From: Hamadaea sp. | GTDB lineage: Bacteria > Actinomycetota > Actinomycetes > Mycobacteriales > Micromonosporaceae | Direction: 5' to 3' | NCBI RefSeq assembly: GCF_013362815.1 | Contig: NZ_JABFVK010000014.1 | Span: forward strand, 62,001 to 126,000 | DNA: 64,000 nucleotides | Part shown: positions 1-64,000 of the stretch, one piece after another | Layout: every line of letters begins with the position of its first letter | Numbering within the stretch: the stretch's first letter is position 1 | Made by a program: the position numbers and the translations under genes | The notes under the pieces: model-generated | What the model saw: the letters and a program-made list of their open reading frames with translations, nothing else | The model's database searches: none | Told to the model about the DNA's origin: nothing

Positions 1-367
1 TCTTGACCGACGGGTCGGCCGGATCGTCGGTGACGACCACTACTACCTTGTCGCCCTCGCGTACGGCCGGCGCCGATGTGCCCGACGGAATCGTGGCTTG
101 GACGGTCTGCCCGTCGAGGTCGACTGTCGCGTTGCCGCATGGCCCGCCTAACGTCGGTGCCTCGCCGGGCGCGCAGGCGTCGGTGGCGCTGACGACGGTG
201 CCCCGAATTCGCTGGATCGTGTCGGTCGCCATCGTCGGAGTCGCCCCTCGGGGCCAGAGCACGATCAGCCCGATCACGGTTGCGACGACCAGAGGTACCA
301 CGATCGCGGTCACGACCCGGCGCACTTTCGCCGGTGCGGGCGGGGCGTGGCCGTGGTCGTGACTCAT
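1..367 (-). CDS. YibE/F family membrane protein, N-terminal part (cut by window edge)
   Basis: The reading frame begins with ATG (complement of 365-367) and runs off the left edge of the window, so only about 122 residues are visible. They start with a His-rich MSHDHGH leader, then one hydrophobic segment (about residues 20-39), then an extracytoplasmic domain with TVVSATDACAP and GEAPTLGGPCG. This is the usual start of actinobacterial YibE/F family proteins, which continue with several membrane helices absent here. Their function is not established. A GACGAT hexamer lies six bases before the ATG and no Shine-Dalgarno is seen, so the mRNA may be leaderless. The family call rests on the N-terminus only. 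Confidence 0.72.
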   Translation of the reverse strand, partial: MSHDHGHAPPAPAKVRRVVTAIVVPLVVATVIGLIVLWPRGATPTMATDTIQRIRGTVVSATDACAPGEAPTLGGPCGNATVDLDGQTVQATIPSGTSAPAVREGDKVVVVVTDDPADPSVK

Positions 368-424
368 GCCCGCATCGTCTCCCGGGTGGGCCGCCAGAAA
401 GGGCATAACGGACGACATTCTGAG

Positions 425-512
425 TTGATCAGTGCGCTCGGGAGTTGATCAGGGTCTCCGGCACGCGACACGCCGATCGATCATGCCGACAAGTTCATGA
501 TCGCGCGGAAAG
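425..512 (+). repeat. GATC-rich dispersed element, family 1 copy A
   Basis: This intergenic stretch has TTGATCA at 425-431 and again at 445-451, separated by CTCGGGAG. It continues with CGACACGCC, GATCATGCCGACAAG and a 20-base core, GTTCATGATCGCGCGGAAAG (493-512). The core recurs exactly, inverted, at 51101-51120, and in modified form near 45475-45495. The inner GATCATG and TTCATGATC parts can pair. No coding function is evident. Confidence 0.75.
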
Positions 513-569
513 CCCCCCGCGGAGATCCCCGCGCGGGAGAGCCCCCCCGCGGAGATCCCCGCGCGGAGG
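512..569 (+). repeat. Tandem array of two 29-bp units
   Basis: Two adjacent units (512-540 and 541-569) share GCCCCCCGC, GGAGATCCCC and GCGCGG. They directly follow the core of family-1 copy A and lie 22 bp from the end of the glucosidase gene. Each unit can fold by itself (CCGCGG; CCGCGCGG). Confidence 0.8.
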
Positions 570-590
570 GCCGCAACGCGGGAAGGAGCG

Positions 591-3239
<2,649 letters not shown>

Positions 3240-3375
3240 CACGAGAATCTTCCCGGTTGTACGCACAACGGCGGGCCCTTTGCCGGAAAGATTTTGCCCG
3301 AAGTTAACGCGGCCGGGGAGAACGACCCGATTCACCCTGGGGCGAATGTTGTGGTCGCTCGGAGTGAGCTCGACC

Positions 3376-3381
3376 TACCAT
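3376..3381 (+). promoter_or_regulatory. -10 box TACCAT, leaderless promoter of the GNAT gene
   Basis: TACCAT ends six bases before the GTG at 3388 and no Shine-Dalgarno lies between them. This supports that start codon and a leaderless mRNA. Confidence 0.55.
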
Positions 3382-3387
3382 CGGCGA

Positions 3388-3996
3388 GTGCTCAAGCCGT
3401 CCTACCCGATCTACACCGCCCGGTTGACCCTGCGTCCGTACGTGCTGGACGACTTCGGCGACCTGTACGCGATCCAGTCGAATCCCGAGGTCACGCGCTA
3501 TCTCTACTGGGAGGCCCGCGACGAGCCGGCGGTCCGGGCGGATCTGCAGGCCAAGATGGCGGCTTCGGAGATCCGTGAGGTCGGCGACCGGCTGTTCCTG
3601 GCGGTCGTGTGGCGGGAGGTCGAGCGGGTCGTCGGAGGGGTGACGCTGACCTGGCTGAGCCGTGAGGACGGCGGTGGCGAGATCGGTTACGTCTTCAATC
3701 CCGAGTTCGCCGGGCACGGGCTCGCGACCGAGGCCGCCTCGGCGCTCCTGCGGCTGGCGTTCACCCTTCCGGTCGACGGCGGGCTGGGCCTGCACCGGGT
3801 GATCGGGCGGCTCGACGCGCGCAACACGGCCTCGGCGAAGGTGCTGGAGCGACTGGGACTGCGCCGCGAGGCGCACTTCGTCGAGAACGAGTACGTCAAG
3901 GGGGAGTGGACCGACGAGGTCGTCTACGCCATCCTCGAATCGGAGTGGCTGACCCGGCGCGTCTCGCCGCCACGCAGCCGAGCGTCGCGCGCCTGA
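3388..3996 (+). CDS. GNAT family N-acetyltransferase (RimJ/RimL type), 202 aa
   Basis: The protein is a soluble acetyl-CoA-dependent N-acetyltransferase of the Acetyltransf_3 / RimJ-RimL-like group. The opening YTARLTLRPY and the section IGYVFNPEFAGHGLATEAASALL, which ends in the acetyl-CoA-binding loop, are characteristic; LDARNTASAKVLERLGL follows as the usual last strand and helix. The frame is open upstream, but GTG 3388 is preferred because a TACCAT hexamer lies six bases before it. The acceptor is unknown: it could be a ribosomal protein N-terminus, an amino acid or a drug. It is followed after 25 bp by a separately promoted VOC gene. Confidence 0.85.
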   Translation: MLKPSYPIYTARLTLRPYVLDDFGDLYAIQSNPEVTRYLYWEARDEPAVRADLQAKMAASEIREVGDRLFLAVVWREVERVVGGVTLTWLSREDGGGEIGYVFNPEFAGHGLATEAASALLRLAFTLPVDGGLGLHRVIGRLDARNTASAKVLERLGLRREAHFVENEYVKGEWTDEVVYAILESEWLTRRVSPPRSRASRA

Positions 3997-4009
3997 GCCC
4001 GGGGCGTCC

Positions 4010-4015
4010 TACGCT
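4010..4015 (+). promoter_or_regulatory. -10 box TACGCT, leaderless promoter of the VOC gene
   Basis: TACGCT is followed by six bases (GGGCCC) and then the ATG at 4022. No ribosome-binding sequence precedes the start. Confidence 0.55.
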
Positions 4016-4021
4016 GGGCCC

Positions 4022-4390
4022 ATGGCGCTCGGACCCGTCGCTCAGATCCACATCTCCGTCACCGACCTCGACCGCTCGGTGGCGTTCTACCGGGACGTCC
4101 TGGGCATGTCGCTGCAGTTCGTCGTGCCCGGCCAGCCCATGGCGTTCTTCGCCAGCGGCGACGTCCGGCTGTATCTCGGCGTACCGGAGAACCCGGAGTT
4201 CCGGACCCGGACGGTGCACTACTACTCCGTCACCGACATCGACGCCGAGTACGCCCGGCTCCTCGATCTGGGCGTGGAGTTCCTCGACCAGCCGCACGTC
4301 GTGCATACCGACGACACCGGGGACCTGTGGATGGCGTTCCTCGAGGATCCGGACGGCCACAAGATCGCCCTCACCCAGCTGAAGAACTAG
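4022..4390 (+). CDS. VOC (glyoxalase/bleomycin-resistance) family protein, 122 aa
   Basis: A single vicinal-oxygen-chelate domain of about 120 residues. It begins QIHISVTDLDRSVAFYRDVLGM, the typical first beta-alpha-beta-beta module, and ends with FLEDPDGHKIALTQ, which carries the usual metal-site glutamate region of the second module. Members are lyases, dioxygenases or drug-binding proteins acting as dimers; this sequence does not say which. It lies between a GNAT gene and a glycosyltransferase gene, with its own leaderless-type promoter. Confidence 0.85.
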   Translation: MALGPVAQIHISVTDLDRSVAFYRDVLGMSLQFVVPGQPMAFFASGDVRLYLGVPENPEFRTRTVHYYSVTDIDAEYARLLDLGVEFLDQPHVVHTDDTGDLWMAFLEDPDGHKIALTQLKN

Positions 4391-4429
4391 GGGCTGCGCG
4401 ATCAGGTCCGGTCGATCACACTGGGGCAG

Positions 4430-5935
4430 GTGACCGCCGAGACCGTCCACTCTGCACGACGCAACCGCCCGCTGCTGCTGACGGCGCTCGTGGCCGCACT
4501 CGTGGAGTTCGCCTTCAGTGGACGGTACGGCTTCCACCGCGACGAGCTTTACTACCTCGCGGCGGGCCGGCATCCGGCGTTCGGCTACGACGACCAGCCG
4601 CCGTTGGCGCCGTTGTGGGCCGGGTTCACCGGCTGGGCCGCCGACGGCTGGCCGGACTGGTTGCAGTTGATGCTGCTGCGCCTCCCGTCCAGCCTCGCGG
4701 TCGGCGCGATCGTGCTGGTCACCGGCATTATCGCCGCCGAGTTCGGGGGCAGTCGCCGGGCGCAGACGCTCGCCGGGCTCGCCATGGCGATCGCCCCCGC
4801 CGTCGTGGTCTCCGGGCATCTGCTGTCCACTACGCCGTTCGACATCCTCGTGTGGAGCACCTTGGCCTGGCTGCTCGCGCGCTGGGTGCGTACGCGGGAC
4901 GACCGGCTCCTGCTGCTCCTCGGCGTCGTCGCCGGCGTCGGTCTCCAAGTCAAGAACCTGCCCCTCGTGTACGCGGCAGGCCTGGTCGCCGGGCTGCTGC
5001 TGGCCGGGCCTCGGGAAGTGTTCCGCCGCTGGCAGCTCTGGGCGGGCGGGCTGATCGCGCTGCTCATCTGGGCGCCGAACCTCTGGTGGCAGGCCACCCA
5101 CGGCTGGCCGCAAGTCGCGATGACCGCCGTCATCCGGGACGACGCCGACTGGGGTGGCCGCGCCGGGCTCATCCCGTTCCAGATCCTCCTGTTCGGCATC
5201 GTCACCACCATCGTGTGGGCCACCGGACTCTGGCGGCTGCTGCGCGATCCCACGGCGTCACCCTTCCGAGCGCTCGGGTGGGCGTACCTGGTGGTCCTCG
5301 TGCTCGTGTTGGCGACCGGGGGACGGGAGTACTACCCGGCCGGGGCGTACCCGGCCCTGCTGGCCTCGGGCGGCATCGTCCTCGACCGGTGGCTCGGCGA
5401 CAGTTCGAAACGGCGCGCCACGGTCGGCTGGGTCGCCGGTCTCAGCGCGGTCAGCACGCTGGCCCTGAGCCTGCCGGTGTACCCGGTCGCCATGCTGCAC
5501 GCGACACCGGAACCGGCGGTCAACTACGACGCGGGCGAGACGGTCGGCTGGCCGGGCTTCGCCGAACAGGTGGCGGTGGTCTACCGCGGCTTGTCCGCCG
5601 AGGAGCAGCGTACGGCGGTGCTGCTCGCCGGGAACTACGGTGAAGCCGGCGCGCTCGACCACTATGGACCGTCGCTGGGACTGCCGCAGGTGTACTCGGC
5701 GCACCTGGCGTACTGGCGCTGGGGGCCGCCGCCGGAGGGACCGGGTCCGGTGATCCTCGTCGGCCACGGCTGGAAAGAAGCCGAACTGCGTCAGGAGTGC
5801 GCAGACGTGACCCATGCGGCGACCTTCGACAACGGCGTACGCCTCGACAACGACGAGCAGGGCGCGGAGGTCTGGGTCTGCCGGGGCAAGCGGCGTACCT
5901 GGGCCGAGCTGTGGCCCGGGCTGCGGCGCCTTTGA
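4430..5935 (+). CDS. GT39-type integral membrane glycosyltransferase (ArnT-like), 501 aa
   Basis: This is a polytopic membrane glycosyltransferase of the PMT/ArnT superfamily, which uses polyprenyl-phosphate sugars outside the membrane. The first outside loop has FHRDELYYLAAGRHPAFGYDDQPPL, with the acidic HRDE and YDDQPP signature. About ten hydrophobic helices follow (for example around residues 85-105, 150-185, 200-215), then a soluble C-terminal part of about 150 residues. The GTG start at 4430 has CACACT seven bases upstream and no clear Shine-Dalgarno. Acceptor and sugar are unknown. The gene ends 29 bp before recD2, which has its own promoter. Confidence 0.82.
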   Translation: MTAETVHSARRNRPLLLTALVAALVEFAFSGRYGFHRDELYYLAAGRHPAFGYDDQPPLAPLWAGFTGWAADGWPDWLQLMLLRLPSSLAVGAIVLVTGIIAAEFGGSRRAQTLAGLAMAIAPAVVVSGHLLSTTPFDILVWSTLAWLLARWVRTRDDRLLLLLGVVAGVGLQVKNLPLVYAAGLVAGLLLAGPREVFRRWQLWAGGLIALLIWAPNLWWQATHGWPQVAMTAVIRDDADWGGRAGLIPFQILLFGIVTTIVWATGLWRLLRDPTASPFRALGWAYLVVLVLVLATGGREYYPAGAYPALLASGGIVLDRWLGDSSKRRATVGWVAGLSAVSTLALSLPVYPVAMLHATPEPAVNYDAGETVGWPGFAEQVAVVYRGLSAEEQRTAVLLAGNYGEAGALDHYGPSLGLPQVYSAHLAYWRWGPPPEGPGPVILVGHGWKEAELRQECADVTHAATFDNGVRLDNDEQGAEVWVCRGKRRTWAELWPGLRRL

Positions 5936-5952
5936 TTGTGAGACCCAGCTGT

Positions 5953-5958
5953 TAAGTT
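5953..5958 (+). promoter_or_regulatory. -10 box TAAGTT, leaderless promoter of recD2
   Basis: TAAGTT is followed by six bases (GCATCC) and then the GTG at 5965. There is no Shine-Dalgarno. Confidence 0.5.
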
Positions 5959-5964
5959 GCATCC

Positions 5965-8283
5965 GTGCTGCAGGAAGCTCCCCCGAAAGGCGCGGTGCTG
6001 GAGGCCGTCCTCGAACGGATCACGTACGCCAACGAGGAGACCGGCTACACGATCGCCCGCGTCGCCACTGATCGAAGCGCGACCGATCTGCTGACGGTCG
6101 TCGGGCCGCTGCTGGGCGCGCAGCCGGGGGAGAGCCTGCGGTTGACCGGCCGCTGGACCTCCCACCCGAAGTACGGCAAGCAGTTCGAAGTCTGGTCGTA
6201 CGCCACGGTGCTGCCCGCGACCGTGAAGGGCATCGAGCGCTACCTCGGGTCGGGGCTCATCAAAGGCATCGGGCCACGACTGGCGGAGAAGATCGTCGCG
6301 CATTTCGGCGTGGACACGCTCCGGATCATCGAGGAGGAGCCGGACCGGCTGGTCGAGGTGCCCAAGCTCGGCCCGAAGCGGACCAAGCTGATCGCCGCCG
6401 CCTGGGACGAGCAGAAGGCCATCAAAGAGGTGATGGTCTTCCTCCAGGGCGTCGGGGTGTCCACCTCGCTGGCGGTCCGCATCTACAAGCAGTACGGCGA
6501 CTCCTCGGTCTCGGTGGTGAAGAACGAGCCGTACCGGCTGGCCGCCGACGTGTGGGGAATCGGGTTCAAGACGGCCGACACCATCGCGCAGGCGGTCGGC
6601 ATTCCGAAGGACAGCCCCGAGCGAGTGAAGGCGGGCCTGCAGTACACCCTGAACGAGGCGGCCGACGCCGGGCACTGCTTCCTGCCGCAGCCGAACCTCA
6701 TCGGCGATGCCGTGAAGATTTTGGAAGTGCCGGCGGCGCTGGTCACCGAGTGCCTCGAAGACCTCGTCGTCACCGAGGGCGTCGTACGCGAGCAGGTGCC
6801 CGGGCCTGCCTCGGCCGACGGCCCCGCCACCATCCCCGCCGTGTACTTGGTGCCGTTCCACCGGGCGGAGACGGCGCTGGCGAGCACCCTGCTCGGGCTG
6901 CTGAACACGAGCCGGGATCGCATGTCTGCGTTCGGCGGTGCCGGCTTGAACGCTCGAGCCGGGAGTGAGGACGGAGAGCCGGCCCAACGGGGCACAGTCG
7001 ATTGGGTCAAGGCGCTGGCCTGGCTGCGTACCGTGACGGGGCATGAGCTCGCGCCCGAACAGGAGCAGGCGGTCCGCCTGGCGTTGACCGAGAAGGTCGC
7101 GGTGCTCACCGGCGGCCCGGGCTGTGGCAAGAGCTTCACCGTACGCTCGGTGGTCGAACTCGCCCGGGCCAAGCGCGCGAAGATCGTGCTGGCCGCGCCG
7201 ACCGGACGGGCGGCCAAGCGCCTGGCCGAACTCACCGGGCACGAGGCCACGACGGTGCACCGGCTGCTGCAGCTGAAGCCAGGCGGCGACGCCACCTACG
7301 ACCGGGAGAACCCGCTCGACGCCGATCTCGTCGTCGTCGACGAGGCGTCCATGCTGGATCTGCTGCTCGCCAACAAGCTCGTGAAGGCGGTTGCGCCCGG
7401 TGCGCACCTGTTGTTCGTCGGCGATGTCGACCAGCTGCCCTCGGTCGGGGCCGGCGAAGTGCTGCGCGATCTGCTCAACGCCGACACGGTGCCGCGCGTA
7501 CGCCTGACCCGGATCTTCCGGCAGGCTCAGGAGTCCGGCGTCGTGGTGAACGCGCACCGCATCAACAACGGCGAGCCGCCGCAGCTGCGCGGCTTCGGCG
7601 ATTTCTTCTTCTTCGCCCGCGACCAGCGCGAGGACGAGGAGCCGGCGCAGACCGCGGAGGCGACCGCTCAGCTGGTCGTCGACCTGGTGAGCAAGCGCAT
7701 CCCGCGGAAGTTCGGCCTGGACCCCCGGCGGGACGTGCAGGTGCTCGCGCCGATGCACCGGGGCGCGGCCGGGGCCGGGAACCTCAACATCTTGCTGCAG
7801 GAGGCGCTCACGCCCGGTAAGGAGAACGCGCCGGAGAAGCGGTTCGGCGGCCGGGTGTTCCGGGTCGGCGACAAGGTCACCCAAATCCGGAACAACTATG
7901 ACAAGGGTGTGGCGGGTGTCTTCAACGGCACCGTCGGTGTCGTGACCGGACTGTCGGTCGAGGATCACAAGCTCACCGTCCGCACCGATGAGGACGAGGA
8001 GGTCGAGTACGCCTTCGACGAGCTCGACGAACTGGCTCACGCGTACGCCGTGACGATCCACCGCTCGCAGGGCAGCGAGTATCCGGCGGTGGTGGTGCCG
8101 CTGACCACCGGAGCCTGGATGATGCTCCAGCGCAACCTGCTCTACACGGCCGTCACCCGGGCGAAGAAGCTCGTCGTGCTGGTGGGCTCGTTCAAGGCGC
8201 TCGGCGTCGCCGTACGCACCCTGGGCGCGGGCCGCCGGTGGACCGCGCTGGACCACCGGCTCACGCCCGGGGACTTCAGATAG
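5965..8283 (+). CDS. recD2: RecD2-type ATP-dependent 5'-3' DNA helicase, 772 aa
   Basis: A superfamily 1B helicase of the RecD2 type, acting in DNA repair independently of RecBC. The N-terminal extension (about residues 1-340) holds the OB-like start VLEAVLERITYANEETGYTIARV and helix-hairpin-helix stretches such as LIKGIGPRLAEKIV and VPKLGPKRTKLI. The helicase core has Walker A GGPGCGKSFT near residue 384, DEASMLD (Walker B), GDVDQLPSVGAGEVLRD and the late motif VTIHRSQGSEYPAVVVP. Length agrees with RecD2 of Deinococcus and actinobacteria. It is the last gene of a + strand run and ends 1 bp before the convergent PGPGW gene. Confidence 0.93.
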   Translation: MLQEAPPKGAVLEAVLERITYANEETGYTIARVATDRSATDLLTVVGPLLGAQPGESLRLTGRWTSHPKYGKQFEVWSYATVLPATVKGIERYLGSGLIKGIGPRLAEKIVAHFGVDTLRIIEEEPDRLVEVPKLGPKRTKLIAAAWDEQKAIKEVMVFLQGVGVSTSLAVRIYKQYGDSSVSVVKNEPYRLAADVWGIGFKTADTIAQAVGIPKDSPERVKAGLQYTLNEAADAGHCFLPQPNLIGDAVKILEVPAALVTECLEDLVVTEGVVREQVPGPASADGPATIPAVYLVPFHRAETALASTLLGLLNTSRDRMSAFGGAGLNARAGSEDGEPAQRGTVDWVKALAWLRTVTGHELAPEQEQAVRLALTEKVAVLTGGPGCGKSFTVRSVVELARAKRAKIVLAAPTGRAAKRLAELTGHEATTVHRLLQLKPGGDATYDRENPLDADLVVVDEASMLDLLLANKLVKAVAPGAHLLFVGDVDQLPSVGAGEVLRDLLNADTVPRVRLTRIFRQAQESGVVVNAHRINNGEPPQLRGFGDFFFFARDQREDEEPAQTAEATAQLVVDLVSKRIPRKFGLDPRRDVQVLAPMHRGAAGAGNLNILLQEALTPGKENAPEKRFGGRVFRVGDKVTQIRNNYDKGVAGVFNGTVGVVTGLSVEDHKLTVRTDEDEEVEYAFDELDELAHAYAVTIHRSQGSEYPAVVVPLTTGAWMMLQRNLLYTAVTRAKKLVVLVGSFKALGVAVRTLGAGRRWTALDHRLTPGDFR

Positions 8284-8284
8284 C

Positions 8285-8737
8285 TCAGGACACGTAGCTC
8301 AACAGGTCGACGCCGAAACTGAGCTTCAGCGTCAGCCAGACCACGAACGAGACGAAGGCGAGCCCGACTGCGCCGATGAGCGCCTTGACCGGCCAGGGTT
8401 GCAGGCTGACCCATGCGGTCCACGCGCCGAGCTTGCGCCGTCCGTACTGGAGCAGATGGCGTGCCCAGACGAACTCGATCGCCCAGACGCTCACGCCGAA
8501 GAAGACGATGAGCCAGCCCGGTCCGGGCAACGGGACGAGAACGAGTCCAAGAACGACGATCAGTCCGCCGAGAATGGCGATCGCGGTCCGAAAGGCGACA
8601 CTCCCCGTGGGGTGCGCCCGAATTGCCGTAATCTTCGCCTTCATCCCCCGGCGACTGTCCGGTTTCGACCCTCCCGTGGGGCCATCGGGCGTACTCATAT
8701 CGCGTGTGGCGGTCTTTCCGGGTGACTCGTCTGGCAT
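8285..8737 (-). CDS. TIGR02611-type small membrane protein (PGPGW motif), 150 aa
   Basis: A small actinobacterial membrane protein with two or three helices: residues about 50-67, 75-95 with the diagnostic PLPGPGWLIVFFG, and 120-142. The first 45 residues are hydrophilic and probably cytoplasmic. The family has no known function. The ATG at 8737 is supported by GAGGAG seven bases upstream; an internal ATG (MSTPDG) 13 codons later is a less likely start. It is convergent with recD2. Confidence 0.8.
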   Translation of the reverse strand: MPDESPGKTATRDMSTPDGPTGGSKPDSRRGMKAKITAIRAHPTGSVAFRTAIAILGGLIVVLGLVLVPLPGPGWLIVFFGVSVWAIEFVWARHLLQYGRRKLGAWTAWVSLQPWPVKALIGAVGLAFVSFVVWLTLKLSFGVDLLSYVS

Positions 8738-8998
8738 GGCGGTGCTCCTCGCCCGTCACCTTACAAGCGGCGCGCACGTTACGGAGGTGAGTCGACGTTG
8801 AAAGCACCCGGCGCCGACAGGCACCCCGCAGCGAGCTGCGGATTCTAACGAAATCCGGTCCCCAGTGGGCCGGGTTTCTGCCTGTCTTCCCACTACTGGG
8901 TGAGATCATCGTATGACGGAGCGTAATTGCCGGAGTGCGCCTGAGTATGGGAAGGCGGGGCGAGACCAGCCTCGCAGCGGTGCCGGGGGGAGTACGAC
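8738..8998. other. Intergenic region between divergent PGPGW and ssg genes
   Basis: No gene was found in these 261 bases. They should hold both promoters. Two small inverted repeats are present: CCGCAG-CGAG-CTGCGG (8826-8841) and a looser CCCAGT...ACTGGG pair (8861-8866 with 8895-8900). Neither is followed by a T tract. Their role is unknown. Confidence 0.4.
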
Positions 8999-9430
8999 AT
9001 GAGTGCCATCCGACCAACGACCGTCGAGGTCGAGACGTCGCTGCGGCTCGTCGCGCCGGACGCGACGGCGCTACCTGTACGCGCCAGCCTGCGCTATGAC
9101 CCGGCTGACCCGTACGCGGTCCAAGTGATCTTCCATGCCGAGTCCGCCGGAGGGGAGGCGGTCAGCTGGTCGTTCGCTCGCGAACTACTGGTGACCGGCC
9201 TCGACGAGCCGGCCGGGATCGGCGACGTACGCGTCTGGCCGTGGGCCACGCCGCGCGGCGACTTCGTCGCGCTCGCGCTCTCGTCACCCGACGGGAACGC
9301 CCTGTTCGAAGTGCCGAGGAGCGTGCTCGTACGCTTCCTCCGGCGTACCTATGTCGTCGTTCCGAGGGGTCGGGAGACCGAGCACCTGGACGTCGACGCT
9401 GCGGTCAACCGGCTGCTGGCCGGGCGCTGA
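8999..9430 (+). CDS. SsgA family sporulation/cell-division regulator, 143 aa
   Basis: An SsgA-like protein (SALP), a family confined to sporulating actinomycetes, where SsgB-type members guide FtsZ to septum sites and others steer cell-wall events. Recognisable features are RLVAPDATALPVRASLRYDPADPYAVQVIFH, VSWSFARELLVTGL, GDVRVWPW and the end of the domain VPRSVLVRFLRRTY. The ATG at 8999 has a G-rich sequence (GGGGGG) about eight bases upstream. Which SALP class it belongs to cannot be settled by eye. Its 3' end overlaps the convergent gene by 26 bp. Confidence 0.9.
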   Translation: MSAIRPTTVEVETSLRLVAPDATALPVRASLRYDPADPYAVQVIFHAESAGGEAVSWSFARELLVTGLDEPAGIGDVRVWPWATPRGDFVALALSSPDGNALFEVPRSVLVRFLRRTYVVVPRGRETEHLDVDAAVNRLLAGR

Positions 9431-10238
9431 CCGTCGTCACAGCGGGTGAAGACGAGGCAGGCGGCGCAGGGGAAGGTGTCGCCTCCTCATATTTCTCCCG
9501 ATGGTCGGCTCCGAGCCGGGTCTTGTCCGGGTCCAGGAAGTCGATGAGGTCGATGAGTGCCCGCTGGGTGTCGATGATGCGAGCGTTGCCCGCGATGCTC
9601 TGATCGGCGATGTCGTCCACCTCGCGGAGCAGCCGGGCGAACCAGCGGTGGAACCGCGGGTCTTCGGCGAGCCGGTGGGTGAACTCGGGATAGGTGAGGC
9701 AGTCGTGGTGGCCGTCGGCCCCCGGCTGCATCATCAGTTCGCCGAGTGCCTGCTGCTGGCCGCGGAACAGCCGGTAGTGCGGCGACCCGTAGATCTTCTG
9801 GTCGGACAGCGTGTTCGTCACCGCCAGTAACCGCTTGGTGAAGTCGCGGTTCTCCCGCTCCGCGCCCAGATCGAGGAAACGCAGCTCGCGCCGGATGATC
9901 TCCACCCAGCAGAGGTACTCCGCCAGGGTGTAGACGGTGAACACCCGGGCGTACTCCTCCTGCTCCTCGTCGCCGCAGTGCAGGTAGACCGGCAGGTACT
10001 CGTCGCGTACCGCGTTGTAGAGCCGGGACTGGAGGCTGTTGGCCGCCAGGAGCAGCGGCTCGCGATAGCGGCTGAGCACCTTCGCGGCCTGCTCCGCCTT
10101 CGTCTCCTCGTGCCGCTCCCGCTCCAGCTTCGCCTGGAACGCGGTCGCCTTGCGGCTGGACCAGCTGGTCATGACGCCGGCGACGATCGCGCCGAGCACC
10201 GAGACGACGGCCGAGAGGATGCCGATCAGGTTGTCCAC
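9405..10238 (-). CDS. Membrane-anchored protein of unknown function, 277 aa
   Basis: I do not recognise a named family. The protein has one N-terminal helix (LIGILSAVVSVLGAIVAGVMTSW, about residues 3-25), a charged coiled-coil-like stretch (SRKATAFQAKLERERHEETKAEQ), then an all-helical soluble domain rich in aromatic and charged residues (LCWVEIIRRELRFLDL, RLFRGQQQALGELM). The C-terminus is Pro/Ser/Ala-rich. I chose GTG 10238, which has CAGACT six bases upstream; the frame is open back to a TTG at 10304. The gene is convergent with the ssg gene, overlapping it by 26 bp, and divergent from the conservon. Similar unnamed proteins are probably common in actinobacteria; this is an inference. Confidence 0.65.
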   Translation of the reverse strand: MDNLIGILSAVVSVLGAIVAGVMTSWSSRKATAFQAKLERERHEETKAEQAAKVLSRYREPLLLAANSLQSRLYNAVRDEYLPVYLHCGDEEQEEYARVFTVYTLAEYLCWVEIIRRELRFLDLGAERENRDFTKRLLAVTNTLSDQKIYGSPHYRLFRGQQQALGELMMQPGADGHHDCLTYPEFTHRLAEDPRFHRWFARLLREVDDIADQSIAGNARIIDTQRALIDLIDFLDPDKTRLGADHREKYEEATPSPAPPASSSPAVTTVSARPAAG

Positions 10239-10384
10239 GGCGGCAGTCTGCCGGGTACGCCCGCCGGGCGGCATCGGCCACCCGGCCGGGTGTTGACTAT
10301 CCAAACTAGACGGACGTAGTGGACAACCAGCCCCGCCTGTGATGCCATGTCCGGCGTGCTAACTTGCTCCGCCGGAGGCTTGAG

Positions 10385-12850
10385 GTGTTGAAGAGACGGT
10401 CGATCCGGGCGAAGATGGCGGCCCTGGTCATCATCCCCCTGGTGGCGCTGCTCGGGCTGTGGCTGCTGGCCACGGCGCTGACCGTCGGGCCCGCCCGGAA
10501 CCTGGCCGACGCGGGGCTCTTCGCCAAGCACGTCGGCGGGCCGGCCGCCCAGGTCGTGGCCGAGCTGCAGACCGAGCGCCGGCTGACGGTCGTCGCGCTG
10601 GCTCAGGCGGGCCCGTCCACCGAGGTGAACTCGCAGCGGGATGCCACCGACACGGCGGTGCGGACGTTCCGGGCGCAGTCGGCCGGTGCCGAGGTCACCG
10701 ATCGGGCCGACGACCTGATCCGCCGGCGGCTGAGCGAGTTCACCGCCGAACTCGATCAACTGCAAGCCGCCCGGAACGCGGCGGACGCGGTGAACGCGAG
10801 CCGGGGCGCGGATCTGCGGGCCGCCGCGATGACGGCGTACACCCGGATCATCGACGCCGCGTATCGGCTGTTCGTGCCGCTCGCCGAGGTCCAGGATCCG
10901 GAGCTTTCCCAGCTCTCCCGTACGCTCATCGGCCTGTCCCGGGCGCGCGAGCTCGTCGCTCAGGAGGACGCGCTCCTCAGTGCGGTCTTCGCGGTCGGGA
11001 AGCCGACGATGAACGACGTAACCCAGATCGCGGGGGCCATCGGAGCGCAACGGCAGCTGTTCGCCGACGCCGTCGGCGAGCTGCCCGACGCCGACCGCGC
11101 CCGCTATCAGGAGATGGTCCGGGGCGACGCGTTCGTGCAGCTCGCGGTGATGGAGGAGACCTTCCTCAGCCACGGCCAGCCCGAACGGCCGCTGCCGATC
11201 AATGCGGCGAACTGGCGTACCGCCACGAACGCGGTACTCAAGGCGCTGCGATCGTTCGAGGAGCAGGCGGCCGCCGCGCCCGCGGAGCGGTCGGAGGCCG
11301 CCGTGTCCGCGGCGTACACCCGGATCGTCGCGACCGGTCTGGCCGGCCTGATCTCGGTGGCGCTCGCGCTGTGGGTGGGTCTGCGCGTGTCGCGGTCGGT
11401 GGCCGGGCGGCTGCTGCGCCTGCGGGACACCGCGCGTGACCTGGCCGAGGTCGAGTTGCCCGCAGTCGTGGCCAGACTGCGCCAGGGCGAGCGGGTCGAG
11501 GTCGACGAGGCCGAGCTGAACTTCGGCCACGACGAGATCGCCGAGGTCGGCCGGGCCTTCGCCGAGGTACGCCAGACGGCGGTGCGCTCGGCGGTCGACG
11601 AGGCGGTGCTGCGCCACGGGTTGAACGAGGTCTTCCTGAACGTCGCCCGGCGCAGCCAGACCCTGCTGCACCGGCAGCTGAGCCTGCTCGACCGGATGGA
11701 GCGGCGCGCCCGCGACCCGCAGGAGCTGGAAGACCTCTTCCGGCTCGACCACTTGTCCACCCGGATGCGGCGGCACGCCGAGGACCTCGTGATCCTGGCC
11801 GGTGGAGCGCCCGGCCGGGGCTGGCGTCACCCGGTCGCGGCGGTCGACGTCATCCGCGGCTCGGTCAGCGAGATCGAGGAGTACGTCCGGGTCGTCGTCG
11901 AGAAGATCCCCGACGTCGCGATCGCCGGTCGGGCCGTCGGCGACATCATCCACCTGCTCGCCGAGCTGGTCGAGAACGGCACCTCGTTCTCCCCGCCGCA
12001 GACCCGGGTGAACGTCAGCGCCGAGACACGGCCGGACGGACTGCTGATCCGCATCGCCGACCGCGGCCTCGGCATGACTCCCGAAGCGCTGCAGGAGGCG
12101 AACGCCCGGCTTGTGGTGCCGCCGGACTTCGACCCGGCCGACAGTGCCCGGCTCGGCCTGATGGTGGTGGCGCGGCTGGCCGCCCGGCACGGGATCACCG
12201 TGGAGCTGACCCGGTCGACGCACGGCGGCGTGGCGGCCGAGACCCTGATCCCGCAGTCGCTCATCGCGAAGGTGGGCAAGCCGGCCGTCAAGGCGGCCCC
12301 GGTGACCGAGCTGCCGAAGCGGCCGACGGCGGCGGCCGTGCCCGCTCAGCGCGACGCCGACCGGCCCGCCGAGCTGTCGCCCGAGCCGGTCGCTCAGACG
12401 GCCGGCGCAGTCGACGTCGGCGGTCTCCCGCGCCGGTCGCGGCAGACGCCGGCGGACCCGCCGGTGTCGCCCGCGCCGGAGGCCACGCGGCCGGTCAGCG
12501 AGCGTACGCCCCAGCGGGTGCGCGCCAACCTCGCGGCGTTCCAGCGAGGCACCGCCTCCGGCCGGGCGTCGCTCGACCCGCCGGTCGACCAGCTGGAGAC
12601 ACCGGTCGATCCAACCGGGTCGACTGTTGAAGCCGACCCGAACCGTCCTCACGCCCGGCTCGATCGAACCGGGTCGGCGGGGTCCGTTGGGTCGGTAGTG
12701 GACGGTGGGGAAACCGACAGTTCCGAGCCGGTCCGCGCGGGTGATAATGGGCCGTCGGCGGCGCAGCCGGCCCTGACGGCGAACAAACCGGAGACCGGTC
12801 CGGTCGAGGGCGATCAGCCCGTGCGCGACGAGGGGGAGGCCCAGCCATGA
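10385..12850 (+). CDS. cvnA: Conservon sensor kinase-like protein (CvnA type), 821 aa
   Basis: First gene of a conservon. Two helices (about residues 11-33 and 314-335) flank a helical extracellular nitrate-sensor-like domain. A HAMP-like linker (VSRSVAGRLLRLRDTARDL) follows, then a dimerisation region, then a GHKL ATPase domain with the N-box ELVENGTSFSPP (near 521) and ADRGLGM (near 557). The last 180 residues are Pro/Ala-rich and probably disordered. No standard phospho-acceptor histidine box is obvious, as usual for CvnA. A GGAGG sequence at 10374-10378 favours GTG 10385, or TTG 10388, over the upstream TTG 10364. The stop overlaps the next start (ATGA). Confidence 0.9.
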   Translation: MLKRRSIRAKMAALVIIPLVALLGLWLLATALTVGPARNLADAGLFAKHVGGPAAQVVAELQTERRLTVVALAQAGPSTEVNSQRDATDTAVRTFRAQSAGAEVTDRADDLIRRRLSEFTAELDQLQAARNAADAVNASRGADLRAAAMTAYTRIIDAAYRLFVPLAEVQDPELSQLSRTLIGLSRARELVAQEDALLSAVFAVGKPTMNDVTQIAGAIGAQRQLFADAVGELPDADRARYQEMVRGDAFVQLAVMEETFLSHGQPERPLPINAANWRTATNAVLKALRSFEEQAAAAPAERSEAAVSAAYTRIVATGLAGLISVALALWVGLRVSRSVAGRLLRLRDTARDLAEVELPAVVARLRQGERVEVDEAELNFGHDEIAEVGRAFAEVRQTAVRSAVDEAVLRHGLNEVFLNVARRSQTLLHRQLSLLDRMERRARDPQELEDLFRLDHLSTRMRRHAEDLVILAGGAPGRGWRHPVAAVDVIRGSVSEIEEYVRVVVEKIPDVAIAGRAVGDIIHLLAELVENGTSFSPPQTRVNVSAETRPDGLLIRIADRGLGMTPEALQEANARLVVPPDFDPADSARLGLMVVARLAARHGITVELTRSTHGGVAAETLIPQSLIAKVGKPAVKAAPVTELPKRPTAAAVPAQRDADRPAELSPEPVAQTAGAVDVGGLPRRSRQTPADPPVSPAPEATRPVSERTPQRVRANLAAFQRGTASGRASLDPPVDQLETPVDPTGSTVEADPNRPHARLDRTGSAGSVGSVVDGGETDSSEPVRAGDNGPSAAQPALTANKPETGPVEGDQPVRDEGEAQP

Positions 12851-13248
12851 CGTCCACCAGCGACACCGCCGCGCCGAGCGGGCTCGGGTGGCTGCTCGAC
12901 GACCTCGTCGGCAAGGTGCCCGCCGCGCGGCACGCGGTCCTGCTGTCGGTCGACGGGCTGGTGCTCGGCCGGGACGCCAAGTTCGACGTCGACGAGGCCG
13001 ATCATCTGGCGGCGGCCGCCTCCGGCCTGGCCAGCCTCGCCCGGGGCGCGGGCCGCCGGTTCGAGGGCGGCGCGGTTCGGTCCACTGTGGTCGAATTCGA
13101 CACGGCGTACCTGCTCATCTCCGACGCCGGCAACCGGACTTGTCTGGCCGTGCTCACCGGGGCGGACACCGACCTCGGGCTGCTGGCGTACGAGGCCGAA
13201 CTGATGGTCACCCGGGTGGGCGAGCACCTGGCGACTGGAGCGCGGTGA
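12847..13248 (+). CDS. cvnB: Roadblock/LC7 domain protein (CvnB type), 133 aa
   Basis: A roadblock/LC7 domain protein, the CvnB component, expected to act with the small GTPase encoded two genes on, by analogy with MglB-MglA. The fold is visible as LGWLLDDLVGKVPAARHAVLLSVDGLVLG, HLAAAASGLASLARGAG and YLLISDAGNRTCLAVLTGADTDLG. It overlaps the kinase gene by ATGA and the DUF742 gene by GTGA, so the four genes are translationally coupled. Confidence 0.93.
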   Translation: MTSTSDTAAPSGLGWLLDDLVGKVPAARHAVLLSVDGLVLGRDAKFDVDEADHLAAAASGLASLARGAGRRFEGGAVRSTVVEFDTAYLLISDAGNRTCLAVLTGADTDLGLLAYEAELMVTRVGEHLATGAR

Positions 13249-13613
13249 ACGCGGAGGACTGGGAGTCCGGCTGGCTGGACGAGGAGGCCGGTCCGGTCGT
13301 CCGTCCGTACGCGATCACGGGCGGGCGGGTGGACCCGGCCGGGTTCGACCTCATCGCGCACGTGGTGGCGACCGTCGACGACCCAGCCCGGGGCCAGACG
13401 CCCGAACAGCGGGCCATCCTCGCCGCCGCCGCCCGGCCGTGCGCCGTGGTGGAGGTGGCGGCCATCGTCGACCTGCCGCTCGGGGTGGTCCGCGTCCTGC
13501 TCGCCGACCTGCACGCCGACGGGCTGATCGAACGCTACGATCCGCCATCCACACCGGACGGTCCTACCGAGCAGCTTCTCCAGGCGGTGATCCATGGCCT
13601 CCGGGCGATCTGA
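13245..13613 (+). CDS. cvnC: DUF742 family protein (CvnC type), 122 aa
   Basis: A DUF742 protein, third member of the conservon. The diagnostic opening is GPVVRPYAITGGRV. A winged-helix-like section follows (CAVVEVAAIVDLPLGVVRVLLADLHADGLIERY), which suggests a nucleic-acid or protein interaction role, although the family function is unproven. It starts at GTG 13245 inside the stop of the roadblock gene. Its end overlaps the GTPase gene by 20 bp. Confidence 0.92.
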   Translation: MNAEDWESGWLDEEAGPVVRPYAITGGRVDPAGFDLIAHVVATVDDPARGQTPEQRAILAAAARPCAVVEVAAIVDLPLGVVRVLLADLHADGLIERYDPPSTPDGPTEQLLQAVIHGLRAI

Positions 13614-14181
13614 CCGGGCGGCGGTGCCGCAAGCGCTGAAGATCCTGGTCGCGGGGGGCTTCGGGGTCGGCAAGACGACGCTCGTCTCCTCGGTCAGCGA
13701 GATCAGCCCGCTGCGTACGGAGGAAGTCCTCACCAGTGCCGGCGAGGAGACCGACGACATCAACGGTGTCGAGACGAAGCGGACCACGACGGTCGCGATG
13801 GACTTCGGCCGGATCACCATCGCGCCGCACCTGGTGCTCTACCTGTTCGGCACGCCCGGCCAGGACCGCTTCATGTTCCTCTGGGACGAGCTGGCCTCGG
13901 GCAGCCTCGGCGCGGTCGTCATGGCCGACACCCGGCGGCTGGCCGACAGCTTCAACGTCATCGACTACTTCGAGCGCCGGGGCACGCCGTTCATGGTCGC
14001 GGTCAACTGCTTCGACGGGGTGCGTACGCACACCTCGACCCAGGTGCGTACGGCGCTGGACCTGGAACAGCACGTCCCGGTGGTGCTCTGCGACGCCCGG
14101 GAACGCGAGTCGGTCAAGGAAGTGCTGATCACGTTGCTGGAATACATCCTGCGAACGGGCGGAGCCTCGGCCACCAAGTGA
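13594..14181 (+). CDS. cvnD: Conservon small GTPase (CvnD type), 195 aa
   Basis: A Ras-like/MglA-related small GTPase (ATP/GTP-binding protein, CvnD). P-loop GGFGVGKTTLV (about residues 21-31), a switch region with EETDDINGVETKRTTTVAMDFG and the G3-like LFGTPGQDRF are seen, as is NCFDGVRTH where the NKxD motif would be; the lysine and aspartate positions are altered as in other CvnD proteins. It probably cycles under control of the kinase-like and roadblock partners at the membrane. No cytochrome P450 gene follows, unlike in some conservons. The 3' end carries a hairpin that includes the stop codon. Confidence 0.93.
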   Translation: MASGRSDRAAVPQALKILVAGGFGVGKTTLVSSVSEISPLRTEEVLTSAGEETDDINGVETKRTTTVAMDFGRITIAPHLVLYLFGTPGQDRFMFLWDELASGSLGAVVMADTRRLADSFNVIDYFERRGTPFMVAVNCFDGVRTHTSTQVRTALDLEQHVPVVLCDARERESVKEVLITLLEYILRTGGASATK

Positions 14182-14191
14182 CCGAGGCTCC
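14161..14191 (+). terminator. Hairpin over the cvnD stop codon
   Basis: GGAGCCTCGG (14161-14170) and CCGAGGCTCC (14182-14191) are perfect 10-bp arms around an 11-base loop that contains the TGA stop. There is no T tract, but the position between convergent genes suits a terminator. Confidence 0.6.
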
Positions 14192-14210
14192 GGTGTGTGA
14201 AGCGGGCGGA

Positions 14211-15701
14211 TCAGACCTTGTTCGCGTGGATGACGTCGGAGTACCAGAGCGCGCTGCGCTTGGGGATGCGGCGCTGCGTCGGGTAGTCCACATAGATCAG
14301 ACCCCAGCGCTGCTCGTAGCCCTCTTGCCACTCGAAGTTGTCCATGAAGGACCACACGTGGTAGCTCTCCAGGCGTACGCCTTGCGCGATGGCGGCGTGC
14401 GCGGCCGCGAAGTGGTCCCGCAGGAACGCGATCCGGCCGGCGTCGTCGACCTTGCCGTCCGCGCCGAGCTGGTCCGGGGTGGGCAGACCGTTCTCGGTGA
14501 TGGTCAGCGGGACGTCGCCGTAGTCCTTCTTGACGCGTACCAGGATATCGGTCAGCCCCCGCGGGTAGATCTGCTGCCAGAACGCCTCGGTCAGCGGGTG
14601 CTTCTGGACCGTGCCACCACCGGCGGTCACGTAGATGGGCGTGTAGTACTGGACCGCCAGGACGTCCACCGGCGCCGAGATGATCTTCAGGTCACCGTCC
14701 TTGATGTACTGCGCCATCGGGCTGAACGCGGCGATCGCCTCGAGGGTGTCGCGCGGGTACTCACCGCGGAACACCGGGTCGAGGTAGAGCCGGTTCTCGA
14801 AGCCGTCCATGAGGTGCGTCTGCTCGGCCGCGTCCGCGCTCTCGTCGGCCGGATAGCACGGGTGCAGGTTCAGCGCCGGGCCGATCCGGGAGCCGCCGAT
14901 GTGCGGGCGCGCGGCCTCCACCGCCAGGCCGTGAGCCAGCATCAGGTGATGCGCCACCACGTACGCCTTCGCCGGGTCGCGGAATCCGGGGGCGTGCCCG
15001 CCGTTGAGGTAACCGTTCTGCACCACCGTCTTCGGCTCGTTCAGCGTCAGCCACGTCGGGACTGAGTCGCCGAGCGCCTCGGTCACCGCGGCGGCGTACT
15101 CGGCGAAGCGGTAGGCGGTGTCGCGGTTCTCCCAGCCGCCCGCGTCCTGTAGCGCCTGCGGGGTGTCCCAGTGGTACAGCGTCGCCATCGGCGTGATGCC
15201 CCGCTGGTGCAGCCCGTCCACGAGTCGCTTGTAGAAGTCCAGGCCCTGCTGGTTGACCGGGCCCTTGCCGTCGCGGATCACGCGCGGCCAGGCGATGGAG
15301 AACCGGTAGGAGGACAGCCCGATCGACTTCATCAGGTCCAGATCGGCGGCGAAGCGGTGGTAATGGTCGGCTGCGACGTCGCCGGTGTCGCCGTTGCGCA
15401 CCTTGCCCGGCGTGTGGCTGAACGTGTCCCACACCGACGGCGTGCGGCCGTCCTCGGCGGCGGCGCCCTCGATCTGGTACGCCGACGTGGCGGCGCCCCA
15501 GACGAATCCGGTGGGAAAGCTCAGCCCGAGCGTCGGTTCGGGGATGGGCTGCCCGGGGCTGTCGTCGCAGGCGGCCACGGTTGCGCCCACGGCCGTCGCA
15601 GCGGCCGCCGCCGCGCCGGTCGTGCGGGCCGTGGTGACCGCCGCGCTGTAGGCCGAAACTGCGGCCTTTTCCAGCAGCCTCCGGCGGGTGAGCACCGGCA
15701 T
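14211..15701 (-). CDS. Tat-exported lipoprotein GH1 beta-glucosidase, 496 aa
   Basis: A family GH1 beta-glucosidase, probably hydrolysing cellobiose or other beta-glucosides outside the cell. The N-terminus combines a twin-arginine motif (LTRRRLLEK) with a lipobox (TVAAC, Cys45), so it should be exported folded and lipid-anchored. The GH1 domain begins GFVWGAATSAYQIEGA; the acid/base glutamate is in WLTLNEP and the nucleophile in TITENG. RBS GGAG precedes the ATG at 15701. Two CebR-type boxes lie upstream. Most GH1 beta-glucosidases of actinomycetes, such as BglC, are cytoplasmic, so the lipoprotein form is notable. The gene is convergent with the conservon. Confidence 0.92.
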   Translation of the reverse strand: MPVLTRRRLLEKAAVSAYSAAVTTARTTGAAAAAATAVGATVAACDDSPGQPIPEPTLGLSFPTGFVWGAATSAYQIEGAAAEDGRTPSVWDTFSHTPGKVRNGDTGDVAADHYHRFAADLDLMKSIGLSSYRFSIAWPRVIRDGKGPVNQQGLDFYKRLVDGLHQRGITPMATLYHWDTPQALQDAGGWENRDTAYRFAEYAAAVTEALGDSVPTWLTLNEPKTVVQNGYLNGGHAPGFRDPAKAYVVAHHLMLAHGLAVEAARPHIGGSRIGPALNLHPCYPADESADAAEQTHLMDGFENRLYLDPVFRGEYPRDTLEAIAAFSPMAQYIKDGDLKIISAPVDVLAVQYYTPIYVTAGGGTVQKHPLTEAFWQQIYPRGLTDILVRVKKDYGDVPLTITENGLPTPDQLGADGKVDDAGRIAFLRDHFAAAHAAIAQGVRLESYHVWSFMDNFEWQEGYEQRWGLIYVDYPTQRRIPKRSALWYSDVIHANKV

Positions 15702-15740
15702 GGTCGACTCCTTCAGTTATGGACCTGGACGTAGTGTATG

Positions 15741-15754
15741 TGGGAACGCTCCCA
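15741..15754. promoter_or_regulatory. CebR-type LacI-family operator 1
   Basis: TGGGAACGCTCCCA differs by one base from the CebR box TGGGAGCGCTCCCA described in Streptomyces. It lies 40 bp upstream of the GH1 start, where a repressor would block transcription. Confidence 0.8.
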
Positions 15755-15828
15755 CGTTCGGCCGGGCATCGCCCTATCTCCAACCGGGTCGCCTCGTTGC
15801 GCTGCGATCAAGTCTTTGCCGCCGACCG

Positions 15829-15842
15829 TGGGAGCGTTCCCA
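15829..15842. promoter_or_regulatory. CebR-type LacI-family operator 2
   Basis: TGGGAGCGTTCCCA is a second near-perfect CebR-type box, with its centre 88 bp from the first. Two boxes could allow looping. The rest of 15755-15954 contains no gene. Confidence 0.78.
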
Positions 15843-16009
15843 CGCTATTGGGGAGGACTGTATCTCGGATGACTCGGCCTTTGGAAGACCCGCAACCACA
15901 TTTGAATATTTCAGGCACTTGCCCGTAACGCGGATCGGCTAGTCATCCGCGGAATTTGGCCCACGGCCGGTGCAACGCGACCCCCATTCGAGGCGTCTTC
16001 CGATGTGCG

Positions 16010-16033
16010 GGCATCCATGAACTCATGGATGCC
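16010..16033. promoter_or_regulatory. 24-bp perfect palindrome before the subtilase gene
   Basis: Two perfect 11-bp arms (GGCATCCATGA and TCATGGATGCC) with a 2-base spacer sit 21 bp upstream of the subtilase start codon, just before its ribosome-binding site. It is probably an operator for an unidentified regulator. An mRNA hairpin controlling translation is the alternative. Confidence 0.6.
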
Positions 16034-16054
16034 ATTACACGGATAGGGGAGGTC

Positions 16055-19000
16055 ATGCTTCGACACCGACGAGAGGGCGGCCGCGTTCTGGCGGCCACCT
16101 TCGCTCTGGCGGTGCTGTTCGGCGGCGTACCCGCCACTGCGGCGCCGACCGGTCCGGTCAGTGCAAACCCGACCGCCACGACAACCGGGGGCTTCCGTGC
16201 CACGCTTCCGGGCCGGGCTCACACCGTCACGCTGATCACCGGCGACGTCCTGCGGGTCGCCGACTCCGGTCAGGTCAGCGTGGTCCGGCAAGCCGGCCGC
16301 GAACACATCACCTTCGCCAGCTACCGCTCGAAGGGACATCTGCACGTCATCCCGTCCGACGCCCGGCCGCTGCTCGCGGCGGGCCGGCTCGACTCCCGGC
16401 TGTTCGACGTCACGGCGCTCATCCAGTTCGGCTACGACGAGCGCCGCGCCGACCTGCCGGTCATCGTGGCCGCGAAGTCCGCGCCACCGGCCGACACCGG
16501 CTTGAAACTGATCCGCACGCTCAAGGCCGTGCACGGCGCGGCCGGTCGGGCCGACAAGAACCGCCTGGGCAAGCTGTGGAAGGGCCTGACCGGCTCCGAC
16601 GCCCGGCTCGCGGCTCAGCCGTTGGCCACGGCCAAGGTCTGGCTCGATGGCGTACGCACACCGACGCTGGACGTCAGCGTTCCGCTCATCGGGGCGCCCA
16701 CGGCCTGGCAGGCGGGCTACACCGGGGCCGGGGTGAAGGTGGCCGTCCTCGACACCGGCGTGGACGAGACGCATCCCGATCTCGCCGGAAAGGTCGTCGC
16801 CCGGCAGAACTTCGCCGCCGCCGACTACCCCGACGAGGACGACCGCGACCACGTCGGCCACGGTACGCACGTCGCCTCGACCATCGCCGGAAGCGGCGCG
16901 GCGTCGGGCGGCAAGTACAAGGGTGTGGCCCCGGACGCGCAGCTGCTCAGCGGCAAGGTGTGCGTCGTCGACGGCTGCGCCGAGTCGTGGATCCTTGCGG
17001 GCATGCAGTGGGCGGCCGAGCAGGGCGCCGACGTCGTCAACCTGAGCCTCGGCGGACCGGACACGCCGGACGTCGATCCGCTGGAGCAGGCGGTCAACGA
17101 TCTGACTGCGCAGTACGGCGTACTGTTCGTCATCGCGGCGGGCAACGACGGCGAGTTCGGCGACCGGACGGTCGGCTCGCCGGCCAGCGCCGACGCCGCC
17201 CTGGCGGTGGCCGCCACGTCGAAGACCGACGAACTGGCCGAATTCTCCAGCCGGGGACCGAGGGTCGGTGACGGTGCGGTGAAGCCGGAGATCTCCGCGC
17301 CCGGCGTCGACATCGTGGCCGCGTGCAGTTCCGTCGGCTTCCTGTGCACTCCGGGCCAGCCGTACGCGACCCTGTCGGGCACCTCGATGGCGACTCCGCA
17401 CACCGTCGGTTCGGCCGCGCTCCTGGTGCAGGAGCATCCGCAGTGGACACCGGCGCAGCTGAAGGCGACGCTGATGGCCTCGGCCAAGCCGCTGGACGGC
17501 ATCGCCGCCTTCGGCCAAGGCGCGGGCCGGGTGGACGTCGCCCGGGCGATCGGGCAGACGATCACCGCGGACGGGCCGAGCCTCAGCTTCGGACTGGCGC
17601 GGTGGCCGCATACCGATGACACTCCCGTGGCCAAGACGGTCACGTATCACAACAGCGGGTCGGCCGACGTCACGCTGAATCTGGCTCTGAATACCACGGG
17701 AGCGGGAGACGCCGGTTCGCTGTTCAGCCTCAGCGCCTCGACGGTGACCGTGCCGGCCGGTGGCTCGGCGTCCGTCACCGTCACCGCCGACACCCGGGCC
17801 GACGTGGCGGACGGCTTCTACAGCGGCCAGCTCGTCGGCACCGCGCCCGGCGTCAGTGTCAGCGTGCCCTACGGCGTGGAGAAGGAGGTGGAGAGCTACG
17901 ACGTCACCTTCGAGCACCTCTCGCGCGACGGTACGCCGAACGAAGACCACCTGACCATCCTGGCCGCCGGCGGCCAGGGCGAATACGTGCTCTACAACGG
18001 GGGGACGGAGACGATCCGGCTGCCCAAGGGCGAGTACTTCGTCAACAGCTGGCTGAACGACATGGCGAACCTCTCGACCACCATGCTCGTGCGGCCGAAG
18101 CTCGTCGTCGCCGGATCGGGCAAGGTCGTGCTGGACAGCCGGACTGCCGAGCCGGTGCACACCGCCGTGCCGGACCCGGCGGCGGTCAACGTCTCGACCA
18201 TCCTCGACGCCACCTACACGTTCCCCGACGGCGGGCAGGCCGGCTTCGCCCTGCTCGGCGATGAGCAGTTCGGGAAGATTTACAGCGCTCTGCTCGGCGA
18301 CGCGCCGGTCGACGGGCTGCGTGGGGCGGTGTCGTCGACCTGGGCCACGCTGGGCCCCGACGGCACGTGGTTCAACGCGCCCGACATGTACAACCTGGCC
18401 TGGTTCTACCCGAAGTCGTTCCCGACCGGGCTCGACAAGCGGGTCACCAAGCGGGACCTGGCCACGGTGAAGACGACCTACCACCAGCACAACTCCGGCC
18501 AGACTGCGGTGGCGTTCAGTCACGCCACGCCGGTGGGTGATCCCCTCGGCGGCGGCTGGGCGACCGGCATCGGCTTCCAGACTCCGTTGCAGCGCACCAA
18601 TTACTACGGTGGCGACAACGTGGCCTGGCAGGACGAGTTCGACGAGTCCGACGACTCGGATGCGACCGGTGGGCAGTGGACGATGCTGACCGGGGCGCAA
18701 CGCGTACTCAAGCCGGGCCGGGTCACCGCGGAGTCGTGGAACGCGCCGGTGTTCGGCCCGGCCTTCGGCGCGGCGACGTATCCGTTCGAATACCTCGTGC
18801 GGTACGGCGACGAGCTGATCATCGGGCCGCCGACCTTGGGCGACGGGGCCGGGCACGCCGGTTACTCGGCGTACGCGTCGGCGAAGACCACGTTGTATCG
18901 CAACGGGGTGAAGTTCGCCGAGGCGAGCGATCCCTACCTCGACGTCGAGGTTCCGCCGGAAGCCGCGGACTATCGCGTAGTCACCGAGGTGAACCGGGAC

Positions 19001-19414
19001 ACCCGGTTCTCGACGAAGGTAATCGCCAGCTGGTCGTTCCGATCCCAGCACGTGGAGATCGGCGACGACCCGCTGACCTCGGTCAAGCGGTTGCCGGTCA
19101 CCTCGGTGAGCTTCGCCCCGGAGGTCGACGCCACCGGGCTGGCCGCACCGGCGGTGGTCGCGATGGTGCCGGTCACCGTGGCGGGCCAACCCGGCTCGGG
19201 AGCGGCTCCGCTGCGCAAGCTGGTGGTGGACTACTCCACCGACGGCGGCAAGAGCTGGAAGCCCGTGCTGATCGTTCAGGCCGGCTCGACCTGGTACGCG
19301 TTCCTGCCGCAGAAGGCGGGCAGCACGATCTCGCTGCGCGCCCGGGGCAGTGACGCGACCGGGGTGGTCGTCGAGCAGACGATCATCGGGGCGTACGCGG
19401 TCAAGCAGAAGTAG
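16055..19414 (+). CDS. Secreted subtilisin-like serine protease (S8), 1119 aa
   Basis: A large exported S8 peptidase. A signal peptide (VLAATFALAVLFGGVPATAAP) is followed by a propeptide to about residue 200. The catalytic triad is Asp in VAVLDTGVDETHPDL (about 233), His in GHGTHVAS (about 272) and Ser in GTSMATPHTVG (about 444); the oxyanion Asn is in AAGND. About 600 further residues form beta-rich C-terminal domains seen in large actinomycete subtilases. Start ATG 16055 is chosen for AGGGGAGG three bases upstream and the immediate signal peptide; the frame is open back to 15956. Its end overlaps the convergent ABC ATPase gene by 14 bp. Confidence 0.92.
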   Translation: MLRHRREGGRVLAATFALAVLFGGVPATAAPTGPVSANPTATTTGGFRATLPGRAHTVTLITGDVLRVADSGQVSVVRQAGREHITFASYRSKGHLHVIPSDARPLLAAGRLDSRLFDVTALIQFGYDERRADLPVIVAAKSAPPADTGLKLIRTLKAVHGAAGRADKNRLGKLWKGLTGSDARLAAQPLATAKVWLDGVRTPTLDVSVPLIGAPTAWQAGYTGAGVKVAVLDTGVDETHPDLAGKVVARQNFAAADYPDEDDRDHVGHGTHVASTIAGSGAASGGKYKGVAPDAQLLSGKVCVVDGCAESWILAGMQWAAEQGADVVNLSLGGPDTPDVDPLEQAVNDLTAQYGVLFVIAAGNDGEFGDRTVGSPASADAALAVAATSKTDELAEFSSRGPRVGDGAVKPEISAPGVDIVAACSSVGFLCTPGQPYATLSGTSMATPHTVGSAALLVQEHPQWTPAQLKATLMASAKPLDGIAAFGQGAGRVDVARAIGQTITADGPSLSFGLARWPHTDDTPVAKTVTYHNSGSADVTLNLALNTTGAGDAGSLFSLSASTVTVPAGGSASVTVTADTRADVADGFYSGQLVGTAPGVSVSVPYGVEKEVESYDVTFEHLSRDGTPNEDHLTILAAGGQGEYVLYNGGTETIRLPKGEYFVNSWLNDMANLSTTMLVRPKLVVAGSGKVVLDSRTAEPVHTAVPDPAAVNVSTILDATYTFPDGGQAGFALLGDEQFGKIYSALLGDAPVDGLRGAVSSTWATLGPDGTWFNAPDMYNLAWFYPKSFPTGLDKRVTKRDLATVKTTYHQHNSGQTAVAFSHATPVGDPLGGGWATGIGFQTPLQRTNYYGGDNVAWQDEFDESDDSDATGGQWTMLTGAQRVLKPGRVTAESWNAPVFGPAFGAATYPFEYLVRYGDELIIGPPTLGDGAGHAGYSAYASAKTTLYRNGVKFAEASDPYLDVEVPPEAADYRVVTEVNRDTRFSTKVIASWSFRSQHVEIGDDPLTSVKRLPVTSVSFAPEVDATGLAAPAVVAMVPVTVAGQPGSGAAPLRKLVVDYSTDGGKSWKPVLIVQAGSTWYAFLPQKAGSTISLRARGSDATGVVVEQTIIGAYAVKQK

Positions 19415-20879
19415 CAGCGCTCTGCAGGAGGAGCGGGTCGTGGGTGGCGACGACGATCGCCGCCCCGGCCCGCGCCGCCGCTCGCAGGGTCGCCGCGACG
19501 AGTCCGGCATGCGCCTCGTCCTGCTGTGACGTGGGCTCGTCGAACACGGCTATGGACGGCTCAGCGGCCAGCGCCCGGGCGACGGCGACGCGCTGGCGTT
19601 CCCCACCGGACAGCGTCTCCACCGGCCGATGGCGTACGCCGGTCAGCCCGAGCCGGGCGATCAGCCGCCCGATCAGCTCCGCGTTCTCGGGTAGCCCCCG
19701 GGCCTCCCGGGCGACGTGGAGGTTGGCGACGGCGTCCAGCGTCTCGACGAGCGCCGCCCGTTGCCCGGCGACCCCGAGCCAGGTACGCCGGAACCGGGCG
19801 AGCTCCGCTCGGTCTAGTGTGGACAGGTCGGTGCCCTGGACGACGACCTGACCGGAGTCCGGCCGCTCCAACCCGGCGAGCAGCCGCAGCAGCGTCGTCT
19901 TCCCGGAGCCTGAACGTCCCTTGAGGACGGTCCACGTCTCGGCCCGGACGTCGAACGACAGTCCGGAGAGGATCTCACGGCCGTCGCGGGCCAACGAGAC
20001 CTCCGACAGCGAGGCGACGACCTCGCCCGGTGGGTGTGGCGTACCGGTCTCCGGCGAGGGGCGCTCCGTCTCGACCGGAGTGGACGGACGAAGAAGCAAC
20101 CCTTCCGGGCGCTGCTCTGGGCGTACTCGATGAAGAGCGAGCGGGAGCCGAACCCAGCCGCGGTCGTCGACGACCAGGTCCTCCGGCTGGCCCGGACGCC
20201 ATTCCTCGGACAGCCGCCCATCGCGGATCCGGACCACCCGATCGGCGATGCGGGCCGCGCGGACGTCGTGGCTGACGACGAGCAGGGACGCGCCGACCGC
20301 GGCCGTGGCCGCCACGAGCAGGTCGTAGATCGCGTCGGCCGAGGCGCGGTCGAGCTCGCCGGTCGGCTCGTCGGCGAGCACGAGGGTCGGGGAGTGGGCC
20401 ACGGCGGCGCAGACGGCGACGCGCTGCGCCTCGCCGCCGGAGAGCGTTCCGGGGGACCGATGCGCGAGATCGGCGAGCCCCAGCGTGGCGAGAAGCTTCA
20501 GCGCGTGATCTTTCGGCTTGTCTGCTTTTCGCGTTCCCACTCGGCTTTGCAGCGTTATGTTGTCCACAACGGACAGTTCCGGGACGAGAGTCTTCTGCTG
20601 ATCTACCAAACCGAGTACGCGGGACCGCAATCGGGCTGTCTCGGCTTGCGGCGCGCCCACGAGATCGACGCCACCCACCGACACCGTCCCAGCGCTCGGC
20701 GCGATCTCCCCGGCGAGCACCCGGAGCAGCGTCGTCTTGCCCGAACCGTTAGGGCCGTGCACCAGCAGGCGTTCACCGGGGGCCAGTTCGAGGGTCAGCC
20801 CGCGCAGGGCCGCCACGAAACCGTTGCCGGATACGCGATGCAGGCAGAACAAGTCGTCGGCGCGAATCACCGGGGTCAT
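19401..20879 (-). CDS. ABC exporter ATPase with two nucleotide-binding domains, 492 aa
   Basis: Two complete MacB/LolD-type ATPase domains are fused in one chain. Domain 1 has Walker A GPNGSGKTT (residues 42-50), signature LSGGEAQRV and Walker B LADEPTGELD. Domain 2 has Walker A GRSGSGKTT (near 320), signature LSGGERQRV and Walker B FDEPTSQQD. It starts at ATG 20879, overlapping the stop of the permease gene by one base (TAATG), so it is the second gene of a coupled operon. With the FtsX-type permease it should form an exporter or mechanotransmission system; the substrate is unknown. Fused tandem domains are unusual for this class, which generally dimerises a single-domain ATPase. Confidence 0.9.
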   Translation of the reverse strand: MTPVIRADDLFCLHRVSGNGFVAALRGLTLELAPGERLLVHGPNGSGKTTLLRVLAGEIAPSAGTVSVGGVDLVGAPQAETARLRSRVLGLVDQQKTLVPELSVVDNITLQSRVGTRKADKPKDHALKLLATLGLADLAHRSPGTLSGGEAQRVAVCAAVAHSPTLVLADEPTGELDRASADAIYDLLVAATAAVGASLLVVSHDVRAARIADRVVRIRDGRLSEEWRPGQPEDLVVDDRGWVRLPLALHRVRPEQRPEGLLLRPSTPVETERPSPETGTPHPPGEVVASLSEVSLARDGREILSGLSFDVRAETWTVLKGRSGSGKTTLLRLLAGLERPDSGQVVVQGTDLSTLDRAELARFRRTWLGVAGQRAALVETLDAVANLHVAREARGLPENAELIGRLIARLGLTGVRHRPVETLSGGERQRVAVARALAAEPSIAVFDEPTSQQDEAHAGLVAATLRAAARAGAAIVVATHDPLLLQSAATSA

Positions 20880-23812
20880 TACAAAGCCTCCGGTCGCACG
20901 GGCAGGGGAGTGCGGAACGATCGCCAGGCCACCAGGCCGGCGCAGAGCAGACCGAGCCCGACGCCCGCGCCGAGGACGGCGGCAAGCTGCATTGGCGAGG
21001 CGGAGAGCGCGAGGGGCGGCCGCGGTGCGGAACCGACGGCGGTGACGAGCACCAGTGCGGTGGTCAACCGGGTCAGTAACAGTCCCAATAGGACACCACA
21101 AGGGACGGCGACCACCACGACGGCCGTGGCGCGAGCGAACAACAGTCCACGCAACGCACCCGGCGTCAGGCCGTCGCTTTCCCAGGCGTACAGCTCGGCG
21201 GCGTCGTCCCGGCGCTCGGCGATCACTAGCAGAACCAGGGCGACCGCGCCCACGCCGAGGGCGACGAGTGCTCCGGTCCACAGCAGACCGGCCGCGCCGA
21301 CGGCGAGGGGGTCGGTGGCGAGCTGCTGCTCGACCTGAGCTCGGGACCGCACGGTGAGCTGATCGAACGGGGACTTCGCGAGGTTCTGGCGCAACGCGTC
21401 CGGGTCCGATGAGGACAGCCAGAGTTCGCTCACCGAGCCGGTGCCCGGCTCCCGGGCGTCCATGGCGCCGGCGAGCGCTTGGACGTCGGCGACGACGAAC
21501 CGTTCGCCGATGGCCGGGAATCGGGGGAGGACCTGCACGATCCGGCCGACGATCGGGGCCGCGCCTTGGATGGACAACTGGACCCGGCCACCCGAGGCGG
21601 CGCTCGCCGTGACCGGGTCGAGGATCACCGGCACCTCGGCCTCCGCCGCCGCGCCGATCAGCGCCACCAGCCGCCCGGTGGCCAGGTTGTAGTCCGTCTC
21701 GAAGGTGTTGCCGAGCCCGGCCAAGGTCAGGTGCCCGCTGAGGACCGGGACGTCGAGCCCGCCCTCGCCGGTGTGGTGCTGGCGGCGCTGGCCGTAATCG
21801 GGCGTCTCGGCGATGTTGAAGGCGAACAACCGGGCCTCGGTGGTGGTCGCCTTCGGCAGCTCACCGGTCAGTTTCTGGCCGGATCGGGCCAGCGCGTCGG
21901 TCGCTCGCCGGCCCGTCACGGTCAGCTCGACCGCGAAGTCCCGGCCGCCGGAGTCGCGCAACCAGGCGGTGAACTTCAGGTTGTCCAACTGCCCCGTCAC
22001 GTCGAACGTCAGGCTCTTCGTGCCGACCGGGACGACCCAGCCCTGAACCGGCGTCGCGGACGTGATCAGCTTGGCCGACCGGGCGGCGTCCTGGCCACCG
22101 GTCACCCGTTCCCAGGCCGGGATGTGCGTCAACGCCGCCGGGGTCACACCGAGGACTTCGGCCGCCTTGGATTCGGCCGCGTTGACCCGGATGCCGGCCG
22201 AGGTGCGTACGACGCGGGCGGTCAGCACCTCCGGCGCCAGCGCGGCGTAGGCGCTCTCGTCGGCCACGTCGAGCGGACGGCGGAGGTTCTGCCCCGCGCG
22301 TACGCTCACGTCGAGCGGCACGGCGAAAGTGGCCTGGTCGACCGCGCCTTGGCGCAGCGTCGCCCGGTAGCCTCCGGCGAACAGGACGATCCCCGTCGCC
22401 GCGGCGAGGAAGGCAACGGTCGCCACCGCCCGCAGCGGGCGGCGTACCGCCCCGGACAGGCCCAGTCGCACCGGCAGCCCGGCGTTGCTCGGCAACCGGC
22501 GCGCGAGGCGTACGCCGAACGGCGCGACCAGCGGGAACAGCCGCCCGGCGAGCAACCCGCCGCAGACCACCGCGATGATCGGCAAGGCCACCAGCAACGG
22601 GTCCGTACGCTGATCGATCGCCTGCACGGTGACGACGCCCCGGGCGAGCGCCACGGCGGCCACCACGATCCCGGCGACGACCACGGCGTCGACCGCCCGC
22701 CACGGATGCTCGGGCGCCCAGCTGAGCGCGGCTCCGAGCAGAACCGCGGCGAGCACTGCGGTGACGGCGATCTGCACCATCGCTGGGCCCGACAGGCCGG
22801 TGGTCCCGAACACGGCGAGTCCGATGAGGACGCCTGCGGCGGTTCCGGCCAGAACGGGGATCGCCGCCGTGACCGCCGTCAGGGTGAACAGGCGGCGGGC
22901 CGGTGCGCCCCTTCGGCGTACGAGGGCGACGACGGCACGATGATCCCGGCGCGCGCCGATCGCGCCGATGACGGCGAAGCCGACCAGCAGAGCCGTGGCG
23001 GCCCCGCTGAGCAGGTCGAAGCGGCGGGTGCTGCGCTGCGCCCGATCGTGCTCGGACCGCAGCACCTCGTCGGGGGCGGTCAGATGCAGACCGACGCTGT
23101 AGCGGGACAAGTCGTCGCCCGCTTGGCGGCTGGCGTCGAGGTACGCGTTCACGTCGGCCGAGGCGCGCTCGACGTCGAGCGGAGCCACCCAGCCGTACTG
23201 CCGCTGGAAAGCAGTCAGCGAATCGATGGCGCTCGCCTTCGCCACCCCGTCCGCGAGCAGCAGCGGAATGTCGCGCTTCGGCTCGAACGTGCCGGTCAGC
23301 AGCAACGGATCGGTGCGTACGCCGGTCCCGACGATCTCGACGCCCAGCCCGTCCGGCATCTTCGGCGGCGTCTGTCCGATGAGGATGATCTCGCAGTGCT
23401 TCGGCGTGCACTCGGCCGGAAGCCGCCCGCTGGTCACCTCGACGCCGGAGGCGAGATCGTCGGCCGCGCCCAGGAAGAAGGAACCCCCGGCGGTGTCGCC
23501 CATCTCCCGGAACAGCATCTGCGCCCGGGCGGGATGGCGGGTCAGCTTGGCCAGCCGGGTGCGTACCTCGGTGTCCATGCCGGTCAGCTGGGCCGGTTCC
23601 ATCGCGAGGTTGGGGTAGGACACGATCAGGCTCTGCTCGCCGGCCGGCAGCGCGGCCAGTCCGTGGGCGAGCGCCTTGGTGGAGGTCGAGGCGGCGGTGG
23701 CGGCGGCCGACATCGGCAGCAGCGTCGCGACGGCGATCCCGGCCACGATCAGCAGCCAGCGTGTCGGCCCCCGATACAACCGGGCCAGAGCCAGTGAGAG
23801 GATCGCCCGCAC
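20879..23812 (-). CDS. FtsX-like ABC transporter permease, 977 aa
   Basis: A large permease of the MacB/FtsX type: an N-terminal helix (about residues 16-40), a large extracytoplasmic domain, a helix bundle (about 270-480), a second extracytoplasmic domain and a final bundle of three or four helices, so two FtsX modules in one chain. That matches its two-domain ATPase partner. Start GTG 23812 follows AGAAGGAGAAGG. Upstream, the divergent CGNR regulator gene and two TTCTCC-N4-GGAGA sites suggest local control. The substrate is unknown; lipids, peptides or drugs are typical for the class. Confidence 0.9.
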   Translation of the reverse strand: MRAILSLALARLYRGPTRWLLIVAGIAVATLLPMSAAATAASTSTKALAHGLAALPAGEQSLIVSYPNLAMEPAQLTGMDTEVRTRLAKLTRHPARAQMLFREMGDTAGGSFFLGAADDLASGVEVTSGRLPAECTPKHCEIILIGQTPPKMPDGLGVEIVGTGVRTDPLLLTGTFEPKRDIPLLLADGVAKASAIDSLTAFQRQYGWVAPLDVERASADVNAYLDASRQAGDDLSRYSVGLHLTAPDEVLRSEHDRAQRSTRRFDLLSGAATALLVGFAVIGAIGARRDHRAVVALVRRRGAPARRLFTLTAVTAAIPVLAGTAAGVLIGLAVFGTTGLSGPAMVQIAVTAVLAAVLLGAALSWAPEHPWRAVDAVVVAGIVVAAVALARGVVTVQAIDQRTDPLLVALPIIAVVCGGLLAGRLFPLVAPFGVRLARRLPSNAGLPVRLGLSGAVRRPLRAVATVAFLAAATGIVLFAGGYRATLRQGAVDQATFAVPLDVSVRAGQNLRRPLDVADESAYAALAPEVLTARVVRTSAGIRVNAAESKAAEVLGVTPAALTHIPAWERVTGGQDAARSAKLITSATPVQGWVVPVGTKSLTFDVTGQLDNLKFTAWLRDSGGRDFAVELTVTGRRATDALARSGQKLTGELPKATTTEARLFAFNIAETPDYGQRRQHHTGEGGLDVPVLSGHLTLAGLGNTFETDYNLATGRLVALIGAAAEAEVPVILDPVTASAASGGRVQLSIQGAAPIVGRIVQVLPRFPAIGERFVVADVQALAGAMDAREPGTGSVSELWLSSSDPDALRQNLAKSPFDQLTVRSRAQVEQQLATDPLAVGAAGLLWTGALVALGVGAVALVLLVIAERRDDAAELYAWESDGLTPGALRGLLFARATAVVVVAVPCGVLLGLLLTRLTTALVLVTAVGSAPRPPLALSASPMQLAAVLGAGVGLGLLCAGLVAWRSFRTPLPVRPEAL

Positions 23813-23814
23813 GC

Positions 23815-23866
23815 CTTCTCCTTCTGGAGAACCAGCCGGTCTTCTCCTTCTGGAGAGCTAACCGGT
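23815..23866. promoter_or_regulatory. Two tandem 26-bp repeats with inverted TTCTCC/GGAGAA cores
   Basis: The units 23815-23840 and 23841-23866 share their first 16 bases and end in CCGGT. The first holds a perfect TTCTCC-TTCT-GGAGAA inverted repeat; the second has it with one outer mismatch. They lie directly upstream of the permease start, about 45-95 bp from the divergent CGNR gene. They look like paired operators, although the GGAGAA half also supplies purines near the permease ribosome-binding site. Confidence 0.55.
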
Positions 23867-23909
23867 AGAGTACGTTTTAGAGGTTAGTGGTTGACTAAGG
23901 GGTAGAGCA

Positions 23910-24476
23910 ATGCCTGTCATGGTCGACGGTCTGCGGATGCCCGCCATCGTCGCCGGAGACGTGGCGCTCGAGATCTGCAACACCCGCGCGGCCTGGTCCG
24001 GCGGTGAAGAGACCCACGAATACCTGCACAGCTACCAGCATGTCGCGGTGTGGGCTCGCCATGCGGGATTGCTGCCCGATCTGGCGACCGCCGACGCCGC
24101 CGAGGGAGAGCGGGTGCTGGACCGCGTCCTGGAGTTCCGCCGGGCGTACTACCTCGCGCTGACCGACGGCGACGCCGACTGGGCGTTGCTGTCGCGATAT
24201 GTCCGCGACTACGGCCCCGGCCTGCACGCTGGGACCGACTCGGTGGCCGACTGGGATTACGGGGACGACGCGGAGCGCCCGTTGCGTGCGATCGTCCACC
24301 GGGCCGCGCAGTTGCTCGCCTCGCCCCACAGCCACGAAGTACGCGCCTGCGCCGGGATCGGCTGCGGTTGGCTGTTCCACGATCCGCGGGGACGGCGGCG
24401 GTGGTGCGTCATGGCCGTGTGCGGGAACCGGGCCAAGGCGGCTCGGCACGCCGCCGCGCATCGCCCGTCCGCCTGA
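23910..24476 (+). CDS. CGNR zinc-finger transcriptional regulator with ABATE domain, 188 aa
   Basis: The N-terminal 130 residues form an ABATE-like domain (AGDVALEICNTRAAWSGGEETHEYLHSYQHVAVWA), thought to sense a ligand. The C-terminus (about residues 146-180) is a CGNR zinc finger with CAGIGC, LFHDPRGRRRWC and CGNRAKAARH, four cysteines for zinc and a basic helix for DNA. It is divergent from the ABC exporter operon, from which I infer that it regulates that operon and itself through the tandem sites between them. Confidence 0.9.
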   Translation: MPVMVDGLRMPAIVAGDVALEICNTRAAWSGGEETHEYLHSYQHVAVWARHAGLLPDLATADAAEGERVLDRVLEFRRAYYLALTDGDADWALLSRYVRDYGPGLHAGTDSVADWDYGDDAERPLRAIVHRAAQLLASPHSHEVRACAGIGCGWLFHDPRGRRRWCVMAVCGNRAKAARHAAAHRPSA

Positions 24477-24561
24477 CACCTCACACCGCCCGCTGCGCGC
24501 CCCGCCCTGCGCGCCCCCCCCGCTGCGCGCCCGTGGGCGGCCCTGGGCGACCCGCCCGTTG

Positions 24562-24626
24562 GCGCTGGATCAGGGATCACGGCCGAATCATGGTCCAAGA
24601 TTCGACCCGGATCCCTGATCCAGCGC
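24562..24626. repeat. Family-2 palindromic element, copy a
   Basis: Perfect 17-bp outer arms (GCGCTGGATCAGGGATC at 24562-24578 and its complement at 24610-24626) enclose an inner imperfect pair containing GAATC and GATTC. It lies between convergent genes. Related copies are at 29241, 53631 and 62251. Confidence 0.85.
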
Positions 24627-24673
24627 TGAAGGCGGGAGCGCGGCGCGCGCCGAGCCCGGCTGGGCGGGTTGCC

Positions 24674-24734
24674 TGCAAATCACGGTTACGCAGGCCAAAC
24701 CGGCCTCGGGAAGCATGCGTAACCGTGATCTGCA
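24674..24734. repeat. Family-3 palindromic element, copy a
   Basis: ATCACGGTTACGCAGGC pairs imperfectly with GCATGCGTAACCGTGAT across a GC-rich middle. A second copy lies at 56248-56300. It sits 47 bp from family-2 copy a in the same convergent gap; the remainder of 24477-24757 is C-rich, with short GCTGCGCGCCC repeats near 24490-24530, and has no gene. Confidence 0.8.
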
Positions 24735-24757
24735 GCCGAAAAGCGAAAGCCGGAAGG

Positions 24758-26050
24758 TCAGGGGCCGAGGACGCGGGACAGGTAGGCGTTGGCGAACACC
24801 CGGTCGGGGTCGAGTTTCTCCCGGGCCGCGAGGAAGTCGCCGAACCGCGGGTACAGCGACGCGAAGTCGGACGAGTCCCGGTAGTGGATCTTGCCCCAGT
24901 GCGGCCGGCCGCCGTGCGTACGGAAGATCTGCTCGACCGCCCGGAAGTACTCGTGGTGGTCTTCCTTGTAGTAGCGGTGGACCGCGATGTATCCGGTCCG
25001 GCGCCCGTACGCCGTCGACAGCCAGATGTCGTCGGGAGCGGCGACGCGTACTTCGAGGGGGAAGGAGATCCGCCAGTTCTTGCGGGCGATCAGCTCCTCG
25101 ATCTCCCGGACGGCGTGCGGGATCGCCTCGACCGGGAGGGCGTACTCCATCTCGCGGAAGCGGACGCGGCGGACGGTGGTGAAGACCGAGGTCGAGACGT
25201 CGGTGAAGGTGCGGTCGCCGGTCAGGTGCGAGGCCAGCCGGTTGATCGACGGAATCGCCGCCGGGAGGGCCCGGCCGACGCCGCAGACCCAGGAGAAGAC
25301 GGTGTTGGACATGAACTCGTCGTCGACCCACCGCTTGAATCCGCCCAGCGGCGCGCTCTCCGAGGACGCGGGCAGACGGGTGTTGGTCTTCGTCAACGCG
25401 GTCGTCGTATGCGGGAACCAGTAGAACTCGAAGTGATCGGGTGCGGCCGAGCGCTCCAGAAACGACTCGAGTACGCCCGCCAGCGGCTCGGGCTGCTCGA
25501 CCGCCGAGAGCTTGAACGCCGGTACGCATTGCACCGTGATGTCCACGAGTACGCCGAGAGCACCGAGCCCGAGGCGGGCGGCACTGAACAGTTCGTGCGA
25601 GGAGTCGATCCGCAGGGTCTCCCCGGTCGCGGTGACGAGGGTGACCGCCACGATCTGGGTCGCGAGCCCGCCGAACGCCGCGCCGGTGCCGTGCGTACCG
25701 GTCGAGGTGGCTCCGGCGATCGTCTGGGCGTCGATGTCGCCGAGGTTCTGCATCGCCAGCCCGTGCGGGGCCAGCAACGCCGGAACCTCGTGCAGATGCG
25801 TACCGGCGGCGAGGGTGACCTGCTGAAGCTCCGGATCGACCCCCAGGAGACCGCTGAGCCGGGACAAGTTCAGCTGTACGCCGTCAGCGACGGCGATCCC
25901 GGTGAAGCTGTGTCCCGCGCCGATCGGCTTGACCGTCAGCCCGTCCCGGCGGGCGTCGGCGATCGCGGTGGCCACCTCGTCCGGCGACGCCGGAGTGACG
26001 ACGCGGACAGGGTTGGCGGACTCCGACCGACCCCAGTTGTGCCAAGTCAC
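24758..26050 (-). CDS. FAD-linked sugar-1,4-lactone oxidase (D-arabinono-lactone oxidase family), 430 aa
   Basis: An FAD-dependent oxidase of the VAO/ALO family. The N-terminal FAD domain has KPIGAGHSFTGIAV (His47 is the usual covalent FAD site) and AGATSTGTHGTGAAFGG. The C-terminal ALO domain ends with GGRPHWGKIHY, the HWGK signature. Such enzymes oxidise aldonolactones or polyols (alditol oxidase is a relative) and release hydrogen peroxide. It starts at GTG 26050 within the stop of the preceding gene (GTGA), as the last of four coupled genes. Its link to the PLP enzyme and the MFS transporter suggests one small-molecule pathway, identity unknown. Confidence 0.88.
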   Translation of the reverse strand: MTWHNWGRSESANPVRVVTPASPDEVATAIADARRDGLTVKPIGAGHSFTGIAVADGVQLNLSRLSGLLGVDPELQQVTLAAGTHLHEVPALLAPHGLAMQNLGDIDAQTIAGATSTGTHGTGAAFGGLATQIVAVTLVTATGETLRIDSSHELFSAARLGLGALGVLVDITVQCVPAFKLSAVEQPEPLAGVLESFLERSAAPDHFEFYWFPHTTTALTKTNTRLPASSESAPLGGFKRWVDDEFMSNTVFSWVCGVGRALPAAIPSINRLASHLTGDRTFTDVSTSVFTTVRRVRFREMEYALPVEAIPHAVREIEELIARKNWRISFPLEVRVAAPDDIWLSTAYGRRTGYIAVHRYYKEDHHEYFRAVEQIFRTHGGRPHWGKIHYRDSSDFASLYPRFGDFLAAREKLDPDRVFANAYLSRVLGP

Positions 26051-27258
26051 AGGAACACCTTTCCTTCGCCGCGATACGTCGGCACCGAGCCCACGACCGT
26101 CTGTCCGTCCACGATGTACAACTCGTCGACGTGTTCGCAGATCTCGCCGGCCTTGGTATGCCGCAGCCAGACCCGGTCGCCGACCCGCAGTGAGCGAGCG
26201 GCCGCACCGACTACCGGCGTCTGCACCTCGCCGGCCGCTTCCCGGGCCACATAGGACAGCCCGGTCGGCCACACGATCTGGGGCAGCCGATCCGGTCCGG
26301 GCGGGCCCGACGCGATCCAGCCGCCGCCGAGCAACGTCACCCGGTCCGGGGCGGGACGGCGTACGACGCTCAGGGCGAACGCGGCGGCCGGGGCCGGCGT
26401 GAAGTGCGCGTAATTGTCGAACAGATGCGGACCGAGCAGCCCAGATCCGGCGGTCACCTCGGTGACGGACGGGTCGGACGCGGTCGCCTCCAGGCTTCCG
26501 GTGCCGCCGCCGTTGACGAACTCCAGCTCGGCCAGCTCGCGGACGGCGGCGACGGCGGCGGTCCGCCGTTCGATCAGCTCCGCCATCGATCGCTTCTGGA
26601 CGGTCCGCAGTAGACGGCCCATGAGCGGCTTGCCGCGCGGCGCGTTTCCCAGCCCGGCGATCTGCGCCTCGTAGCCCATCATCCCGACGAGGGTGAAGCC
26701 GGGCCGCCGGACGATCTCGCGGGCCAGGGCGGCCGCCTCGGGCGCCTGCCGGATGGGCGACCGCCAAACGCCGACGTGCCCCAACAGGCGCGATCGGTAG
26801 GACGAGTCGAGCTCCATGCATACCCGGAACGGTTCACGGTGCGGCACGACGGAGTCGATGAAGTCCAGCTGCTCCACCGAGTCGACCATCAAAGTCACGC
26901 GCGTGGCCAGTTCCGGCGACACCGCCAGCTCCGCGAGCGCCGCGCGGTCCGCCGTGGGATAGCCGACGACCACGTCCTCGATGGTGCCCGCCAGCCACAT
27001 CGCCTCCGGCAGCGTGTAAGCGAGCACGCCCCGATACTGCGGCAGGGCCAGCAGGCTCGCGATCAGCTCACGGCTGCGGATGCTCTTGCTCGCCACCCGA
27101 ATAGGAGTATGCCCAGCGCGGCGGACCATGTCCTGTGCGTTGTGCCGCAGCGCTCCCAGATGGACAGTCCCAAAAGGAGGGTCCAACTCGGCGGTCGCCT
27201 TGTCGACCTCCGCCCAGCCCACGGGCAGGTGCGCTGCGGGCAACGACAGGTCGATCAT
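26047..27258 (-). CDS. PLP-dependent amino-acid deaminase/aldolase (D-threonine aldolase-like), 403 aa
   Basis: A fold-type III PLP enzyme: an alanine-racemase-like N-terminal barrel with the PLP lysine in RVASKSIRS (Lys58) and a C-terminal D-serine-dehydratase-like domain with a likely metal site (HTKAGEICEHVDELYIV). Relatives act on D-threonine, D-serine or beta-hydroxy amino acids. It overlaps the MFS gene before it (ATGA) and the lactone oxidase after it (GTGA). Exact substrate and reaction are not deducible. Confidence 0.85.
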   Translation of the reverse strand: MIDLSLPAAHLPVGWAEVDKATAELDPPFGTVHLGALRHNAQDMVRRAGHTPIRVASKSIRSRELIASLLALPQYRGVLAYTLPEAMWLAGTIEDVVVGYPTADRAALAELAVSPELATRVTLMVDSVEQLDFIDSVVPHREPFRVCMELDSSYRSRLLGHVGVWRSPIRQAPEAAALAREIVRRPGFTLVGMMGYEAQIAGLGNAPRGKPLMGRLLRTVQKRSMAELIERRTAAVAAVRELAELEFVNGGGTGSLEATASDPSVTEVTAGSGLLGPHLFDNYAHFTPAPAAAFALSVVRRPAPDRVTLLGGGWIASGPPGPDRLPQIVWPTGLSYVAREAAGEVQTPVVGAAARSLRVGDRVWLRHTKAGEICEHVDELYIVDGQTVVGSVPTYRGEGKVFL

Positions 27259-28520
27259 TTGACGCCTTTCACGGGTGCGACGCAGAGGGCGCCGACGAGC
27301 GAGGTGAGCCCGGCGATGAGGTAGAGCACCCCGAACCCGCCCGCGTACGCGACGATGGCCGCGCCGACCAGCGGAGCGACCGCCTGCGGCACGGTCGTCG
27401 CGATGTTCATGATGCCGAGGTCCTTGCCGTGCGTCGCCGGGTCGGGCAGCACCTGCGTCGCCAGGGCCTGGTCGACGGACAGGAAACAGCCGTAACCGAG
27501 CCCCAGCAGCCCGGCCCCCACGGTGGCGACGGTCAGGTTCGGGAAGACGGCCAGCAGGATGGCGGCCAGGGCCTGGCTGGCCGACGCCGTGATCACGAAG
27601 ATCTTGCGGCGGCCCAGGCGGTCGGACAACCGGCCCAGGTAGAGCGAGGCGGCGATCACGAAGAACATGTAGATCACCGAAAGCAGCAGCAGGGAGCCGT
27701 CCGGATCGGCCGCGTGCACGTGGTACTTCAGGAAGTACAGCAGGAGCGTGGTGCCGAATGCGTTGCCGAGGTTCACCAGAATCCGGCTGAGGAGGGTCCA
27801 GCCGAAATCGGGATGCTGCTTCGGGGAAACCCAGAAGCCGGCGAGCAAGCCGCGCAGGCTGAAGCGTTGCTTGTCACTCTGGCGGAGCGCTGCGTCAGGC
27901 GTACCAAGGAGAAAAGGAAGGACCAGCGCGACGAGCAAGACGGCGACGGTCGTATAGCCCCGGACCCGGCCCGTGAAGATGGTCGTGACCAGCAGCAGGC
28001 CGAGGATCGTGCCGATGGCCTGCGGTGCGGAGATCCAGCCGGAGACGAAGCCGCGCTGGCCCACGGGCACTTGGTCGGAGATGGTCGCGGTCAGCGCGGC
28101 CGTGAGCACGCAGAAGCCGATGAGCGCGAGCGTCCACCAGATGCCGACCGCGACGACGCCGGTTTGCGTGCCGAGAACCACCAGCGACACCGCGAACAGC
28201 AGCGTGCCGATGGCGATCCACGGACGGCGACGGCCGAACCGTGACGTCGTGCGGTCGGAGAGCGCCCCGGTCAACGGGTACGCGACCAGGGCGAACAACC
28301 CGGCGACGCCGGAGATGACGCCGAACGCCATGACGCTGCCGACCCAGTCGGAGGCCGGGCGTTGCGCCTCGACCTGCTCGGGCAGCAGCAATTGGACGGG
28401 CGTCAGCTGAGCCATCCAGATGCCCAGCCAGGCCAGGCCGAACAGGCCGACCCAGCGGCCGGTGACCGGCTTGGCGGGTTCGGCGAAGGCAGCGGGTCTT
28501 TCGGCGAGCATTTCGCTCAT
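27255..28520 (-). CDS. MFS transporter, 421 aa
   Basis: A 12-helix major facilitator protein. The loop 2-3 motif is GALSDRTTSRFGRRRPWI, and the second half repeats it as LGRLSDRLGRRKIF. The D-R-x-G-R-R-P-W form resembles sugar/cation symporter-like MFS proteins more than drug pumps. Start ATG 28520 overlaps the TetR stop (ATGA), and its stop overlaps the PLP enzyme start, so its level is tied to the operon. It probably imports or exports the substrate or product of the two enzymes. Confidence 0.88.
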   Translation of the reverse strand: MSEMLAERPAAFAEPAKPVTGRWVGLFGLAWLGIWMAQLTPVQLLLPEQVEAQRPASDWVGSVMAFGVISGVAGLFALVAYPLTGALSDRTTSRFGRRRPWIAIGTLLFAVSLVVLGTQTGVVAVGIWWTLALIGFCVLTAALTATISDQVPVGQRGFVSGWISAPQAIGTILGLLLVTTIFTGRVRGYTTVAVLLVALVLPFLLGTPDAALRQSDKQRFSLRGLLAGFWVSPKQHPDFGWTLLSRILVNLGNAFGTTLLLYFLKYHVHAADPDGSLLLLSVIYMFFVIAASLYLGRLSDRLGRRKIFVITASASQALAAILLAVFPNLTVATVGAGLLGLGYGCFLSVDQALATQVLPDPATHGKDLGIMNIATTVPQAVAPLVGAAIVAYAGGFGVLYLIAGLTSLVGALCVAPVKGVK

Positions 28521-29131
28521 GCCGGCTCCGAAGTGTCGAGAGGGTCCGCGAGCGCGGCGATCGCGTCCGCGGCGAAGTCGATGATCGGCTGAGTGGCCGC
28601 GCGGTCGCGATGAACCAGCCAGCCGAGGGTGAGCCCGTCGGTCAGGGTGACGACGATCCGGGCGATCTCGCTCGCCGGGCGGCTCCAGGTACGCCCGGTC
28701 AGCTGAGCGGCCGCTGCCACGATCCCTTCGGCCGCCTTGTAGTAACTCGCGTACTGGGCCTTTGCGGCTTCCCGCAGTTCCTCCGTACGCAGCGCGTACA
28801 GGGAGAGTTCGAACATCGCCTGTTCCCGGGCGGGGTCGGCGGCGACCAACTCGACGAAGCCTTCCAGGCCTCGTTTGATCGTCTCCCGCAGGTCGCGCCC
28901 GGGCGCGAGGGTCTGCTCCGCCGCCAGGCTCTCGTGCTCCACGACGTACGGGATGAGCTCGGCGATCAGTTCGTCCCGGGACCGGAAGGCGTAGTGGAAG
29001 CTGGCCAGCGACATGCCCGCCTCGGCGGTGATCGCACGAGTCGTTGCGGCCGCCACCCCGTCGGCGGCGATCACGCGCAGCGCCGCCTGGATCAGCGCGG
29101 CTCGCCGCTCGGTCACCGCCATCCTGGGCAT
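28517..29131 (-). CDS. TetR family transcriptional regulator, 204 aa
   Basis: The N-terminal helix-turn-helix reads ALRVIAADGVAAATTRAITAEAGMSLASFHYAFRSRDELI, typical TetR; the C-terminal domain is a helical ligand domain. ATG 29131 has GGAGGA about eight bases upstream; ATG three codons later is an alternative. It is the first gene of the four-gene operon and most likely represses it through the palindrome at 29150-29165. Confidence 0.9.
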   Translation of the reverse strand: MPRMAVTERRAALIQAALRVIAADGVAAATTRAITAEAGMSLASFHYAFRSRDELIAELIPYVVEHESLAAEQTLAPGRDLRETIKRGLEGFVELVAADPAREQAMFELSLYALRTEELREAAKAQYASYYKAAEGIVAAAAQLTGRTWSRPASEIARIVVTLTDGLTLGWLVHRDRAATQPIIDFAADAIAALADPLDTSEPA

Positions 29132-29149
29132 ACGGCACTTCCTCCGTAG

Positions 29150-29165
29150 TGGGTCAACTGACCCA
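29150..29165. promoter_or_regulatory. 16-bp palindromic operator of the TetR operon
   Basis: TGGGTCAACTGACCCA is a perfect inverted repeat with a 2-base centre. It lies 19 bp upstream of the TetR start codon. It is the probable autoregulatory site. Confidence 0.75.
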
Positions 29166-29240
29166 GTCGTGTGACCTAGAACTATGGCACGCGTCACGCT
29201 CCTTGTCCACGGCGCTTTTCGGTTTGGCGCGAGTGCTTAG

Positions 29241-29304
29241 GTGCTGGATCAGGGTTCTGGGCCGAATCTTGGGCGAAATACGACCGAGAACCCTGATCCA
29301 GCGC
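29241..29304. repeat. Family-2 palindromic element, copy b
   Basis: GCTGGATCAGGGTTCT (29243-29258) pairs with its perfect complement at 29287-29302 around an inner GCCGAATC/CGACC part. Unlike the other copies it lies between divergent genes, ending 19 bp before the glpK -10 box. Confidence 0.85.
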
Positions 29305-29322
29305 CCAAGGGGTTGGGTGCAC

Positions 29323-29328
29323 TAACCT
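29323..29328 (+). promoter_or_regulatory. -10 box TAACCT, leaderless promoter of glpK
   Basis: TAACCT is followed by six bases (CATCGC) and the GTG at 29335. There is no Shine-Dalgarno. The -35 region would fall inside the right arm of the family-2 element. Confidence 0.55.
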
Positions 29329-29334
29329 CATCGC

Positions 29335-30819
29335 GTGCGGTATGTCGCAGCCATCGATCAGGGCACAACCTCGTCCCGGTGCATCGTCTTCGACGCCGAG
29401 GGGCAGGTCGTCGCCGTCGACCAGCACGAGCACGAGCAGATCTTCCCGCAGCCGGGCTGGGTCGAGCACGATCCGGAGGAGATCTGGGCCAACGTACGCC
29501 GGGTCGTCAGCGGCGCATTGGACCGCGCCGGGCTGACCCGGTCGGACCTCGACGCCGTCGGGATCACGAACCAACGCGAGACGACCGTCGTCTGGGACAA
29601 GCAGACCGGCCGTCCGGTGCACAACGCGATCGTCTGGCAGGACACGCGTACGGACACTCTGCTGCGCGAATTCGGCGAGCCGGAGGTGTTCCGGGCGCAG
29701 ACCGGGCTGCCGCTGGCGACGTACTTCGCCGGGCCGAAGCTGCGCTGGCTGCTCGATCACGTGCCCGGACTACGGGCGCGCGCCGAGGCGGGGGAGGTGC
29801 TCTTCGGCACGGTCGACTCCTGGCTCATCTGGAATCTGACCGGCGGCCCGAAGGGCGGCCGTCATCTGACCGACGTCACCAACGCCAGCCGTACGCTGCT
29901 GATGAATCTCGCGACGCTCGACTGGGACGACGACATCGTCAAGGCGATGGGCATCCCGCGCGCGATGCTCCCCGAGATCCGCCCGTCCGTCGAGGTCTAC
30001 GGCGAGGCCCGGGGGGAACTGGCGGGCGTACCGGTGGCGGCGGCGCTCGGCGATCAGCAGGCGGCCCTGTTCGGCCAGACCTGCTTCTCGCCCGGCGAGG
30101 CGAAATGCACCTACGGCACCGGCAGCTTCCTGCTGCTCAACACCGGCACCCGGCCGGTCGCCTCGACCCATGGGCTGCTCACGACGGTCGGCTATCAGAT
30201 CGGCACCGGGCCGGCCGCGTACGCGCTGGAAGGGTCGATCGCAGTCACCGGCTCGCTGGTGCAATGGCTGCGCGACAACCTCGGCCTCATCCGGTCCGCC
30301 GACGAGATCGAGACGCTCGCGGCGAGCGTGCCCGACAACGGCGGCTGCTATCTGGTCCCGGCCTTCGCCGGCCTCTTCGCGCCGCACTGGCGCTCGGACG
30401 CGCGTGGGGTCCTCGCGGGACTCACCGGCTACGTCACCAAGGGCCACATCGCCCGCGCCGTGCTCGAGGCCACCGCCTGGCAGACCCGCGAGGTCGTCGA
30501 CGCGATGCTCCAGGACTGGGAGGGCGACGGCCTCGCGCAACTGCGGGTCGACGGTGGCATGACCGCCAACAACCTGCTCATGCAGTTCCAGTCCGACGTG
30601 CTCGACGTGGAGGTGGTCCGGCCCGCGGTCGCGGAGACGACCAGCCTCGGCGCGGCGTACGGCGCGGGGCTCGCGGTGGGGTATTGGCCCGACCTCGCGA
30701 CCCTCCGGGCACAGTGGACGGTCTCGGCCCGCTGGACTCCCGCGATGACCTCAGGGGTACGCGAAAAGGAGCTGACCCAGTGGCGTAAAGCGGTGCAGCG
30801 GACTCTCGGCTGGGTCTGA
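29335..30819 (+). CDS. glpK: Glycerol kinase, 494 aa
   Basis: A FGGY-family kinase that phosphorylates glycerol to glycerol-3-phosphate in the cytoplasm. It begins [18 protein letters not shown] (phosphate loop) and has the glycerol-kinase-specific [36 protein letters not shown] and the ATP site [11 protein letters not shown]. Length is normal for the family. No glpF or glpD lies next to it. It stands alone behind a leaderless-type promoter and is followed by a strong bidirectional hairpin. Confidence 0.96.
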
Positions 30820-30821
30820 CA

Positions 30822-30856
30822 CCCTGTCCCGCCCCTCGGCTGGGAGCGGGACAGGG
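30822..30856. terminator. Bidirectional hairpin terminator
   Basis: CCCTGTCCCGC (30822-30832) and GCGGGACAGGG (30846-30856) form perfect 11-bp arms with a 13-base loop. The hairpin lies between the convergent glpK and permease genes. T tracts are short. Confidence 0.8.
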
Positions 30857-30864
30857 CCGGTAGG

Positions 30865-31827
30865 TCAGCCCTTGACGGAGCCCGCGAGCAGGCCGCGGAC
30901 GAAGTAGCGCTGCAACGACAGGAACACGATCAGCGGGATCACGATCGAGATGAACGCGCCCGAGGTGAGGCGCTGCCATTCGTTGCCGCGCGTACCCGCC
31001 ATCTCGGCCAGGCGGACGGTCAGCGGCGCGGTGCGCTGATTGCCCCCGGCGAAGATCAGCGCGACGAGCAGGTCGTTCCAGACCCAGAGGAACTGGAAGA
31101 TCGCGAAGCTCGCCAGTGCCGGGACGATCAGCGGCAGCACCACGCTGCGGAAGATCTTCGGATGGCTGGCCCCGTCGACCTTGGCCGCCTCGATCAGGTC
31201 GCGCGGCAGGTCGGCCATGAAGTTGTGCAGCAGGAAGATGCCGAGGGGCAGGGCGAAGCAGGTGTGGGCGAACCAGACCTGGATGAACTTGTCCGGCCCC
31301 TGCAGGTCCCACGCGGGCAGGATCGTGACGCCGCCAAGGCTGACGCCCCGGCTGAAGAAGCTCAGCAGCGGCACGAGCGCCATCTGCAGCGGCACGATCT
31401 GCAACGCGAAGATGCCGATGTAGATCCAGTCCCGCCCCTTGAAGTTCAACCAGGCCAGGGCGTACGCCGCGAGGCTGCAGAAGAAGACCGGGAACAGCAC
31501 CGAGGGAATGGTGATCACGATGGAGTTGATGAAGTAGCTGGCCAGCCGCCCGTTGACGTTGGACGTGCCGAACAACACCTCCTGGTAGTTCTCCAGGGTG
31601 AAGCTGGGGTTGGTGAAGAAGTTCCACCACCCGTCGCCCTTGATGTCGTTCTCCGGGCGGAACGAGGAGATGAACAGGCCGAACGTCGGGACCGTCCACA
31701 GCAGAGCAATGAGGATCGAGACGACGGTGGCCGTGCGGCTGGTCAGCCTCTTGCCGACGCGCTTGGCGACCCCGCCGGGCGCGACCTCGGTTTCGCCGGT
31801 GACGACGGCTGGCGGTACGACGGTCAT
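30865..31827 (-). CDS. Carbohydrate ABC transporter permease, AglG-like, 320 aa
   Basis: A MalG-type inner-membrane permease with six helices, the first at about residues 36-56. The EAA loop is EAAKVDGASHPKIFRSVVLPLIVP and the C-terminus is IVFLSLQRYFVRGLLAGSVKG. The section MAGTRGNEWQRLTSGAFIS matches the alpha-glucoside permease AglG group. Its ATG at 31827 overlaps the upstream permease stop (ATGA), with GGGAGA before it. The operon has no ATPase; a shared MsiK-type ATPase encoded elsewhere would be needed, as is known for sugar importers of actinomycetes. Confidence 0.9.
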   Translation of the reverse strand: MTVVPPAVVTGETEVAPGGVAKRVGKRLTSRTATVVSILIALLWTVPTFGLFISSFRPENDIKGDGWWNFFTNPSFTLENYQEVLFGTSNVNGRLASYFINSIVITIPSVLFPVFFCSLAAYALAWLNFKGRDWIYIGIFALQIVPLQMALVPLLSFFSRGVSLGGVTILPAWDLQGPDKFIQVWFAHTCFALPLGIFLLHNFMADLPRDLIEAAKVDGASHPKIFRSVVLPLIVPALASFAIFQFLWVWNDLLVALIFAGGNQRTAPLTVRLAEMAGTRGNEWQRLTSGAFISIVIPLIVFLSLQRYFVRGLLAGSVKG

Positions 31828-32810
31828 CGGATCTCCCTCTGCTGGCGGAGGTTGCGGATCTGGTAGATCACGATCGGCGTGACGAGCAGGAAGAGGAAGA
31901 CGGCCAGCGTCGAGCCTCGTCCGGTGTTGTCGAACGGGAACGCCCAGTTGTACATGTCGTACGCCAGGACGCTGGTCCCGAAGTTGCCGCCGGTCATCGC
32001 GCGGACGATGTCGAAGACCTTGAGGGTCGCGATCGTGATGGTGACCAGCACGACGATGAGGGCCGGGCGGATGCTGGGCACGGTGACCCGCCAGAACATC
32101 TGCCACGGCGTCACACCGTCCAATCGGGCCGCCTCGACGATCTCGGCCGGGATGGCCTTGATGGCCGCGGACAGCACGACCATCGCGAAGCCGGCTTGGA
32201 TCCAGATCAGCACGACGATCAGGAACAGTGTGTTCCAGGGTCCCTTGAGCAGCCACTGCTGCGGGGTGCCGCCGAGCCACACGACGAGCTGATTGAGCAG
32301 GCCGAGCTGCTTCTCGTCTTCGGGCCGGTACTCGTAGATGAACTTCCAGATGATGCCCGCGCCGACGAACGAGATCGCCATCGGCATGAAGATCAGCGAC
32401 TTGGCGAAGGCCTCACCGCGCGAGCGGTCCACGAGTACGGAGTAGATCAGTCCGACCGCGGTCGACACGGTCGGGACCAGCAGCACCCAGAGCAGCGTGT
32501 TCAACAGGGTGTGCCGGGACTCGGGTTCGGTGAACATCCAGATGTAGTTCTCGAACCCGGCGAACTTGTTGGTGCCGGGGTGGGCGATGTCCGGCTTGGT
32601 GAACGAGAGGATGAACGTCCGGATCGCCGGGATGACCAGGCCTATGGTGAGCAGCGCGCCGGCCGGGAACAGGAAGGTCAGCGCGATCCAGCGTTCCTTG
32701 CGCATCGGCAGCTTGTCGAGGACGAACAACAGCACGCCGACCACGGCCAGGAAGGCGATGACGCCATAGAGCAGCTCTAAGAGTTTCGGAGGTTCGTTGC
32801 TGAAATCCAT
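31824..32810 (-). CDS. Carbohydrate ABC transporter permease, AglF-like, 328 aa
   Basis: A MalF-type permease. Two extra N-terminal helices (about residues 11-32 and 43-65) precede the core. The EAA loop is EAARLDGVTPWQMFWRVTVPSIRP, and WNTLFLIVVLIWIQAGFAMVVLSAAIKAIP is typical of AglF. GGGAGATC precedes the ATG at 32810. It lies 117 bp after the binding-protein gene, with a hairpin in the gap, and overlaps the second permease. Confidence 0.9.
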   Translation of the reverse strand: MDFSNEPPKLLELLYGVIAFLAVVGVLLFVLDKLPMRKERWIALTFLFPAGALLTIGLVIPAIRTFILSFTKPDIAHPGTNKFAGFENYIWMFTEPESRHTLLNTLLWVLLVPTVSTAVGLIYSVLVDRSRGEAFAKSLIFMPMAISFVGAGIIWKFIYEYRPEDEKQLGLLNQLVVWLGGTPQQWLLKGPWNTLFLIVVLIWIQAGFAMVVLSAAIKAIPAEIVEAARLDGVTPWQMFWRVTVPSIRPALIVVLVTITIATLKVFDIVRAMTGGNFGTSVLAYDMYNWAFPFDNTGRGSTLAVFLFLLVTPIVIYQIRNLRQQREIR

Positions 32811-32846
32811 CTGATCTCCCGGTGTGCCCTACGGGGCCGGTGGGCG

Positions 32847-32881
32847 GCCGGAGCCCCCTCCGAGGGGGACGGAGCTCCGGC
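32847..32881 (-). terminator. Intra-operon hairpin between the binding protein and permease genes
   Basis: GCCGGAGC (32847-32854) and GCTCCGGC (32874-32881) enclose an inner CCCCCTC/GAGGGGG pair. In sugar ABC operons such a structure protects the binding-protein mRNA or attenuates the permease genes. That role is an inference here. Confidence 0.65.
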
Positions 32882-32927
32882 TGGTGTCGATGTCGTCACG
32901 GCCACGGCGGGCGCCGCGGCCCCAGGA

Positions 32928-34271
32928 TCACTTGGGCCAGCTGTTCTCGATGTAGTCCAGCGTGTCCTTGGTGCTCTTGCCGTTGATCCAGTCGGTCATG
33001 CCCTTCCAGAACGAACCCGCGCCGACCGCGGCCGGCATGAGGTCCGAGCCGTCGAAGCGGAAGACCGTCGAGGAGTCCTTCAGGATCTCGACCGACTTCT
33101 TGTCGATCGGGTTGGCGACGTTCGCGATGTCCAGGCCCTTGTTCGCGGAGACCCAGTTGCCCAGCTTCGCCCGCGAGTTCGCGTGGTCGGCGCTGGCCAG
33201 GTAGGTCTGGAAGGCCTGTACCTCGGGCCGGTCGTCGAAGACCGCGGTGAACTCGCCCGCGCCCAGCACCGGCTTCTTCGACGGGTCGACCGCCGGGAAG
33301 TAGAACGCGAAGACGTCGCCGTCCTCGCCGACCTTCGTGCCCTGCGGCCACTGGTTGGCGTAGAACGACGCCTGCCGGTGCAGCGCGCACTTGCCCTGCG
33401 TGATCGGCGTACCGCCGGCCTGGAACGAGGTGGTCGCGATGGACTTCACGCCGCCGAGGCCGCCGTTGACGTACTTGTCGTTCTTCAGGATCGAGCCGAC
33501 CTTGTCGACCGCCGAGGCGATCTTCGGGTCGTTGAACGGGATGCTGTGCGACACCCACTGGTCGTAGACGTCCGGACCCTGGTCACGCAGGAGGACGTCC
33601 TCGATCCAGTCGGTGGCCGGCCAGCCGGTCGCGCTGCCGGACTCGATGCCCGCGCACCACGGCTTGATACCCGTGGCGGCGATCTTGTCGCTCAGCGAGA
33701 TCAGCTCGTCCCACGAGGTGGGGATGGTCCAGCCCTTGTCCTTGAACATCTTCGGCGAGTACCAGACGAACGACTTCACGTTCGAGCCCAGCGGCGCGCC
33801 GTAGAGCTTGCCGTCCACCGTCGCGTACTTCAGCCAGTCGGCCGAGTAGTTCTGCTTGGCCATCGTCTGGGTCTTGTCGCCGGCTGGCTTCAGGTTGCCC
33901 GCCTTGGCGAGCTTCTCCAGCAGACCGGGCTGCGGGATGAACGCGATGTCGGGCGCGTTGCCACCCTGTACGCGTACCTGGAGCTGGGCTTCGAAGTCGC
34001 CGTTGCCCTCATAGTCGATCTTGACGCCGGTGCAGTCGGCCCACTGCTTCCAGGACTGCTGGAGCAGGTCGGCTTCGGCGTCGCGGATCGACGTGTAGAC
34101 GCTGACGGTCTTTCCGGCGATCCCTGTGTAGTCCTTGAATGCCGCACATTCCGGCTTGTCTAGATTGTCGCTGGACTTCTCGCCGGAGCTGCACGCCGCG
34201 AGTCCGCCGCCGAGCGTGAGCCCGGCCGCCGCGACGAGCGCCACGAATGAACGCCGCCTGGCTGATGCCAT
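32928..34271 (-). CDS. Solute-binding lipoprotein, AglE-like alpha-glucoside binding, 447 aa
   Basis: An extracellular family-1 solute-binding protein. The signal peptide ends in lipobox LAAC (Cys27). The mature part has TGVKIDYEGNGDFEAQLQVRVQGG, APDIAFIPQPGLLEKLAKAGNLKPA and NVKSFVWYSPKMF, matching AglE-type alpha-glucoside binders. Two ATGs are close: 34277 and 34271. AAGGAG abuts the first and is six bases from the second, so 34271 is preferred. It is the first gene of the importer operon. Trehalose, maltose or sucrose-like sugars are plausible ligands. Confidence 0.9.
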   Translation of the reverse strand: MASARRRSFVALVAAAGLTLGGGLAACSSGEKSSDNLDKPECAAFKDYTGIAGKTVSVYTSIRDAEADLLQQSWKQWADCTGVKIDYEGNGDFEAQLQVRVQGGNAPDIAFIPQPGLLEKLAKAGNLKPAGDKTQTMAKQNYSADWLKYATVDGKLYGAPLGSNVKSFVWYSPKMFKDKGWTIPTSWDELISLSDKIAATGIKPWCAGIESGSATGWPATDWIEDVLLRDQGPDVYDQWVSHSIPFNDPKIASAVDKVGSILKNDKYVNGGLGGVKSIATTSFQAGGTPITQGKCALHRQASFYANQWPQGTKVGEDGDVFAFYFPAVDPSKKPVLGAGEFTAVFDDRPEVQAFQTYLASADHANSRAKLGNWVSANKGLDIANVANPIDKKSVEILKDSSTVFRFDGSDLMPAAVGAGSFWKGMTDWINGKSTKDTLDYIENSWPK

Positions 34272-34472
34272 GGACATCTCCTTCTCACCCTGCTGGGTTC
34301 TTGCACGACCTGATCGGATCATGCAATCCCTTACCGTCGGTTTACGTCTAGAGGCGGGCCGTAGCGGGCTTCGTAACGATTCGGAAACCCACTCGTGAGG
34401 CCCTCGTGACCTCGGTTATCGTTTAACAAGACGGACGTACGGTTTTCTGAATACTGCGTGGGAGCGTGCACG

Positions 34473-35264
34473 ATGTGGGACCCCAAGGTGTATCAGCGGT
34501 ATGGAGACGAACGGTCTCGCCCATTTTATGATCTTCTGGCACGTGTTGGGGCTGAAGCGCCTGCCCACATCGTGGACCTTGGCTGCGGTCCTGGCAACTT
34601 GACGGCTTCGCTGGCCGAGCGCTGGCCGGACGCCCGGATCGAGGGCATCGACTCGTCAGCCGACATGATCGACTCGGCCGCTGAGCTGCCGGAAGCGCGT
34701 ACGGGACGGGTCGGGTTCGCCGTCGGCGACGTGTCCACCTGGACCCCGCCCGCCGACGTGGACCTGATCGTCGCCAACGCGCTGCTCCAGTGGGTGCCCG
34801 GCCATCGGCAGCTGGTGCGCGGCTGGGCCGACGGCGTACGCCCGGGCACTTGGCTCGCCTTCCAGGTGCCGGGCAACTTCGACGCGCCGTCGCATCAGCT
34901 GCTGCGCGAGCTGGCGGCCAGCCCCGAGTGGGCCGGGCAGATCGCCGGGCTGCGCGACTCCGGAGCGGGCTGGGACCCCGCCGAGTACGCCGGAGACCTG
35001 CTCGAAGCGGGCTGTGACGTCGACGCGTGGGAGACGACGTACCTGCATCTGCTGCCCGCTTCCTCCAGTACGCCGCATCCGGTGCTCGCCTGGATGGAGG
35101 GCACCGCGTTGCGCCCGGCCAAGGCCGCACTCGCCGACCGGCCGCAGGACTGGGCGCGGTTCCGCGATCAGCTGGCCGACCGGTTGGCCAAGGCGTACCC
35201 GGTGCGGCACGGAGTCGTGGCGTTCCCGTTCCGCCGGATCTTCGTCGTCGGGCGCAAGCGGTGA
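34473..35264 (+). CDS. tam: Trans-aconitate 2-methyltransferase-like SAM methyltransferase, 263 aa
   Basis: A class I SAM-dependent methyltransferase. It begins MWDPKVYQRYGDERSRPFYDLL, close to Tam enzymes (W-D-P-x-x-Y). Motif I is VDLGCGPGNLT (residues 34-44), with ANALLQWVPGH at motif IV. Tam methylates trans-aconitate, relieving inhibition of aconitase. ATG 34473 is preferred because GGGAG lies about eight bases upstream and the conserved start follows. It is 44 bp ahead of the adenosine deaminase gene, which has its own promoter. The intergenic 34272-34472 region shows nothing besides promoters. Confidence 0.85.
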   Translation: MWDPKVYQRYGDERSRPFYDLLARVGAEAPAHIVDLGCGPGNLTASLAERWPDARIEGIDSSADMIDSAAELPEARTGRVGFAVGDVSTWTPPADVDLIVANALLQWVPGHRQLVRGWADGVRPGTWLAFQVPGNFDAPSHQLLRELAASPEWAGQIAGLRDSGAGWDPAEYAGDLLEAGCDVDAWETTYLHLLPASSSTPHPVLAWMEGTALRPAKAALADRPQDWARFRDQLADRLAKAYPVRHGVVAFPFRRIFVVGRKR

Positions 35265-35296
35265 CGGCGCTGCCCGGCTCGGCTCGGCCCGCCGCC

Positions 35297-35302
35297 TATG
35301 AT
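35297..35302 (+). promoter_or_regulatory. -10 box TATGAT, leaderless promoter of the adenosine deaminase gene
   Basis: TATGAT is followed by six bases (CACTCG) and then the ATG at 35309. It is one of the best -10 matches in the window. Confidence 0.6.
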
Positions 35303-35308
35303 CACTCG

Positions 35309-36319
35309 ATGCAGGAGTTCATCGCCGGTCTACCCAAGGCCGAGCTGCACGTGCACCATGTCGGCTCAGCGTCGCCGCAGACCGTCGCCGCGCTGGCCGC
35401 CCGGCATGAGGGCACTTCACCGGTGCCGGCCGATCCCGACAAGCTGGCCGAGTACTTCACCTTCACCGACTTCGCCCACTTCGTGCAGGTCTATCTCAGT
35501 GTCGTCGACCTGATCCGGGACGCCGAGGACGTGCGTACGCTGACCGCCGGGATCGCCGCCGACCTGGCCGGCCAGAACGTCCGGTACGCCGAGCTGACTG
35601 TCACGCCGTGGTCGAGCGTCCGGCGCGGGATCCCCGCCGAGGCGTTCTGCGAGGCGATCGAGGACGTCCGGCTGATGGCCGCCCGTGACCTGGGACTCCA
35701 ATTGCGCTGGGTGTTCGACATCCCCGGCGAGGCCGGGCTGGAGGCGGCCGAGAACACCCTGCGGATCGCCCTGGACCAGCGTCCGGACGGGCTGATCAGC
35801 TTCGGCCTCGGCGGACCGGAGATCGGCGTGCCCCGGCCGCAGTTCAAGCCCTACTTCGACGCCGCGCGCGCGGCCGGACTGCACTCGGTCCCGCACGCGG
35901 GGGAGACGAGTGACGCGCAGAGCATGTGGGATGCCATCCACGAGCTCGGCGCGGAGCGCATCGGGCACGGCATCCGCGCAGTGCAGGACCCGGAGCTCGT
36001 CGCGTACCTGGCCGAGCACGGGATTCCGCTGGAGGTGTGCCCCACGTCGAACGTCTGCACCCGGGCCGTCGCCTCGCTCGACGAACACCCGTTGCCACAG
36101 CTCGTCGCGGCCGGGGTGCCGGTGAGCATCAACACCGACGACCCGCCCATGTTCTCGACCTGGCTCAACAAGGAGTACGCCGTCGCCGCCGACCTGCTCG
36201 GTCTCGACGAGCGGGGAGTCTCCGACCTCGCCCGGGCGGCGGTACGCCAGTCGTTCGCGTCGGACGCGGAGAAGTCCGCGCTGCTAGCCGAGATCGAGGC
36301 GTACTCAGACGCCGTGTAG
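35309..36319 (+). CDS. add: Adenosine deaminase family protein, 336 aa
   Basis: A zinc-dependent metal hydrolase of the adenosine/AMP deaminase family. The first metal motif is AELHVHHVGS (His14, His16; most relatives have HLHLEGS). SVPHAGE, GAERIGHGIRA, EVCPTSNV and VSINTDDPPMF supply the remaining histidine, glutamate and aspartate residues. It should convert adenosine to inosine, though this branch also contains adenine deaminases and enzymes for modified nucleosides. Its end overlaps the convergent PemK-like gene by 15 bp. Confidence 0.88.
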   Translation: MQEFIAGLPKAELHVHHVGSASPQTVAALAARHEGTSPVPADPDKLAEYFTFTDFAHFVQVYLSVVDLIRDAEDVRTLTAGIAADLAGQNVRYAELTVTPWSSVRRGIPAEAFCEAIEDVRLMAARDLGLQLRWVFDIPGEAGLEAAENTLRIALDQRPDGLISFGLGGPEIGVPRPQFKPYFDAARAAGLHSVPHAGETSDAQSMWDAIHELGAERIGHGIRAVQDPELVAYLAEHGIPLEVCPTSNVCTRAVASLDEHPLPQLVAAGVPVSINTDDPPMFSTWLNKEYAVAADLLGLDERGVSDLARAAVRQSFASDAEKSALLAEIEAYSDAV

Positions 36320-36772
36320 GCGGCGTACCTTCTGCCAGATCTTGGCGTCGAGCGTCCCGGCCCGGTCCTGGAAGCCGCCCAGCGGCACCCGGATCGGGCC
36401 GGTCAGGTCCAGCCAGCTGTCGTGATCCGCGTCCGGATCCCAGGTACGCGTCGGGATTACGACGTGATCGTTGCGGTCCGACTGGTCCTGGCTGGTGATC
36501 TTGAGTACCTCGCGGTCCCGGGCGCCGCCCCGGAGAACCAGGCACGGGCGTACTTTGTGGCCGGTTCCGTCCTCATAGGGCACATCAGCCCACCAGATCT
36601 CACCTGGTTGCGGGCCGCCCGCCGGAGTGGTGCTTCGCTTGGGTGGGGCGGGTTTCGGGCCGCGGCTCGGCTTGACGGGCCGCTGCGGCCGCTTCTCCGG
36701 CCGAGTGACAAGACGCGTGACGATCACGACGGCGGCGACGAGAGCGACGGCCAGCAGCACCCACCAGATCAT
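36305..36772 (-). CDS. Membrane-anchored PemK/MazF-like protein, 155 aa
   Basis: An N-terminal helix (residues about 2-20) and a basic Pro/Lys-rich linker (about 24-55) precede a PemK-like domain beginning PGEIWWADVPYEDGTGHKVRPCLVL. MazF/PemK toxins cut RNA, but no antitoxin gene is adjacent and a membrane anchor is atypical, so it may be a housekeeping RNA-binding protein or ribonuclease. ATG 36772 has TACAGT six bases upstream, which favours it over GTG 36790. It is convergent with the adenosine deaminase gene. Confidence 0.8.
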   Translation of the reverse strand: MIWWVLLAVALVAAVVIVTRLVTRPEKRPQRPVKPSRGPKPAPPKRSTTPAGGPQPGEIWWADVPYEDGTGHKVRPCLVLRGGARDREVLKITSQDQSDRNDHVVIPTRTWDPDADHDSWLDLTGPIRVPLGGFQDRAGTLDAKIWQKVRRLHGV

Positions 36773-36778
36773 GGCGAG

Positions 36779-36784
36779 ACTGTA
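36779..36784 (-). promoter_or_regulatory. -10 box TACAGT, leaderless promoter of the PemK-like gene
   Basis: Read on the minus strand, TACAGT is followed by six bases (CTCGCC) and then the ATG at 36772. Confidence 0.55.
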
Positions 36785-36800
36785 TGCCACACGTGCGGCG

Positions 36801-37757
36801 TCACGCTTGGACGGTCAGTTGCTCCAGCAGCTGGCTGGTGACCTCCCGGCACACCTTCTCCCCGTACGCCTGCCCGTAGCCGACCGGGTAACGGGTGAGG
36901 ATTGCGAGGACGATCTGCTCGCCGCCGGCGGTCGAGGTCCACTCGGCCAGGCAGTTGAGGTTCCACAGGCCGGTACGGGCGTGGTCGGTCCAGCCGTTCT
37001 TGATCGCCGGGTCGGCCTGCGGGTCGACTTCGCCGAGCACCTCGGCGATGCCGAAGGCGTTGCCGGGCGAGACGTTGCGCATGAGGTCGTCGACGAGCCA
37101 GGCCACCAGCTCGGAGGTCTTGGCCCGGTCGAGGATCTCCCGCATCATCCGGGTGGCGTCGAGCGCGGTGATCTGCGTCTTGGACCACCAGGACTCGGTG
37201 ATCGAGGTGCCGCTGAGCCCGCATTCGTCGATCGCCCGCTGGATGACCTTGTCTGCGCCCCGGCGCAGGTAGAGCGTCTGCGCCGCGGAGTCGTCGGAGT
37301 TCTTGATCATCTTGGTGATCAGCGCCTTGTCGGCGTCGCTCAGCGGCTTGCCCGACGCTTCGACGCCGGCCAGATAGTCGGTCCCGATCCAGGCTTTGAT
37401 CATGGACTCGGTGTTGTTCGTCTGCTTGGCGGCGTTCGCGGAGCCGTAGCTGTCGCCGGTGGTCAGATTCACCCACTGCCAGGCGTACCAGGTGTCCTCG
37501 TCGGTCTGGACCCGGACGACGGGCGTGGTCTTCTTCGCCGGAGCGGCCGCGGTGGCGGCGCTCGACGACGACGGTGTGGGAGTCGCGGACGAGCTGGTCG
37601 CGGCCGGGGACGGGCTGGCGGCGTTGCCGCCGGACTGCGCGCTGAAGATGCCGACGCCGCCGACCGCGGACGCTGCGATGCCGCCGGCGAGGATGCCCAT
37701 CAGGCGTCGACGGCTCAGCTGAGGGCGGCGAGTCGTGTCCTCCATGACCTCGACCAT
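36801..37757 (-). CDS. Tat-exported serine hydrolase (class A beta-lactamase-like), 318 aa
   Basis: The Tat motif LSRRRLMG (residues 14-21) leads a hydrophobic segment, followed by a Ser/Ala/Pro/Thr-rich spacer to about 75. The domain then resembles class A beta-lactamases: an S-x-x-K motif (SMIK, Ser118-Lys121), KNSDDSAAQ at the SDN position and KNGW near the KTG position. The KTG motif is imperfect, so beta-lactamase activity is doubtful; a cell-wall or ester hydrolase role is more likely. ATG 37757 is used; an in-frame ATG at 37745 is possible. It ends 28 bp upstream of the PemK-like start on the same strand. Confidence 0.8.
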   Translation of the reverse strand: MVEVMEDTTRRPQLSRRRLMGILAGGIAASAVGGVGIFSAQSGGNAASPSPAATSSSATPTPSSSSAATAAAPAKKTTPVVRVQTDEDTWYAWQWVNLTTGDSYGSANAAKQTNNTESMIKAWIGTDYLAGVEASGKPLSDADKALITKMIKNSDDSAAQTLYLRRGADKVIQRAIDECGLSGTSITESWWSKTQITALDATRMMREILDRAKTSELVAWLVDDLMRNVSPGNAFGIAEVLGEVDPQADPAIKNGWTDHARTGLWNLNCLAEWTSTAGGEQIVLAILTRYPVGYGQAYGEKVCREVTSQLLEQLTVQA

Positions 37758-37936
37758 GACGGGTCAACCTGTGAAGGACCTGACAATCGTGCTCGCCGCG
37801 TGGCACACCTCACTGCGCGCGGCCGGACGGGGCGGCGGGCGCGGCCCACGGGTGGGCCGAGACAGCGTGGCGATAGCATGACCCGGGCCGGAATGTCCGG
37901 TCTGACGAGCGTCCGAAACTACTCGAGGAGCACACC

Positions 37937-39976
37937 GTGAGCGCAGCGCCCGCACCCGCCGCCGGCCAGACCGGAGACGCCGTCGTCACCGTGGCCGCCG
38001 GGACGACGGCCGCCGCCGCGGTGGCCGCCGCCGGACTGCCGGTGCACGGCCCGAAGGCGATCGTCGTCGTCCGCGACGCCGAGGGCACCCTGCGAGACCT
38101 GGACTGGACCCCGGCCACCGACGTCGAGGTGCAGGCGGTCCCGATCGACTCGCCGGACGGCCTGAACGTGCTGCGGCACTCCACCGCGCATGTCGTGGCG
38201 CAGGCGGTGCAAGACGTCTTCCCCGAGGCCAAGCTCGGCATCGGCCCGCCCATCGAAAACGGCTTCTACTACGACTTCCAGGTGCCCAAGCCGTTCCACC
38301 CCGAGGACCTGGCCAAGATCGAGACCCGGGCGCAGGAGATCATCAAGCAGGGCCAGATCTTCAAGCGCCGCCGGTTCGACTCGCTGGAGCAGGCCAAGTC
38401 GGAGCTGAAGGACGAGCCGTTCAAGCTCGAACTCGTCGACGTCAAGGGCGATGTGGACCCCGACGTCATGGAGGTCGGCGGCGGCGAGCTGACGATCTAC
38501 GAGAACTTCGATCCCAAGTCGGGCGACCGTTGCTGGGGCGATCTGTGCCGGGGTCCGCACCTGCCCAGCACCCGCCTGATCGCCGCGTTCAAGATCATGC
38601 GCAGTGCGGCGGCGTACTGGCGGGGCGACGAGAAGAACCCGCAGCTCCAGCGGATCTACGGCACCGCTTGGCCGACCCGGGACGCGCTCAAGGCGTACCT
38701 CACCTTCTTGGAAGAGGCGGCCAAGCGCGATCACCGCAAGATCGGCGCGGACCTGGACCTGTTCTCCTTCCCGGACGAGATCGGGTCGGGGCTCGCGGTC
38801 TTCCACCCGAAGGGCGGCATCATCCGCCGCGAGCTGGAGGCCTACTCGCGCAAGCGCCACGAGGAGTCCGGCTACGAGTTCGTGAACACGCCGCACATCA
38901 CCAAGGCGCAGCTGTTCGAGACCTCCGGCCACCTGCCGTACTACGCGGACACGATGTTCCCGCCGATGCAGCTCGAAGGCGCGGAGTACTACCTCAAGGC
39001 CATGAACTGCCCGATGCACAACCTGATCTTCTCGGCGCGCGGGCGGTCCTACCGGGAGCTTCCGCTGCGCTTCTTCGAGTTCGGCACGGTGTATCGGTAC
39101 GAGAAGTCCGGCGTGGTCCACGGCTTGACCCGCGTACGCGGCCTGACCCAGGACGACTCGCACATCTACTGCACCAAGGAGCAGATGCCGGGCGAGCTCA
39201 CGACGCTGCTGGAGTTCGTGCTGAACCTGCTCCGCGACTACGGGCTCGACGACTTCTACCTGGAACTGTCCACTCGCGACGACTCGCCGAAGTTCATCGG
39301 GGCCGACGAGGACTGGGCGGAGGCGACCGCCGCGCTGGAGACCGCCGCGCGCAACTCCGGCCTGGAGCTCGTGCCCGACCCGGGTGGCGCGGCGTTCTAC
39401 GGCCCCAAGATCAGCGTGCAGGCCCGCGACGCCATCGGGCGTACCTGGCAGATGTCGACGATCCAGGTCGACTTCAACCAGCCGGCCCGGTTCGGGTTGG
39501 AGTATCAGGCCGCCGACGGCACCCGTCAGCGCCCCGTCATGATCCATCGCGCGCTGTTCGGCTCGATCGAGCGCTTCTTCGGCGTGCTCACCGAGCACTA
39601 CGCCGGTGCGTTCCCCGCTTGGCTCGCTCCGGTGCAGGTGATCGGCATCCCGATCCGATCCGATTCGGGCGACGGCCCGGACCATGTCGCGTACCTGCGC
39701 GACTTCGCGGCTCAGCTGAAGGCGCGCGGACTGCGGGCCGAGGTCGACGCCTCGGACGACCGGATGCAGAAGAAGATCCGCAACGCGCAGGGGCAGAAGA
39801 TCCCGTTCATGGTGATCGCGGGCGATCAGGACGTGGCCGACGGCACCGTCTCGTTCCGCTTCCGCGACGGGTCGCAGCGCAACGGCGTACCGATCCCCGA
39901 GGCCGTCCAGCACGTCGAGGAGTTCGTGCGGTCGCGGGTCAACACCGCTCCGACCGCCGCCGCCCCGGTCGAATAG
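37937..39976 (+). CDS. thrS: Threonyl-tRNA synthetase, 679 aa
   Basis: A class II aminoacyl-tRNA synthetase charging tRNA-Thr. In order: a TGS domain (to about residue 75), the editing domain with [11 protein letters not shown] and CRGPHLPST, the catalytic core with MNCPMHN (zinc cysteine and histidine), motif 2 [20 protein letters not shown], motif 3 [19 protein letters not shown], and an anticodon-binding domain. GAGGAG lies seven bases before GTG 37937. Length is normal for actinobacteria. It opens the conserved block that continues with the HIT gene. Confidence 0.97.
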
Positions 39977-39980
39977 CCGG

Positions 39981-40009
39981 TTGACGCGACCGATCCGATA
40001 TGTGATCTT
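39981..40009 (+). promoter_or_regulatory. Promoter TTGACG-N17-GATCTT of the oxidoreductase gene
   Basis: A -35 TTGACG (39981-39986) and -10 GATCTT (40004-40009) are 17 bases apart, and six bases separate the -10 from the ATG at 40016. This is a complete vegetative promoter in leaderless layout. Confidence 0.55.
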
Positions 40010-40015
40010 GGCCGG

Positions 40016-41194
40016 ATGGAAGACGTTCGACTGGGATTCATCGGATTCGGCCTGCGGAAGAGTCTCGCGACGGCCGCTCACCACCCGGGTTCGGGTTCCC
40101 GGGTGGTGGCGGTCGCGGACACCGACCCCGTCGCTCGGGAGACGGCCGCCTCGCTGATCGAGGGAGTCGACACCGTCGCGGATTACCGCACACTGCTCGA
40201 CCGGTCCGACGTCGACGCGATCGTCATCATGACCCCCGACCACACCCACCTGCGTGTGGCCACCGACGTGCTCGAGGCGGGCAAGGCGGCGTACGTGGAG
40301 AAGCCGCTCGGCATCACCGTCGAGGAGTGCGACTCGATCCTCGCGACGGCCCACCGCACCGGCACCCGGCTCTACGTCGGCCACAACATGCGGCACATGG
40401 GCGTGGTCAGGCTGATGCGCGACATCATCGCCCGCGGGGACATCGGCCAGGTCCAGACCATCTGGGTACGCCATTTCGTCGGCCACGGCGGCGACTTCTA
40501 TTTCAAGGACTGGCACGCCCAGCGGGCGAACACGACCTCCCTGCTGCTGCAGAAGGCGGCCCACGACATCGACGTGCTGCACTGGCTGGCCAACGGGTAC
40601 GCCCAGCGCGTGAGCGCCTTCGGTGACCTGCGCGTCTACAACCGGGTGACCGACCGCCTGGGGCCGGACGAGCCGAAGCACGACGACTGGTACGCCCCGG
40701 AGAAGCACTGGCCGCCGCTGGCCCAGTCCGGGATGCACCACGAGATCGACGTCGAGGACGTCTCAGTGGTGAACATGGTGCTCGACAACGGGGTGCTCGC
40801 GGCGTACCAGCAGTGTCATTTCACCCCGGACTACTGGCGCAACTACACCGTGATCGGCGACGCCGGGCGGCTGGAGAACTTCGGCGACGGCCCGGGTGGC
40901 GTGGTGAAGGTGTGGAACGCGAAGCGCTCCGGCTATCGCGCGGACGCCGACGCCGTGTACGACATCCCGGGAGCGACCCAGCTCCACGGCGGCGCGGACC
41001 CGCTCATCATGGCGGAGTTCTGCCGGTTCGCCCGGGACGGCGGGGCGACCGACACGTCCCCGGTCGCGGCTCGGATGAGCGTCGCCGCCGGTGTCTCCGC
41101 GACGGTCTCGCTGCGGGCGGGCGGGGTTCCGCAGGACGTCCCCGCGCTGGACCCGGCGCTGGCGGCGTACTACGCCAACGCTCAGGTCTGCTGA
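40016..41194 (+). CDS. Gfo/Idh/MocA family oxidoreductase, 392 aa
   Basis: An NAD(P)-dependent dehydrogenase with a Rossmann start (VRLGFIGFGLRKSLA), DVDAIVIMTPDHTH, the diagnostic YVEKPLG, and a C-terminal alpha/beta domain with QKAAHDIDVLHWL, where the Asp/His pair is usual for catalysis. Substrates in the family are sugars, inositols or glycosides, and the specific one is unknown. It lies between thrS and the HIT gene, interrupting their usual adjacency, and has its own promoter. Confidence 0.88.
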   Translation: MEDVRLGFIGFGLRKSLATAAHHPGSGSRVVAVADTDPVARETAASLIEGVDTVADYRTLLDRSDVDAIVIMTPDHTHLRVATDVLEAGKAAYVEKPLGITVEECDSILATAHRTGTRLYVGHNMRHMGVVRLMRDIIARGDIGQVQTIWVRHFVGHGGDFYFKDWHAQRANTTSLLLQKAAHDIDVLHWLANGYAQRVSAFGDLRVYNRVTDRLGPDEPKHDDWYAPEKHWPPLAQSGMHHEIDVEDVSVVNMVLDNGVLAAYQQCHFTPDYWRNYTVIGDAGRLENFGDGPGGVVKVWNAKRSGYRADADAVYDIPGATQLHGGADPLIMAEFCRFARDGGATDTSPVAARMSVAAGVSATVSLRAGGVPQDVPALDPALAAYYANAQVC

Positions 41195-41215
41195 GCTCGG
41201 TAGCCGACCGGCCGA

Positions 41216-41221
41216 TAGGCT
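41216..41221 (+). promoter_or_regulatory. -10 box TAGGCT, leaderless promoter of the HIT gene
   Basis: TAGGCT is followed by six bases (GTCCAC) and the GTG at 41228. There is no Shine-Dalgarno. Confidence 0.55.
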
Positions 41222-41227
41222 GTCCAC

Positions 41228-41740
41228 GTGGAACAGATCGGGGAGCCGGACGGGCTCGAACGGCTGTGGACCCCGTGGCGGATGGCGTACGTGCAGAGCG
41301 GCGACTCGTCGGCCGAGCCGGTGGGTTGCCCGTTCTGCGTCGCGCCGGACAACGACGTCCACGGTCTCGTGGTGGCGCGCGGCGACCTCGTGTACGCCGT
41401 CCTCAACCGGTTCCCGTACAACCCGGGTCACCTGCTGATCTGCCCGTACCGGCACGTCGCCGACTACACCGACATCGATGTGGCGGAGACCGCCGAGCTG
41501 GCGTCGTTCACGCAGACCGCGATGCGCGTGATCCGCAAGGTGTCCGCGCCGCACGGCTTCAACCTGGGCATCAACCAGGGTGGAGTGGCGGGGGCCGGCA
41601 TCGCCGGGCACTTGCATCAGCACGTCGTCCCGCGGTGGGGCGGCGACGCCAACTTCATGCCGGTGATCGGGCGGACCAAGGCGCTGCCGCAGCTGCTCAC
41701 CGACACCCGGGACCTGCTGTCGGCCGCCTGGCCCGCTTGA
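41228..41740 (+). CDS. HIT family hydrolase/phosphorylase, 170 aa
   Basis: A histidine-triad nucleotide-binding protein. CPFC near the N-terminus may bind zinc, NRFPYNPGHLLICPYRHV follows, and the triad is GHLHQHVVPRW. It resembles the mycobacterial Ap4A phosphorylase (Rv2613c), which lies between thrS and pgsA. Here pgsA is 6 kb further on. The likely activity is phosphorolysis or hydrolysis of Ap4A-type dinucleotides. Confidence 0.93.
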   Translation: MEQIGEPDGLERLWTPWRMAYVQSGDSSAEPVGCPFCVAPDNDVHGLVVARGDLVYAVLNRFPYNPGHLLICPYRHVADYTDIDVAETAELASFTQTAMRVIRKVSAPHGFNLGINQGGVAGAGIAGHLHQHVVPRWGGDANFMPVIGRTKALPQLLTDTRDLLSAAWPA

Positions 41741-41808
41741 CCGACTCGGCTCGGTGGCTCCGGTCGCTCACGACGCGATGGCTTGCTTGAGTGTCACACC
41801 CTGCGGGT

Positions 41809-42531
41809 ATGCAGAGTGACGTGATCGGAAAACTGAGCGAGATCGTCATCGACACCCCCGACGTGGTCGGGTTGTCCGCCTTCTATCGCGACCTGGCCGG
41901 GTTCGAGGTCGTCCGCACCGACGACGACTGGGTCACCACCACGTCGCCGGAGGGGTGGAAGGTCGCCTTCCAGCTGGCCCCGAATCTGGTGGCCCCACGC
42001 TGGCCGGATCCGGCGTACCCGCAGCAGATGCACCTCGACTTCGTCACCGCGGATCTTCCGGCGGCGATCGAGCGCGCCGAGCTTCTCGGCGCGACCCGTC
42101 TACCCGGCGGCGGCGAGACCTTCAGCGTGTTCGCCGATCCGAGCGGGCACCCGTTCTGCCTCAGCCGGCGCGACGGCGTCGACGGGGTCGGCCTCGCCGA
42201 CGTCATGATCGACTCACCCGACGGAGCCACGCTGGCCCGCTTCTACGCCGAACTGCTGGGGATGAAATCGGCCTACGAGGGTCCCGAAGGAGCGATGATC
42301 TCGGCCGGCGGCCAGCCCGACGTCTGCTTCCAGAACGTCGCGTCCTACACCGCGCCCCGGTGGCCGGATCCGGCGTACCCGCAGCAGTATCACCTGGACG
42401 TCGAGGTGGCCGACGCCGACGAGGGGGAGCGCCAGGTCCTCGCGCTGGGAGCGACCCGGCTGCCCGGTGGCGGCGAGGATTTCCGGGTCTTCGCCGACCC
42501 GGTGGGACACCCGTTCTGTCTGGTGTGGTGA
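41809..42531 (+). CDS. Two-domain VOC family protein, 240 aa
   Basis: Two glyoxalase-like domains in tandem: residues 1-120 (IGKLSEIVIDTPDVVGLSAFYRDL to FADPSGHPFCL) and 121-240 (ADVMIDSPDGATLARFYAELLGM to FADPVGHPFCL). They share a long identical DNA stretch 360 bp apart. The last strand of each has GHPFCL rather than a typical metal glutamate, so enzymatic activity is uncertain. ATG 41809 has CACCCT six bases upstream; GTG 41791 is the alternative. Confidence 0.87.
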   Translation: MQSDVIGKLSEIVIDTPDVVGLSAFYRDLAGFEVVRTDDDWVTTTSPEGWKVAFQLAPNLVAPRWPDPAYPQQMHLDFVTADLPAAIERAELLGATRLPGGGETFSVFADPSGHPFCLSRRDGVDGVGLADVMIDSPDGATLARFYAELLGMKSAYEGPEGAMISAGGQPDVCFQNVASYTAPRWPDPAYPQQYHLDVEVADADEGERQVLALGATRLPGGGEDFRVFADPVGHPFCLVW

Positions 42532-42550
42532 GCTCGCCGACCGGCTCGAA

Positions 42551-42632
42551 TTGATCGGCCGTTCGTCGGTGATCATGCTGGTGATCACGGGTTTGCCCGG
42601 TCGGACAAGTTGATCGATTTTGTCGATCGGGT
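42551..42632 (+). repeat. GATC-rich intergenic stretch, weakly related to family 1
   Basis: The gap holds TTGATCGGCC, GATCATGCTGGTGATCAC and GGACAAGTTGATCGATTTTG, with five GATC sites in about 80 bases. CCGACAAGTT of the family-1 elements appears here as CGGACAAGTT. It could be a decayed copy, or simply part of the deacetylase promoter. Confidence 0.4.
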
Positions 42633-42715
42633 GGCAGAACGGGGCACCGGCACCGCACGATTTCCCATAAGGACGCGACTCGTATTCGCGATTCGCATCC
42701 GAACGGGGGGTCAGG

Positions 42716-43516
42716 GTGCCGGTTACACGCCGCAGCATGCTCGCCGGTGGCACAGTCGCCGCCGGTGTCACCGCCGTCGCCGCGACGGTTGGCCCACGGG
42801 TGCTGGGTCCGCATAGGTTGCCGCTCGACGGCGGGTACGCACCGGCGGGCAACCCGCTCGGCTGGAGCAGCCGGGGCTCGATCCAGTGCTTCTGGCACGT
42901 GCCGACCGAGGCTCCACTCGTCGCGCTGACCTTCGACGACGGGCCGATGCCGGACTGGACGCCACGGGTACTCGACACCCTCGACCGGCTCGACGTCTCG
43001 GCGACGTTCTTCCTGGTGGGCCGGCACCTCCGGGATCACGCCGACATCGTGGCGGGCGGCCGCTACGACGGGCACGAGGTCGGCAACCACACCTGGTCCC
43101 ACGCCGACCTCGCGCAGCTCGACGCGGACGGCGTACTGCGGGAGCTCCAGGCCACCCACGACGAGATCGCGCTGCAGCTCGGCCGGGAACCGCGGCTGAT
43201 GCGCCCGCCGTGGGGCCACGTCGGCGGCTCGACCCTCATCGTCGCCGACAAGCTCGGCTACGACGTCGCGATGTGGAGCCAGCTGGTCCCGGAGAAGCAG
43301 CACGTCGGCGACCCGGACGGCTTCGTGCGGCAGATCGTGGCCGACGCCCGGCCGGGCTCGATCATTCTCGCTCACGACGTCGGCGCGAAGAGCCGGCTGC
43401 TCATGGTGGAGAACCTAGCGGCCATCGTGCAGGGATTGAGGGCCAAGGGACTGCGGCCGGTGACCGTTTCCGAGCTGGTGGCGTCCGCGCACTCGGTGCG
43501 GGCCGACGTCCGGTGA
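42716..43516 (+). CDS. Exported polysaccharide deacetylase (CE4, NodB domain), 266 aa
   Basis: A CE4 deacetylase. The N-terminus (VTRRSMLAGGTVAAGVTAVAATV) is a signal sequence of possible Tat type. Catalytic motifs are TFDDGPMP (motif 1), GNHTWSH (motif 2, metal histidines), RPPWG (motif 3) and ILAHD (motif 5). It should remove acetyl groups from peptidoglycan, chitin-like or other cell-wall polymers outside the cell. GTG 42716 follows GGGGGG. It stands alone, between the two-domain VOC gene and the DUF393/HTTM cassette. Confidence 0.9.
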   Translation: MPVTRRSMLAGGTVAAGVTAVAATVGPRVLGPHRLPLDGGYAPAGNPLGWSSRGSIQCFWHVPTEAPLVALTFDDGPMPDWTPRVLDTLDRLDVSATFFLVGRHLRDHADIVAGGRYDGHEVGNHTWSHADLAQLDADGVLRELQATHDEIALQLGREPRLMRPPWGHVGGSTLIVADKLGYDVAMWSQLVPEKQHVGDPDGFVRQIVADARPGSIILAHDVGAKSRLLMVENLAAIVQGLRAKGLRPVTVSELVASAHSVRADVR

Positions 43517-43609
43517 GCCGTCCCGCCGTCTGGCGTGACCGATCCCGAGTGATCAGCGGAACAGGTGGCGGGGTCGCGTACCGGGCAGCCCAAGCGGGAT
43601 GATGGTCAC

Positions 43610-44044
43610 GTGAGACCGACATTCGTCTTCGACGGTGACTGCGCCTTCTGCACGTTGTGCGCGAACTTCGTGAACCGGTGGATCCCGACGCCGGCCGAGG
43701 TCGTGCCGTGGCAGCGGGCGGACCTCACCGCGTTGGGCGTGACCAAGGAGGCGGCCCAGCAGGCCGTCCAGTGGGTCGCCGCGGATCGGGAGCCGCTGGC
43801 CGGACCCGAGGCGATCGGCGCGCTGCTGCGGTCGAGCAACGTGTTCTGGAAGCCGTTCGGCTGGGTGCTCGCGCTCCCGCCGGTCCGGGCCCTCGCCTGG
43901 CCGCTCTACCGGCTCATCGCTCGCAACCGGCACCACATGCCGGGTGGGACCGCCGCCTGCGCGCTGCCCGTCGGCCACCCCGCCGCGACGCCGGTCGCCC
44001 CCGCGCCGGTCCGCAAGCTGGCGAAGGTCTCGGCGATCCGGTAA
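43610..44044 (+). CDS. DUF393 (DCC family) thiol-disulfide oxidoreductase-like protein, 144 aa
   Basis: A small DUF393 protein with the diagnostic FDGDCAFC at its N-terminus (Cys11, Cys14), which resembles a thioredoxin-like CxxC site. The C-terminal half (PFGWVLALPPVRALAWPLYRLIARNRH) is amphipathic and may lie at the membrane. The family often accompanies HTTM proteins, and one is encoded two genes downstream. GTG 43610 has GATGAT six bases before it and no Shine-Dalgarno. Confidence 0.88.
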   Translation: MRPTFVFDGDCAFCTLCANFVNRWIPTPAEVVPWQRADLTALGVTKEAAQQAVQWVAADREPLAGPEAIGALLRSSNVFWKPFGWVLALPPVRALAWPLYRLIARNRHHMPGGTAACALPVGHPAATPVAPAPVRKLAKVSAIR

Positions 44045-44101
44045 CGCTGTCCGTGTCGGGACAGCGGCCGGGTTCGGCGACCGGCTACGCTTCGGTCCGC
44101 C

Positions 44102-44542
44102 ATGGACACGCTTTCCCGTACCGCCCGCACGACTCGAGTGGTGATCACCGCCGTCGTCTGCGCTCTGCTGCTGGGCGGAACCCTCTGGGGTTCCGACGAC
44201 GACTTCCCGTTCGGCCCCTTCCGGATGTACGCCGGAGTCAACCCGCCGAACGAGCCCGCTCCTGATCCCCGGATCGAAGGCGTGACCGCCGACGGGACCG
44301 TGATCCTGCTCGACGAGAAGCGCACCGGGCTGCGCCGGGCGGAGGTCGAGGCGTCGCAGGACGCGTACACCGCCGACCCGTCGCTGCTGCGGGAGGTGCT
44401 GGAGGCGTACGAGAAGCGCAATCCGCAGGCCGCTCCGCTGGTGGAAGTGCGCTACGTCAACCGGATGCACGAGATCCACTCCGGGCGGCCCACCGGCAAG
44501 TGGACCGACAACGTGCTGGCCGATTGGCGGGTGGCCCGATGA
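44102..44542 (+). CDS. Single-helix exported or anchored protein of the HTTM cassette, 146 aa
   Basis: Function unknown. One N-terminal helix (about residues 12-27, VVITAVVCALLLGGTLWG) is followed by DDDFPFGPFRMYAGVNPPN and a soluble domain of about 110 residues that should face outside. Its stop overlaps the HTTM start (ATGA), so the two are translationally coupled and probably form a complex. TACGCT lies ten bases before the ATG. Confidence 0.75.
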   Translation: MDTLSRTARTTRVVITAVVCALLLGGTLWGSDDDFPFGPFRMYAGVNPPNEPAPDPRIEGVTADGTVILLDEKRTGLRRAEVEASQDAYTADPSLLREVLEAYEKRNPQAAPLVEVRYVNRMHEIHSGRPTGKWTDNVLADWRVAR

Positions 44543-45396
44543 GCTGGCTGTTCGCCCCGGTGCCCAAAGCCCGGCTCGCGTTGTTCCGCACGATCGTCTA
44601 CCTGTTCGCCGCGGCCGACCTCGTGATCTTCACTCCATGGGTACGCGGCCACGCCCACGCGAGTGCCGAGTCCTACCAGCCGTTGCTGGTTGCCCGGCTG
44701 CTGCACCTGCCGCGGCCGACCGCCCTGATCGTCTGGGTCGTCTTCTGGACTCTCCTCGTCACGGCGCTCGCCGCCGCGACCGGCCGATACCCGCGGCTGC
44801 TGGGCTGGACCGTGTTCGGGCTCTACTTCGCCTGGATGCTGGTGGCGATGAGTTACGGGAAGGTCGACCACGACCGGTACGCGTACCTCATGGCCCTCGC
44901 GGTGCTGCCCACCTGCGGCCCGGCGCGCTACGGCGACCGTACGCCCTCCGAGCGTGCGGGCTGGGCGTTCCGCATGGTCCAGCTGGGCGTGGTGGCGACC
45001 TACTTCCTCGCGTCCTGGGCGAAGCTGCGGTACGGCGGTCCGGAGTGGATGACCGGGTCGGTGCTGGCGCGGGCGATTCTGCGCCGGGGCACTGACCTCG
45101 CGGACCTGATCGCGCCGATCCCCGGCCTGCTGATCGCCGCGCAGATCGGCATCATGGCGTTCGAGCTGTTCAGCCCGATGGTCTTCGTGGTGCCCGAGAA
45201 GTGGCGGCTGCGGATGGTCGGGTTCTTCTACTCGTTCCACCTCGTGACGATCGCCACGATCACGATCTCGTTCGCCCCGCACCTGGTGGCGATGTTGAGC
45301 TTCCTGCCGCTGGAGCGGGCCTACGACTGGCTGCGCCGCCGGTTCAAGCGGAGTACGCCGTCCGAACCGGCGGCCGAGCCGGCGCTCACCGGCTGA
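44539..45396 (+). CDS. HTTM domain membrane protein (vitamin K-dependent carboxylase-like), 285 aa
   Basis: A multi-helix HTTM protein, related to the membrane part of vitamin K-dependent gamma-glutamyl carboxylase. Recognisable parts are RLALFRTIVYLFAAADLVIF, FRMVQLGVVATYFLASWAKLRYGG with WMTGSVL after it, and the later helices QIGIMAFELFSPMVF and GFFYSFHLVTIATI. The bacterial family has no established reaction. Pairing with a DUF393 thiol protein hints at quinone- or thiol-linked membrane chemistry. Confidence 0.85.
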   Translation: MSWLFAPVPKARLALFRTIVYLFAAADLVIFTPWVRGHAHASAESYQPLLVARLLHLPRPTALIVWVVFWTLLVTALAAATGRYPRLLGWTVFGLYFAWMLVAMSYGKVDHDRYAYLMALAVLPTCGPARYGDRTPSERAGWAFRMVQLGVVATYFLASWAKLRYGGPEWMTGSVLARAILRRGTDLADLIAPIPGLLIAAQIGIMAFELFSPMVFVVPEKWRLRMVGFFYSFHLVTIATITISFAPHLVAMLSFLPLERAYDWLRRRFKRSTPSEPAAEPALTG

Positions 45397-45426
45397 CGCT
45401 GACCCGTCGAGTCGATCACCCGCCCC

Positions 45427-45489
45427 GGGGAACGATCAGGGCGCTGTGGACACGACACGCCGGCCGATCATGCCCGAAAGTTCATGATC
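45427..45489 (+). repeat. GATC-rich dispersed element, family 1 copy B
   Basis: CGATCAGGG, CGACACGCC, GATCATGCCCGAAAG and TTCATGATCGG occur in the same order and spacing as in copy A (443-505). It lies between the convergent HTTM and EF-G2 genes. Confidence 0.75.
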
Positions 45490-45549
45490 GGCCGGATAGC
45501 GCCCGGCCGGACAGCGCCCGGCCGGACAGCGCCCGGCCGGACAGGGGGC
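45490..45549 (+). repeat. Tandem array of four 15-bp units
   Basis: Four units of GGCCGGACAGCGCCC (the first with ATA for ACA, the last ending GGGGC) follow copy B directly and stop 4 bp before the end of the EF-G2 gene. Each unit contains GGCC, so the array can form small hairpins. Confidence 0.85.
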
Positions 45550-45552
45550 GGG

Positions 45553-47727
45553 CTAGCGGTTGGCGTGCTCCTTCTTCGCGGCTTCGGCCAGGTGGGACGG
45601 CATCGGCTCGAACCGGGCGAACGACCGCCGGAACGTCCCCGCTCCAGACGTCATCGCCCGCAGCTCGATGGCGTACCGGACGAGTTCGGTCGCGGGAACC
45701 TCGGCGTGCACCAGGGTCTTGCCCTCGTGGTCGGGGTCGGCGTCGCTGCCGAGCACCCGTCCCCGTCGGCCGGACAGGTCGCTCATAACTGCTCCGACGT
45801 AGGCGTCGGGGACCCGGATCTCGACGTCATCGACCGGCTCCAGCAGCGAGATCTGGGCCTTGTCGGCGGCGTCCTTGAGCGCCATGGAGCCGGCCGTCTG
45901 GAACGCGGCGTCGGAGGAGTCGACGCTGTGCGCCTTGCCGTCGACCAGGGTCACCCGGACGTCGATCACCGGGTATCCGGCGACGAGCCCCTTCTCGACC
46001 TGGGCGCGTACGCCCTTCTCCACGCTCGGGATGTAGTTGTGCGGCACCGCGCCACCCACGACGCGTTCGGCGAACTCGATTCCGGTGCCCCGGGGCAGCG
46101 GCTCGACGACGACGTCGCAGACGGCGTACTGCCCGTGCCCGCCGGACTGTTTGACGTGCCGGCCGTGGCCCTGTGCCTCCGAAATGAACGCCTCCCGCAG
46201 AGCGACCTTCACCGGTTCGGTGCTGAGCTCGACGCCGCCCGCCTTGAGCCGTTCGAGGACTACGTCGGCGTGCGCCTCGCCCATGCACCACAGGACGAGC
46301 TGATGGGTCTCCGGATTGCGTTCCAGCCGCAGGGTCGGGTCACCGGCGGCGAGCCGGCCGAGGTTCTTGGCCAGCGCGTCCTCGTCGGAGCGGGTCTTCG
46401 GCACGACCGCGACGGGCAGCAGCGGCTCGGGCATCTCCCACGCCTCGACCAGCAACGGGTTGTCCTTGGCCGAGATGGTGTCGCCCGTCTCGGCGGCCGT
46501 CGACTTGGTGATCGCGCAGACGTCTCCGGCGATGGCGTACGGAATCTCCCGGAGGTTGGAGCCGAGCGGCGAGTAGATGTGCGCGATGCGCTCATCGGTG
46601 TCGTGGTCGGCGTGGCCTCGTTCGGCCAGCCCGTGGCCGGAGATGTGCACCGCCGTCTCCGGGCGCAGCGTGCCGGAGAAGACCCGGACCAGCGACACCC
46701 GTCCCACGTACGCGTCGATGGTGGTCTTGACGACTTCGGCCACGAGCGGGCCGTCGGGGTCGCAGGTCAGCGGCGCCTGCGGAGAGCCGTCCACCGAGGT
46801 GACGGCCGGCAGCGGGTGCTCCAGCGGCGTGGGGAAGGCGCTGGTGAGCAGCTCGAGCAGGGCGTCGAGGCCGACGCCGGTGGGGGAGTTGACCGGGACC
46901 ACCGGGTAGAAGTGGCCGCGCGCGACCGCCTTCTCCAGGTCGTCGACCAGGGTCTGCACGTCGATGTCCTCGCCGCCGAGGTAGCGGTCCATGAGGGTCT
47001 CGTCCTCGCTCTCGGCGATGATCCCCTCGATCAGCTCGTTGCGGGCTTCCTCGATGGCGGGCAGGTGCTCGGGGTCGGGGTCGCGGACCACCGGCGGATA
47101 GCCCTCGGAGTAGTCGAAGACGCGCTGGGTGAGCAGCCCGATCAGGCCGACGACGCTCTCGCCGTCGTCACCGTGCATCGGCAGGTACAGGGGGATGACA
47201 CCTTCGCCGAAGACGCGTCCGCACAGCGCCACGACCTCGTCGAAGTCGGCGCGCGGGTGGTCCAGGCGGGTGACCGCGACGGCGCGGGGCATGCCGACGC
47301 CGGCGCACTCCTCCCACAGCGCGACGGTCGCGGCGTCCATGCCGTCGACGGCGCTGACGACGAAGAGGGCGGCGTCGGCCGCGCGCAACCCGGCGCGCAG
47401 CTCACCCACGAAGTCGGCGTAGCCGGGGGTGTCGAGGAGGTTCACCTTCACGCCGTTGTGCAGCAGCGGAGCACAACCCAGCGCGACCGAGCGCTGCTGG
47501 CGTACGGCGGCGGGGTCGTTGTCGGTGACCGTGGTGCCGTCGGTGACGGACCCTTCCCGGGAAATCGTGCCGGTCGCGGCGAGCAACGCCTCGACCAGGG
47601 TCGTCTTGCCCGAGCCGGAGTGCCCGACGAGCACCACGTTGCGTACGTTGACGGGCGATTCCACCGCCGGCACGACGCCGGCGACCCCCTTCTCCGCGCC
47701 CTTGGCGGGCGCAGTCTTCTGGGCCAT
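45553..47727 (-). CDS. Elongation factor G-like GTPase (EF-G2 type), 724 aa
   Basis: A translational GTPase of the EF-G2 subgroup found beside ordinary EF-G in actinobacteria. The P-loop is GHSGSGKTTL (residues 35-44) and G3 is DTPGYADF. The G4 position, normally NKxD, reads TRLD (VAVTRLDHPRADF). Domains II to V follow, including VVGGAVPHNYIPSVEKGV and PDAYVGAVMSDLSGRRGRV. Mycobacterial EF-G2 binds GTP but lacks usual translocase activity, and this one may be similar. GAGGAGG precedes the ATG. Confidence 0.92.
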   Translation of the reverse strand: MAQKTAPAKGAEKGVAGVVPAVESPVNVRNVVLVGHSGSGKTTLVEALLAATGTISREGSVTDGTTVTDNDPAAVRQQRSVALGCAPLLHNGVKVNLLDTPGYADFVGELRAGLRAADAALFVVSAVDGMDAATVALWEECAGVGMPRAVAVTRLDHPRADFDEVVALCGRVFGEGVIPLYLPMHGDDGESVVGLIGLLTQRVFDYSEGYPPVVRDPDPEHLPAIEEARNELIEGIIAESEDETLMDRYLGGEDIDVQTLVDDLEKAVARGHFYPVVPVNSPTGVGLDALLELLTSAFPTPLEHPLPAVTSVDGSPQAPLTCDPDGPLVAEVVKTTIDAYVGRVSLVRVFSGTLRPETAVHISGHGLAERGHADHDTDERIAHIYSPLGSNLREIPYAIAGDVCAITKSTAAETGDTISAKDNPLLVEAWEMPEPLLPVAVVPKTRSDEDALAKNLGRLAAGDPTLRLERNPETHQLVLWCMGEAHADVVLERLKAGGVELSTEPVKVALREAFISEAQGHGRHVKQSGGHGQYAVCDVVVEPLPRGTGIEFAERVVGGAVPHNYIPSVEKGVRAQVEKGLVAGYPVIDVRVTLVDGKAHSVDSSDAAFQTAGSMALKDAADKAQISLLEPVDDVEIRVPDAYVGAVMSDLSGRRGRVLGSDADPDHEGKTLVHAEVPATELVRYAIELRAMTSGAGTFRRSFARFEPMPSHLAEAAKKEHANR

Positions 47728-47866
47728 CGCAACCTCCTCATTCCTGGGGCTAAACCCGGACTTCAGATGTGGTTCACGTCACATACGTAAATCCCACACC
47801 CCGGAAGCCGACTTAACAACCCCGACACACAGATCCGGCAGTGCCTCCGATTATCTTTAGACCGCT

Positions 47867-48496
47867 ATGGCGAAGATCTTCAGCGTCACCGTCAAGAGCG
47901 CCACCGTGCGACTCTTCGACCCACTCATTCGCGCTCTGCTGCGCATCGGCGTGACGGCCAACGTCGTCACGGTCATCGGCACGCTCGGCGTCGGCGTCGG
48001 CGCGCTCGGCTTCGCGACCCGCGGCCACCTGGTCGCGGCGGTCGTGATCGTCACGCTCAGCGCGCTCACCGACGTCATCGACGGCGCGGTGGCCCGGGCC
48101 CAGGGCAAGCCCGGCAAGTTCGGCGCGCTCCTGGACTCCACCCTCGACCGGGTGGCCGACGGGATGGTCTTCGCCGCGCTGGCCTACTTCTACCGCCACG
48201 AGACCCCGACCCTGGTCGCCGTGCTGATCTGCCTGGTCGCGGGTCAGGTCGTCTCCTACGTCAAGGCCAGGGCGGAGGGGCTCGGCCTCGACGCGAACGT
48301 CGGGCTGGTCGAACGGTCCGAGCGGCTGATCAGCATCGGCGTCGGGGCATTGCTCACCGCTGCCGGCGTCGGCTGGGGCCTGCCCGCCGCGCTCTGGCTG
48401 CTCGCGGCCGGTTCGATCTTCACCGTCGGCCAGCGGATGGCCCAGGCCGCGCGGTCGGACCGGCAGCAGCTCGCAGAGCAGCAGGACACCGCGTGA
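47867..48496 (+). CDS. pgsA: Phosphatidylinositol phosphate synthase (CDP-alcohol phosphatidyltransferase), 209 aa
   Basis: A six-helix membrane enzyme joining CDP-diacylglycerol and inositol-1-phosphate. The CDP-alcohol motif is complete: Asp69, Asp72, Gly73, Ala76, Arg77, Gly86, Asp90 and Asp94. Position next to the PIM acyltransferase and PimA genes identifies the inositol-lipid paralogue rather than a phosphatidylglycerol or cardiolipin enzyme. TATCTT lies nine bases before the ATG and no Shine-Dalgarno is seen. It overlaps the next gene by GTGA. Confidence 0.92.
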   Translation: MAKIFSVTVKSATVRLFDPLIRALLRIGVTANVVTVIGTLGVGVGALGFATRGHLVAAVVIVTLSALTDVIDGAVARAQGKPGKFGALLDSTLDRVADGMVFAALAYFYRHETPTLVAVLICLVAGQVVSYVKARAEGLGLDANVGLVERSERLISIGVGALLTAAGVGWGLPAALWLLAAGSIFTVGQRMAQAARSDRQQLAEQQDTA

Positions 48497-49365
48497 ACCG
48501 GGACCGGCTCGTCGAACTCGGCTTCGCGGCCGGCTGGCGGCTCGTGCGGGCCCTGCCCAAGCCGGTCGCCGCGGCGGCCTTCCGGGCCGGTGCGGATCGT
48601 GCCGTGCGTCGTCAAGGCCCAGGGGTACGCCGTCTCGAAGGCAATCTGGGGCAGGTCCTGGGCGGGCCGGTGCCCCCGGAGCTGCTGCGCGACGCCGTAC
48701 GCTCCTACGCCCGCTACTGGATGGAGTCGTTCCGGCTGCCGTCGCTGTCTCGGCAGCAGCTCCGCGACGGGTTCGCCCTCGAGCATTGGGAGATGCTCCG
48801 GGAAGCCCGCGAGCGGGGGACCGGGGCGATCGTGGCGCTGCCGCACGCGGGGAACTGGGACGCCGCCGGAGCCTGGGTCACCGCGATGGACATGCCGCTG
48901 ACGACGGTCGCCGAGCGGCTCAAGCCCGAGGCCGTCTACCAGCGGTTTCTGGCGTACCGGGAGAGTCTGGGGATGCGGATCATCCCGACCGCCGGTGGCT
49001 CCGGCTCGCCGACCGAGCTGCTGGTCGAGGCGCTGAACGCCAATCACATCGTCCCGCTGCTGGCCGACCGGGACCTGTCGCGGCGCGGGATCGACGTGCG
49101 CTTCTTCGGCGGCAAGACCCGGATGCCGGCCGGCCCCGCGCTGCTGGCTCTGCGTACGGGTGCGCCGTTGTTCGTGGCGAGCCTCTGGTACGAGCCCGAC
49201 CGTCCGGTCGGACGGCTCGTCGGTCCCCTCGAGCCGCCGCCAGACGGTACCTTGACCGAGCGGGTGCGCGCGCTGACCCAGACCGTCGCCGACGAGCTGG
49301 CCAAGGGGATCGCCCAGCACCCCGCCGACTGGCACATGCTGCAGAAGATGTGGCTGGCCGAATAA
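48493..49365 (+). CDS. patA: Phosphatidylinositol mannoside acyltransferase, 290 aa
   Basis: A lysophospholipid acyltransferase-type enzyme (HtrB/LpxL-like) with the HX4D motif in LPHAGNWDAAG, then MRIIPTAGGSGSPTELLVEAL, and PLLADRDLSRRGIDVRFFGG. In mycobacteria the equivalent (Rv2611c) acylates the mannose of PIM1 or PIM2. Gene order pgsA-patA-pimA is as in Mycobacterium. It starts at GTG 48493 inside the stop of pgsA. Confidence 0.9.
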   Translation: MNRDRLVELGFAAGWRLVRALPKPVAAAAFRAGADRAVRRQGPGVRRLEGNLGQVLGGPVPPELLRDAVRSYARYWMESFRLPSLSRQQLRDGFALEHWEMLREARERGTGAIVALPHAGNWDAAGAWVTAMDMPLTTVAERLKPEAVYQRFLAYRESLGMRIIPTAGGSGSPTELLVEALNANHIVPLLADRDLSRRGIDVRFFGGKTRMPAGPALLALRTGAPLFVASLWYEPDRPVGRLVGPLEPPPDGTLTERVRALTQTVADELAKGIAQHPADWHMLQKMWLAE

Positions 49366-49393
49366 CCCGGGCTGCGGGAAGAGGGGAGGGGCA

Positions 49394-50539
49394 GTGCGGA
49401 TCGGGATCGTCTGCCCGTACTCGCTGGACGTGCCCGGTGGCGTGCAGTTCCACATCCGCGACCTGGCCGAGACGCTGATCGGGCTCGGGCACGAGGTGAG
49501 CGTGCTCGCGCCGGCCGACGAGGAAGCCGACCTGCCGGACTACGTGGTGGCCGCCGGGCGGGCCGTGGCCGTGCCCTACAACGGGTCGGTGGCGCGACTG
49601 GCGTTCGGCCCGATCTCGCTGGCCCGCGTACGCAAGTGGCTGGCCAACGGACGGTTCGACGTGCTGCACGCTCACGAGCCGACCGTCCCGAGTCTGTCGA
49701 TGCTGGCCGTCATGACCGCCGACGGCCCGATCGTGGCGACCTTCCACAGCGCGTTGATCCGATCCAAGATGATGGCGGCGGCCCAGGTGGCGCTGCAGGT
49801 GGTGCTGGAACGGATCACCGGCCGGATCGTGGTCAGCGACCTCGCCCGCCGGGTTCAGGTCGAGCACCTGGGCGGCGGCGGCGTCGAGATCCCGAACGGT
49901 GTGGCGGTCGCCAAGTTCGCCACCGCCGAGCCGCTGCCCGGCTGGCCCGGCGAGGGCGGCGCGATCGGCTTCCTCGGCCGCTTCACCGAACCCCGCAAAG
50001 GCTTCGGCATCCTCACCGAGGCGTTCGCCCAGATCGCCCCGGAACGCCCCGGCCTCCGGCTGCTGCTGGCCGGTCCGAGCGACCTCGACGAGATCGAGCT
50101 GCCCTCGATCGTCCGCGAGCGGCTCACCTTCCTCGGCAAGGTGTCCGAGCCCGACAAGGCCCGGATGCTGCGCAGCGTCGACCTCTACATCGCGCCCAAC
50201 ACGGGCGGCGAGTCCTTCGGGATGATCCTCACCGAGGCGATGGCCGCCGGTACGCCGGTGGTCGCCAGCGATCTCGACGCCTTCCGCCGGGTGCTCGACG
50301 GCGGCCGGGCCGGTGCGTTGTTCGCCAACGGCGACGTCGGCTCCCTCGCGCGTACCATGTCGGAGCTTTTGGACGACCCGGGACGCCGCGCCGACCTCGC
50401 GGCCAAGGCCACCGCGGTCGTGGGGGAGTTCGACTGGCCGGTGGTCGCGCAGCGGGTGCTGGAGGTGTACCAGACGGCGATCGACGCGAGCCCGGGCAAG
50501 GTCGTGCCGGGCGCGGACGAGTCGCTGACCGCCGGGTGA
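49394..50539 (+). CDS. pimA: Phosphatidylinositol alpha-mannosyltransferase, 381 aa
   Basis: A GT4 glycosyltransferase that adds the first mannose from GDP-mannose to phosphatidylinositol at the inner membrane face. The start RIGIVCPYSLDVPGGVQFH is typical of PimA. RITGRIVVSDLARR follows, and the nucleotide-sugar motif is NTGGESFGMILTEAMAAGTPVVASD (E-x7-E). GAGGGGAGGGG precedes GTG 49394. The gap after patA is 28 bp, so it belongs to the same operon. Confidence 0.95.
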   Translation: MRIGIVCPYSLDVPGGVQFHIRDLAETLIGLGHEVSVLAPADEEADLPDYVVAAGRAVAVPYNGSVARLAFGPISLARVRKWLANGRFDVLHAHEPTVPSLSMLAVMTADGPIVATFHSALIRSKMMAAAQVALQVVLERITGRIVVSDLARRVQVEHLGGGGVEIPNGVAVAKFATAEPLPGWPGEGGAIGFLGRFTEPRKGFGILTEAFAQIAPERPGLRLLLAGPSDLDEIELPSIVRERLTFLGKVSEPDKARMLRSVDLYIAPNTGGESFGMILTEAMAAGTPVVASDLDAFRRVLDGGRAGALFANGDVGSLARTMSELLDDPGRRADLAAKATAVVGEFDWPVVAQRVLEVYQTAIDASPGKVVPGADESLTAG

Positions 50540-50565
50540 TTCCCGCGACATGAGCGACCACTACC

Positions 50566-51048
50566 ATGCTCGACGTGGCGTGGGTGGTGGGAGTCGTGGC
50601 GGTCGTCGTCCTCGTGGGCACGTACGTCACGTGGCTCGCCGCGCGGCTGGACCGCTTGCACCTGCGGGCGGGCTCGGCCCGGCGCGCGCTCGATGCCCAG
50701 CTGGTACGCCGGGCGGCCGCCGCCGCGGTGCTCGGGGAGCAGGCTGATACGCCGCAGGACGAGCTGTACCTGGCGGCCCGGGCGGCCCTCGACGCGCCGA
50801 ACGGTGAGCGGGAGGCGGCCGAGAACGACCTCACTCGGCGACTTCGCGAACTCGACGTGACCTCGGCGAAGGCCGACCCGGCCTTGGTCGAGGCGGTCGA
50901 CGCGGCCGGTCGGCGGCTGGCCCTGGCCCGTCAGGTGCACACCGACTCCGTACGCGACGTCCTCACGCTGCGCGAACACCGCATGGTGCGGATGCTGGGG
51001 CTGGCCCGGCGGCACGGCCGCCCCGCCTACTTCGACATCGACGTCTAG
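50566..51048 (+). CDS. Small membrane-anchored coiled-coil protein, 160 aa
   Basis: Unrecognised. One N-terminal helix (about residues 5-25) is followed by a highly charged, probably coiled-coil region (RLDRLHLRAGSARRALDAQLVRRAAAAAV, ending REHRMVRMLGLARRHGRPAYFDIDV). It resembles LemA only in layout. ATG 50566 is given; GTG 50575 is a serious alternative because TACCAT lies seven bases before it. Its constant place after pimA in related genomes would be worth confirming. Confidence 0.7.
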   Translation: MLDVAWVVGVVAVVVLVGTYVTWLAARLDRLHLRAGSARRALDAQLVRRAAAAAVLGEQADTPQDELYLAARAALDAPNGEREAAENDLTRRLRELDVTSAKADPALVEAVDAAGRRLALARQVHTDSVRDVLTLREHRMVRMLGLARRHGRPAYFDIDV

Positions 51049-51058
51049 CGCCTCCCCT

Positions 51059-51104
51059 CCGCGCGTCCCCTTCCGCCCTCTCCGCGCGGCCCCTTCCGCC
51101 CTTT
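51059..51104 (+). repeat. Tandem array of two 23-bp units
   Basis: CCGCGCG recurs at 51059, 51082 and 51105, with CCCCTTCCGCCC between, giving two 23-bp units that end where the family-1 core begins. Confidence 0.75.
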
Positions 51105-51198
51105 CCGCGCGATCATGAACTAGTCGGGGTGATCGACAGCGTTTTCCCAGGAGACGGTTCCCGTTTGCGGGTGATCGACTCCCGAGCTGGGTGATCAA
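51101..51198 (-). repeat. GATC-rich dispersed element, family 1 copy C (inverted)
   Basis: The core CTTTCCGCGCGATCATGAAC (51101-51120) is the exact complement of the copy-A core. Further along, CGATCA, CTCCCGAG and TGATCAA (51192-51198) match the outer part of copy A in order. It lies between the coiled-coil gene and pdxS. The remaining bases to 51339 should hold the pdxS promoter. Confidence 0.78.
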
Positions 51199-51339
51199 TG
51201 CCACCCGTCGGCCCAGCCTGAGTGTGACGGGCGCCACACGGGCGGCCACCCGGATGCGATTGGCCGTAGGGCGGCGATCTCGCGAACGCGTAACATCGCT
51301 GGTAGACCCCCCTTGTATCCGACAGGAGTTGATACCGCC

Positions 51340-52245
51340 ATGTCCGAATCCGTCAGCACGGCCGCGGTCACCGGAACCGCACGCGTCAAGCGCGGCATGG
51401 CCGAACAGCTCAAGGGCGGCGTGATCATGGATGTGGTCACCCCTGAGCAGGCCAAGATCGCCGAGGACGCCGGCGCGGTCGCCGTCATGGCGCTGGAGCG
51501 CGTACCCGCCGACATCCGCGCCCAGGGTGGCGTGTCCCGCATGTCCGACCCCGACATGATCGACGGGATCATCAGCGCCGTCTCCATCCCGGTGATGGCG
51601 AAGGCCCGGATCGGCCACTTCGTCGAGGCGCAGGTGCTCCAGGCGCTCGGCGTCGACTACGTGGACGAGTCGGAGGTGCTCACCCCGGCCGACTACGCGA
51701 ACCACATCGACAAGTGGGCGTTCACCGTGCCCTTCGTCTGCGGCGCGACCAACCTCGGCGAGGCGCTGCGCCGGATCACCGAGGGCGCGGCGATGATCCG
51801 TTCCAAGGGTGAGGCCGGGACCGGCGACGTCTCGAACGCCACCACGCACATGCGCAAGATCCGGGGCGAGATCAAGCGGCTGACCAGCCTGCCCGAGGAC
51901 GAGCTGTACGTCGCGGCCAAGGAGCTGCAGGCGCCGTACGAGCTCGTCAAGGAGATCGCGGAGACGGGCAAGCTGCCGGTCGTGCTGTTCACCGCGGGCG
52001 GCATCGCCACCCCGGCCGACGCCGCGATGATGATGCAACTGGGTGCCGAGGGCGTCTTCGTCGGCTCCGGCATCTTCAAGTCGGGCAACCCGGCTCAGCG
52101 GGCCGCCGCGATCGTCAAGGCCACGACCTTCCACGACGACCCGGACGTCCTCGCGAAGGTGTCCCGCGGTCTCGGTGAGGCCATGGTCGGCATCAACGTC
52201 GACGAGATCCCGCAGCCGCACCGCCTGGCGGAGCGTGGCTGGTGA
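51340..52245 (+). CDS. pdxS: Pyridoxal 5'-phosphate synthase subunit PdxS, 301 aa
   Basis: The synthase barrel that builds PLP from ribose-5-phosphate, glyceraldehyde-3-phosphate and ammonia supplied by PdxT. Catalytic lysines are in [10 protein letters not shown] and [44 protein letters not shown] is the phosphate-binding C-terminal part. ATG 51340 with AGGAG eleven bases upstream is preferred to the open frame before it. Its stop overlaps the pdxT start (GTGA). Confidence 0.97.
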
Positions 52246-52844
52246 ACGACCCGATCATCGGGGTCCTCGCCCTCCAGGGCGACTTCCGCGAGCACCTGGC
52301 GGCGCTCGCGGAGTGTGACGTCATCGCCCGGCCCGTACGCCGGCCGGCCGAGGTCGACGAGATCGACGCCTTGATCATCCCCGGTGGCGAGTCCACCACG
52401 ATGAGCAAGCTCGCCCAGGAGTTCGAGGTCTTCGACCCGATCGCCGCGCGGCTGCGGGCTGGGATGCCGGCGTACGGGACGTGTGCCGGGATGATCATGC
52501 TCGCCGAGGAGGTCCTCGACGGCCGCCCGGACCAGCGTTCCTTCGGCGGCCTGGCGCTCCAGGTACGCCGTAACGCCTTCGGCCGTCAAGTGGACTCGTT
52601 CGAGACGCCAGTCGAGATCGCCGGAGTCGAGGGCGGTCCGGTGCCCGCGGTGTTCATCCGAGCCCCGTGGGTCGAAAAGGTCATCGGCGACGTGGAGGTG
52701 CTGGGGCAGGTGGGCGACGGACCGGAGGCTAGGATTGTCGCGGTCCGGCAGGGCAACCTGCTCGCGACGTCATTCCACCCGGAGCTCACCGGGGATCTGC
52801 GCCTGCACCGCTACTTCGTGGACATGGTGCGGTCCGCGGTCTGA
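52242..52844 (+). CDS. pdxT: Pyridoxal 5'-phosphate synthase glutaminase subunit PdxT, 200 aa
   Basis: The class I glutaminase partner of Pdx[14 protein letters not shown] opens the protein. The triad is Cys in [10 protein letters not shown], His and Glu in [10 protein letters not shown]. It also has the conserved [12 protein letters not shown]. It starts at GTG 52242 inside the pdxS stop, so the subunits are made together. Confidence 0.97.
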
Positions 52845-52865
52845 CCGCAACACGACGGAGGGGTT

Positions 52866-53618
52866 ATGTCCGGCCACTCAAAGTGGGCGACTACCAAGCA
52901 CAAGAAGGCTGCCATCGACGCCAAGCGTGGCAAGCTTTTCGCCCGCCTCATCAAGAACATCGAGGTCGCGGCGCGTACTGGTGGTGGTGACCCCGGCGGA
53001 AACCCGACCCTCTATGACGCCATCCAGAAGGCGAAGAAGAGTTCCGTCCCGAACGACAACATCGACCGGGCGGTCAAGCGGGGCTCGGGTCTGGAAGCCG
53101 GCGGCGCCGACTGGCAGACCATCATGTACGAGGGCTACGGGCCGAACGGCGTGGCGCTGCTCATCGAGTGCCTCACCGACAACCGCAACCGCGCCGCCAC
53201 CGAGGTACGCGTGGCGCTGACCCGCAACGGCGGCAACCTCGCCGACGCCGGGTCGGTGGCGTACATGTTCAGCCGTAAGGGCCAGGTTCTGCTGCCCAAG
53301 AACGACCTGACCGAGGACGACGTCCTGGGCGCGGTGCTCGACGCCGGCGCCGAGGAGGTCAACGACCTCGGGGAATCGTTCGAGGTGATCTCGGAGGCGA
53401 CCGACCTGGTCGGCGTACGCGAGTCGCTGCAGAAGGCCGGGATCGACTACGAGTCGGCCGAGTCCACCTTCGTCCCAAGCGTTCAGGTGCAGCTGGACGA
53501 GGAGGGCGCGCGGAAGGTCTTCAAGCTGATCGACGCGCTCGACGACTGCGACGACGTCCAGAACGTGTACGCCAACTTCGACGTCTCCGACGACGTCATG
53601 GCGGCCATCGACGCCTGA
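52866..53618 (+). CDS. yebC: YebC/PmpR family protein, 250 aa
   Basis: A YebC/TACO1-type protein, starting [32 protein letters not shown]. Members regulate transcription or relieve ribosome stalling at proline-rich stretches. The first 80 residues are helical and the remainder are two alpha/beta domains. GGAGG precedes ATG 52866. It follows pdxT as in mycobacteria. A perfect 69-bp palindrome begins 12 bases after its stop. Confidence 0.95.
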
Positions 53619-53630
53619 CGGTTTCTGCCA

Positions 53631-53699
53631 TGGCGCTGGATCAGGGTTCTCGGTCGAATCATGCGTCAAGATTCGACCGAGAACCCTGATCCAGCGCCA
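53631..53699. repeat. Family-2 palindromic element, copy c (perfect 30-bp arms)
   Basis: Two perfectly complementary 30-base arms (53631-53660 and 53670-53699) flank a 9-base loop (ATGCGTCAA). It lies between convergent genes and could also terminate yebC. It is the best-preserved member of the family; its left arm is identical to that of copy d at 62251. Confidence 0.92.
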
Positions 53700-53754
53700 A
53701 AGCATCAAGCGCCAAAGCATCAGCGCAAGCATCGAGCGCAAGCATCCAGCGCCA
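53700..53754. repeat. Degenerate AAGCATC tandem repeat
   Basis: Four units of 12-15 bases start with AAGCATC and end with AGCGC (53700, 53715, 53727, 53740). They follow copy c of family 2 directly and share AGCGCCA with its arm end. Confidence 0.75.
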
Positions 53755-53763
53755 AAATGCGGG

Positions 53764-54255
53764 CTAGGACGTGCCGCGCCAGTGTCCCAGCGTGGCGATG
53801 CCGATGATCCACCCGGTGAACAGCCCGTAGAGCGCCCCGCTCCCAGCGCTCTGGAAGGCCGCCAGCAGCGACGGGTTGGTCCGGATGAACGCGGTCAGCA
53901 GCGCGGCGACGGCCGCCGCGAAGATGTAAGCCGACCACCCGGCGAAGAACTGGCTGAGGGTTCCGCGCGCGCGGGCCAGCTGTTGTCCGGTGGTGAGCAT
54001 GAGGAACAGGCCGGTCAGCAGGACGAGCAGGATCGCCTTCAGGTCGTCGGCCAGGACGTCGCCGAAGGTGTCGTTGCTGTCGAAGCGCCAGGCCGGCCAG
54101 CCGAGCAGCCGGAGGAACCAGCCGCCGGCGGTGGTGGGGTTCGTGTGGTCGGCGGCCCAGTTCCGGTACCACGGGCTGCCGAAGACCAGCACCAGCACGA
54201 GCGCGGTGAGGACGCCGGCGCCGGTGGCGGTCCGATATCGAGAGAGCACTGCCAT
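53764..54255 (-). CDS. Four-helix membrane protein of unknown function, 163 aa
   Basis: I do not recognise the family. Helices are at about residues 12-27, 72-90, 105-125 and 138-156; the first loop has SPWYRNWAADHTNPTTAGGWFLRLLGWPAWRFDS, probably outside. No Shine-Dalgarno is clear before ATG 54255; TAACCG lies seven bases upstream. It is convergent with yebC and lies 30 bp beyond the end of the GntR gene on the same strand. Confidence 0.7.
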   Translation of the reverse strand: MAVLSRYRTATGAGVLTALVLVLVFGSPWYRNWAADHTNPTTAGGWFLRLLGWPAWRFDSNDTFGDVLADDLKAILLVLLTGLFLMLTTGQQLARARGTLSQFFAGWSAYIFAAAVAALLTAFIRTNPSLLAAFQSAGSGALYGLFTGWIIGIATLGHWRGTS

Positions 54256-54285
54256 GTCGCGCCGGTTACCCAGAACGAACTCCGG

Positions 54286-54945
54286 CTAAGCGATCTCCAG
54301 ATAGGACCCGGCTTCGGTCGCGGCTGCGACGGGGTCACCGGCCCGGATCGCCGCGATCAGTCCACTATGGTCACAGTAGACCTGCGGCGTCAGCTCCGCG
54401 CCGATCCGTTCGCTCAGGCTCGCGCGCAAGGCCGCGCCGAACGAGGCGTACAACTCGGCCAGCATGGAGTTGTGCGCGGCCGCGACCACCGCCGTGTGCA
54501 ACCGGGCGTCGACCTCCACGAACAACGCGGCGTCGCCCGCGGCCCAGGCTTGCTCGCGCGCGTCCAGCGCCGCTTCCAGCATCGTCAAGTCTTCACGGGT
54601 ACGCCGAAGGGCGGCGAGCCGGGCCGCCTCGACTTCGAAGGCGCGCCGGACTTCGATGGCTTCGTCGAGCTTCGCCCCGCTGAGCCGGCGGCCAGCCGCG
54701 CCGGTGAGTTCGTCGGTTGCCAGCACGTAAGTGCCCGAGCCCTGGCGGCGTTCGAGGATGCCGGCATGGACCAGCGCGTTCACTGCCTCACGGACGGTGT
54801 TGCGGCCGACGCCGAGCGCGGCGACGAGGTCGGGCTCGGGCGGAATCCGGCCGCCGACCGGCCATTCGCCGTTGGTGATCTGCTCCTGGAGCTGCTCGAC
54901 CACCTGAGGTACGAGCGTCTGGCGCGACGCTGAGCGCAGGCTCAT
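54286..54945 (-). CDS. GntR family (FadR-type) transcriptional regulator, 219 aa
   Basis: The N-terminal winged helix has RIPPEPDLVAALGVGRNTVREAVNALVHAGILERRQGSGTYV, and the C-terminal FCD-type helical domain has ARLHTAVVAAAHNSML and CDHSGLIAAIRAGDPVAA with likely metal-binding histidine and aspartate. It is divergent from the CynX-type MFS gene and probably controls it. ATG 54945 begins at the conserved part; an in-frame ATG 14-15 codons upstream is possible. Confidence 0.88.
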   Translation of the reverse strand: MSLRSASRQTLVPQVVEQLQEQITNGEWPVGGRIPPEPDLVAALGVGRNTVREAVNALVHAGILERRQGSGTYVLATDELTGAAGRRLSGAKLDEAIEVRRAFEVEAARLAALRRTREDLTMLEAALDAREQAWAAGDAALFVEVDARLHTAVVAAAHNSMLAELYASFGAALRASLSERIGAELTPQVYCDHSGLIAAIRAGDPVAAATEAGSYLEIA

Positions 54946-54992
54946 CCCTGTGTCGGTCCTTACATCCGGTTTCAGAATTCGTCCCATCATTC

Positions 54993-54998
54993 TACGAT
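54993..54998 (+). promoter_or_regulatory. -10 box TACGAT, leaderless promoter of the CynX-type MFS gene
   Basis: TACGAT is followed by seven bases (CGGATTC) and the ATG at 55006. The short divergent gap (54946-55005) should hold the GntR operator as well, but I see no clean palindrome there. Confidence 0.55.
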
Positions 54999-55005
54999 CG
55001 GATTC

Positions 55006-56214
55006 ATGAGTTCGCCAGCCGTGACCGCCCCCGCACCTTCTCGTCACGTCTTGGCACCAGCGATGGCGCTGGCTGGGATCCTGTTGGTCGCCCTGAATCT
55101 TCGCACCGCCATCACCAGCCTTGGCGCGCTCCTCGACGAGGTACGCGTCGGGCTGCACCTGTCAGGCGCACTCGCCGGGATCGTGACGACGCTGCCCGCC
55201 CTCAGTTTCGCCGCGTTCGGGGCGCTGACCCCGTGGCTGACCCGGCGGTTCACGCCGGCTCGCGTACTGGTGGGGGCGATGGCTGCGCTCGCGCTCGGTG
55301 AGGTGCTCCGGGCCGTCACACACTCGGCGGCCACCTTCGTGGCACTGAGCGCTCTTGCGCTCGCCGGGATCGCCGTCGCGAACGTGCTGCTGCCGGTCAT
55401 GGTCAAGACGTACTTCCCGGGCCGGGCCGGTTTGATCACCGGCGTCTACACGATGACGCTCACCGCCGGAACGACGGCCGCGGCAGCCGCCTCGGTCCCG
55501 ATCGCCGAGGCGTTCGGATCGTGGCGCGCCGGACTCGGGGTGTGGGCCGTCATCGCCGTCGTCGCGATGCTGCCCTGGCTGCGCGCGGGCCTTCGGCGTA
55601 CGCCGCCGGGGACGCGCTCGTCGGGCGCGGCGCTCGCCAAGGTCCACCCGGGCCGCAAGCCGCTCGGCTGGGCGATGGCGGTCTACTTCGGGACGCAGTC
55701 GCTTTCCGGGTACGCCACCATGGGCTGGCTCGCCCAGATCTTCCGCGACGCCGACTACAGCCCGACGACGGCCGGCCTGCTGCTCGCCGGAGTGACCGGG
55801 GTGGGCGTACCGATCGCCCTCCTGATGCCCTCGCTCGCTCAGCGCATGCGGAATCTGCGCAGCCTGGTCATCGCAATGTCGGCCGCCATGGTCGCCTCGT
55901 ACGCCGGCCTCGCGTTCGCCCCGCACGGTGGCGCAGTCGCCTGGGTGGTGCTGCTCGCCATCGGCCAGGGCGCGTTCCCGCTGGCCCTCGCCATGATCGG
56001 CATGCGCGCGCGGACTTCCGAGGGAACGGTGGCGCTGTCGGCGTTCGCCCAGTCCACCGGCTACCTCATCGCCGCGCTCGGCCCGTTCCTCGTCGGCCTG
56101 CTCTATGCGGCGACATCCGGCTGGGTCGTCCCGATCGGCTTCCTGATCGTGGCCGCCCTCGTCCAGGGGTTCGCCGGAGTCTTCGCCGCCAAGCCTCGCT
56201 TCATCGAGGACTGA
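55006..56214 (+). CDS. CynX/NimT family MFS transporter, 402 aa
   Basis: A 12-helix MFS protein of the cyanate/nitroimidazole (CynX/NimT) group. Signature pieces are ALNLRTAITSLGALLDEVR in helix 1 and TALTPWLTRRF-like FGALTPWLTRRFTPAR in loop 2-3. The second half opens AMAVYFGTQSLSGYATMGWLAQIF. Substrates are small anions or drugs in known members, not known here. It is paired with a divergent FadR-type regulator. Confidence 0.88.
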   Translation: MSSPAVTAPAPSRHVLAPAMALAGILLVALNLRTAITSLGALLDEVRVGLHLSGALAGIVTTLPALSFAAFGALTPWLTRRFTPARVLVGAMAALALGEVLRAVTHSAATFVALSALALAGIAVANVLLPVMVKTYFPGRAGLITGVYTMTLTAGTTAAAAASVPIAEAFGSWRAGLGVWAVIAVVAMLPWLRAGLRRTPPGTRSSGAALAKVHPGRKPLGWAMAVYFGTQSLSGYATMGWLAQIFRDADYSPTTAGLLLAGVTGVGVPIALLMPSLAQRMRNLRSLVIAMSAAMVASYAGLAFAPHGGAVAWVVLLAIGQGAFPLALAMIGMRARTSEGTVALSAFAQSTGYLIAALGPFLVGLLYAATSGWVVPIGFLIVAALVQGFAGVFAAKPRFIED

Positions 56215-56247
56215 CGCCCGCTTCGGGCGCGGCCGGCGTAAGCGTCA

Positions 56248-56300
56248 GATCACGGTTACGCATGCCTCAGCAGGTGCCGGAAGCATGCGTAACCGTGATC
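56248..56300. repeat. Family-3 palindromic element, copy b
   Basis: Perfect 18-bp arms (GATCACGGTTACGCATGC at 56248-56265, complement at 56283-56300) surround a 17-base loop. It lies in the gap between two + strand genes. The first copy is at 24674-24734. Confidence 0.88.
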
Positions 56301-56341
56301 CGCAGCGAAGGGGCGGGGCAGCGGCGACAGGCGGATCTCGT

Positions 56342-56347
56342 TAGGGT
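56342..56347 (+). promoter_or_regulatory. -10 box TAGGGT, leaderless promoter of the S41 gene
   Basis: TAGGGT is followed by seven bases (CCGGCGC) and the ATG at 56355. Confidence 0.5.
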
Positions 56348-56354
56348 CCGGCGC

Positions 56355-57500
56355 ATGACCGATGCGATCTACCTCGGACCGGACCGGTCCGGCATACCGT
56401 GGCTGCTCGATCCGGCCGCACCTCGGCTGGCGGCGATCGCGCGCGAGTTCCGGGAGCGTACGCCGGAGACGTGGTGCGAGCCAGAGGCGGTCGCGGCGGA
56501 TCTCGCTCTGCTGCCGGGGCTGCTTCGGGAGCGCCATTTCGGCGTGGCGACCGGGGTCACCGCAGCCGACGGGCTCGACGAGCTGATCGCGGACGCCCGG
56601 GAACGCGTACTCGCCACCCGGCCCGGCTGCTGGGGCGACGCGCTCGGTGATCTCAGCGATCAGCTGCGTCAGGCGTTGCGTGATCGGCACGTGAGACTCG
56701 GCGGCTCTCATCCCAGCCGGATCCGGGCCGGTGAGCCGGTCTTCCCGGTCGACTCCGACGCTCCGGCCGTCGAGGTACGCGAACTGCACGGCGTACTGTG
56801 CGTGACGATTCGCCGGTTGTCCGGCAGCTCCGCCGACGACGCCGCACTGTGGGCGTTCGCCGAGCAAAGCGCGGAGCACTTCGCGTACGACCGGATCATC
56901 GTGGATCTGCGCGGCAACGGCGGGGGCAACGACGCGATCACCTACCAGTGGATCGAGCAGTCGCTGCCAGCGGGCGTGGTGTGGCCGGCGACCGCGTCCG
57001 GCTGGTTCGTGGGGGAGTCGCCGGTCGGCTTCTGGAACTGGTCGGCGTACCTCGAGGCGCGCGACGGACTCGACGCTGTGCCCCGCTTTCACCGCGAGCA
57101 TCGGCACCAGCCTCGGCCGGACGACGTCCTCGAGGTACGCGCAGAGGACGACGACGCCCAACCGGCCGGGTCCCGTCCCTGGCACGGGGCGATGCTGGTG
57201 CTGGTCGACGGGGACACGTGCTCGTCCGGCGAATCGTCGATGTGGATGCTGCGGCACGGTCTCGGCGCTCGGGTGGCCGGTCGGCGTACCGCCGGAATGC
57301 TGGAGTTCGGCAACGTCGTGCCGTATTTCCTGCCGAACGCGGGCCTGCATGTGCAGCTCGCCACGAAGCGCAATGTCTATGCGGAGGCGGTCGAGCTCGT
57401 GGGCTTCCCGGTCGACGTCGAGATCGATCCCACGACGCCGCTGGCGGTGGTGGCGGAGCGCTTCGACCGCCTGCACGGCGGTGTGGGGACACGCCCCTGA
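56355..57500 (+). CDS. S41 family peptidase-like protein, 381 aa
   Basis: A C-terminal-processing-protease (S41/tail-specific) fold. IIVDLRGNGGGND is the conserved strand before the active site, and DGDTCSSGESSMWMLR holds the probable nucleophile serine in the S-S-G-E turn; GRRTAGMLEFGN follows. There is no PDZ domain and no signal peptide, so it is presumably cytoplasmic, unlike most CtpA-type proteases. The substrate is unknown. It ends 30 bp before a hairpin. Confidence 0.85.
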   Translation: MTDAIYLGPDRSGIPWLLDPAAPRLAAIAREFRERTPETWCEPEAVAADLALLPGLLRERHFGVATGVTAADGLDELIADARERVLATRPGCWGDALGDLSDQLRQALRDRHVRLGGSHPSRIRAGEPVFPVDSDAPAVEVRELHGVLCVTIRRLSGSSADDAALWAFAEQSAEHFAYDRIIVDLRGNGGGNDAITYQWIEQSLPAGVVWPATASGWFVGESPVGFWNWSAYLEARDGLDAVPRFHREHRHQPRPDDVLEVRAEDDDAQPAGSRPWHGAMLVLVDGDTCSSGESSMWMLRHGLGARVAGRRTAGMLEFGNVVPYFLPNAGLHVQLATKRNVYAEAVELVGFPVDVEIDPTTPLAVVAERFDRLHGGVGTRP

Positions 57501-57529
57501 AACATCGCTGAATGTGTGGATCGCCGACA

Positions 57530-57553
57530 TGGCCCGGGTTCCCTCCCGGGCCA
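57530..57553 (+). terminator. Hairpin terminator after the S41 gene
   Basis: TGGCCCGGG (57530-57538) and CCCGGGCCA (57545-57553) are perfect 9-bp arms with a 6-base loop, followed by TAAGTTTT. It separates the S41 gene from the liv operon. Confidence 0.75.
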
Positions 57554-57634
57554 TAAGTTTTCGCGACATCAGTGGTCGGCGTCACACCTTCGCCGCCACT
57601 CCCGCGTACGCGAGCACACAGGAGGCGGCTGCCG

Positions 57635-58387
57635 ATGGCGCACAGCGCGCTCACCGCACGCGCCCTGACCCGCGATTTCCGCGGCTTCCGGGCGGTGGAC
57701 GCGGTCGACCTCGAGGTCGCCGACGGCAGCGTGCACGCGCTTGTCGGACCGAACGGGGCCGGTAAGACGACGCTGTTCAATCTGCTCACTGGTTTCCTGA
57801 CGCCCACTGCCGGGCGCATCGAAGTGGGCGGGCGCGACATCACCGGCCTCGCGCCGGAGAAGATCGCGCGGCTCGGCGTGGCCCGCAGTTTTCAGATCAC
57901 CAGCCTGTTCGGTCAGCTGACCTGCCGCGAACACGTCGAACTGGCGCTGGCGGGCGACCTCGGCTGGAAGTTCTGGCGGTCGGACAAGCTGCTGCACCGA
58001 CACCGTGACCAGGCGATGAGCCTGCTGGACCAGGTCGGCCTGGCCGAGCACGCCGAATCCACCGCGGACAGTCTGGCGTACGGGCGGAAGCGGGCGCTCG
58101 AACTGGCCCTGGCGCTGGCCTTGGACCCCAAAGTACTGCTGCTCGACGAGCCGACCGCCGGGATGGGCGTCGAGGACGTCGATCGCACGGTCGACCTGAT
58201 CGGCCGGGTACGCGACGGGCGGACGGTCGTCATGGTCGAGCACAACATGAGCGTCGTCGGGGCGCTGGCCGACCAGGTCACCGTGCTCCAGGCCGGGAAG
58301 GTGCTCGTCGAGGGGGCGTACGCCCAAGTCCGCGACGACGAGCGCGTCATCAGCGCGTACCTGGGGGAAGCACATGTTGCGGATTGA
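57635..58387 (+). CDS. livG: Branched-chain amino-acid ABC transporter ATPase LivG, 250 aa
   Basis: The first ATPase of a hydrophobic-amino-acid (HAAT) importer. Walker A is GPNGAGKTT (about residues 39-47); FQITSLFGQLTCREHVELAL is typical LivG. Walker B is LLLDEPTAGM and the switch histidine is in VEHNM. The signature motif reads LAYGRKRALELALAL, as is usual in LivG. GGAGG nine bases before ATG 57635 supports the start. It opens the livG-F-K-H-M operon and overlaps livF by 14 bp. Confidence 0.94.
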   Translation: MAHSALTARALTRDFRGFRAVDAVDLEVADGSVHALVGPNGAGKTTLFNLLTGFLTPTAGRIEVGGRDITGLAPEKIARLGVARSFQITSLFGQLTCREHVELALAGDLGWKFWRSDKLLHRHRDQAMSLLDQVGLAEHAESTADSLAYGRKRALELALALALDPKVLLLDEPTAGMGVEDVDRTVDLIGRVRDGRTVVMVEHNMSVVGALADQVTVLQAGKVLVEGAYAQVRDDERVISAYLGEAHVAD

Positions 58388-59066
58388 CGGCCTGAACGCC
58401 TGGTACGGCGAGGCGCAGGTGCTGCGCGACGTGGCGCTGGAGGTGGCATCCGGCGAGGTGGTGACGCTGTGCGGCCGTAACGGCGCCGGGAAGACCACCC
58501 TGCTGCGCAGCGTGATGGGCCTGCATACGCAGCAACGCGGCGCGATCAGCCTGCGCGGCACGGACCTCACGAAGAAGCCCGCGCACAGCCGGGCCCGGCT
58601 GGGGCTGGGCTGGGTGCAGGACGACCGCGGCAGCTACGCCACGCTGACCGTGACCGAGAACCTGACGCTGCCACCCCGCGTCGGGCCGCGCTCCTGGTCG
58701 CTGGACCGCATCTACGAGATGTTCCCGAACCTGTACGAGCGGCGGTCTTCGCCCGCGACCAAGCTGTCCGGCGGCGAGCAGCAGATGCTCGCGCTGGCCC
58801 GCGTCCTGCGGATGGGCGCCGAGCTGCTGCTGTGCGACGAGCCGACGGAAGGGTTGTCACCGCTGCTGGTACAGCGGGTCGGCGAGATTCTGCGGCTGGT
58901 CAAGGCCGACGGCGGCACCGTGCTGCTCGTCGAGCAGAACCTGCATTTCGCCACGACCGTCGCCGACCGGCATCACCTGCTGGCCGAGGGCCGGGTCGTG
59001 GAGTCCCTCGACAACACCGAGGTGCGTAACCGCGAGCGCGAGCTGCTCGCGTATCTGGGCATCTGA
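58374..59066 (+). CDS. livF: Branched-chain amino-acid ABC transporter ATPase LivF, 230 aa
   Basis: The second HAAT ATPase. Walker A is GRNGAGKTT, the signature is LSGGEQQMLALARVL and Walker B is LLLCDEPTEGLSP; VEQNLHFA has the glutamine form of the switch region. LGLGWVQDDRGSYATLTVTENL matches LivF, which has PEDR-like variants at this position. It starts 14 bp inside livG and is followed after 20 bp by the binding-protein gene. Confidence 0.94.
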   Translation: MLRIDGLNAWYGEAQVLRDVALEVASGEVVTLCGRNGAGKTTLLRSVMGLHTQQRGAISLRGTDLTKKPAHSRARLGLGWVQDDRGSYATLTVTENLTLPPRVGPRSWSLDRIYEMFPNLYERRSSPATKLSGGEQQMLALARVLRMGAELLLCDEPTEGLSPLLVQRVGEILRLVKADGGTVLLVEQNLHFATTVADRHHLLAEGRVVESLDNTEVRNRERELLAYLGI

Positions 59067-59086
59067 CTCTCAATGAGGAGAACGCG

Positions 59087-60322
59087 ATGAAGAGATTTGC
59101 GACGGCCCTGGGCGCGGTGGCCCTGCTGGTCACCGCGTGCGGCGGCGGCCCGCAGTCCGGCGGCGACAGCAAGCTCACGGGCGGCAAGATCGTGCTCGGC
59201 GTGCTCAACGACCAGTCGGCCGGTTACTCGGCCCTGTCGGGGAAGAACTCGGTCGAGGCCGTCAAGATGGCGATCGAGGACTTCAAAGCCAAGTACGGCG
59301 ACAAGGCGGTGACCTCCGACATCGAGGTCGTCGACGCGGACCACCAGAACAAGCCGGATGTGGCCAACACCAAGGCGGCCGAGTTCTACGACCGTGACGG
59401 TGTCGACGCGATCCTCGACGTGCCCACGTCGTCGGCGGCTCTGAAGGTGGCCGACGTCGCGAAGGCCAAGAAGAAGCTCTACTTCAACATCACCGCCGCC
59501 ACGACGGACCTGACCGGGAAGTCCTGCAACAAGTACACGTTCCACTACGCGTACGACACGTACATGCTGGCCAACGGCACCGGCAAGAACGCCACCGAGA
59601 ACGGCGCGAAGAACTGGTACATCGTGTACCCGAACTACGCCTTCGGCCAGGACATGGAACGCAGCTTCAAGGCGGCGGTCGAGAAGGCGGGCGGCCACGT
59701 CGTCGGCGAGGACGCCGCGCCGTTCCCGAGCGACAACTTCTCCACCTACCTGCTGAAGGCGCCGACGCTGAATCCGAAGCCGGACGTCATCGGCACCATG
59801 CAGGCCGGGTCGGACCTGGTGAACCTCGTGAAGCAGTACAACGAGTTCAAGCTGCGGGACAAGGGCGTCGGCCTGTCGGTCGGCCTGATGTTCCTCACCG
59901 ACATCCACTCGCTGACCCCGGCGGCGCTGGCCGGCACGACCTACACCGACGCGTGGTACTGGAACTTCGACGCCAAGAACCGCGAATGGGCCGACAAGTT
60001 CAAGGCGCGTACGGGGTCGCGGCCGACCTTCGCCCATGCCGCGAACTACTCGGCGGCCACTCAGTACCTCGAGGCGGTGCAGGCGGCGGGCACCGACGAC
60101 GCCGACAAGGTCGTCGCTCAGCTGGAGGGCAAGAAGGTCGACGACTTCTTCCTGCGCAACGGTGAGATCCGCAAGGCCGACCACCGGGTGCTGCATGACG
60201 CGTACCTGGCTCAGGTAAAGCAGCCGGACGAAGTCAAGGAGGACTGGGACTACGTGAAGATCCTCAAGACCATCCCGGCCGCCGAGGCGTTCCGCGCGCC
60301 GAGCCCCGACTGCCAGCTCTGA
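59087..60322 (+). CDS. ABC transporter substrate-binding lipoprotein (LivK/amide-binding type), 411 aa
   Basis: The extracellular receptor of the importer. The lipobox is LVTAC (Cys18). The periplasmic-binding-protein-like fold begins IVLGVLNDQSAGYSALSG, then VEAVKMAIEDF; NYAFGQDMERSFKAAVEKAGG is typical of the family. These binders take branched-chain amino acids, amides/urea or aromatic acids, so the ligand should not be assumed from the operon name. AATGAGGAG precedes the ATG. Confidence 0.92.
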   Translation: MKRFATALGAVALLVTACGGGPQSGGDSKLTGGKIVLGVLNDQSAGYSALSGKNSVEAVKMAIEDFKAKYGDKAVTSDIEVVDADHQNKPDVANTKAAEFYDRDGVDAILDVPTSSAALKVADVAKAKKKLYFNITAATTDLTGKSCNKYTFHYAYDTYMLANGTGKNATENGAKNWYIVYPNYAFGQDMERSFKAAVEKAGGHVVGEDAAPFPSDNFSTYLLKAPTLNPKPDVIGTMQAGSDLVNLVKQYNEFKLRDKGVGLSVGLMFLTDIHSLTPAALAGTTYTDAWYWNFDAKNREWADKFKARTGSRPTFAHAANYSAATQYLEAVQAAGTDDADKVVAQLEGKKVDDFFLRNGEIRKADHRVLHDAYLAQVKQPDEVKEDWDYVKILKTIPAAEAFRAPSPDCQL

Positions 60323-60330
60323 CGCTCATC

Positions 60331-60372
60331 GCCCGGCGGCTGCCGTTCGAGCGGCACGCCGCCGGGGCTTTT
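60331..60372 (+). terminator. Intra-operon hairpin with T4 tail
   Basis: GCCCGGCGGC (60331-60340) pairs with GCCGCCGGGG(C), and an inner GCCG/CGGC extends the stem; TTTT follows at 60369-60372. It lies between the receptor and permease genes and should reduce read-through, giving more receptor than permease. Confidence 0.72.
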
Positions 60373-60384
60373 CGAAGGAGCACG

Positions 60385-61269
60385 ATGACCAACTTCTTGG
60401 AACAGACCTTCAACGGTCTGGTGAGCGGCAGCTTCCTGGCGCTGCTGGCGCTCGGGCTCGCCGTCATCTTCGGCCTGCTGCGGGTGGTCAACTTCGCCCA
60501 CGGCGCGATCTACATGCTCGGCGCGTTCGGGGCATACGTGCTCGCCGACGAGCTCGGCCTGTCGTTCTGGGCCGCGTTGATCGCGGTGCCACTCGGGCTG
60601 GCCGTGGTCGGAGTCGTCCTGGAACGCGCCTTCATCCACCGGCTGACCCGGCTCGATCCGCTCTACAACTTCCTGCTGACCTTCGGCCTCACCTTGATCC
60701 TGCAAGACCTGGTCAAGGCGCGGTACGGCGTCCAGTCCTCTCCGTACGCCGTGCCGAGCGCGCTTTCCGGCAGCGTCGACCTCGGCCTGTTCGAATTCCC
60801 GGCGTACCGGGTCTTCGTGCTCGCCATGTCCGTCGCGATCTGCGTCGGCGTGTGGGCCCTGCTGACGCGCACGCGCATCGGCATGGTCGTCCGTGCCGCC
60901 ACCGAGCGCCCCGAACTGACCCGGGCGTTCGGGATCGACGTCGGCCGGTGGATCACCCCGGTCTTCGGCTTCGGCGTGGCGCTGGCCGGGTTGGCCGGTG
61001 TCCTCGCCGCCCCGATGCGGGCGGTGCATCCGCTGATGGGGGCGGATCTGATCATCGTCGTCTTCGCGGTCGTGGTGATCGGCGGCCTCGGCTCGATCTT
61101 CGGCTCGGTGGCGGTCGGCTTCGTCATCGGCGTGCTGCAGGTCTGGGCGGAGGCGTACGCCCCGGAGTCCTGGCGGGCGCTCATCGCTCAGACCCTGCCT
61201 TTCCTGCTCATGGCGGTCGTGCTCCTGTGGCGCCCGGCCGGCCTGTTCGGCCGTGAGGAGACCGCGTGA
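60385..61269 (+). CDS. livH: Branched-chain amino-acid ABC transporter permease LivH, 294 aa
   Basis: An inner-membrane permease with about eight helices. GLVSGSFLALLALGLAVIFGLLRVVNFAHGAIYMLGAF is the classic LivH opening; the ATPase-contact loop is RAATERPELTRAFGIDVGR, followed by a glycine-rich FAVVVIGGLGSIFGS. GAAGGAG precedes ATG 60385. Its stop overlaps livM (GTGA). Confidence 0.94.
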   Translation: MTNFLEQTFNGLVSGSFLALLALGLAVIFGLLRVVNFAHGAIYMLGAFGAYVLADELGLSFWAALIAVPLGLAVVGVVLERAFIHRLTRLDPLYNFLLTFGLTLILQDLVKARYGVQSSPYAVPSALSGSVDLGLFEFPAYRVFVLAMSVAICVGVWALLTRTRIGMVVRAATERPELTRAFGIDVGRWITPVFGFGVALAGLAGVLAAPMRAVHPLMGADLIIVVFAVVVIGGLGSIFGSVAVGFVIGVLQVWAEAYAPESWRALIAQTLPFLLMAVVLLWRPAGLFGREETA

Positions 61270-62237
61270 CCACCGACGTGCTGCCCGAAGTCGGCCGACC
61301 GGCGAGGGCCCGAGCGAAGCGCTTCGCCAGGCCGGCTCTGCTGGCTGCCGGACTGATCGTCGCGGTGTGGCTGCCGAACGGCATCTACACCGGCCTGGCC
61401 GTCGACCTGTTGTGCTGGGCCCTCTTCGCGGTCTCCGTCGACCTGCTCCTCGGGTACGCCGGGCTGCTCTCGTTCGGCCATGCGGCGTACTGGGGCTCGT
61501 CGGCGTACGCGACGGGGTTGCTCGCCGTCCACCTGGGACTGCCGTTCCCGCTGGCGGTGCTGGGCGGGGCGCTGACCGCCGCACTCATCGCGATCCCGGT
61601 GGGCTTTCTCGCGGTCAAGCGCGTCGGCATCTACTTCGCCATGGTGACGCTCGCCTTCGCTCAGATGATCTACTTCATCGCCAACGAATGGCGCAGTGTG
61701 ACGGGCGGGGAGAACGGCATGCAGTCGGTGCCGCGTACGTTGGGCTCGGCCGACTTGAGCGACAACTACTACTTCTACTACGCCGCGCTCCCGATCGTCC
61801 TAGGTGGACTGTGGCTGGCCTGGCGGATCGTGCACTCACCGTTCGGCCGCGTACTCGTCGCCATCCGCGACAATCCCGCTCGCGCTCGCGCCCTCGGCTA
61901 CCCGGTCCATCGCTACAAGCTCGCGGCGTTCGTGCTGTCCGCGTTCGTCGCCGGGCTCGGCGGCGGCCTCTTCGCCCTGGCCCATCAGTTCGTCAGCCTC
62001 GACACGCTGCATTGGACCACCTCCGGCAAGGCCGTGATCATGGTGGTGCTCGGTGGGATCGGCACGCTCTGGGGCGCGCTGTTCGGCTCCAGCTTCGTCG
62101 TGGTCCTCGAAGACTCGTTGTCGCAGGCCGATTTCGCCAGCCCCGGTCTGCTCACCGGCGGCATCTTCGTGCTAGCCGTGCTGCTGTTCCGGCGCGGCCT
62201 CTGGGGGAGCGTCGCCGCCTTCTTCCGCCGCCGCTAA
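61266..62237 (+). CDS. livM: Branched-chain amino-acid ABC transporter permease LivM, 323 aa
   Basis: The partner permease. LLGYAGLLSFGHAAYWGSSAYATGLL, AIRDNPARARALGYPVHRYKLAAFVLSAFVAGLGG and VVLGGIGTLWGALFGS are all LivM hallmarks. It starts at GTG 61266 within the livH stop and closes the operon. A family-2 palindrome begins 13 bases after its stop. Confidence 0.94.
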   Translation: MTTDVLPEVGRPARARAKRFARPALLAAGLIVAVWLPNGIYTGLAVDLLCWALFAVSVDLLLGYAGLLSFGHAAYWGSSAYATGLLAVHLGLPFPLAVLGGALTAALIAIPVGFLAVKRVGIYFAMVTLAFAQMIYFIANEWRSVTGGENGMQSVPRTLGSADLSDNYYFYYAALPIVLGGLWLAWRIVHSPFGRVLVAIRDNPARARALGYPVHRYKLAAFVLSAFVAGLGGGLFALAHQFVSLDTLHWTTSGKAVIMVVLGGIGTLWGALFGSSFVVVLEDSLSQADFASPGLLTGGIFVLAVLLFRRGLWGSVAAFFRRR

Positions 62238-62247
62238 CTCTGGGCGC

Positions 62248-62751
62248 TCATGGCGCTGGATCAGGGTTCTCGGTCGAATCTTGAGGTGTGATTCGGCCCG
62301 GAACCCTGATCTGCGTGCCTTGGGGCTTGGGCGCGAGCAGCCGGTAGGCGACCGGCCCCGCGAACGGCAGGCCCACGACCGACAAGATCACGGCCAGAAC
62401 CATGGTCACGCCGGTCGGCAACGCCAAGCCGGTGAGCCACACCAGGCCCGCGACGATCAGCTGGTACGCGACGACGCCGAGACCGGTCGCGAAAAGCGCC
62501 TTGCCCACCACGGATAAGGCACCCGGCCGCGCCGTCCGCCCGAGTCCCGGCAGCGCTCGCAGTCCGAGCAGCACGCCGAGCCCGGCGATGCCGCCGATGC
62601 CGATCCCGGCGATGCTCCCGGGCACCGCCAGCGCCGGTTGCGCGGTCAGCCAACCGGCGTCGCCGAGCGCGGTGTCGGCGGCGTACGCCCCGGTCAGGCC
62701 GCCCCCGACGCCGAGGACCAGTACGCCGAGCACGGTGAGGGTCTTGGCCAC
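62248..62751 (-). CDS. Four-helix membrane protein with repeat-derived C-terminus, 167 aa
   Basis: Function unknown. Four hydrophobic segments: about residues 4-26, 42-66, 84-108 and 115-138. GTG 62751 is chosen because TACATT lies six bases upstream and no Shine-Dalgarno is present. The last 23 residues (GTQIRVPGRITPQDS then TENPDPAP) are encoded exactly by the 69-bp family-2 element; the TGA stop lies just beyond it. The ancestral protein therefore probably ended near LLAPKPQ. It is convergent with livM. Confidence 0.7.
   Translation of the reverse strand: MAKTLTVLGVLVLGVGGGLTGAYAADTALGDAGWLTAQPALAVPGSIAGIGIGGIAGLGVLLGLRALPGLGRTARPGALSVVGKALFATGLGVVAYQLIVAGLVWLTGLALPTGVTMVLAVILSVVGLPFAGPVAYRLLAPKPQGTQIRVPGRITPQDSTENPDPAP
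62251..62319. repeat. Family-2 palindromic element, copy d (inside a coding sequence)
   Basis: The left 30 bases (62251-62280) are identical to the left arm of copy c at 53631-53660. The right arm (62290-62319) has several mismatches, for example CTGATCTGCGTGCC for CTGATCCAGCGCCA. The element fills the last 23 codons of the minus-strand membrane-protein gene. Confidence 0.9.
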
Positions 62752-62757
62752 GGCCGC

Positions 62758-62763
62758 AATGTA
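62758..62763 (-). promoter_or_regulatory. -10 box TACATT, leaderless promoter of the membrane-protein gene
   Basis: Read on the minus strand, TACATT is followed by six bases (GCGGCC) and the GTG at 62751. Confidence 0.55.
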
Positions 62764-62799
62764 CAAGGTCTGGCTGTGTGGGTGATGAGACTCACATTC

Positions 62800-62820
62800 G
62801 AAACGATACGGTCCCGTTTC
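62800..62820. promoter_or_regulatory. TetR-type operator 1 of the MFS exporter
   Basis: A 21-base inverted repeat with arms GAAACG and CGTTTC around ATACGGTCC. It is closely similar to the second site 53 bp away, and lies between the divergent membrane-protein and exporter genes. Confidence 0.75.
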
Positions 62821-62852
62821 AGAATTCGCGGGCGTAGTGTTCCCCTGGATGC

Positions 62853-62873
62853 GAGACGGAACCGTTCCGTTTC
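62853..62873. promoter_or_regulatory. TetR-type operator 2 of the MFS exporter
   Basis: A 21-base inverted repeat GAGACGGAAC-C-GTTCCGTTTC; the inner 15 bases are perfectly symmetric. Such GAAACGG/CCGTTTC sites are typical of TetR regulators of EmrB-type pumps. No regulator gene is inside the window; it may lie beyond the right edge. Confidence 0.8.
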
Positions 62874-62905
62874 GTAAAGATTTCGTGACACTGGGGGGAA
62901 CTCCC

Positions 62906-64000
62906 GTGGAGACACAAGCAAACACCGGGCACCCGAGGCGGTGGGCCATCCTCTCAGTGCTGGTCGTGTCGCTGCTCGTCGTCGTGCTCGACAACACCGT
63001 GCTGAACGTGGCCCTGAAGAGCCTCGCCGACCCGGTCAAGGGCCTCGGCGCGACCCAGGGTGAGCTCGAATGGGCGATCAACGCTTACACCCTGGTCTTC
63101 GCCGGGATGCTGTTCACCTTCGGCGTGCTCGGCGACCGGCTGGGCCGCAAGAAGGTGCTCATCGGCGGCCTGATCCTGTTCGCGCTGACCTCCCTGGTCT
63201 CGGCGTACGCCCAGAACCCGGGCCAGCTGATCGCGGCGCGAGCCGTGATGGGCCTCGGCGGCGCCGCCATCATGGCGACCACTCTGCCGATCATCACCAA
63301 CGTCTTCGACCCGCGTGAACGGGCCCGCGCCATCGGCATCTGGGCCGGTGCCGTCGGTCTCGGCGTGGCACTCGGCCCGATCCTGGCCGGCGCGCTGCTC
63401 GAGCGGTTCTGGTGGGGCTCGATCTTCATGATCAACCTGCCGGTCATCGCGATCGGCCTGCTCTTCGTCGCGGCGATCGTGCCGGACTCGCGTAACCCGA
63501 AGCCGGGCCGCATCGACTTCCCGGGTGTACTGCTGTCGATCCTCGGCCTCGCGGCTCTGGTCTACGGCATCATCGACGGCGGTCAGGCCGGTTTCGGCGA
63601 GCCGAGCGTCTGGGCCTGGATCGCGCTGGGCGTGGTCGCACTCGCGGTCTTCGTCTGGTGGGAGAACCGCACCGACCACCCGTCGCTGGACGTCAAGCTC
63701 TTCAAGGACGCGCGGTTCGCCGCGGCGACAAGCCTGGTCGGGCTCTCGTTCTTCGCAGCCATGGGCGTGTTCTTCTTCATGTCCTTCTATCTGCAGCTGG
63801 TCCGCGGCTACACGCCGCTGCAGACCGGTCTGCTGATGCTGCCCTTCGCGGCCGCGCAGCTCGTGTTCGCTCCACTGTCGGCCAGCTTCGTCAAGCGGTT
63901 CGGGGCCAAGGCGGTCAGCGCCGTCGGCGTCGTCATCGTGACCCTGGCGACCGCGGGCTACCTGCTCATGGACCAGTCCAGCTCGGTGTGGCTGGTGATC
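62906..64000 (+). CDS. EmrB/QacA-type (DHA2) MFS exporter, N-terminal 365 residues (cut by window edge)
   Basis: A 14-helix type drug/proton antiporter, incomplete at the right edge. Helix 1 has the family motif LVVVLDNTVLNVALKSL. Loop 2-3 is LGDRLGRKKVL, and motif C is GAVGLGVALGPILAGALLERFWWGSIFMINLP. GTG 62906 is chosen because GGGGGGAA lies about eight bases upstream; an in-frame ATG at 62849 would place operator 2 inside the gene. The exported compound is unknown. The tandem operators show it is tightly regulated. Confidence 0.92.
   Translation, partial: METQANTGHPRRWAILSVLVVSLLVVVLDNTVLNVALKSLADPVKGLGATQGELEWAINAYTLVFAGMLFTFGVLGDRLGRKKVLIGGLILFALTSLVSAYAQNPGQLIAARAVMGLGGAAIMATTLPIITNVFDPRERARAIGIWAGAVGLGVALGPILAGALLERFWWGSIFMINLPVIAIGLLFVAAIVPDSRNPKPGRIDFPGVLLSILGLAALVYGIIDGGQAGFGEPSVWAWIALGVVALAVFVWWENRTDHPSLDVKLFKDARFAAATSLVGLSFFAAMGVFFFMSFYLQLVRGYTPLQTGLLMLPFAAAQLVFAPLSASFVKRFGAKAVSAVGVVIVTLATAGYLLMDQSSSVWLVI

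Follow-up and report, generated by a model that had tools for sequence, protein, structure and literature searches.

Knowledge of REP-like repeats is most complete for cases in which a RAYT gene exists. In their descriptive sections, the papers closest to the present case define REPs as 20–40 bp units that bear GTAG or CGTC, unpaired, on one of their ends (Di Nocera et al. 2013, PMC3733652) and REPINs as extragenic inverted doublets of fixed length that form a hairpin and exhibit a less conserved spacer (Bertels and Rainey 2011, PMC3116915). The GTAG or CGTC tag, or a RAYT, is given as the mark of REPs and REPINs in the relevant sections of these two papers and of PMC2817692. REP-like palindromic families without such a tag are named for M. 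tuberculosis, D. radiodurans, Bordetellae, Brucellae and Cyanobacteria (PMC3733652); the main text of that paper contains no word beginning with gatc or actinobact. Our literature searches found no description of the Hamadaea repeats analysed here.

The window, a stretch of 64,000 nucleotides from a Hamadaea sp. genome (G000), contains all four of the long palindromes that a preliminary description had placed in it (family A, copies a–d, listed without a strand). Copy a (24562–24626) lies in the convergent gap between the genes for a CGNR zinc-finger regulator and a lactone oxidase, copy b (29241–29304) in the divergent gap between a TetR gene and a glycerol kinase gene and copy c (53631–53699) in the convergent gap between yebC and a gene without Pfam match; copy d (62251–62319) is found 13 nt past the stop of a branched-chain amino-acid permease gene. 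The assignment of three copies to convergent gaps and one to a divergent gap holds for copies a, b and c, whereas copy d is partly coding and not purely intergenic: it encodes the last 23 residues (the C-terminal tail) of a minus-strand ORF (62248–62751), and the sister genomes G002 and G003, in which this ORF is slightly longer, encode a similar tail (QIRVPxRIxxxDSTxNPDP). Gene context was taken throughout from a simple codon-usage caller written for this analysis and not from published annotation. Exactly 7 occurrences of the 12-mer GCTGGATCAGGG are found in the window, every one of them inside copies a–d. As had been reported, copy c exhibits 30 perfect base pairs around a 9-nt centre and has its left arm in common with copy d; the sharing of outer and inner arms by all copies is true in general, but not for the right inner arm of copy b, which is decayed (AAATACG in place of GATTCG), nor for the right outer end of copy d, which is GATCTGCG and not GATCCAGCGC. 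Folded as RNA, copies a, b, c and d reach −46.9, −40.2, −63.3 and −45.5 kcal/mol, with z-scores of −7.6 to −12.5 against shuffled sequence. The window also holds a second family, B (again without a strand), represented by a palindrome with GATCACGGTTACGC arms at 24673–24735, which shares the gap with copy a and has one GATC mutated to AATC, and by another at 56248–56300, with 18 perfect pairs around a 17-nt centre, between tandem genes. Scans against Pfam of every one of the 56 predicted window genes, including the gene at 16112–19414 (the minus-strand ORF overlapping it was scanned as well), revealed no transposase domain, in line with the earlier statement that neither a transposase nor a RAYT gene is present in the window; 7 of the 56 had no Pfam match of any kind. 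Rfam gave no match over the whole window at the gathering threshold, and there are no tRNA genes in it.

The notion of a four-copy family proved to be a large under-count. With up to 2 mismatches, the arm pattern GGATCAGGGNTCNNGGNCGAATC occurs 437 times (216 + 221) in the 7.45-Mb G000 genome, against 0 arms in the reversed-sequence control, and 165 complete family A palindromes are obtained when up to 3 mismatches are allowed. A chance origin is ruled out by this copy number when set against the control, by the 12-mer count and by the fold z-scores. Among 60 relatives searched, the arm is frequent in G002 (202 + 199 = 401) and G003 (118 + 119 = 237), is found 3 times (1 + 2) in G001, the remaining sister genome of the genus, and amounts to one arm in one genome across the other 57; searching the complete genome and its relatives with the arm, as had been proposed, thus returned hundreds of copies in one genus. 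An exact search of named genomes gave at least 65 stretches, with all of the matches listed coming from a Hamadaea MAG (Bin8.36). With a broader pattern covering G001 as well (up to 1 mismatch), we identified 311 arms in G000, 185 in G003, 329 in G002 and 516 in G001, and 1–3 isolated matches in 40 of the 350 other Micromonosporaceae genomes (354 searched in all). Carriage by phages, plasmids or viral contigs was considered and rejected: phage and plasmid collections gave no match to copy c, and viral contigs gave none to the family A arm pattern. Copies in G000 were analysed individually in 427.7 kb of sampled sequence, picked for holding them, and the copy density there is therefore not representative.

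In G001, a different version of the element (A') is found: its arm, TTTGGATCAGGGNNNNCACCCGAATC, occurs 360 times (177 + 183, up to 2 mismatches) in this genome and 0 times in G000, G002 and G003 at the same threshold. A' has kept two parts of family A, GGATCAGGG on the outside and AATC.TGG on the inside, with the middle replaced and is, judged by its sequence, a homologous, species-specific replacement version of family A. From 639 kb of G001 we gathered 58 complete copies (one additional copy, its right arm cut by the stretch end, was excluded), 57 of which were used to build a sequence logo. The arms of A' differ from each other because the ACGTG box sits on one arm only in 47 of the 58 copies, the typical arm boxes being AAATCACCCG and ACGTGCGAAA; where such asymmetric copies occupy tandem gaps, there is no clear strand preference (of 19 copies, 8 are sense and 11 antisense). 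For five pairs of G001 copies the 62-bp core is the same in both members, with flanks that are only 25–46% alike, which argues for dispersal by copying and not by segmental duplication.

The elements measure 55–86 bp overall, with a core of 55 bp in family A and of 62 bp in A' (about 83 bp in total). Arms are maintained as pairs: in sampled G000 sequence, 44 of 46 are strictly paired, one has a diverged partner and one is cut by the stretch end. The least conserved parts are the central 1–3 bases, the dinucleotide 13–14 of family A and the right-arm box of A'. Using 50 zero-mismatch G000 copies of family A, we observed covariation for the position pair 10/46 (43/50 matching versus 31.2 when shuffled) and none for positions 7, 13, 14, 17 and 24 taken singly; dinucleotide 13–14 as a unit matches in 19/50 versus 10.3 when shuffled, where matching subtypes inside one copy could reflect lineage as well as pairing. 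Since most of the variable paired positions tested do not covary, it seems to be the sequence of the arms, more than their pairing into a stem, that is maintained. The consensus carries GATC inside the stem on both sides. Family B accounts for 81 + 80 arms in G000 (pattern GATCACGGTTACGCATGC, up to 2 mismatches). In order to place this tag in context, we note that the 123 intergenic hairpins of at least 45 nt in sampled G000, G003 and G001 sequence fall into 13 multi-copy clusters, a number below the true number of families since single-link clustering merges A, A', B and B2. GATC is found near the stem base in 10 of these 13 clusters versus 7 of 27 single-copy hairpins (p = 0.005), where a cluster was counted if most of its members had GATC within the first 15 arm bases, and one additional G001 cluster with GATC deeper in the arm was scored as a miss; random intergenic 18-mers contain GATC in 12.8% of cases. 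GATC as a 4-bp target duplication found no support as a general rule, since conservation runs past GATC in A, A' and B and two of the corresponding empty palindromic targets, CTGGATCCAG and CAAGATCTTG, are almost lacking, unlike a third, CATGATCATG.

Copies sit mostly directly downstream of stop codons, with few in divergent gaps or ORFs. For A', 54 of the 58 copies could be placed (three lie at stretch ends and one in an ORF): 25 are in convergent gaps versus 11.6 expected from random placement in gaps of at least 65 nt (p = 0.0002), and 5 in divergent gaps versus 17.4 expected (p = 0.0005). Family A gave 8 convergent copies of 20 placed in G000 (p = 0.014), with 3 divergent versus 6.8 expected (p = 0.058), and 5 convergent of 8 in G003 (p = 0.004). 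In tandem gaps, A' lies nearer to the upstream stop (relative position 0.37, n = 24, p = 0.011), with values for family A of 0.34 in G000 (n = 9, p = 0.045) and 0.41 in G003 (n = 3, p = 0.30). The T-run of an intrinsic terminator is absent behind the hairpin in both G000 and G003: the 8 nt that follow GATC palindromes contain 0.95 T in G000 (n = 55) and 1.28 in G003 (n = 47), compared to 1.95 (n = 40) and 1.89, respectively, for ordinary hairpins, and four or more T follow only 2% of GATC palindromes in G000 and 9% in G003.

Comparison of orthologous gaps between G000 and G003 was possible for 33 GATC palindromes outside ORFs (10 others, and 13 ordinary hairpins, were unmappable): 14 retain the same family, 7 display another family (6 backed by hairpin or alignment, 1 by arm sequence only) and 12 have none, one of these keeping a remnant of the outer ends. 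This strict count uses arm seeds together with hairpins and scores a site as absent if the palindrome of another kind in G003 is already accounted for by a counterpart in G000; a looser motif test on the same 33 gaps gave 12 conserved, 9 of another family and 12 absent. Ordinary hairpins are kept at 12 of 14 mapped gaps, significantly more often than the GATC palindromes (14/33, p = 0.0096), and this is maintained with the score rule alone (12/33 versus 12/14, p = 0.0034) and after removal of two misfiled family members, a B with mutated GATC and a short D type (ordinary hairpins 10/12, p = 0.020). A handful of copies with the hairpin conserved in place, which the preliminary description had linked to ordinary terminators, is not what we observed, although 14 of the sites do keep their family. 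Its suggestion of looking for empty orthologous sites was rewarded with absence or family exchange at many of them, but in the available sister species intergenic DNA has diverged too far to reveal a clean empty site or a target duplication. In case of copy a, the gap in G002 contains family A with the same centre, while in G003 the copy is missing and only the neighbouring family B palindrome is kept; the copy b gap exhibits B-type sequence in G002 and G003 and no listed hairpin in G001, and the copy c gap family A in G002 and a B2-type palindrome in G003. For copy d, G002 and G003 likewise have family A in this position; the copy looks inherited across the three species and is the clearest such case because of the shared asymmetric end and reading frame. 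The G003 gap orthologous to the family B palindrome at 56248–56300 was unmappable. In 13 comparisons, copies of one family from orthologous gaps did not resemble each other more closely than unrelated copies do (family A 0.83–0.89; background mean 0.83). Individual copies can therefore not be dated, and finding the same family at a site is not in itself proof of inheritance. At three sites the element was suspected to be inverted between orthologues, a signal that cannot be told apart from the background of similar copies.

Several explanations for these observations have to be weighed. The palindromes could be bidirectional terminators of this lineage that resemble one another through gene conversion or a shared sequence requirement and not through mobility: very stable hairpins, the excess in convergent gaps and the nearness to upstream stops all fit such a role, as do the 14 retained sites and the somewhat lower frequency of ordinary hairpins beside GATC palindromes (5/32 convergent gaps with a GATC palindrome versus 23/68 without in the G000 and G003 samples, p = 0.09). 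However, terminators would be expected neither to lack the T-run nor to be retained at orthologous gaps less often than ordinary hairpins, copies also occur in divergent gaps and inside ORFs, and among the variable paired positions tested only 10/46 covaries, the 13–14 unit notwithstanding. We therefore consider an ordinary-terminator origin unlikely, given the turnover, the missing T-run and the copies outside gene ends, and hold the same of the version that invokes gene conversion; a role of the hairpin at transcript ends may nevertheless exist and is compatible with the observations.

That arm sequence is conserved where pairing is not kept, that 47 of the 58 G001 copies have unlike arm boxes and that A and A' are switched over whole genomes would also suit dispersed sites for a sequence-specific DNA-binding protein with a nucleoid or segregation function, whose specificity would have shifted between species for all sites together. 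The turnover of individual sites, the near lack of unpaired half-sites in the sample and the preference for gene ends speak against it, and we regard this possibility as quite improbable; moreover, new sites of 50–60 nt are unlikely to arise by point mutation, so that copying would be needed here too. A derivation as MITEs of a classical DDE insertion sequence would account for small, inverted-repeat, multi-copy and species-specific elements, with GATC near the end in most multi-copy clusters, yet we give it hardly any credence: conservation extends past GATC, no transposase domain is present in the window or was apparent by eye among 17 genes between 8 close A' pairs, and of the empty palindromic targets in sampled intergenic DNA, CTGGATCCAG occurs 1 time and CAAGATCTTG 0 times, although CATGATCATG is found 9 times.

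The palindromes are probably REP/REPIN-like: non-autonomous, dispersed, GATC-tagged hairpins that would be moved in trans by an enzyme other than a Y1 transposase. High copy number, fixed spacing, pairing of almost all sampled arms, unrelated flanks of identical copies, site turnover, confinement to one genus in the genomes examined, replacement by A' and the preference for 3' ends together lead us to favour such dispersal, with some counterweight in the 14 of 33 sites that keep their family and in a gene-end preference that is partly expected of terminators. The view in the preliminary description of a copied, lineage-specific family as opposed to independent terminators gains support from the copy number, flanks, genus restriction, turnover and the lack of a Y1/RAYT match, but its membership of the REPs or the MITEs is not established. 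The RAYT gene it had proposed to look for did not emerge: PF01797, which covers RAYT and IS200/IS605 transposases, has 0 matches in G000, G001, G002 and G003, with a control positive in 5 of 14 known genomes and a completeness of 97% for G000 and 87% for G002. Equally, no parent element with the same ends is present in the window or was seen by eye between the 8 close A' pairs (up to 3.5 kb apart), whose 17 predicted genes we take to be ordinary metabolic, transport and regulatory genes. Under REP-like dispersal, short units of nearly fixed length, with two arms maintained as inverted repeats, would be multiplied at numerous sites by an enzyme acting in trans; this non-Y1 enzyme might recognise the hairpin as folded single-stranded DNA, with GATC near the stem base as part of the recognition. 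Copies would then be retained mainly directly downstream of stop codons through selection against insertion elsewhere, and possibly through use as transcript-end hairpins.

In order to assess whether other genera contain comparable elements, profiles of A and A' were searched against them and gave weak matches only. Five other sampled Micromonosporaceae genomes exhibit 1.2–5 long intergenic hairpins per 100 kb, except for G019, from another genus of the family, with 17.9. This genome harbours a 58-nt family of its own, with 12 copies over 140 kb (7 in convergent gaps, 4 in tandem gaps and 1 in an ORF), which resembles family A in its location mostly at gene ends and in its centre, GGAATCTTGG, similar to the family A core, but differs in its outer arms (CAGTTTCGGGGAAAGTGC) and in the absence of a GATC tag. 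Of the first 14 matches of the A' profile on G019, 8 fall on 7 copies of this family, and only 2 of the first 14 of the family A profile fall on copies of it; none is individually significant (E of at least 2), and the best match of each profile lies elsewhere. The likeness would thus be a lead and not proof of kinship.

Hundreds of copies, complete species-specific replacement and no RAYT match make these palindromes a clean case for asking what else spreads short palindromes, and also for asking whether 3'-end hairpins exchange like interchangeable parts. The families could serve as typing markers, and caution is called for in annotating hairpins as terminators in these genomes. We put forward tentatively, as an idea with somewhat less than an even chance, that they represent a third, GATC-tagged super-family of REP-like elements in Actinomycetota with non-Y1 machinery, whose families compete for, and replace one another at, gene-end sites between species, and whose central GAATCTTGG-N-CC core is common to an otherwise different family in a second genus. 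Compared to REPs as characterised in the descriptive part of PMC3733652, the Hamadaea elements are longer (55–86 bp), carry GATC inside both arms and have no terminal GTAG or CGTC; like REPs they are present in more than 100 copies, extragenic and near gene 3' ends, apart from the few in divergent gaps or ORFs. As neither the GTAG/CGTC tag nor a RAYT was found, we do not file them as REPs. With REPINs, as outlined in PMC3116915, they share two inverted arms at fixed distance, a hairpin, a less conserved spacer and a distribution across extragenic DNA; REPINs, however, are linked there to RAYT genes and have REPs as arms, whereas the Hamadaea elements come with no Y1 transposase match and contain a variable stretch within the arms too. 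In being without the REP tag they resemble, by description only, the untagged families listed in PMC3733652, yet most of the multi-copy clusters in Hamadaea possess a GATC.

Exact matches to the arm pattern of family A, a dispersed palindrome family with two inverted arms, were far fewer per kb on contig C31 of the genome carrying the window (G000; about 15-597 kb) than on its other contigs, among the matches listed from the whole-genome pattern searches, and the density of family A arms may vary with chromosome position. Among these matches, C31 holds two such zero-mismatch arms across 15-597 kb and one further arm at 597 kb. In G003, another genome of the same genus, 16 consecutive zero-mismatch arms at 3.7-6.0 Mb of contig C1 all lie on the + strand among the matches listed: this run may mean that the better-kept arm favours one strand, or may be an effect of the listing.

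Immediately to the right of G000 C28 38222-38274, a right arm and its flank are tandemly duplicated, adjoining a family A palindrome, a pattern that slippage at a hairpin might produce; in G003 C1, the gap orthologous to G000 C17:70770 holds a family A element of which the outer ends alone remain, the form that an internal deletion would leave.

The ORF at window 62248-62751 (-), which had no match in a Pfam scan, takes its C-terminal tail from translation of copy d, the family A palindrome at 62251-62319; G002 and G003, both of this genus, also encode a similar tail. Elsewhere in the window, the gene at 36305-36772 (-) carries a MazF/PemK-like toxin domain by Pfam scan, with a Pfam antitoxin match absent from both flanking genes.

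In G019, from another genus of the Micromonosporaceae, at least two multi-copy families of long palindromes of its own were found, with CAGTTTCGGGGAAAGTGC and GACGCTGGCCTATC arms (sampled stretches L175, L176 and L215-L219), and at position 10537 of L215, in this different genus, lies a palindrome whose GTTGATCATGAAC arms resemble those of family D, a further family of Hamadaea.
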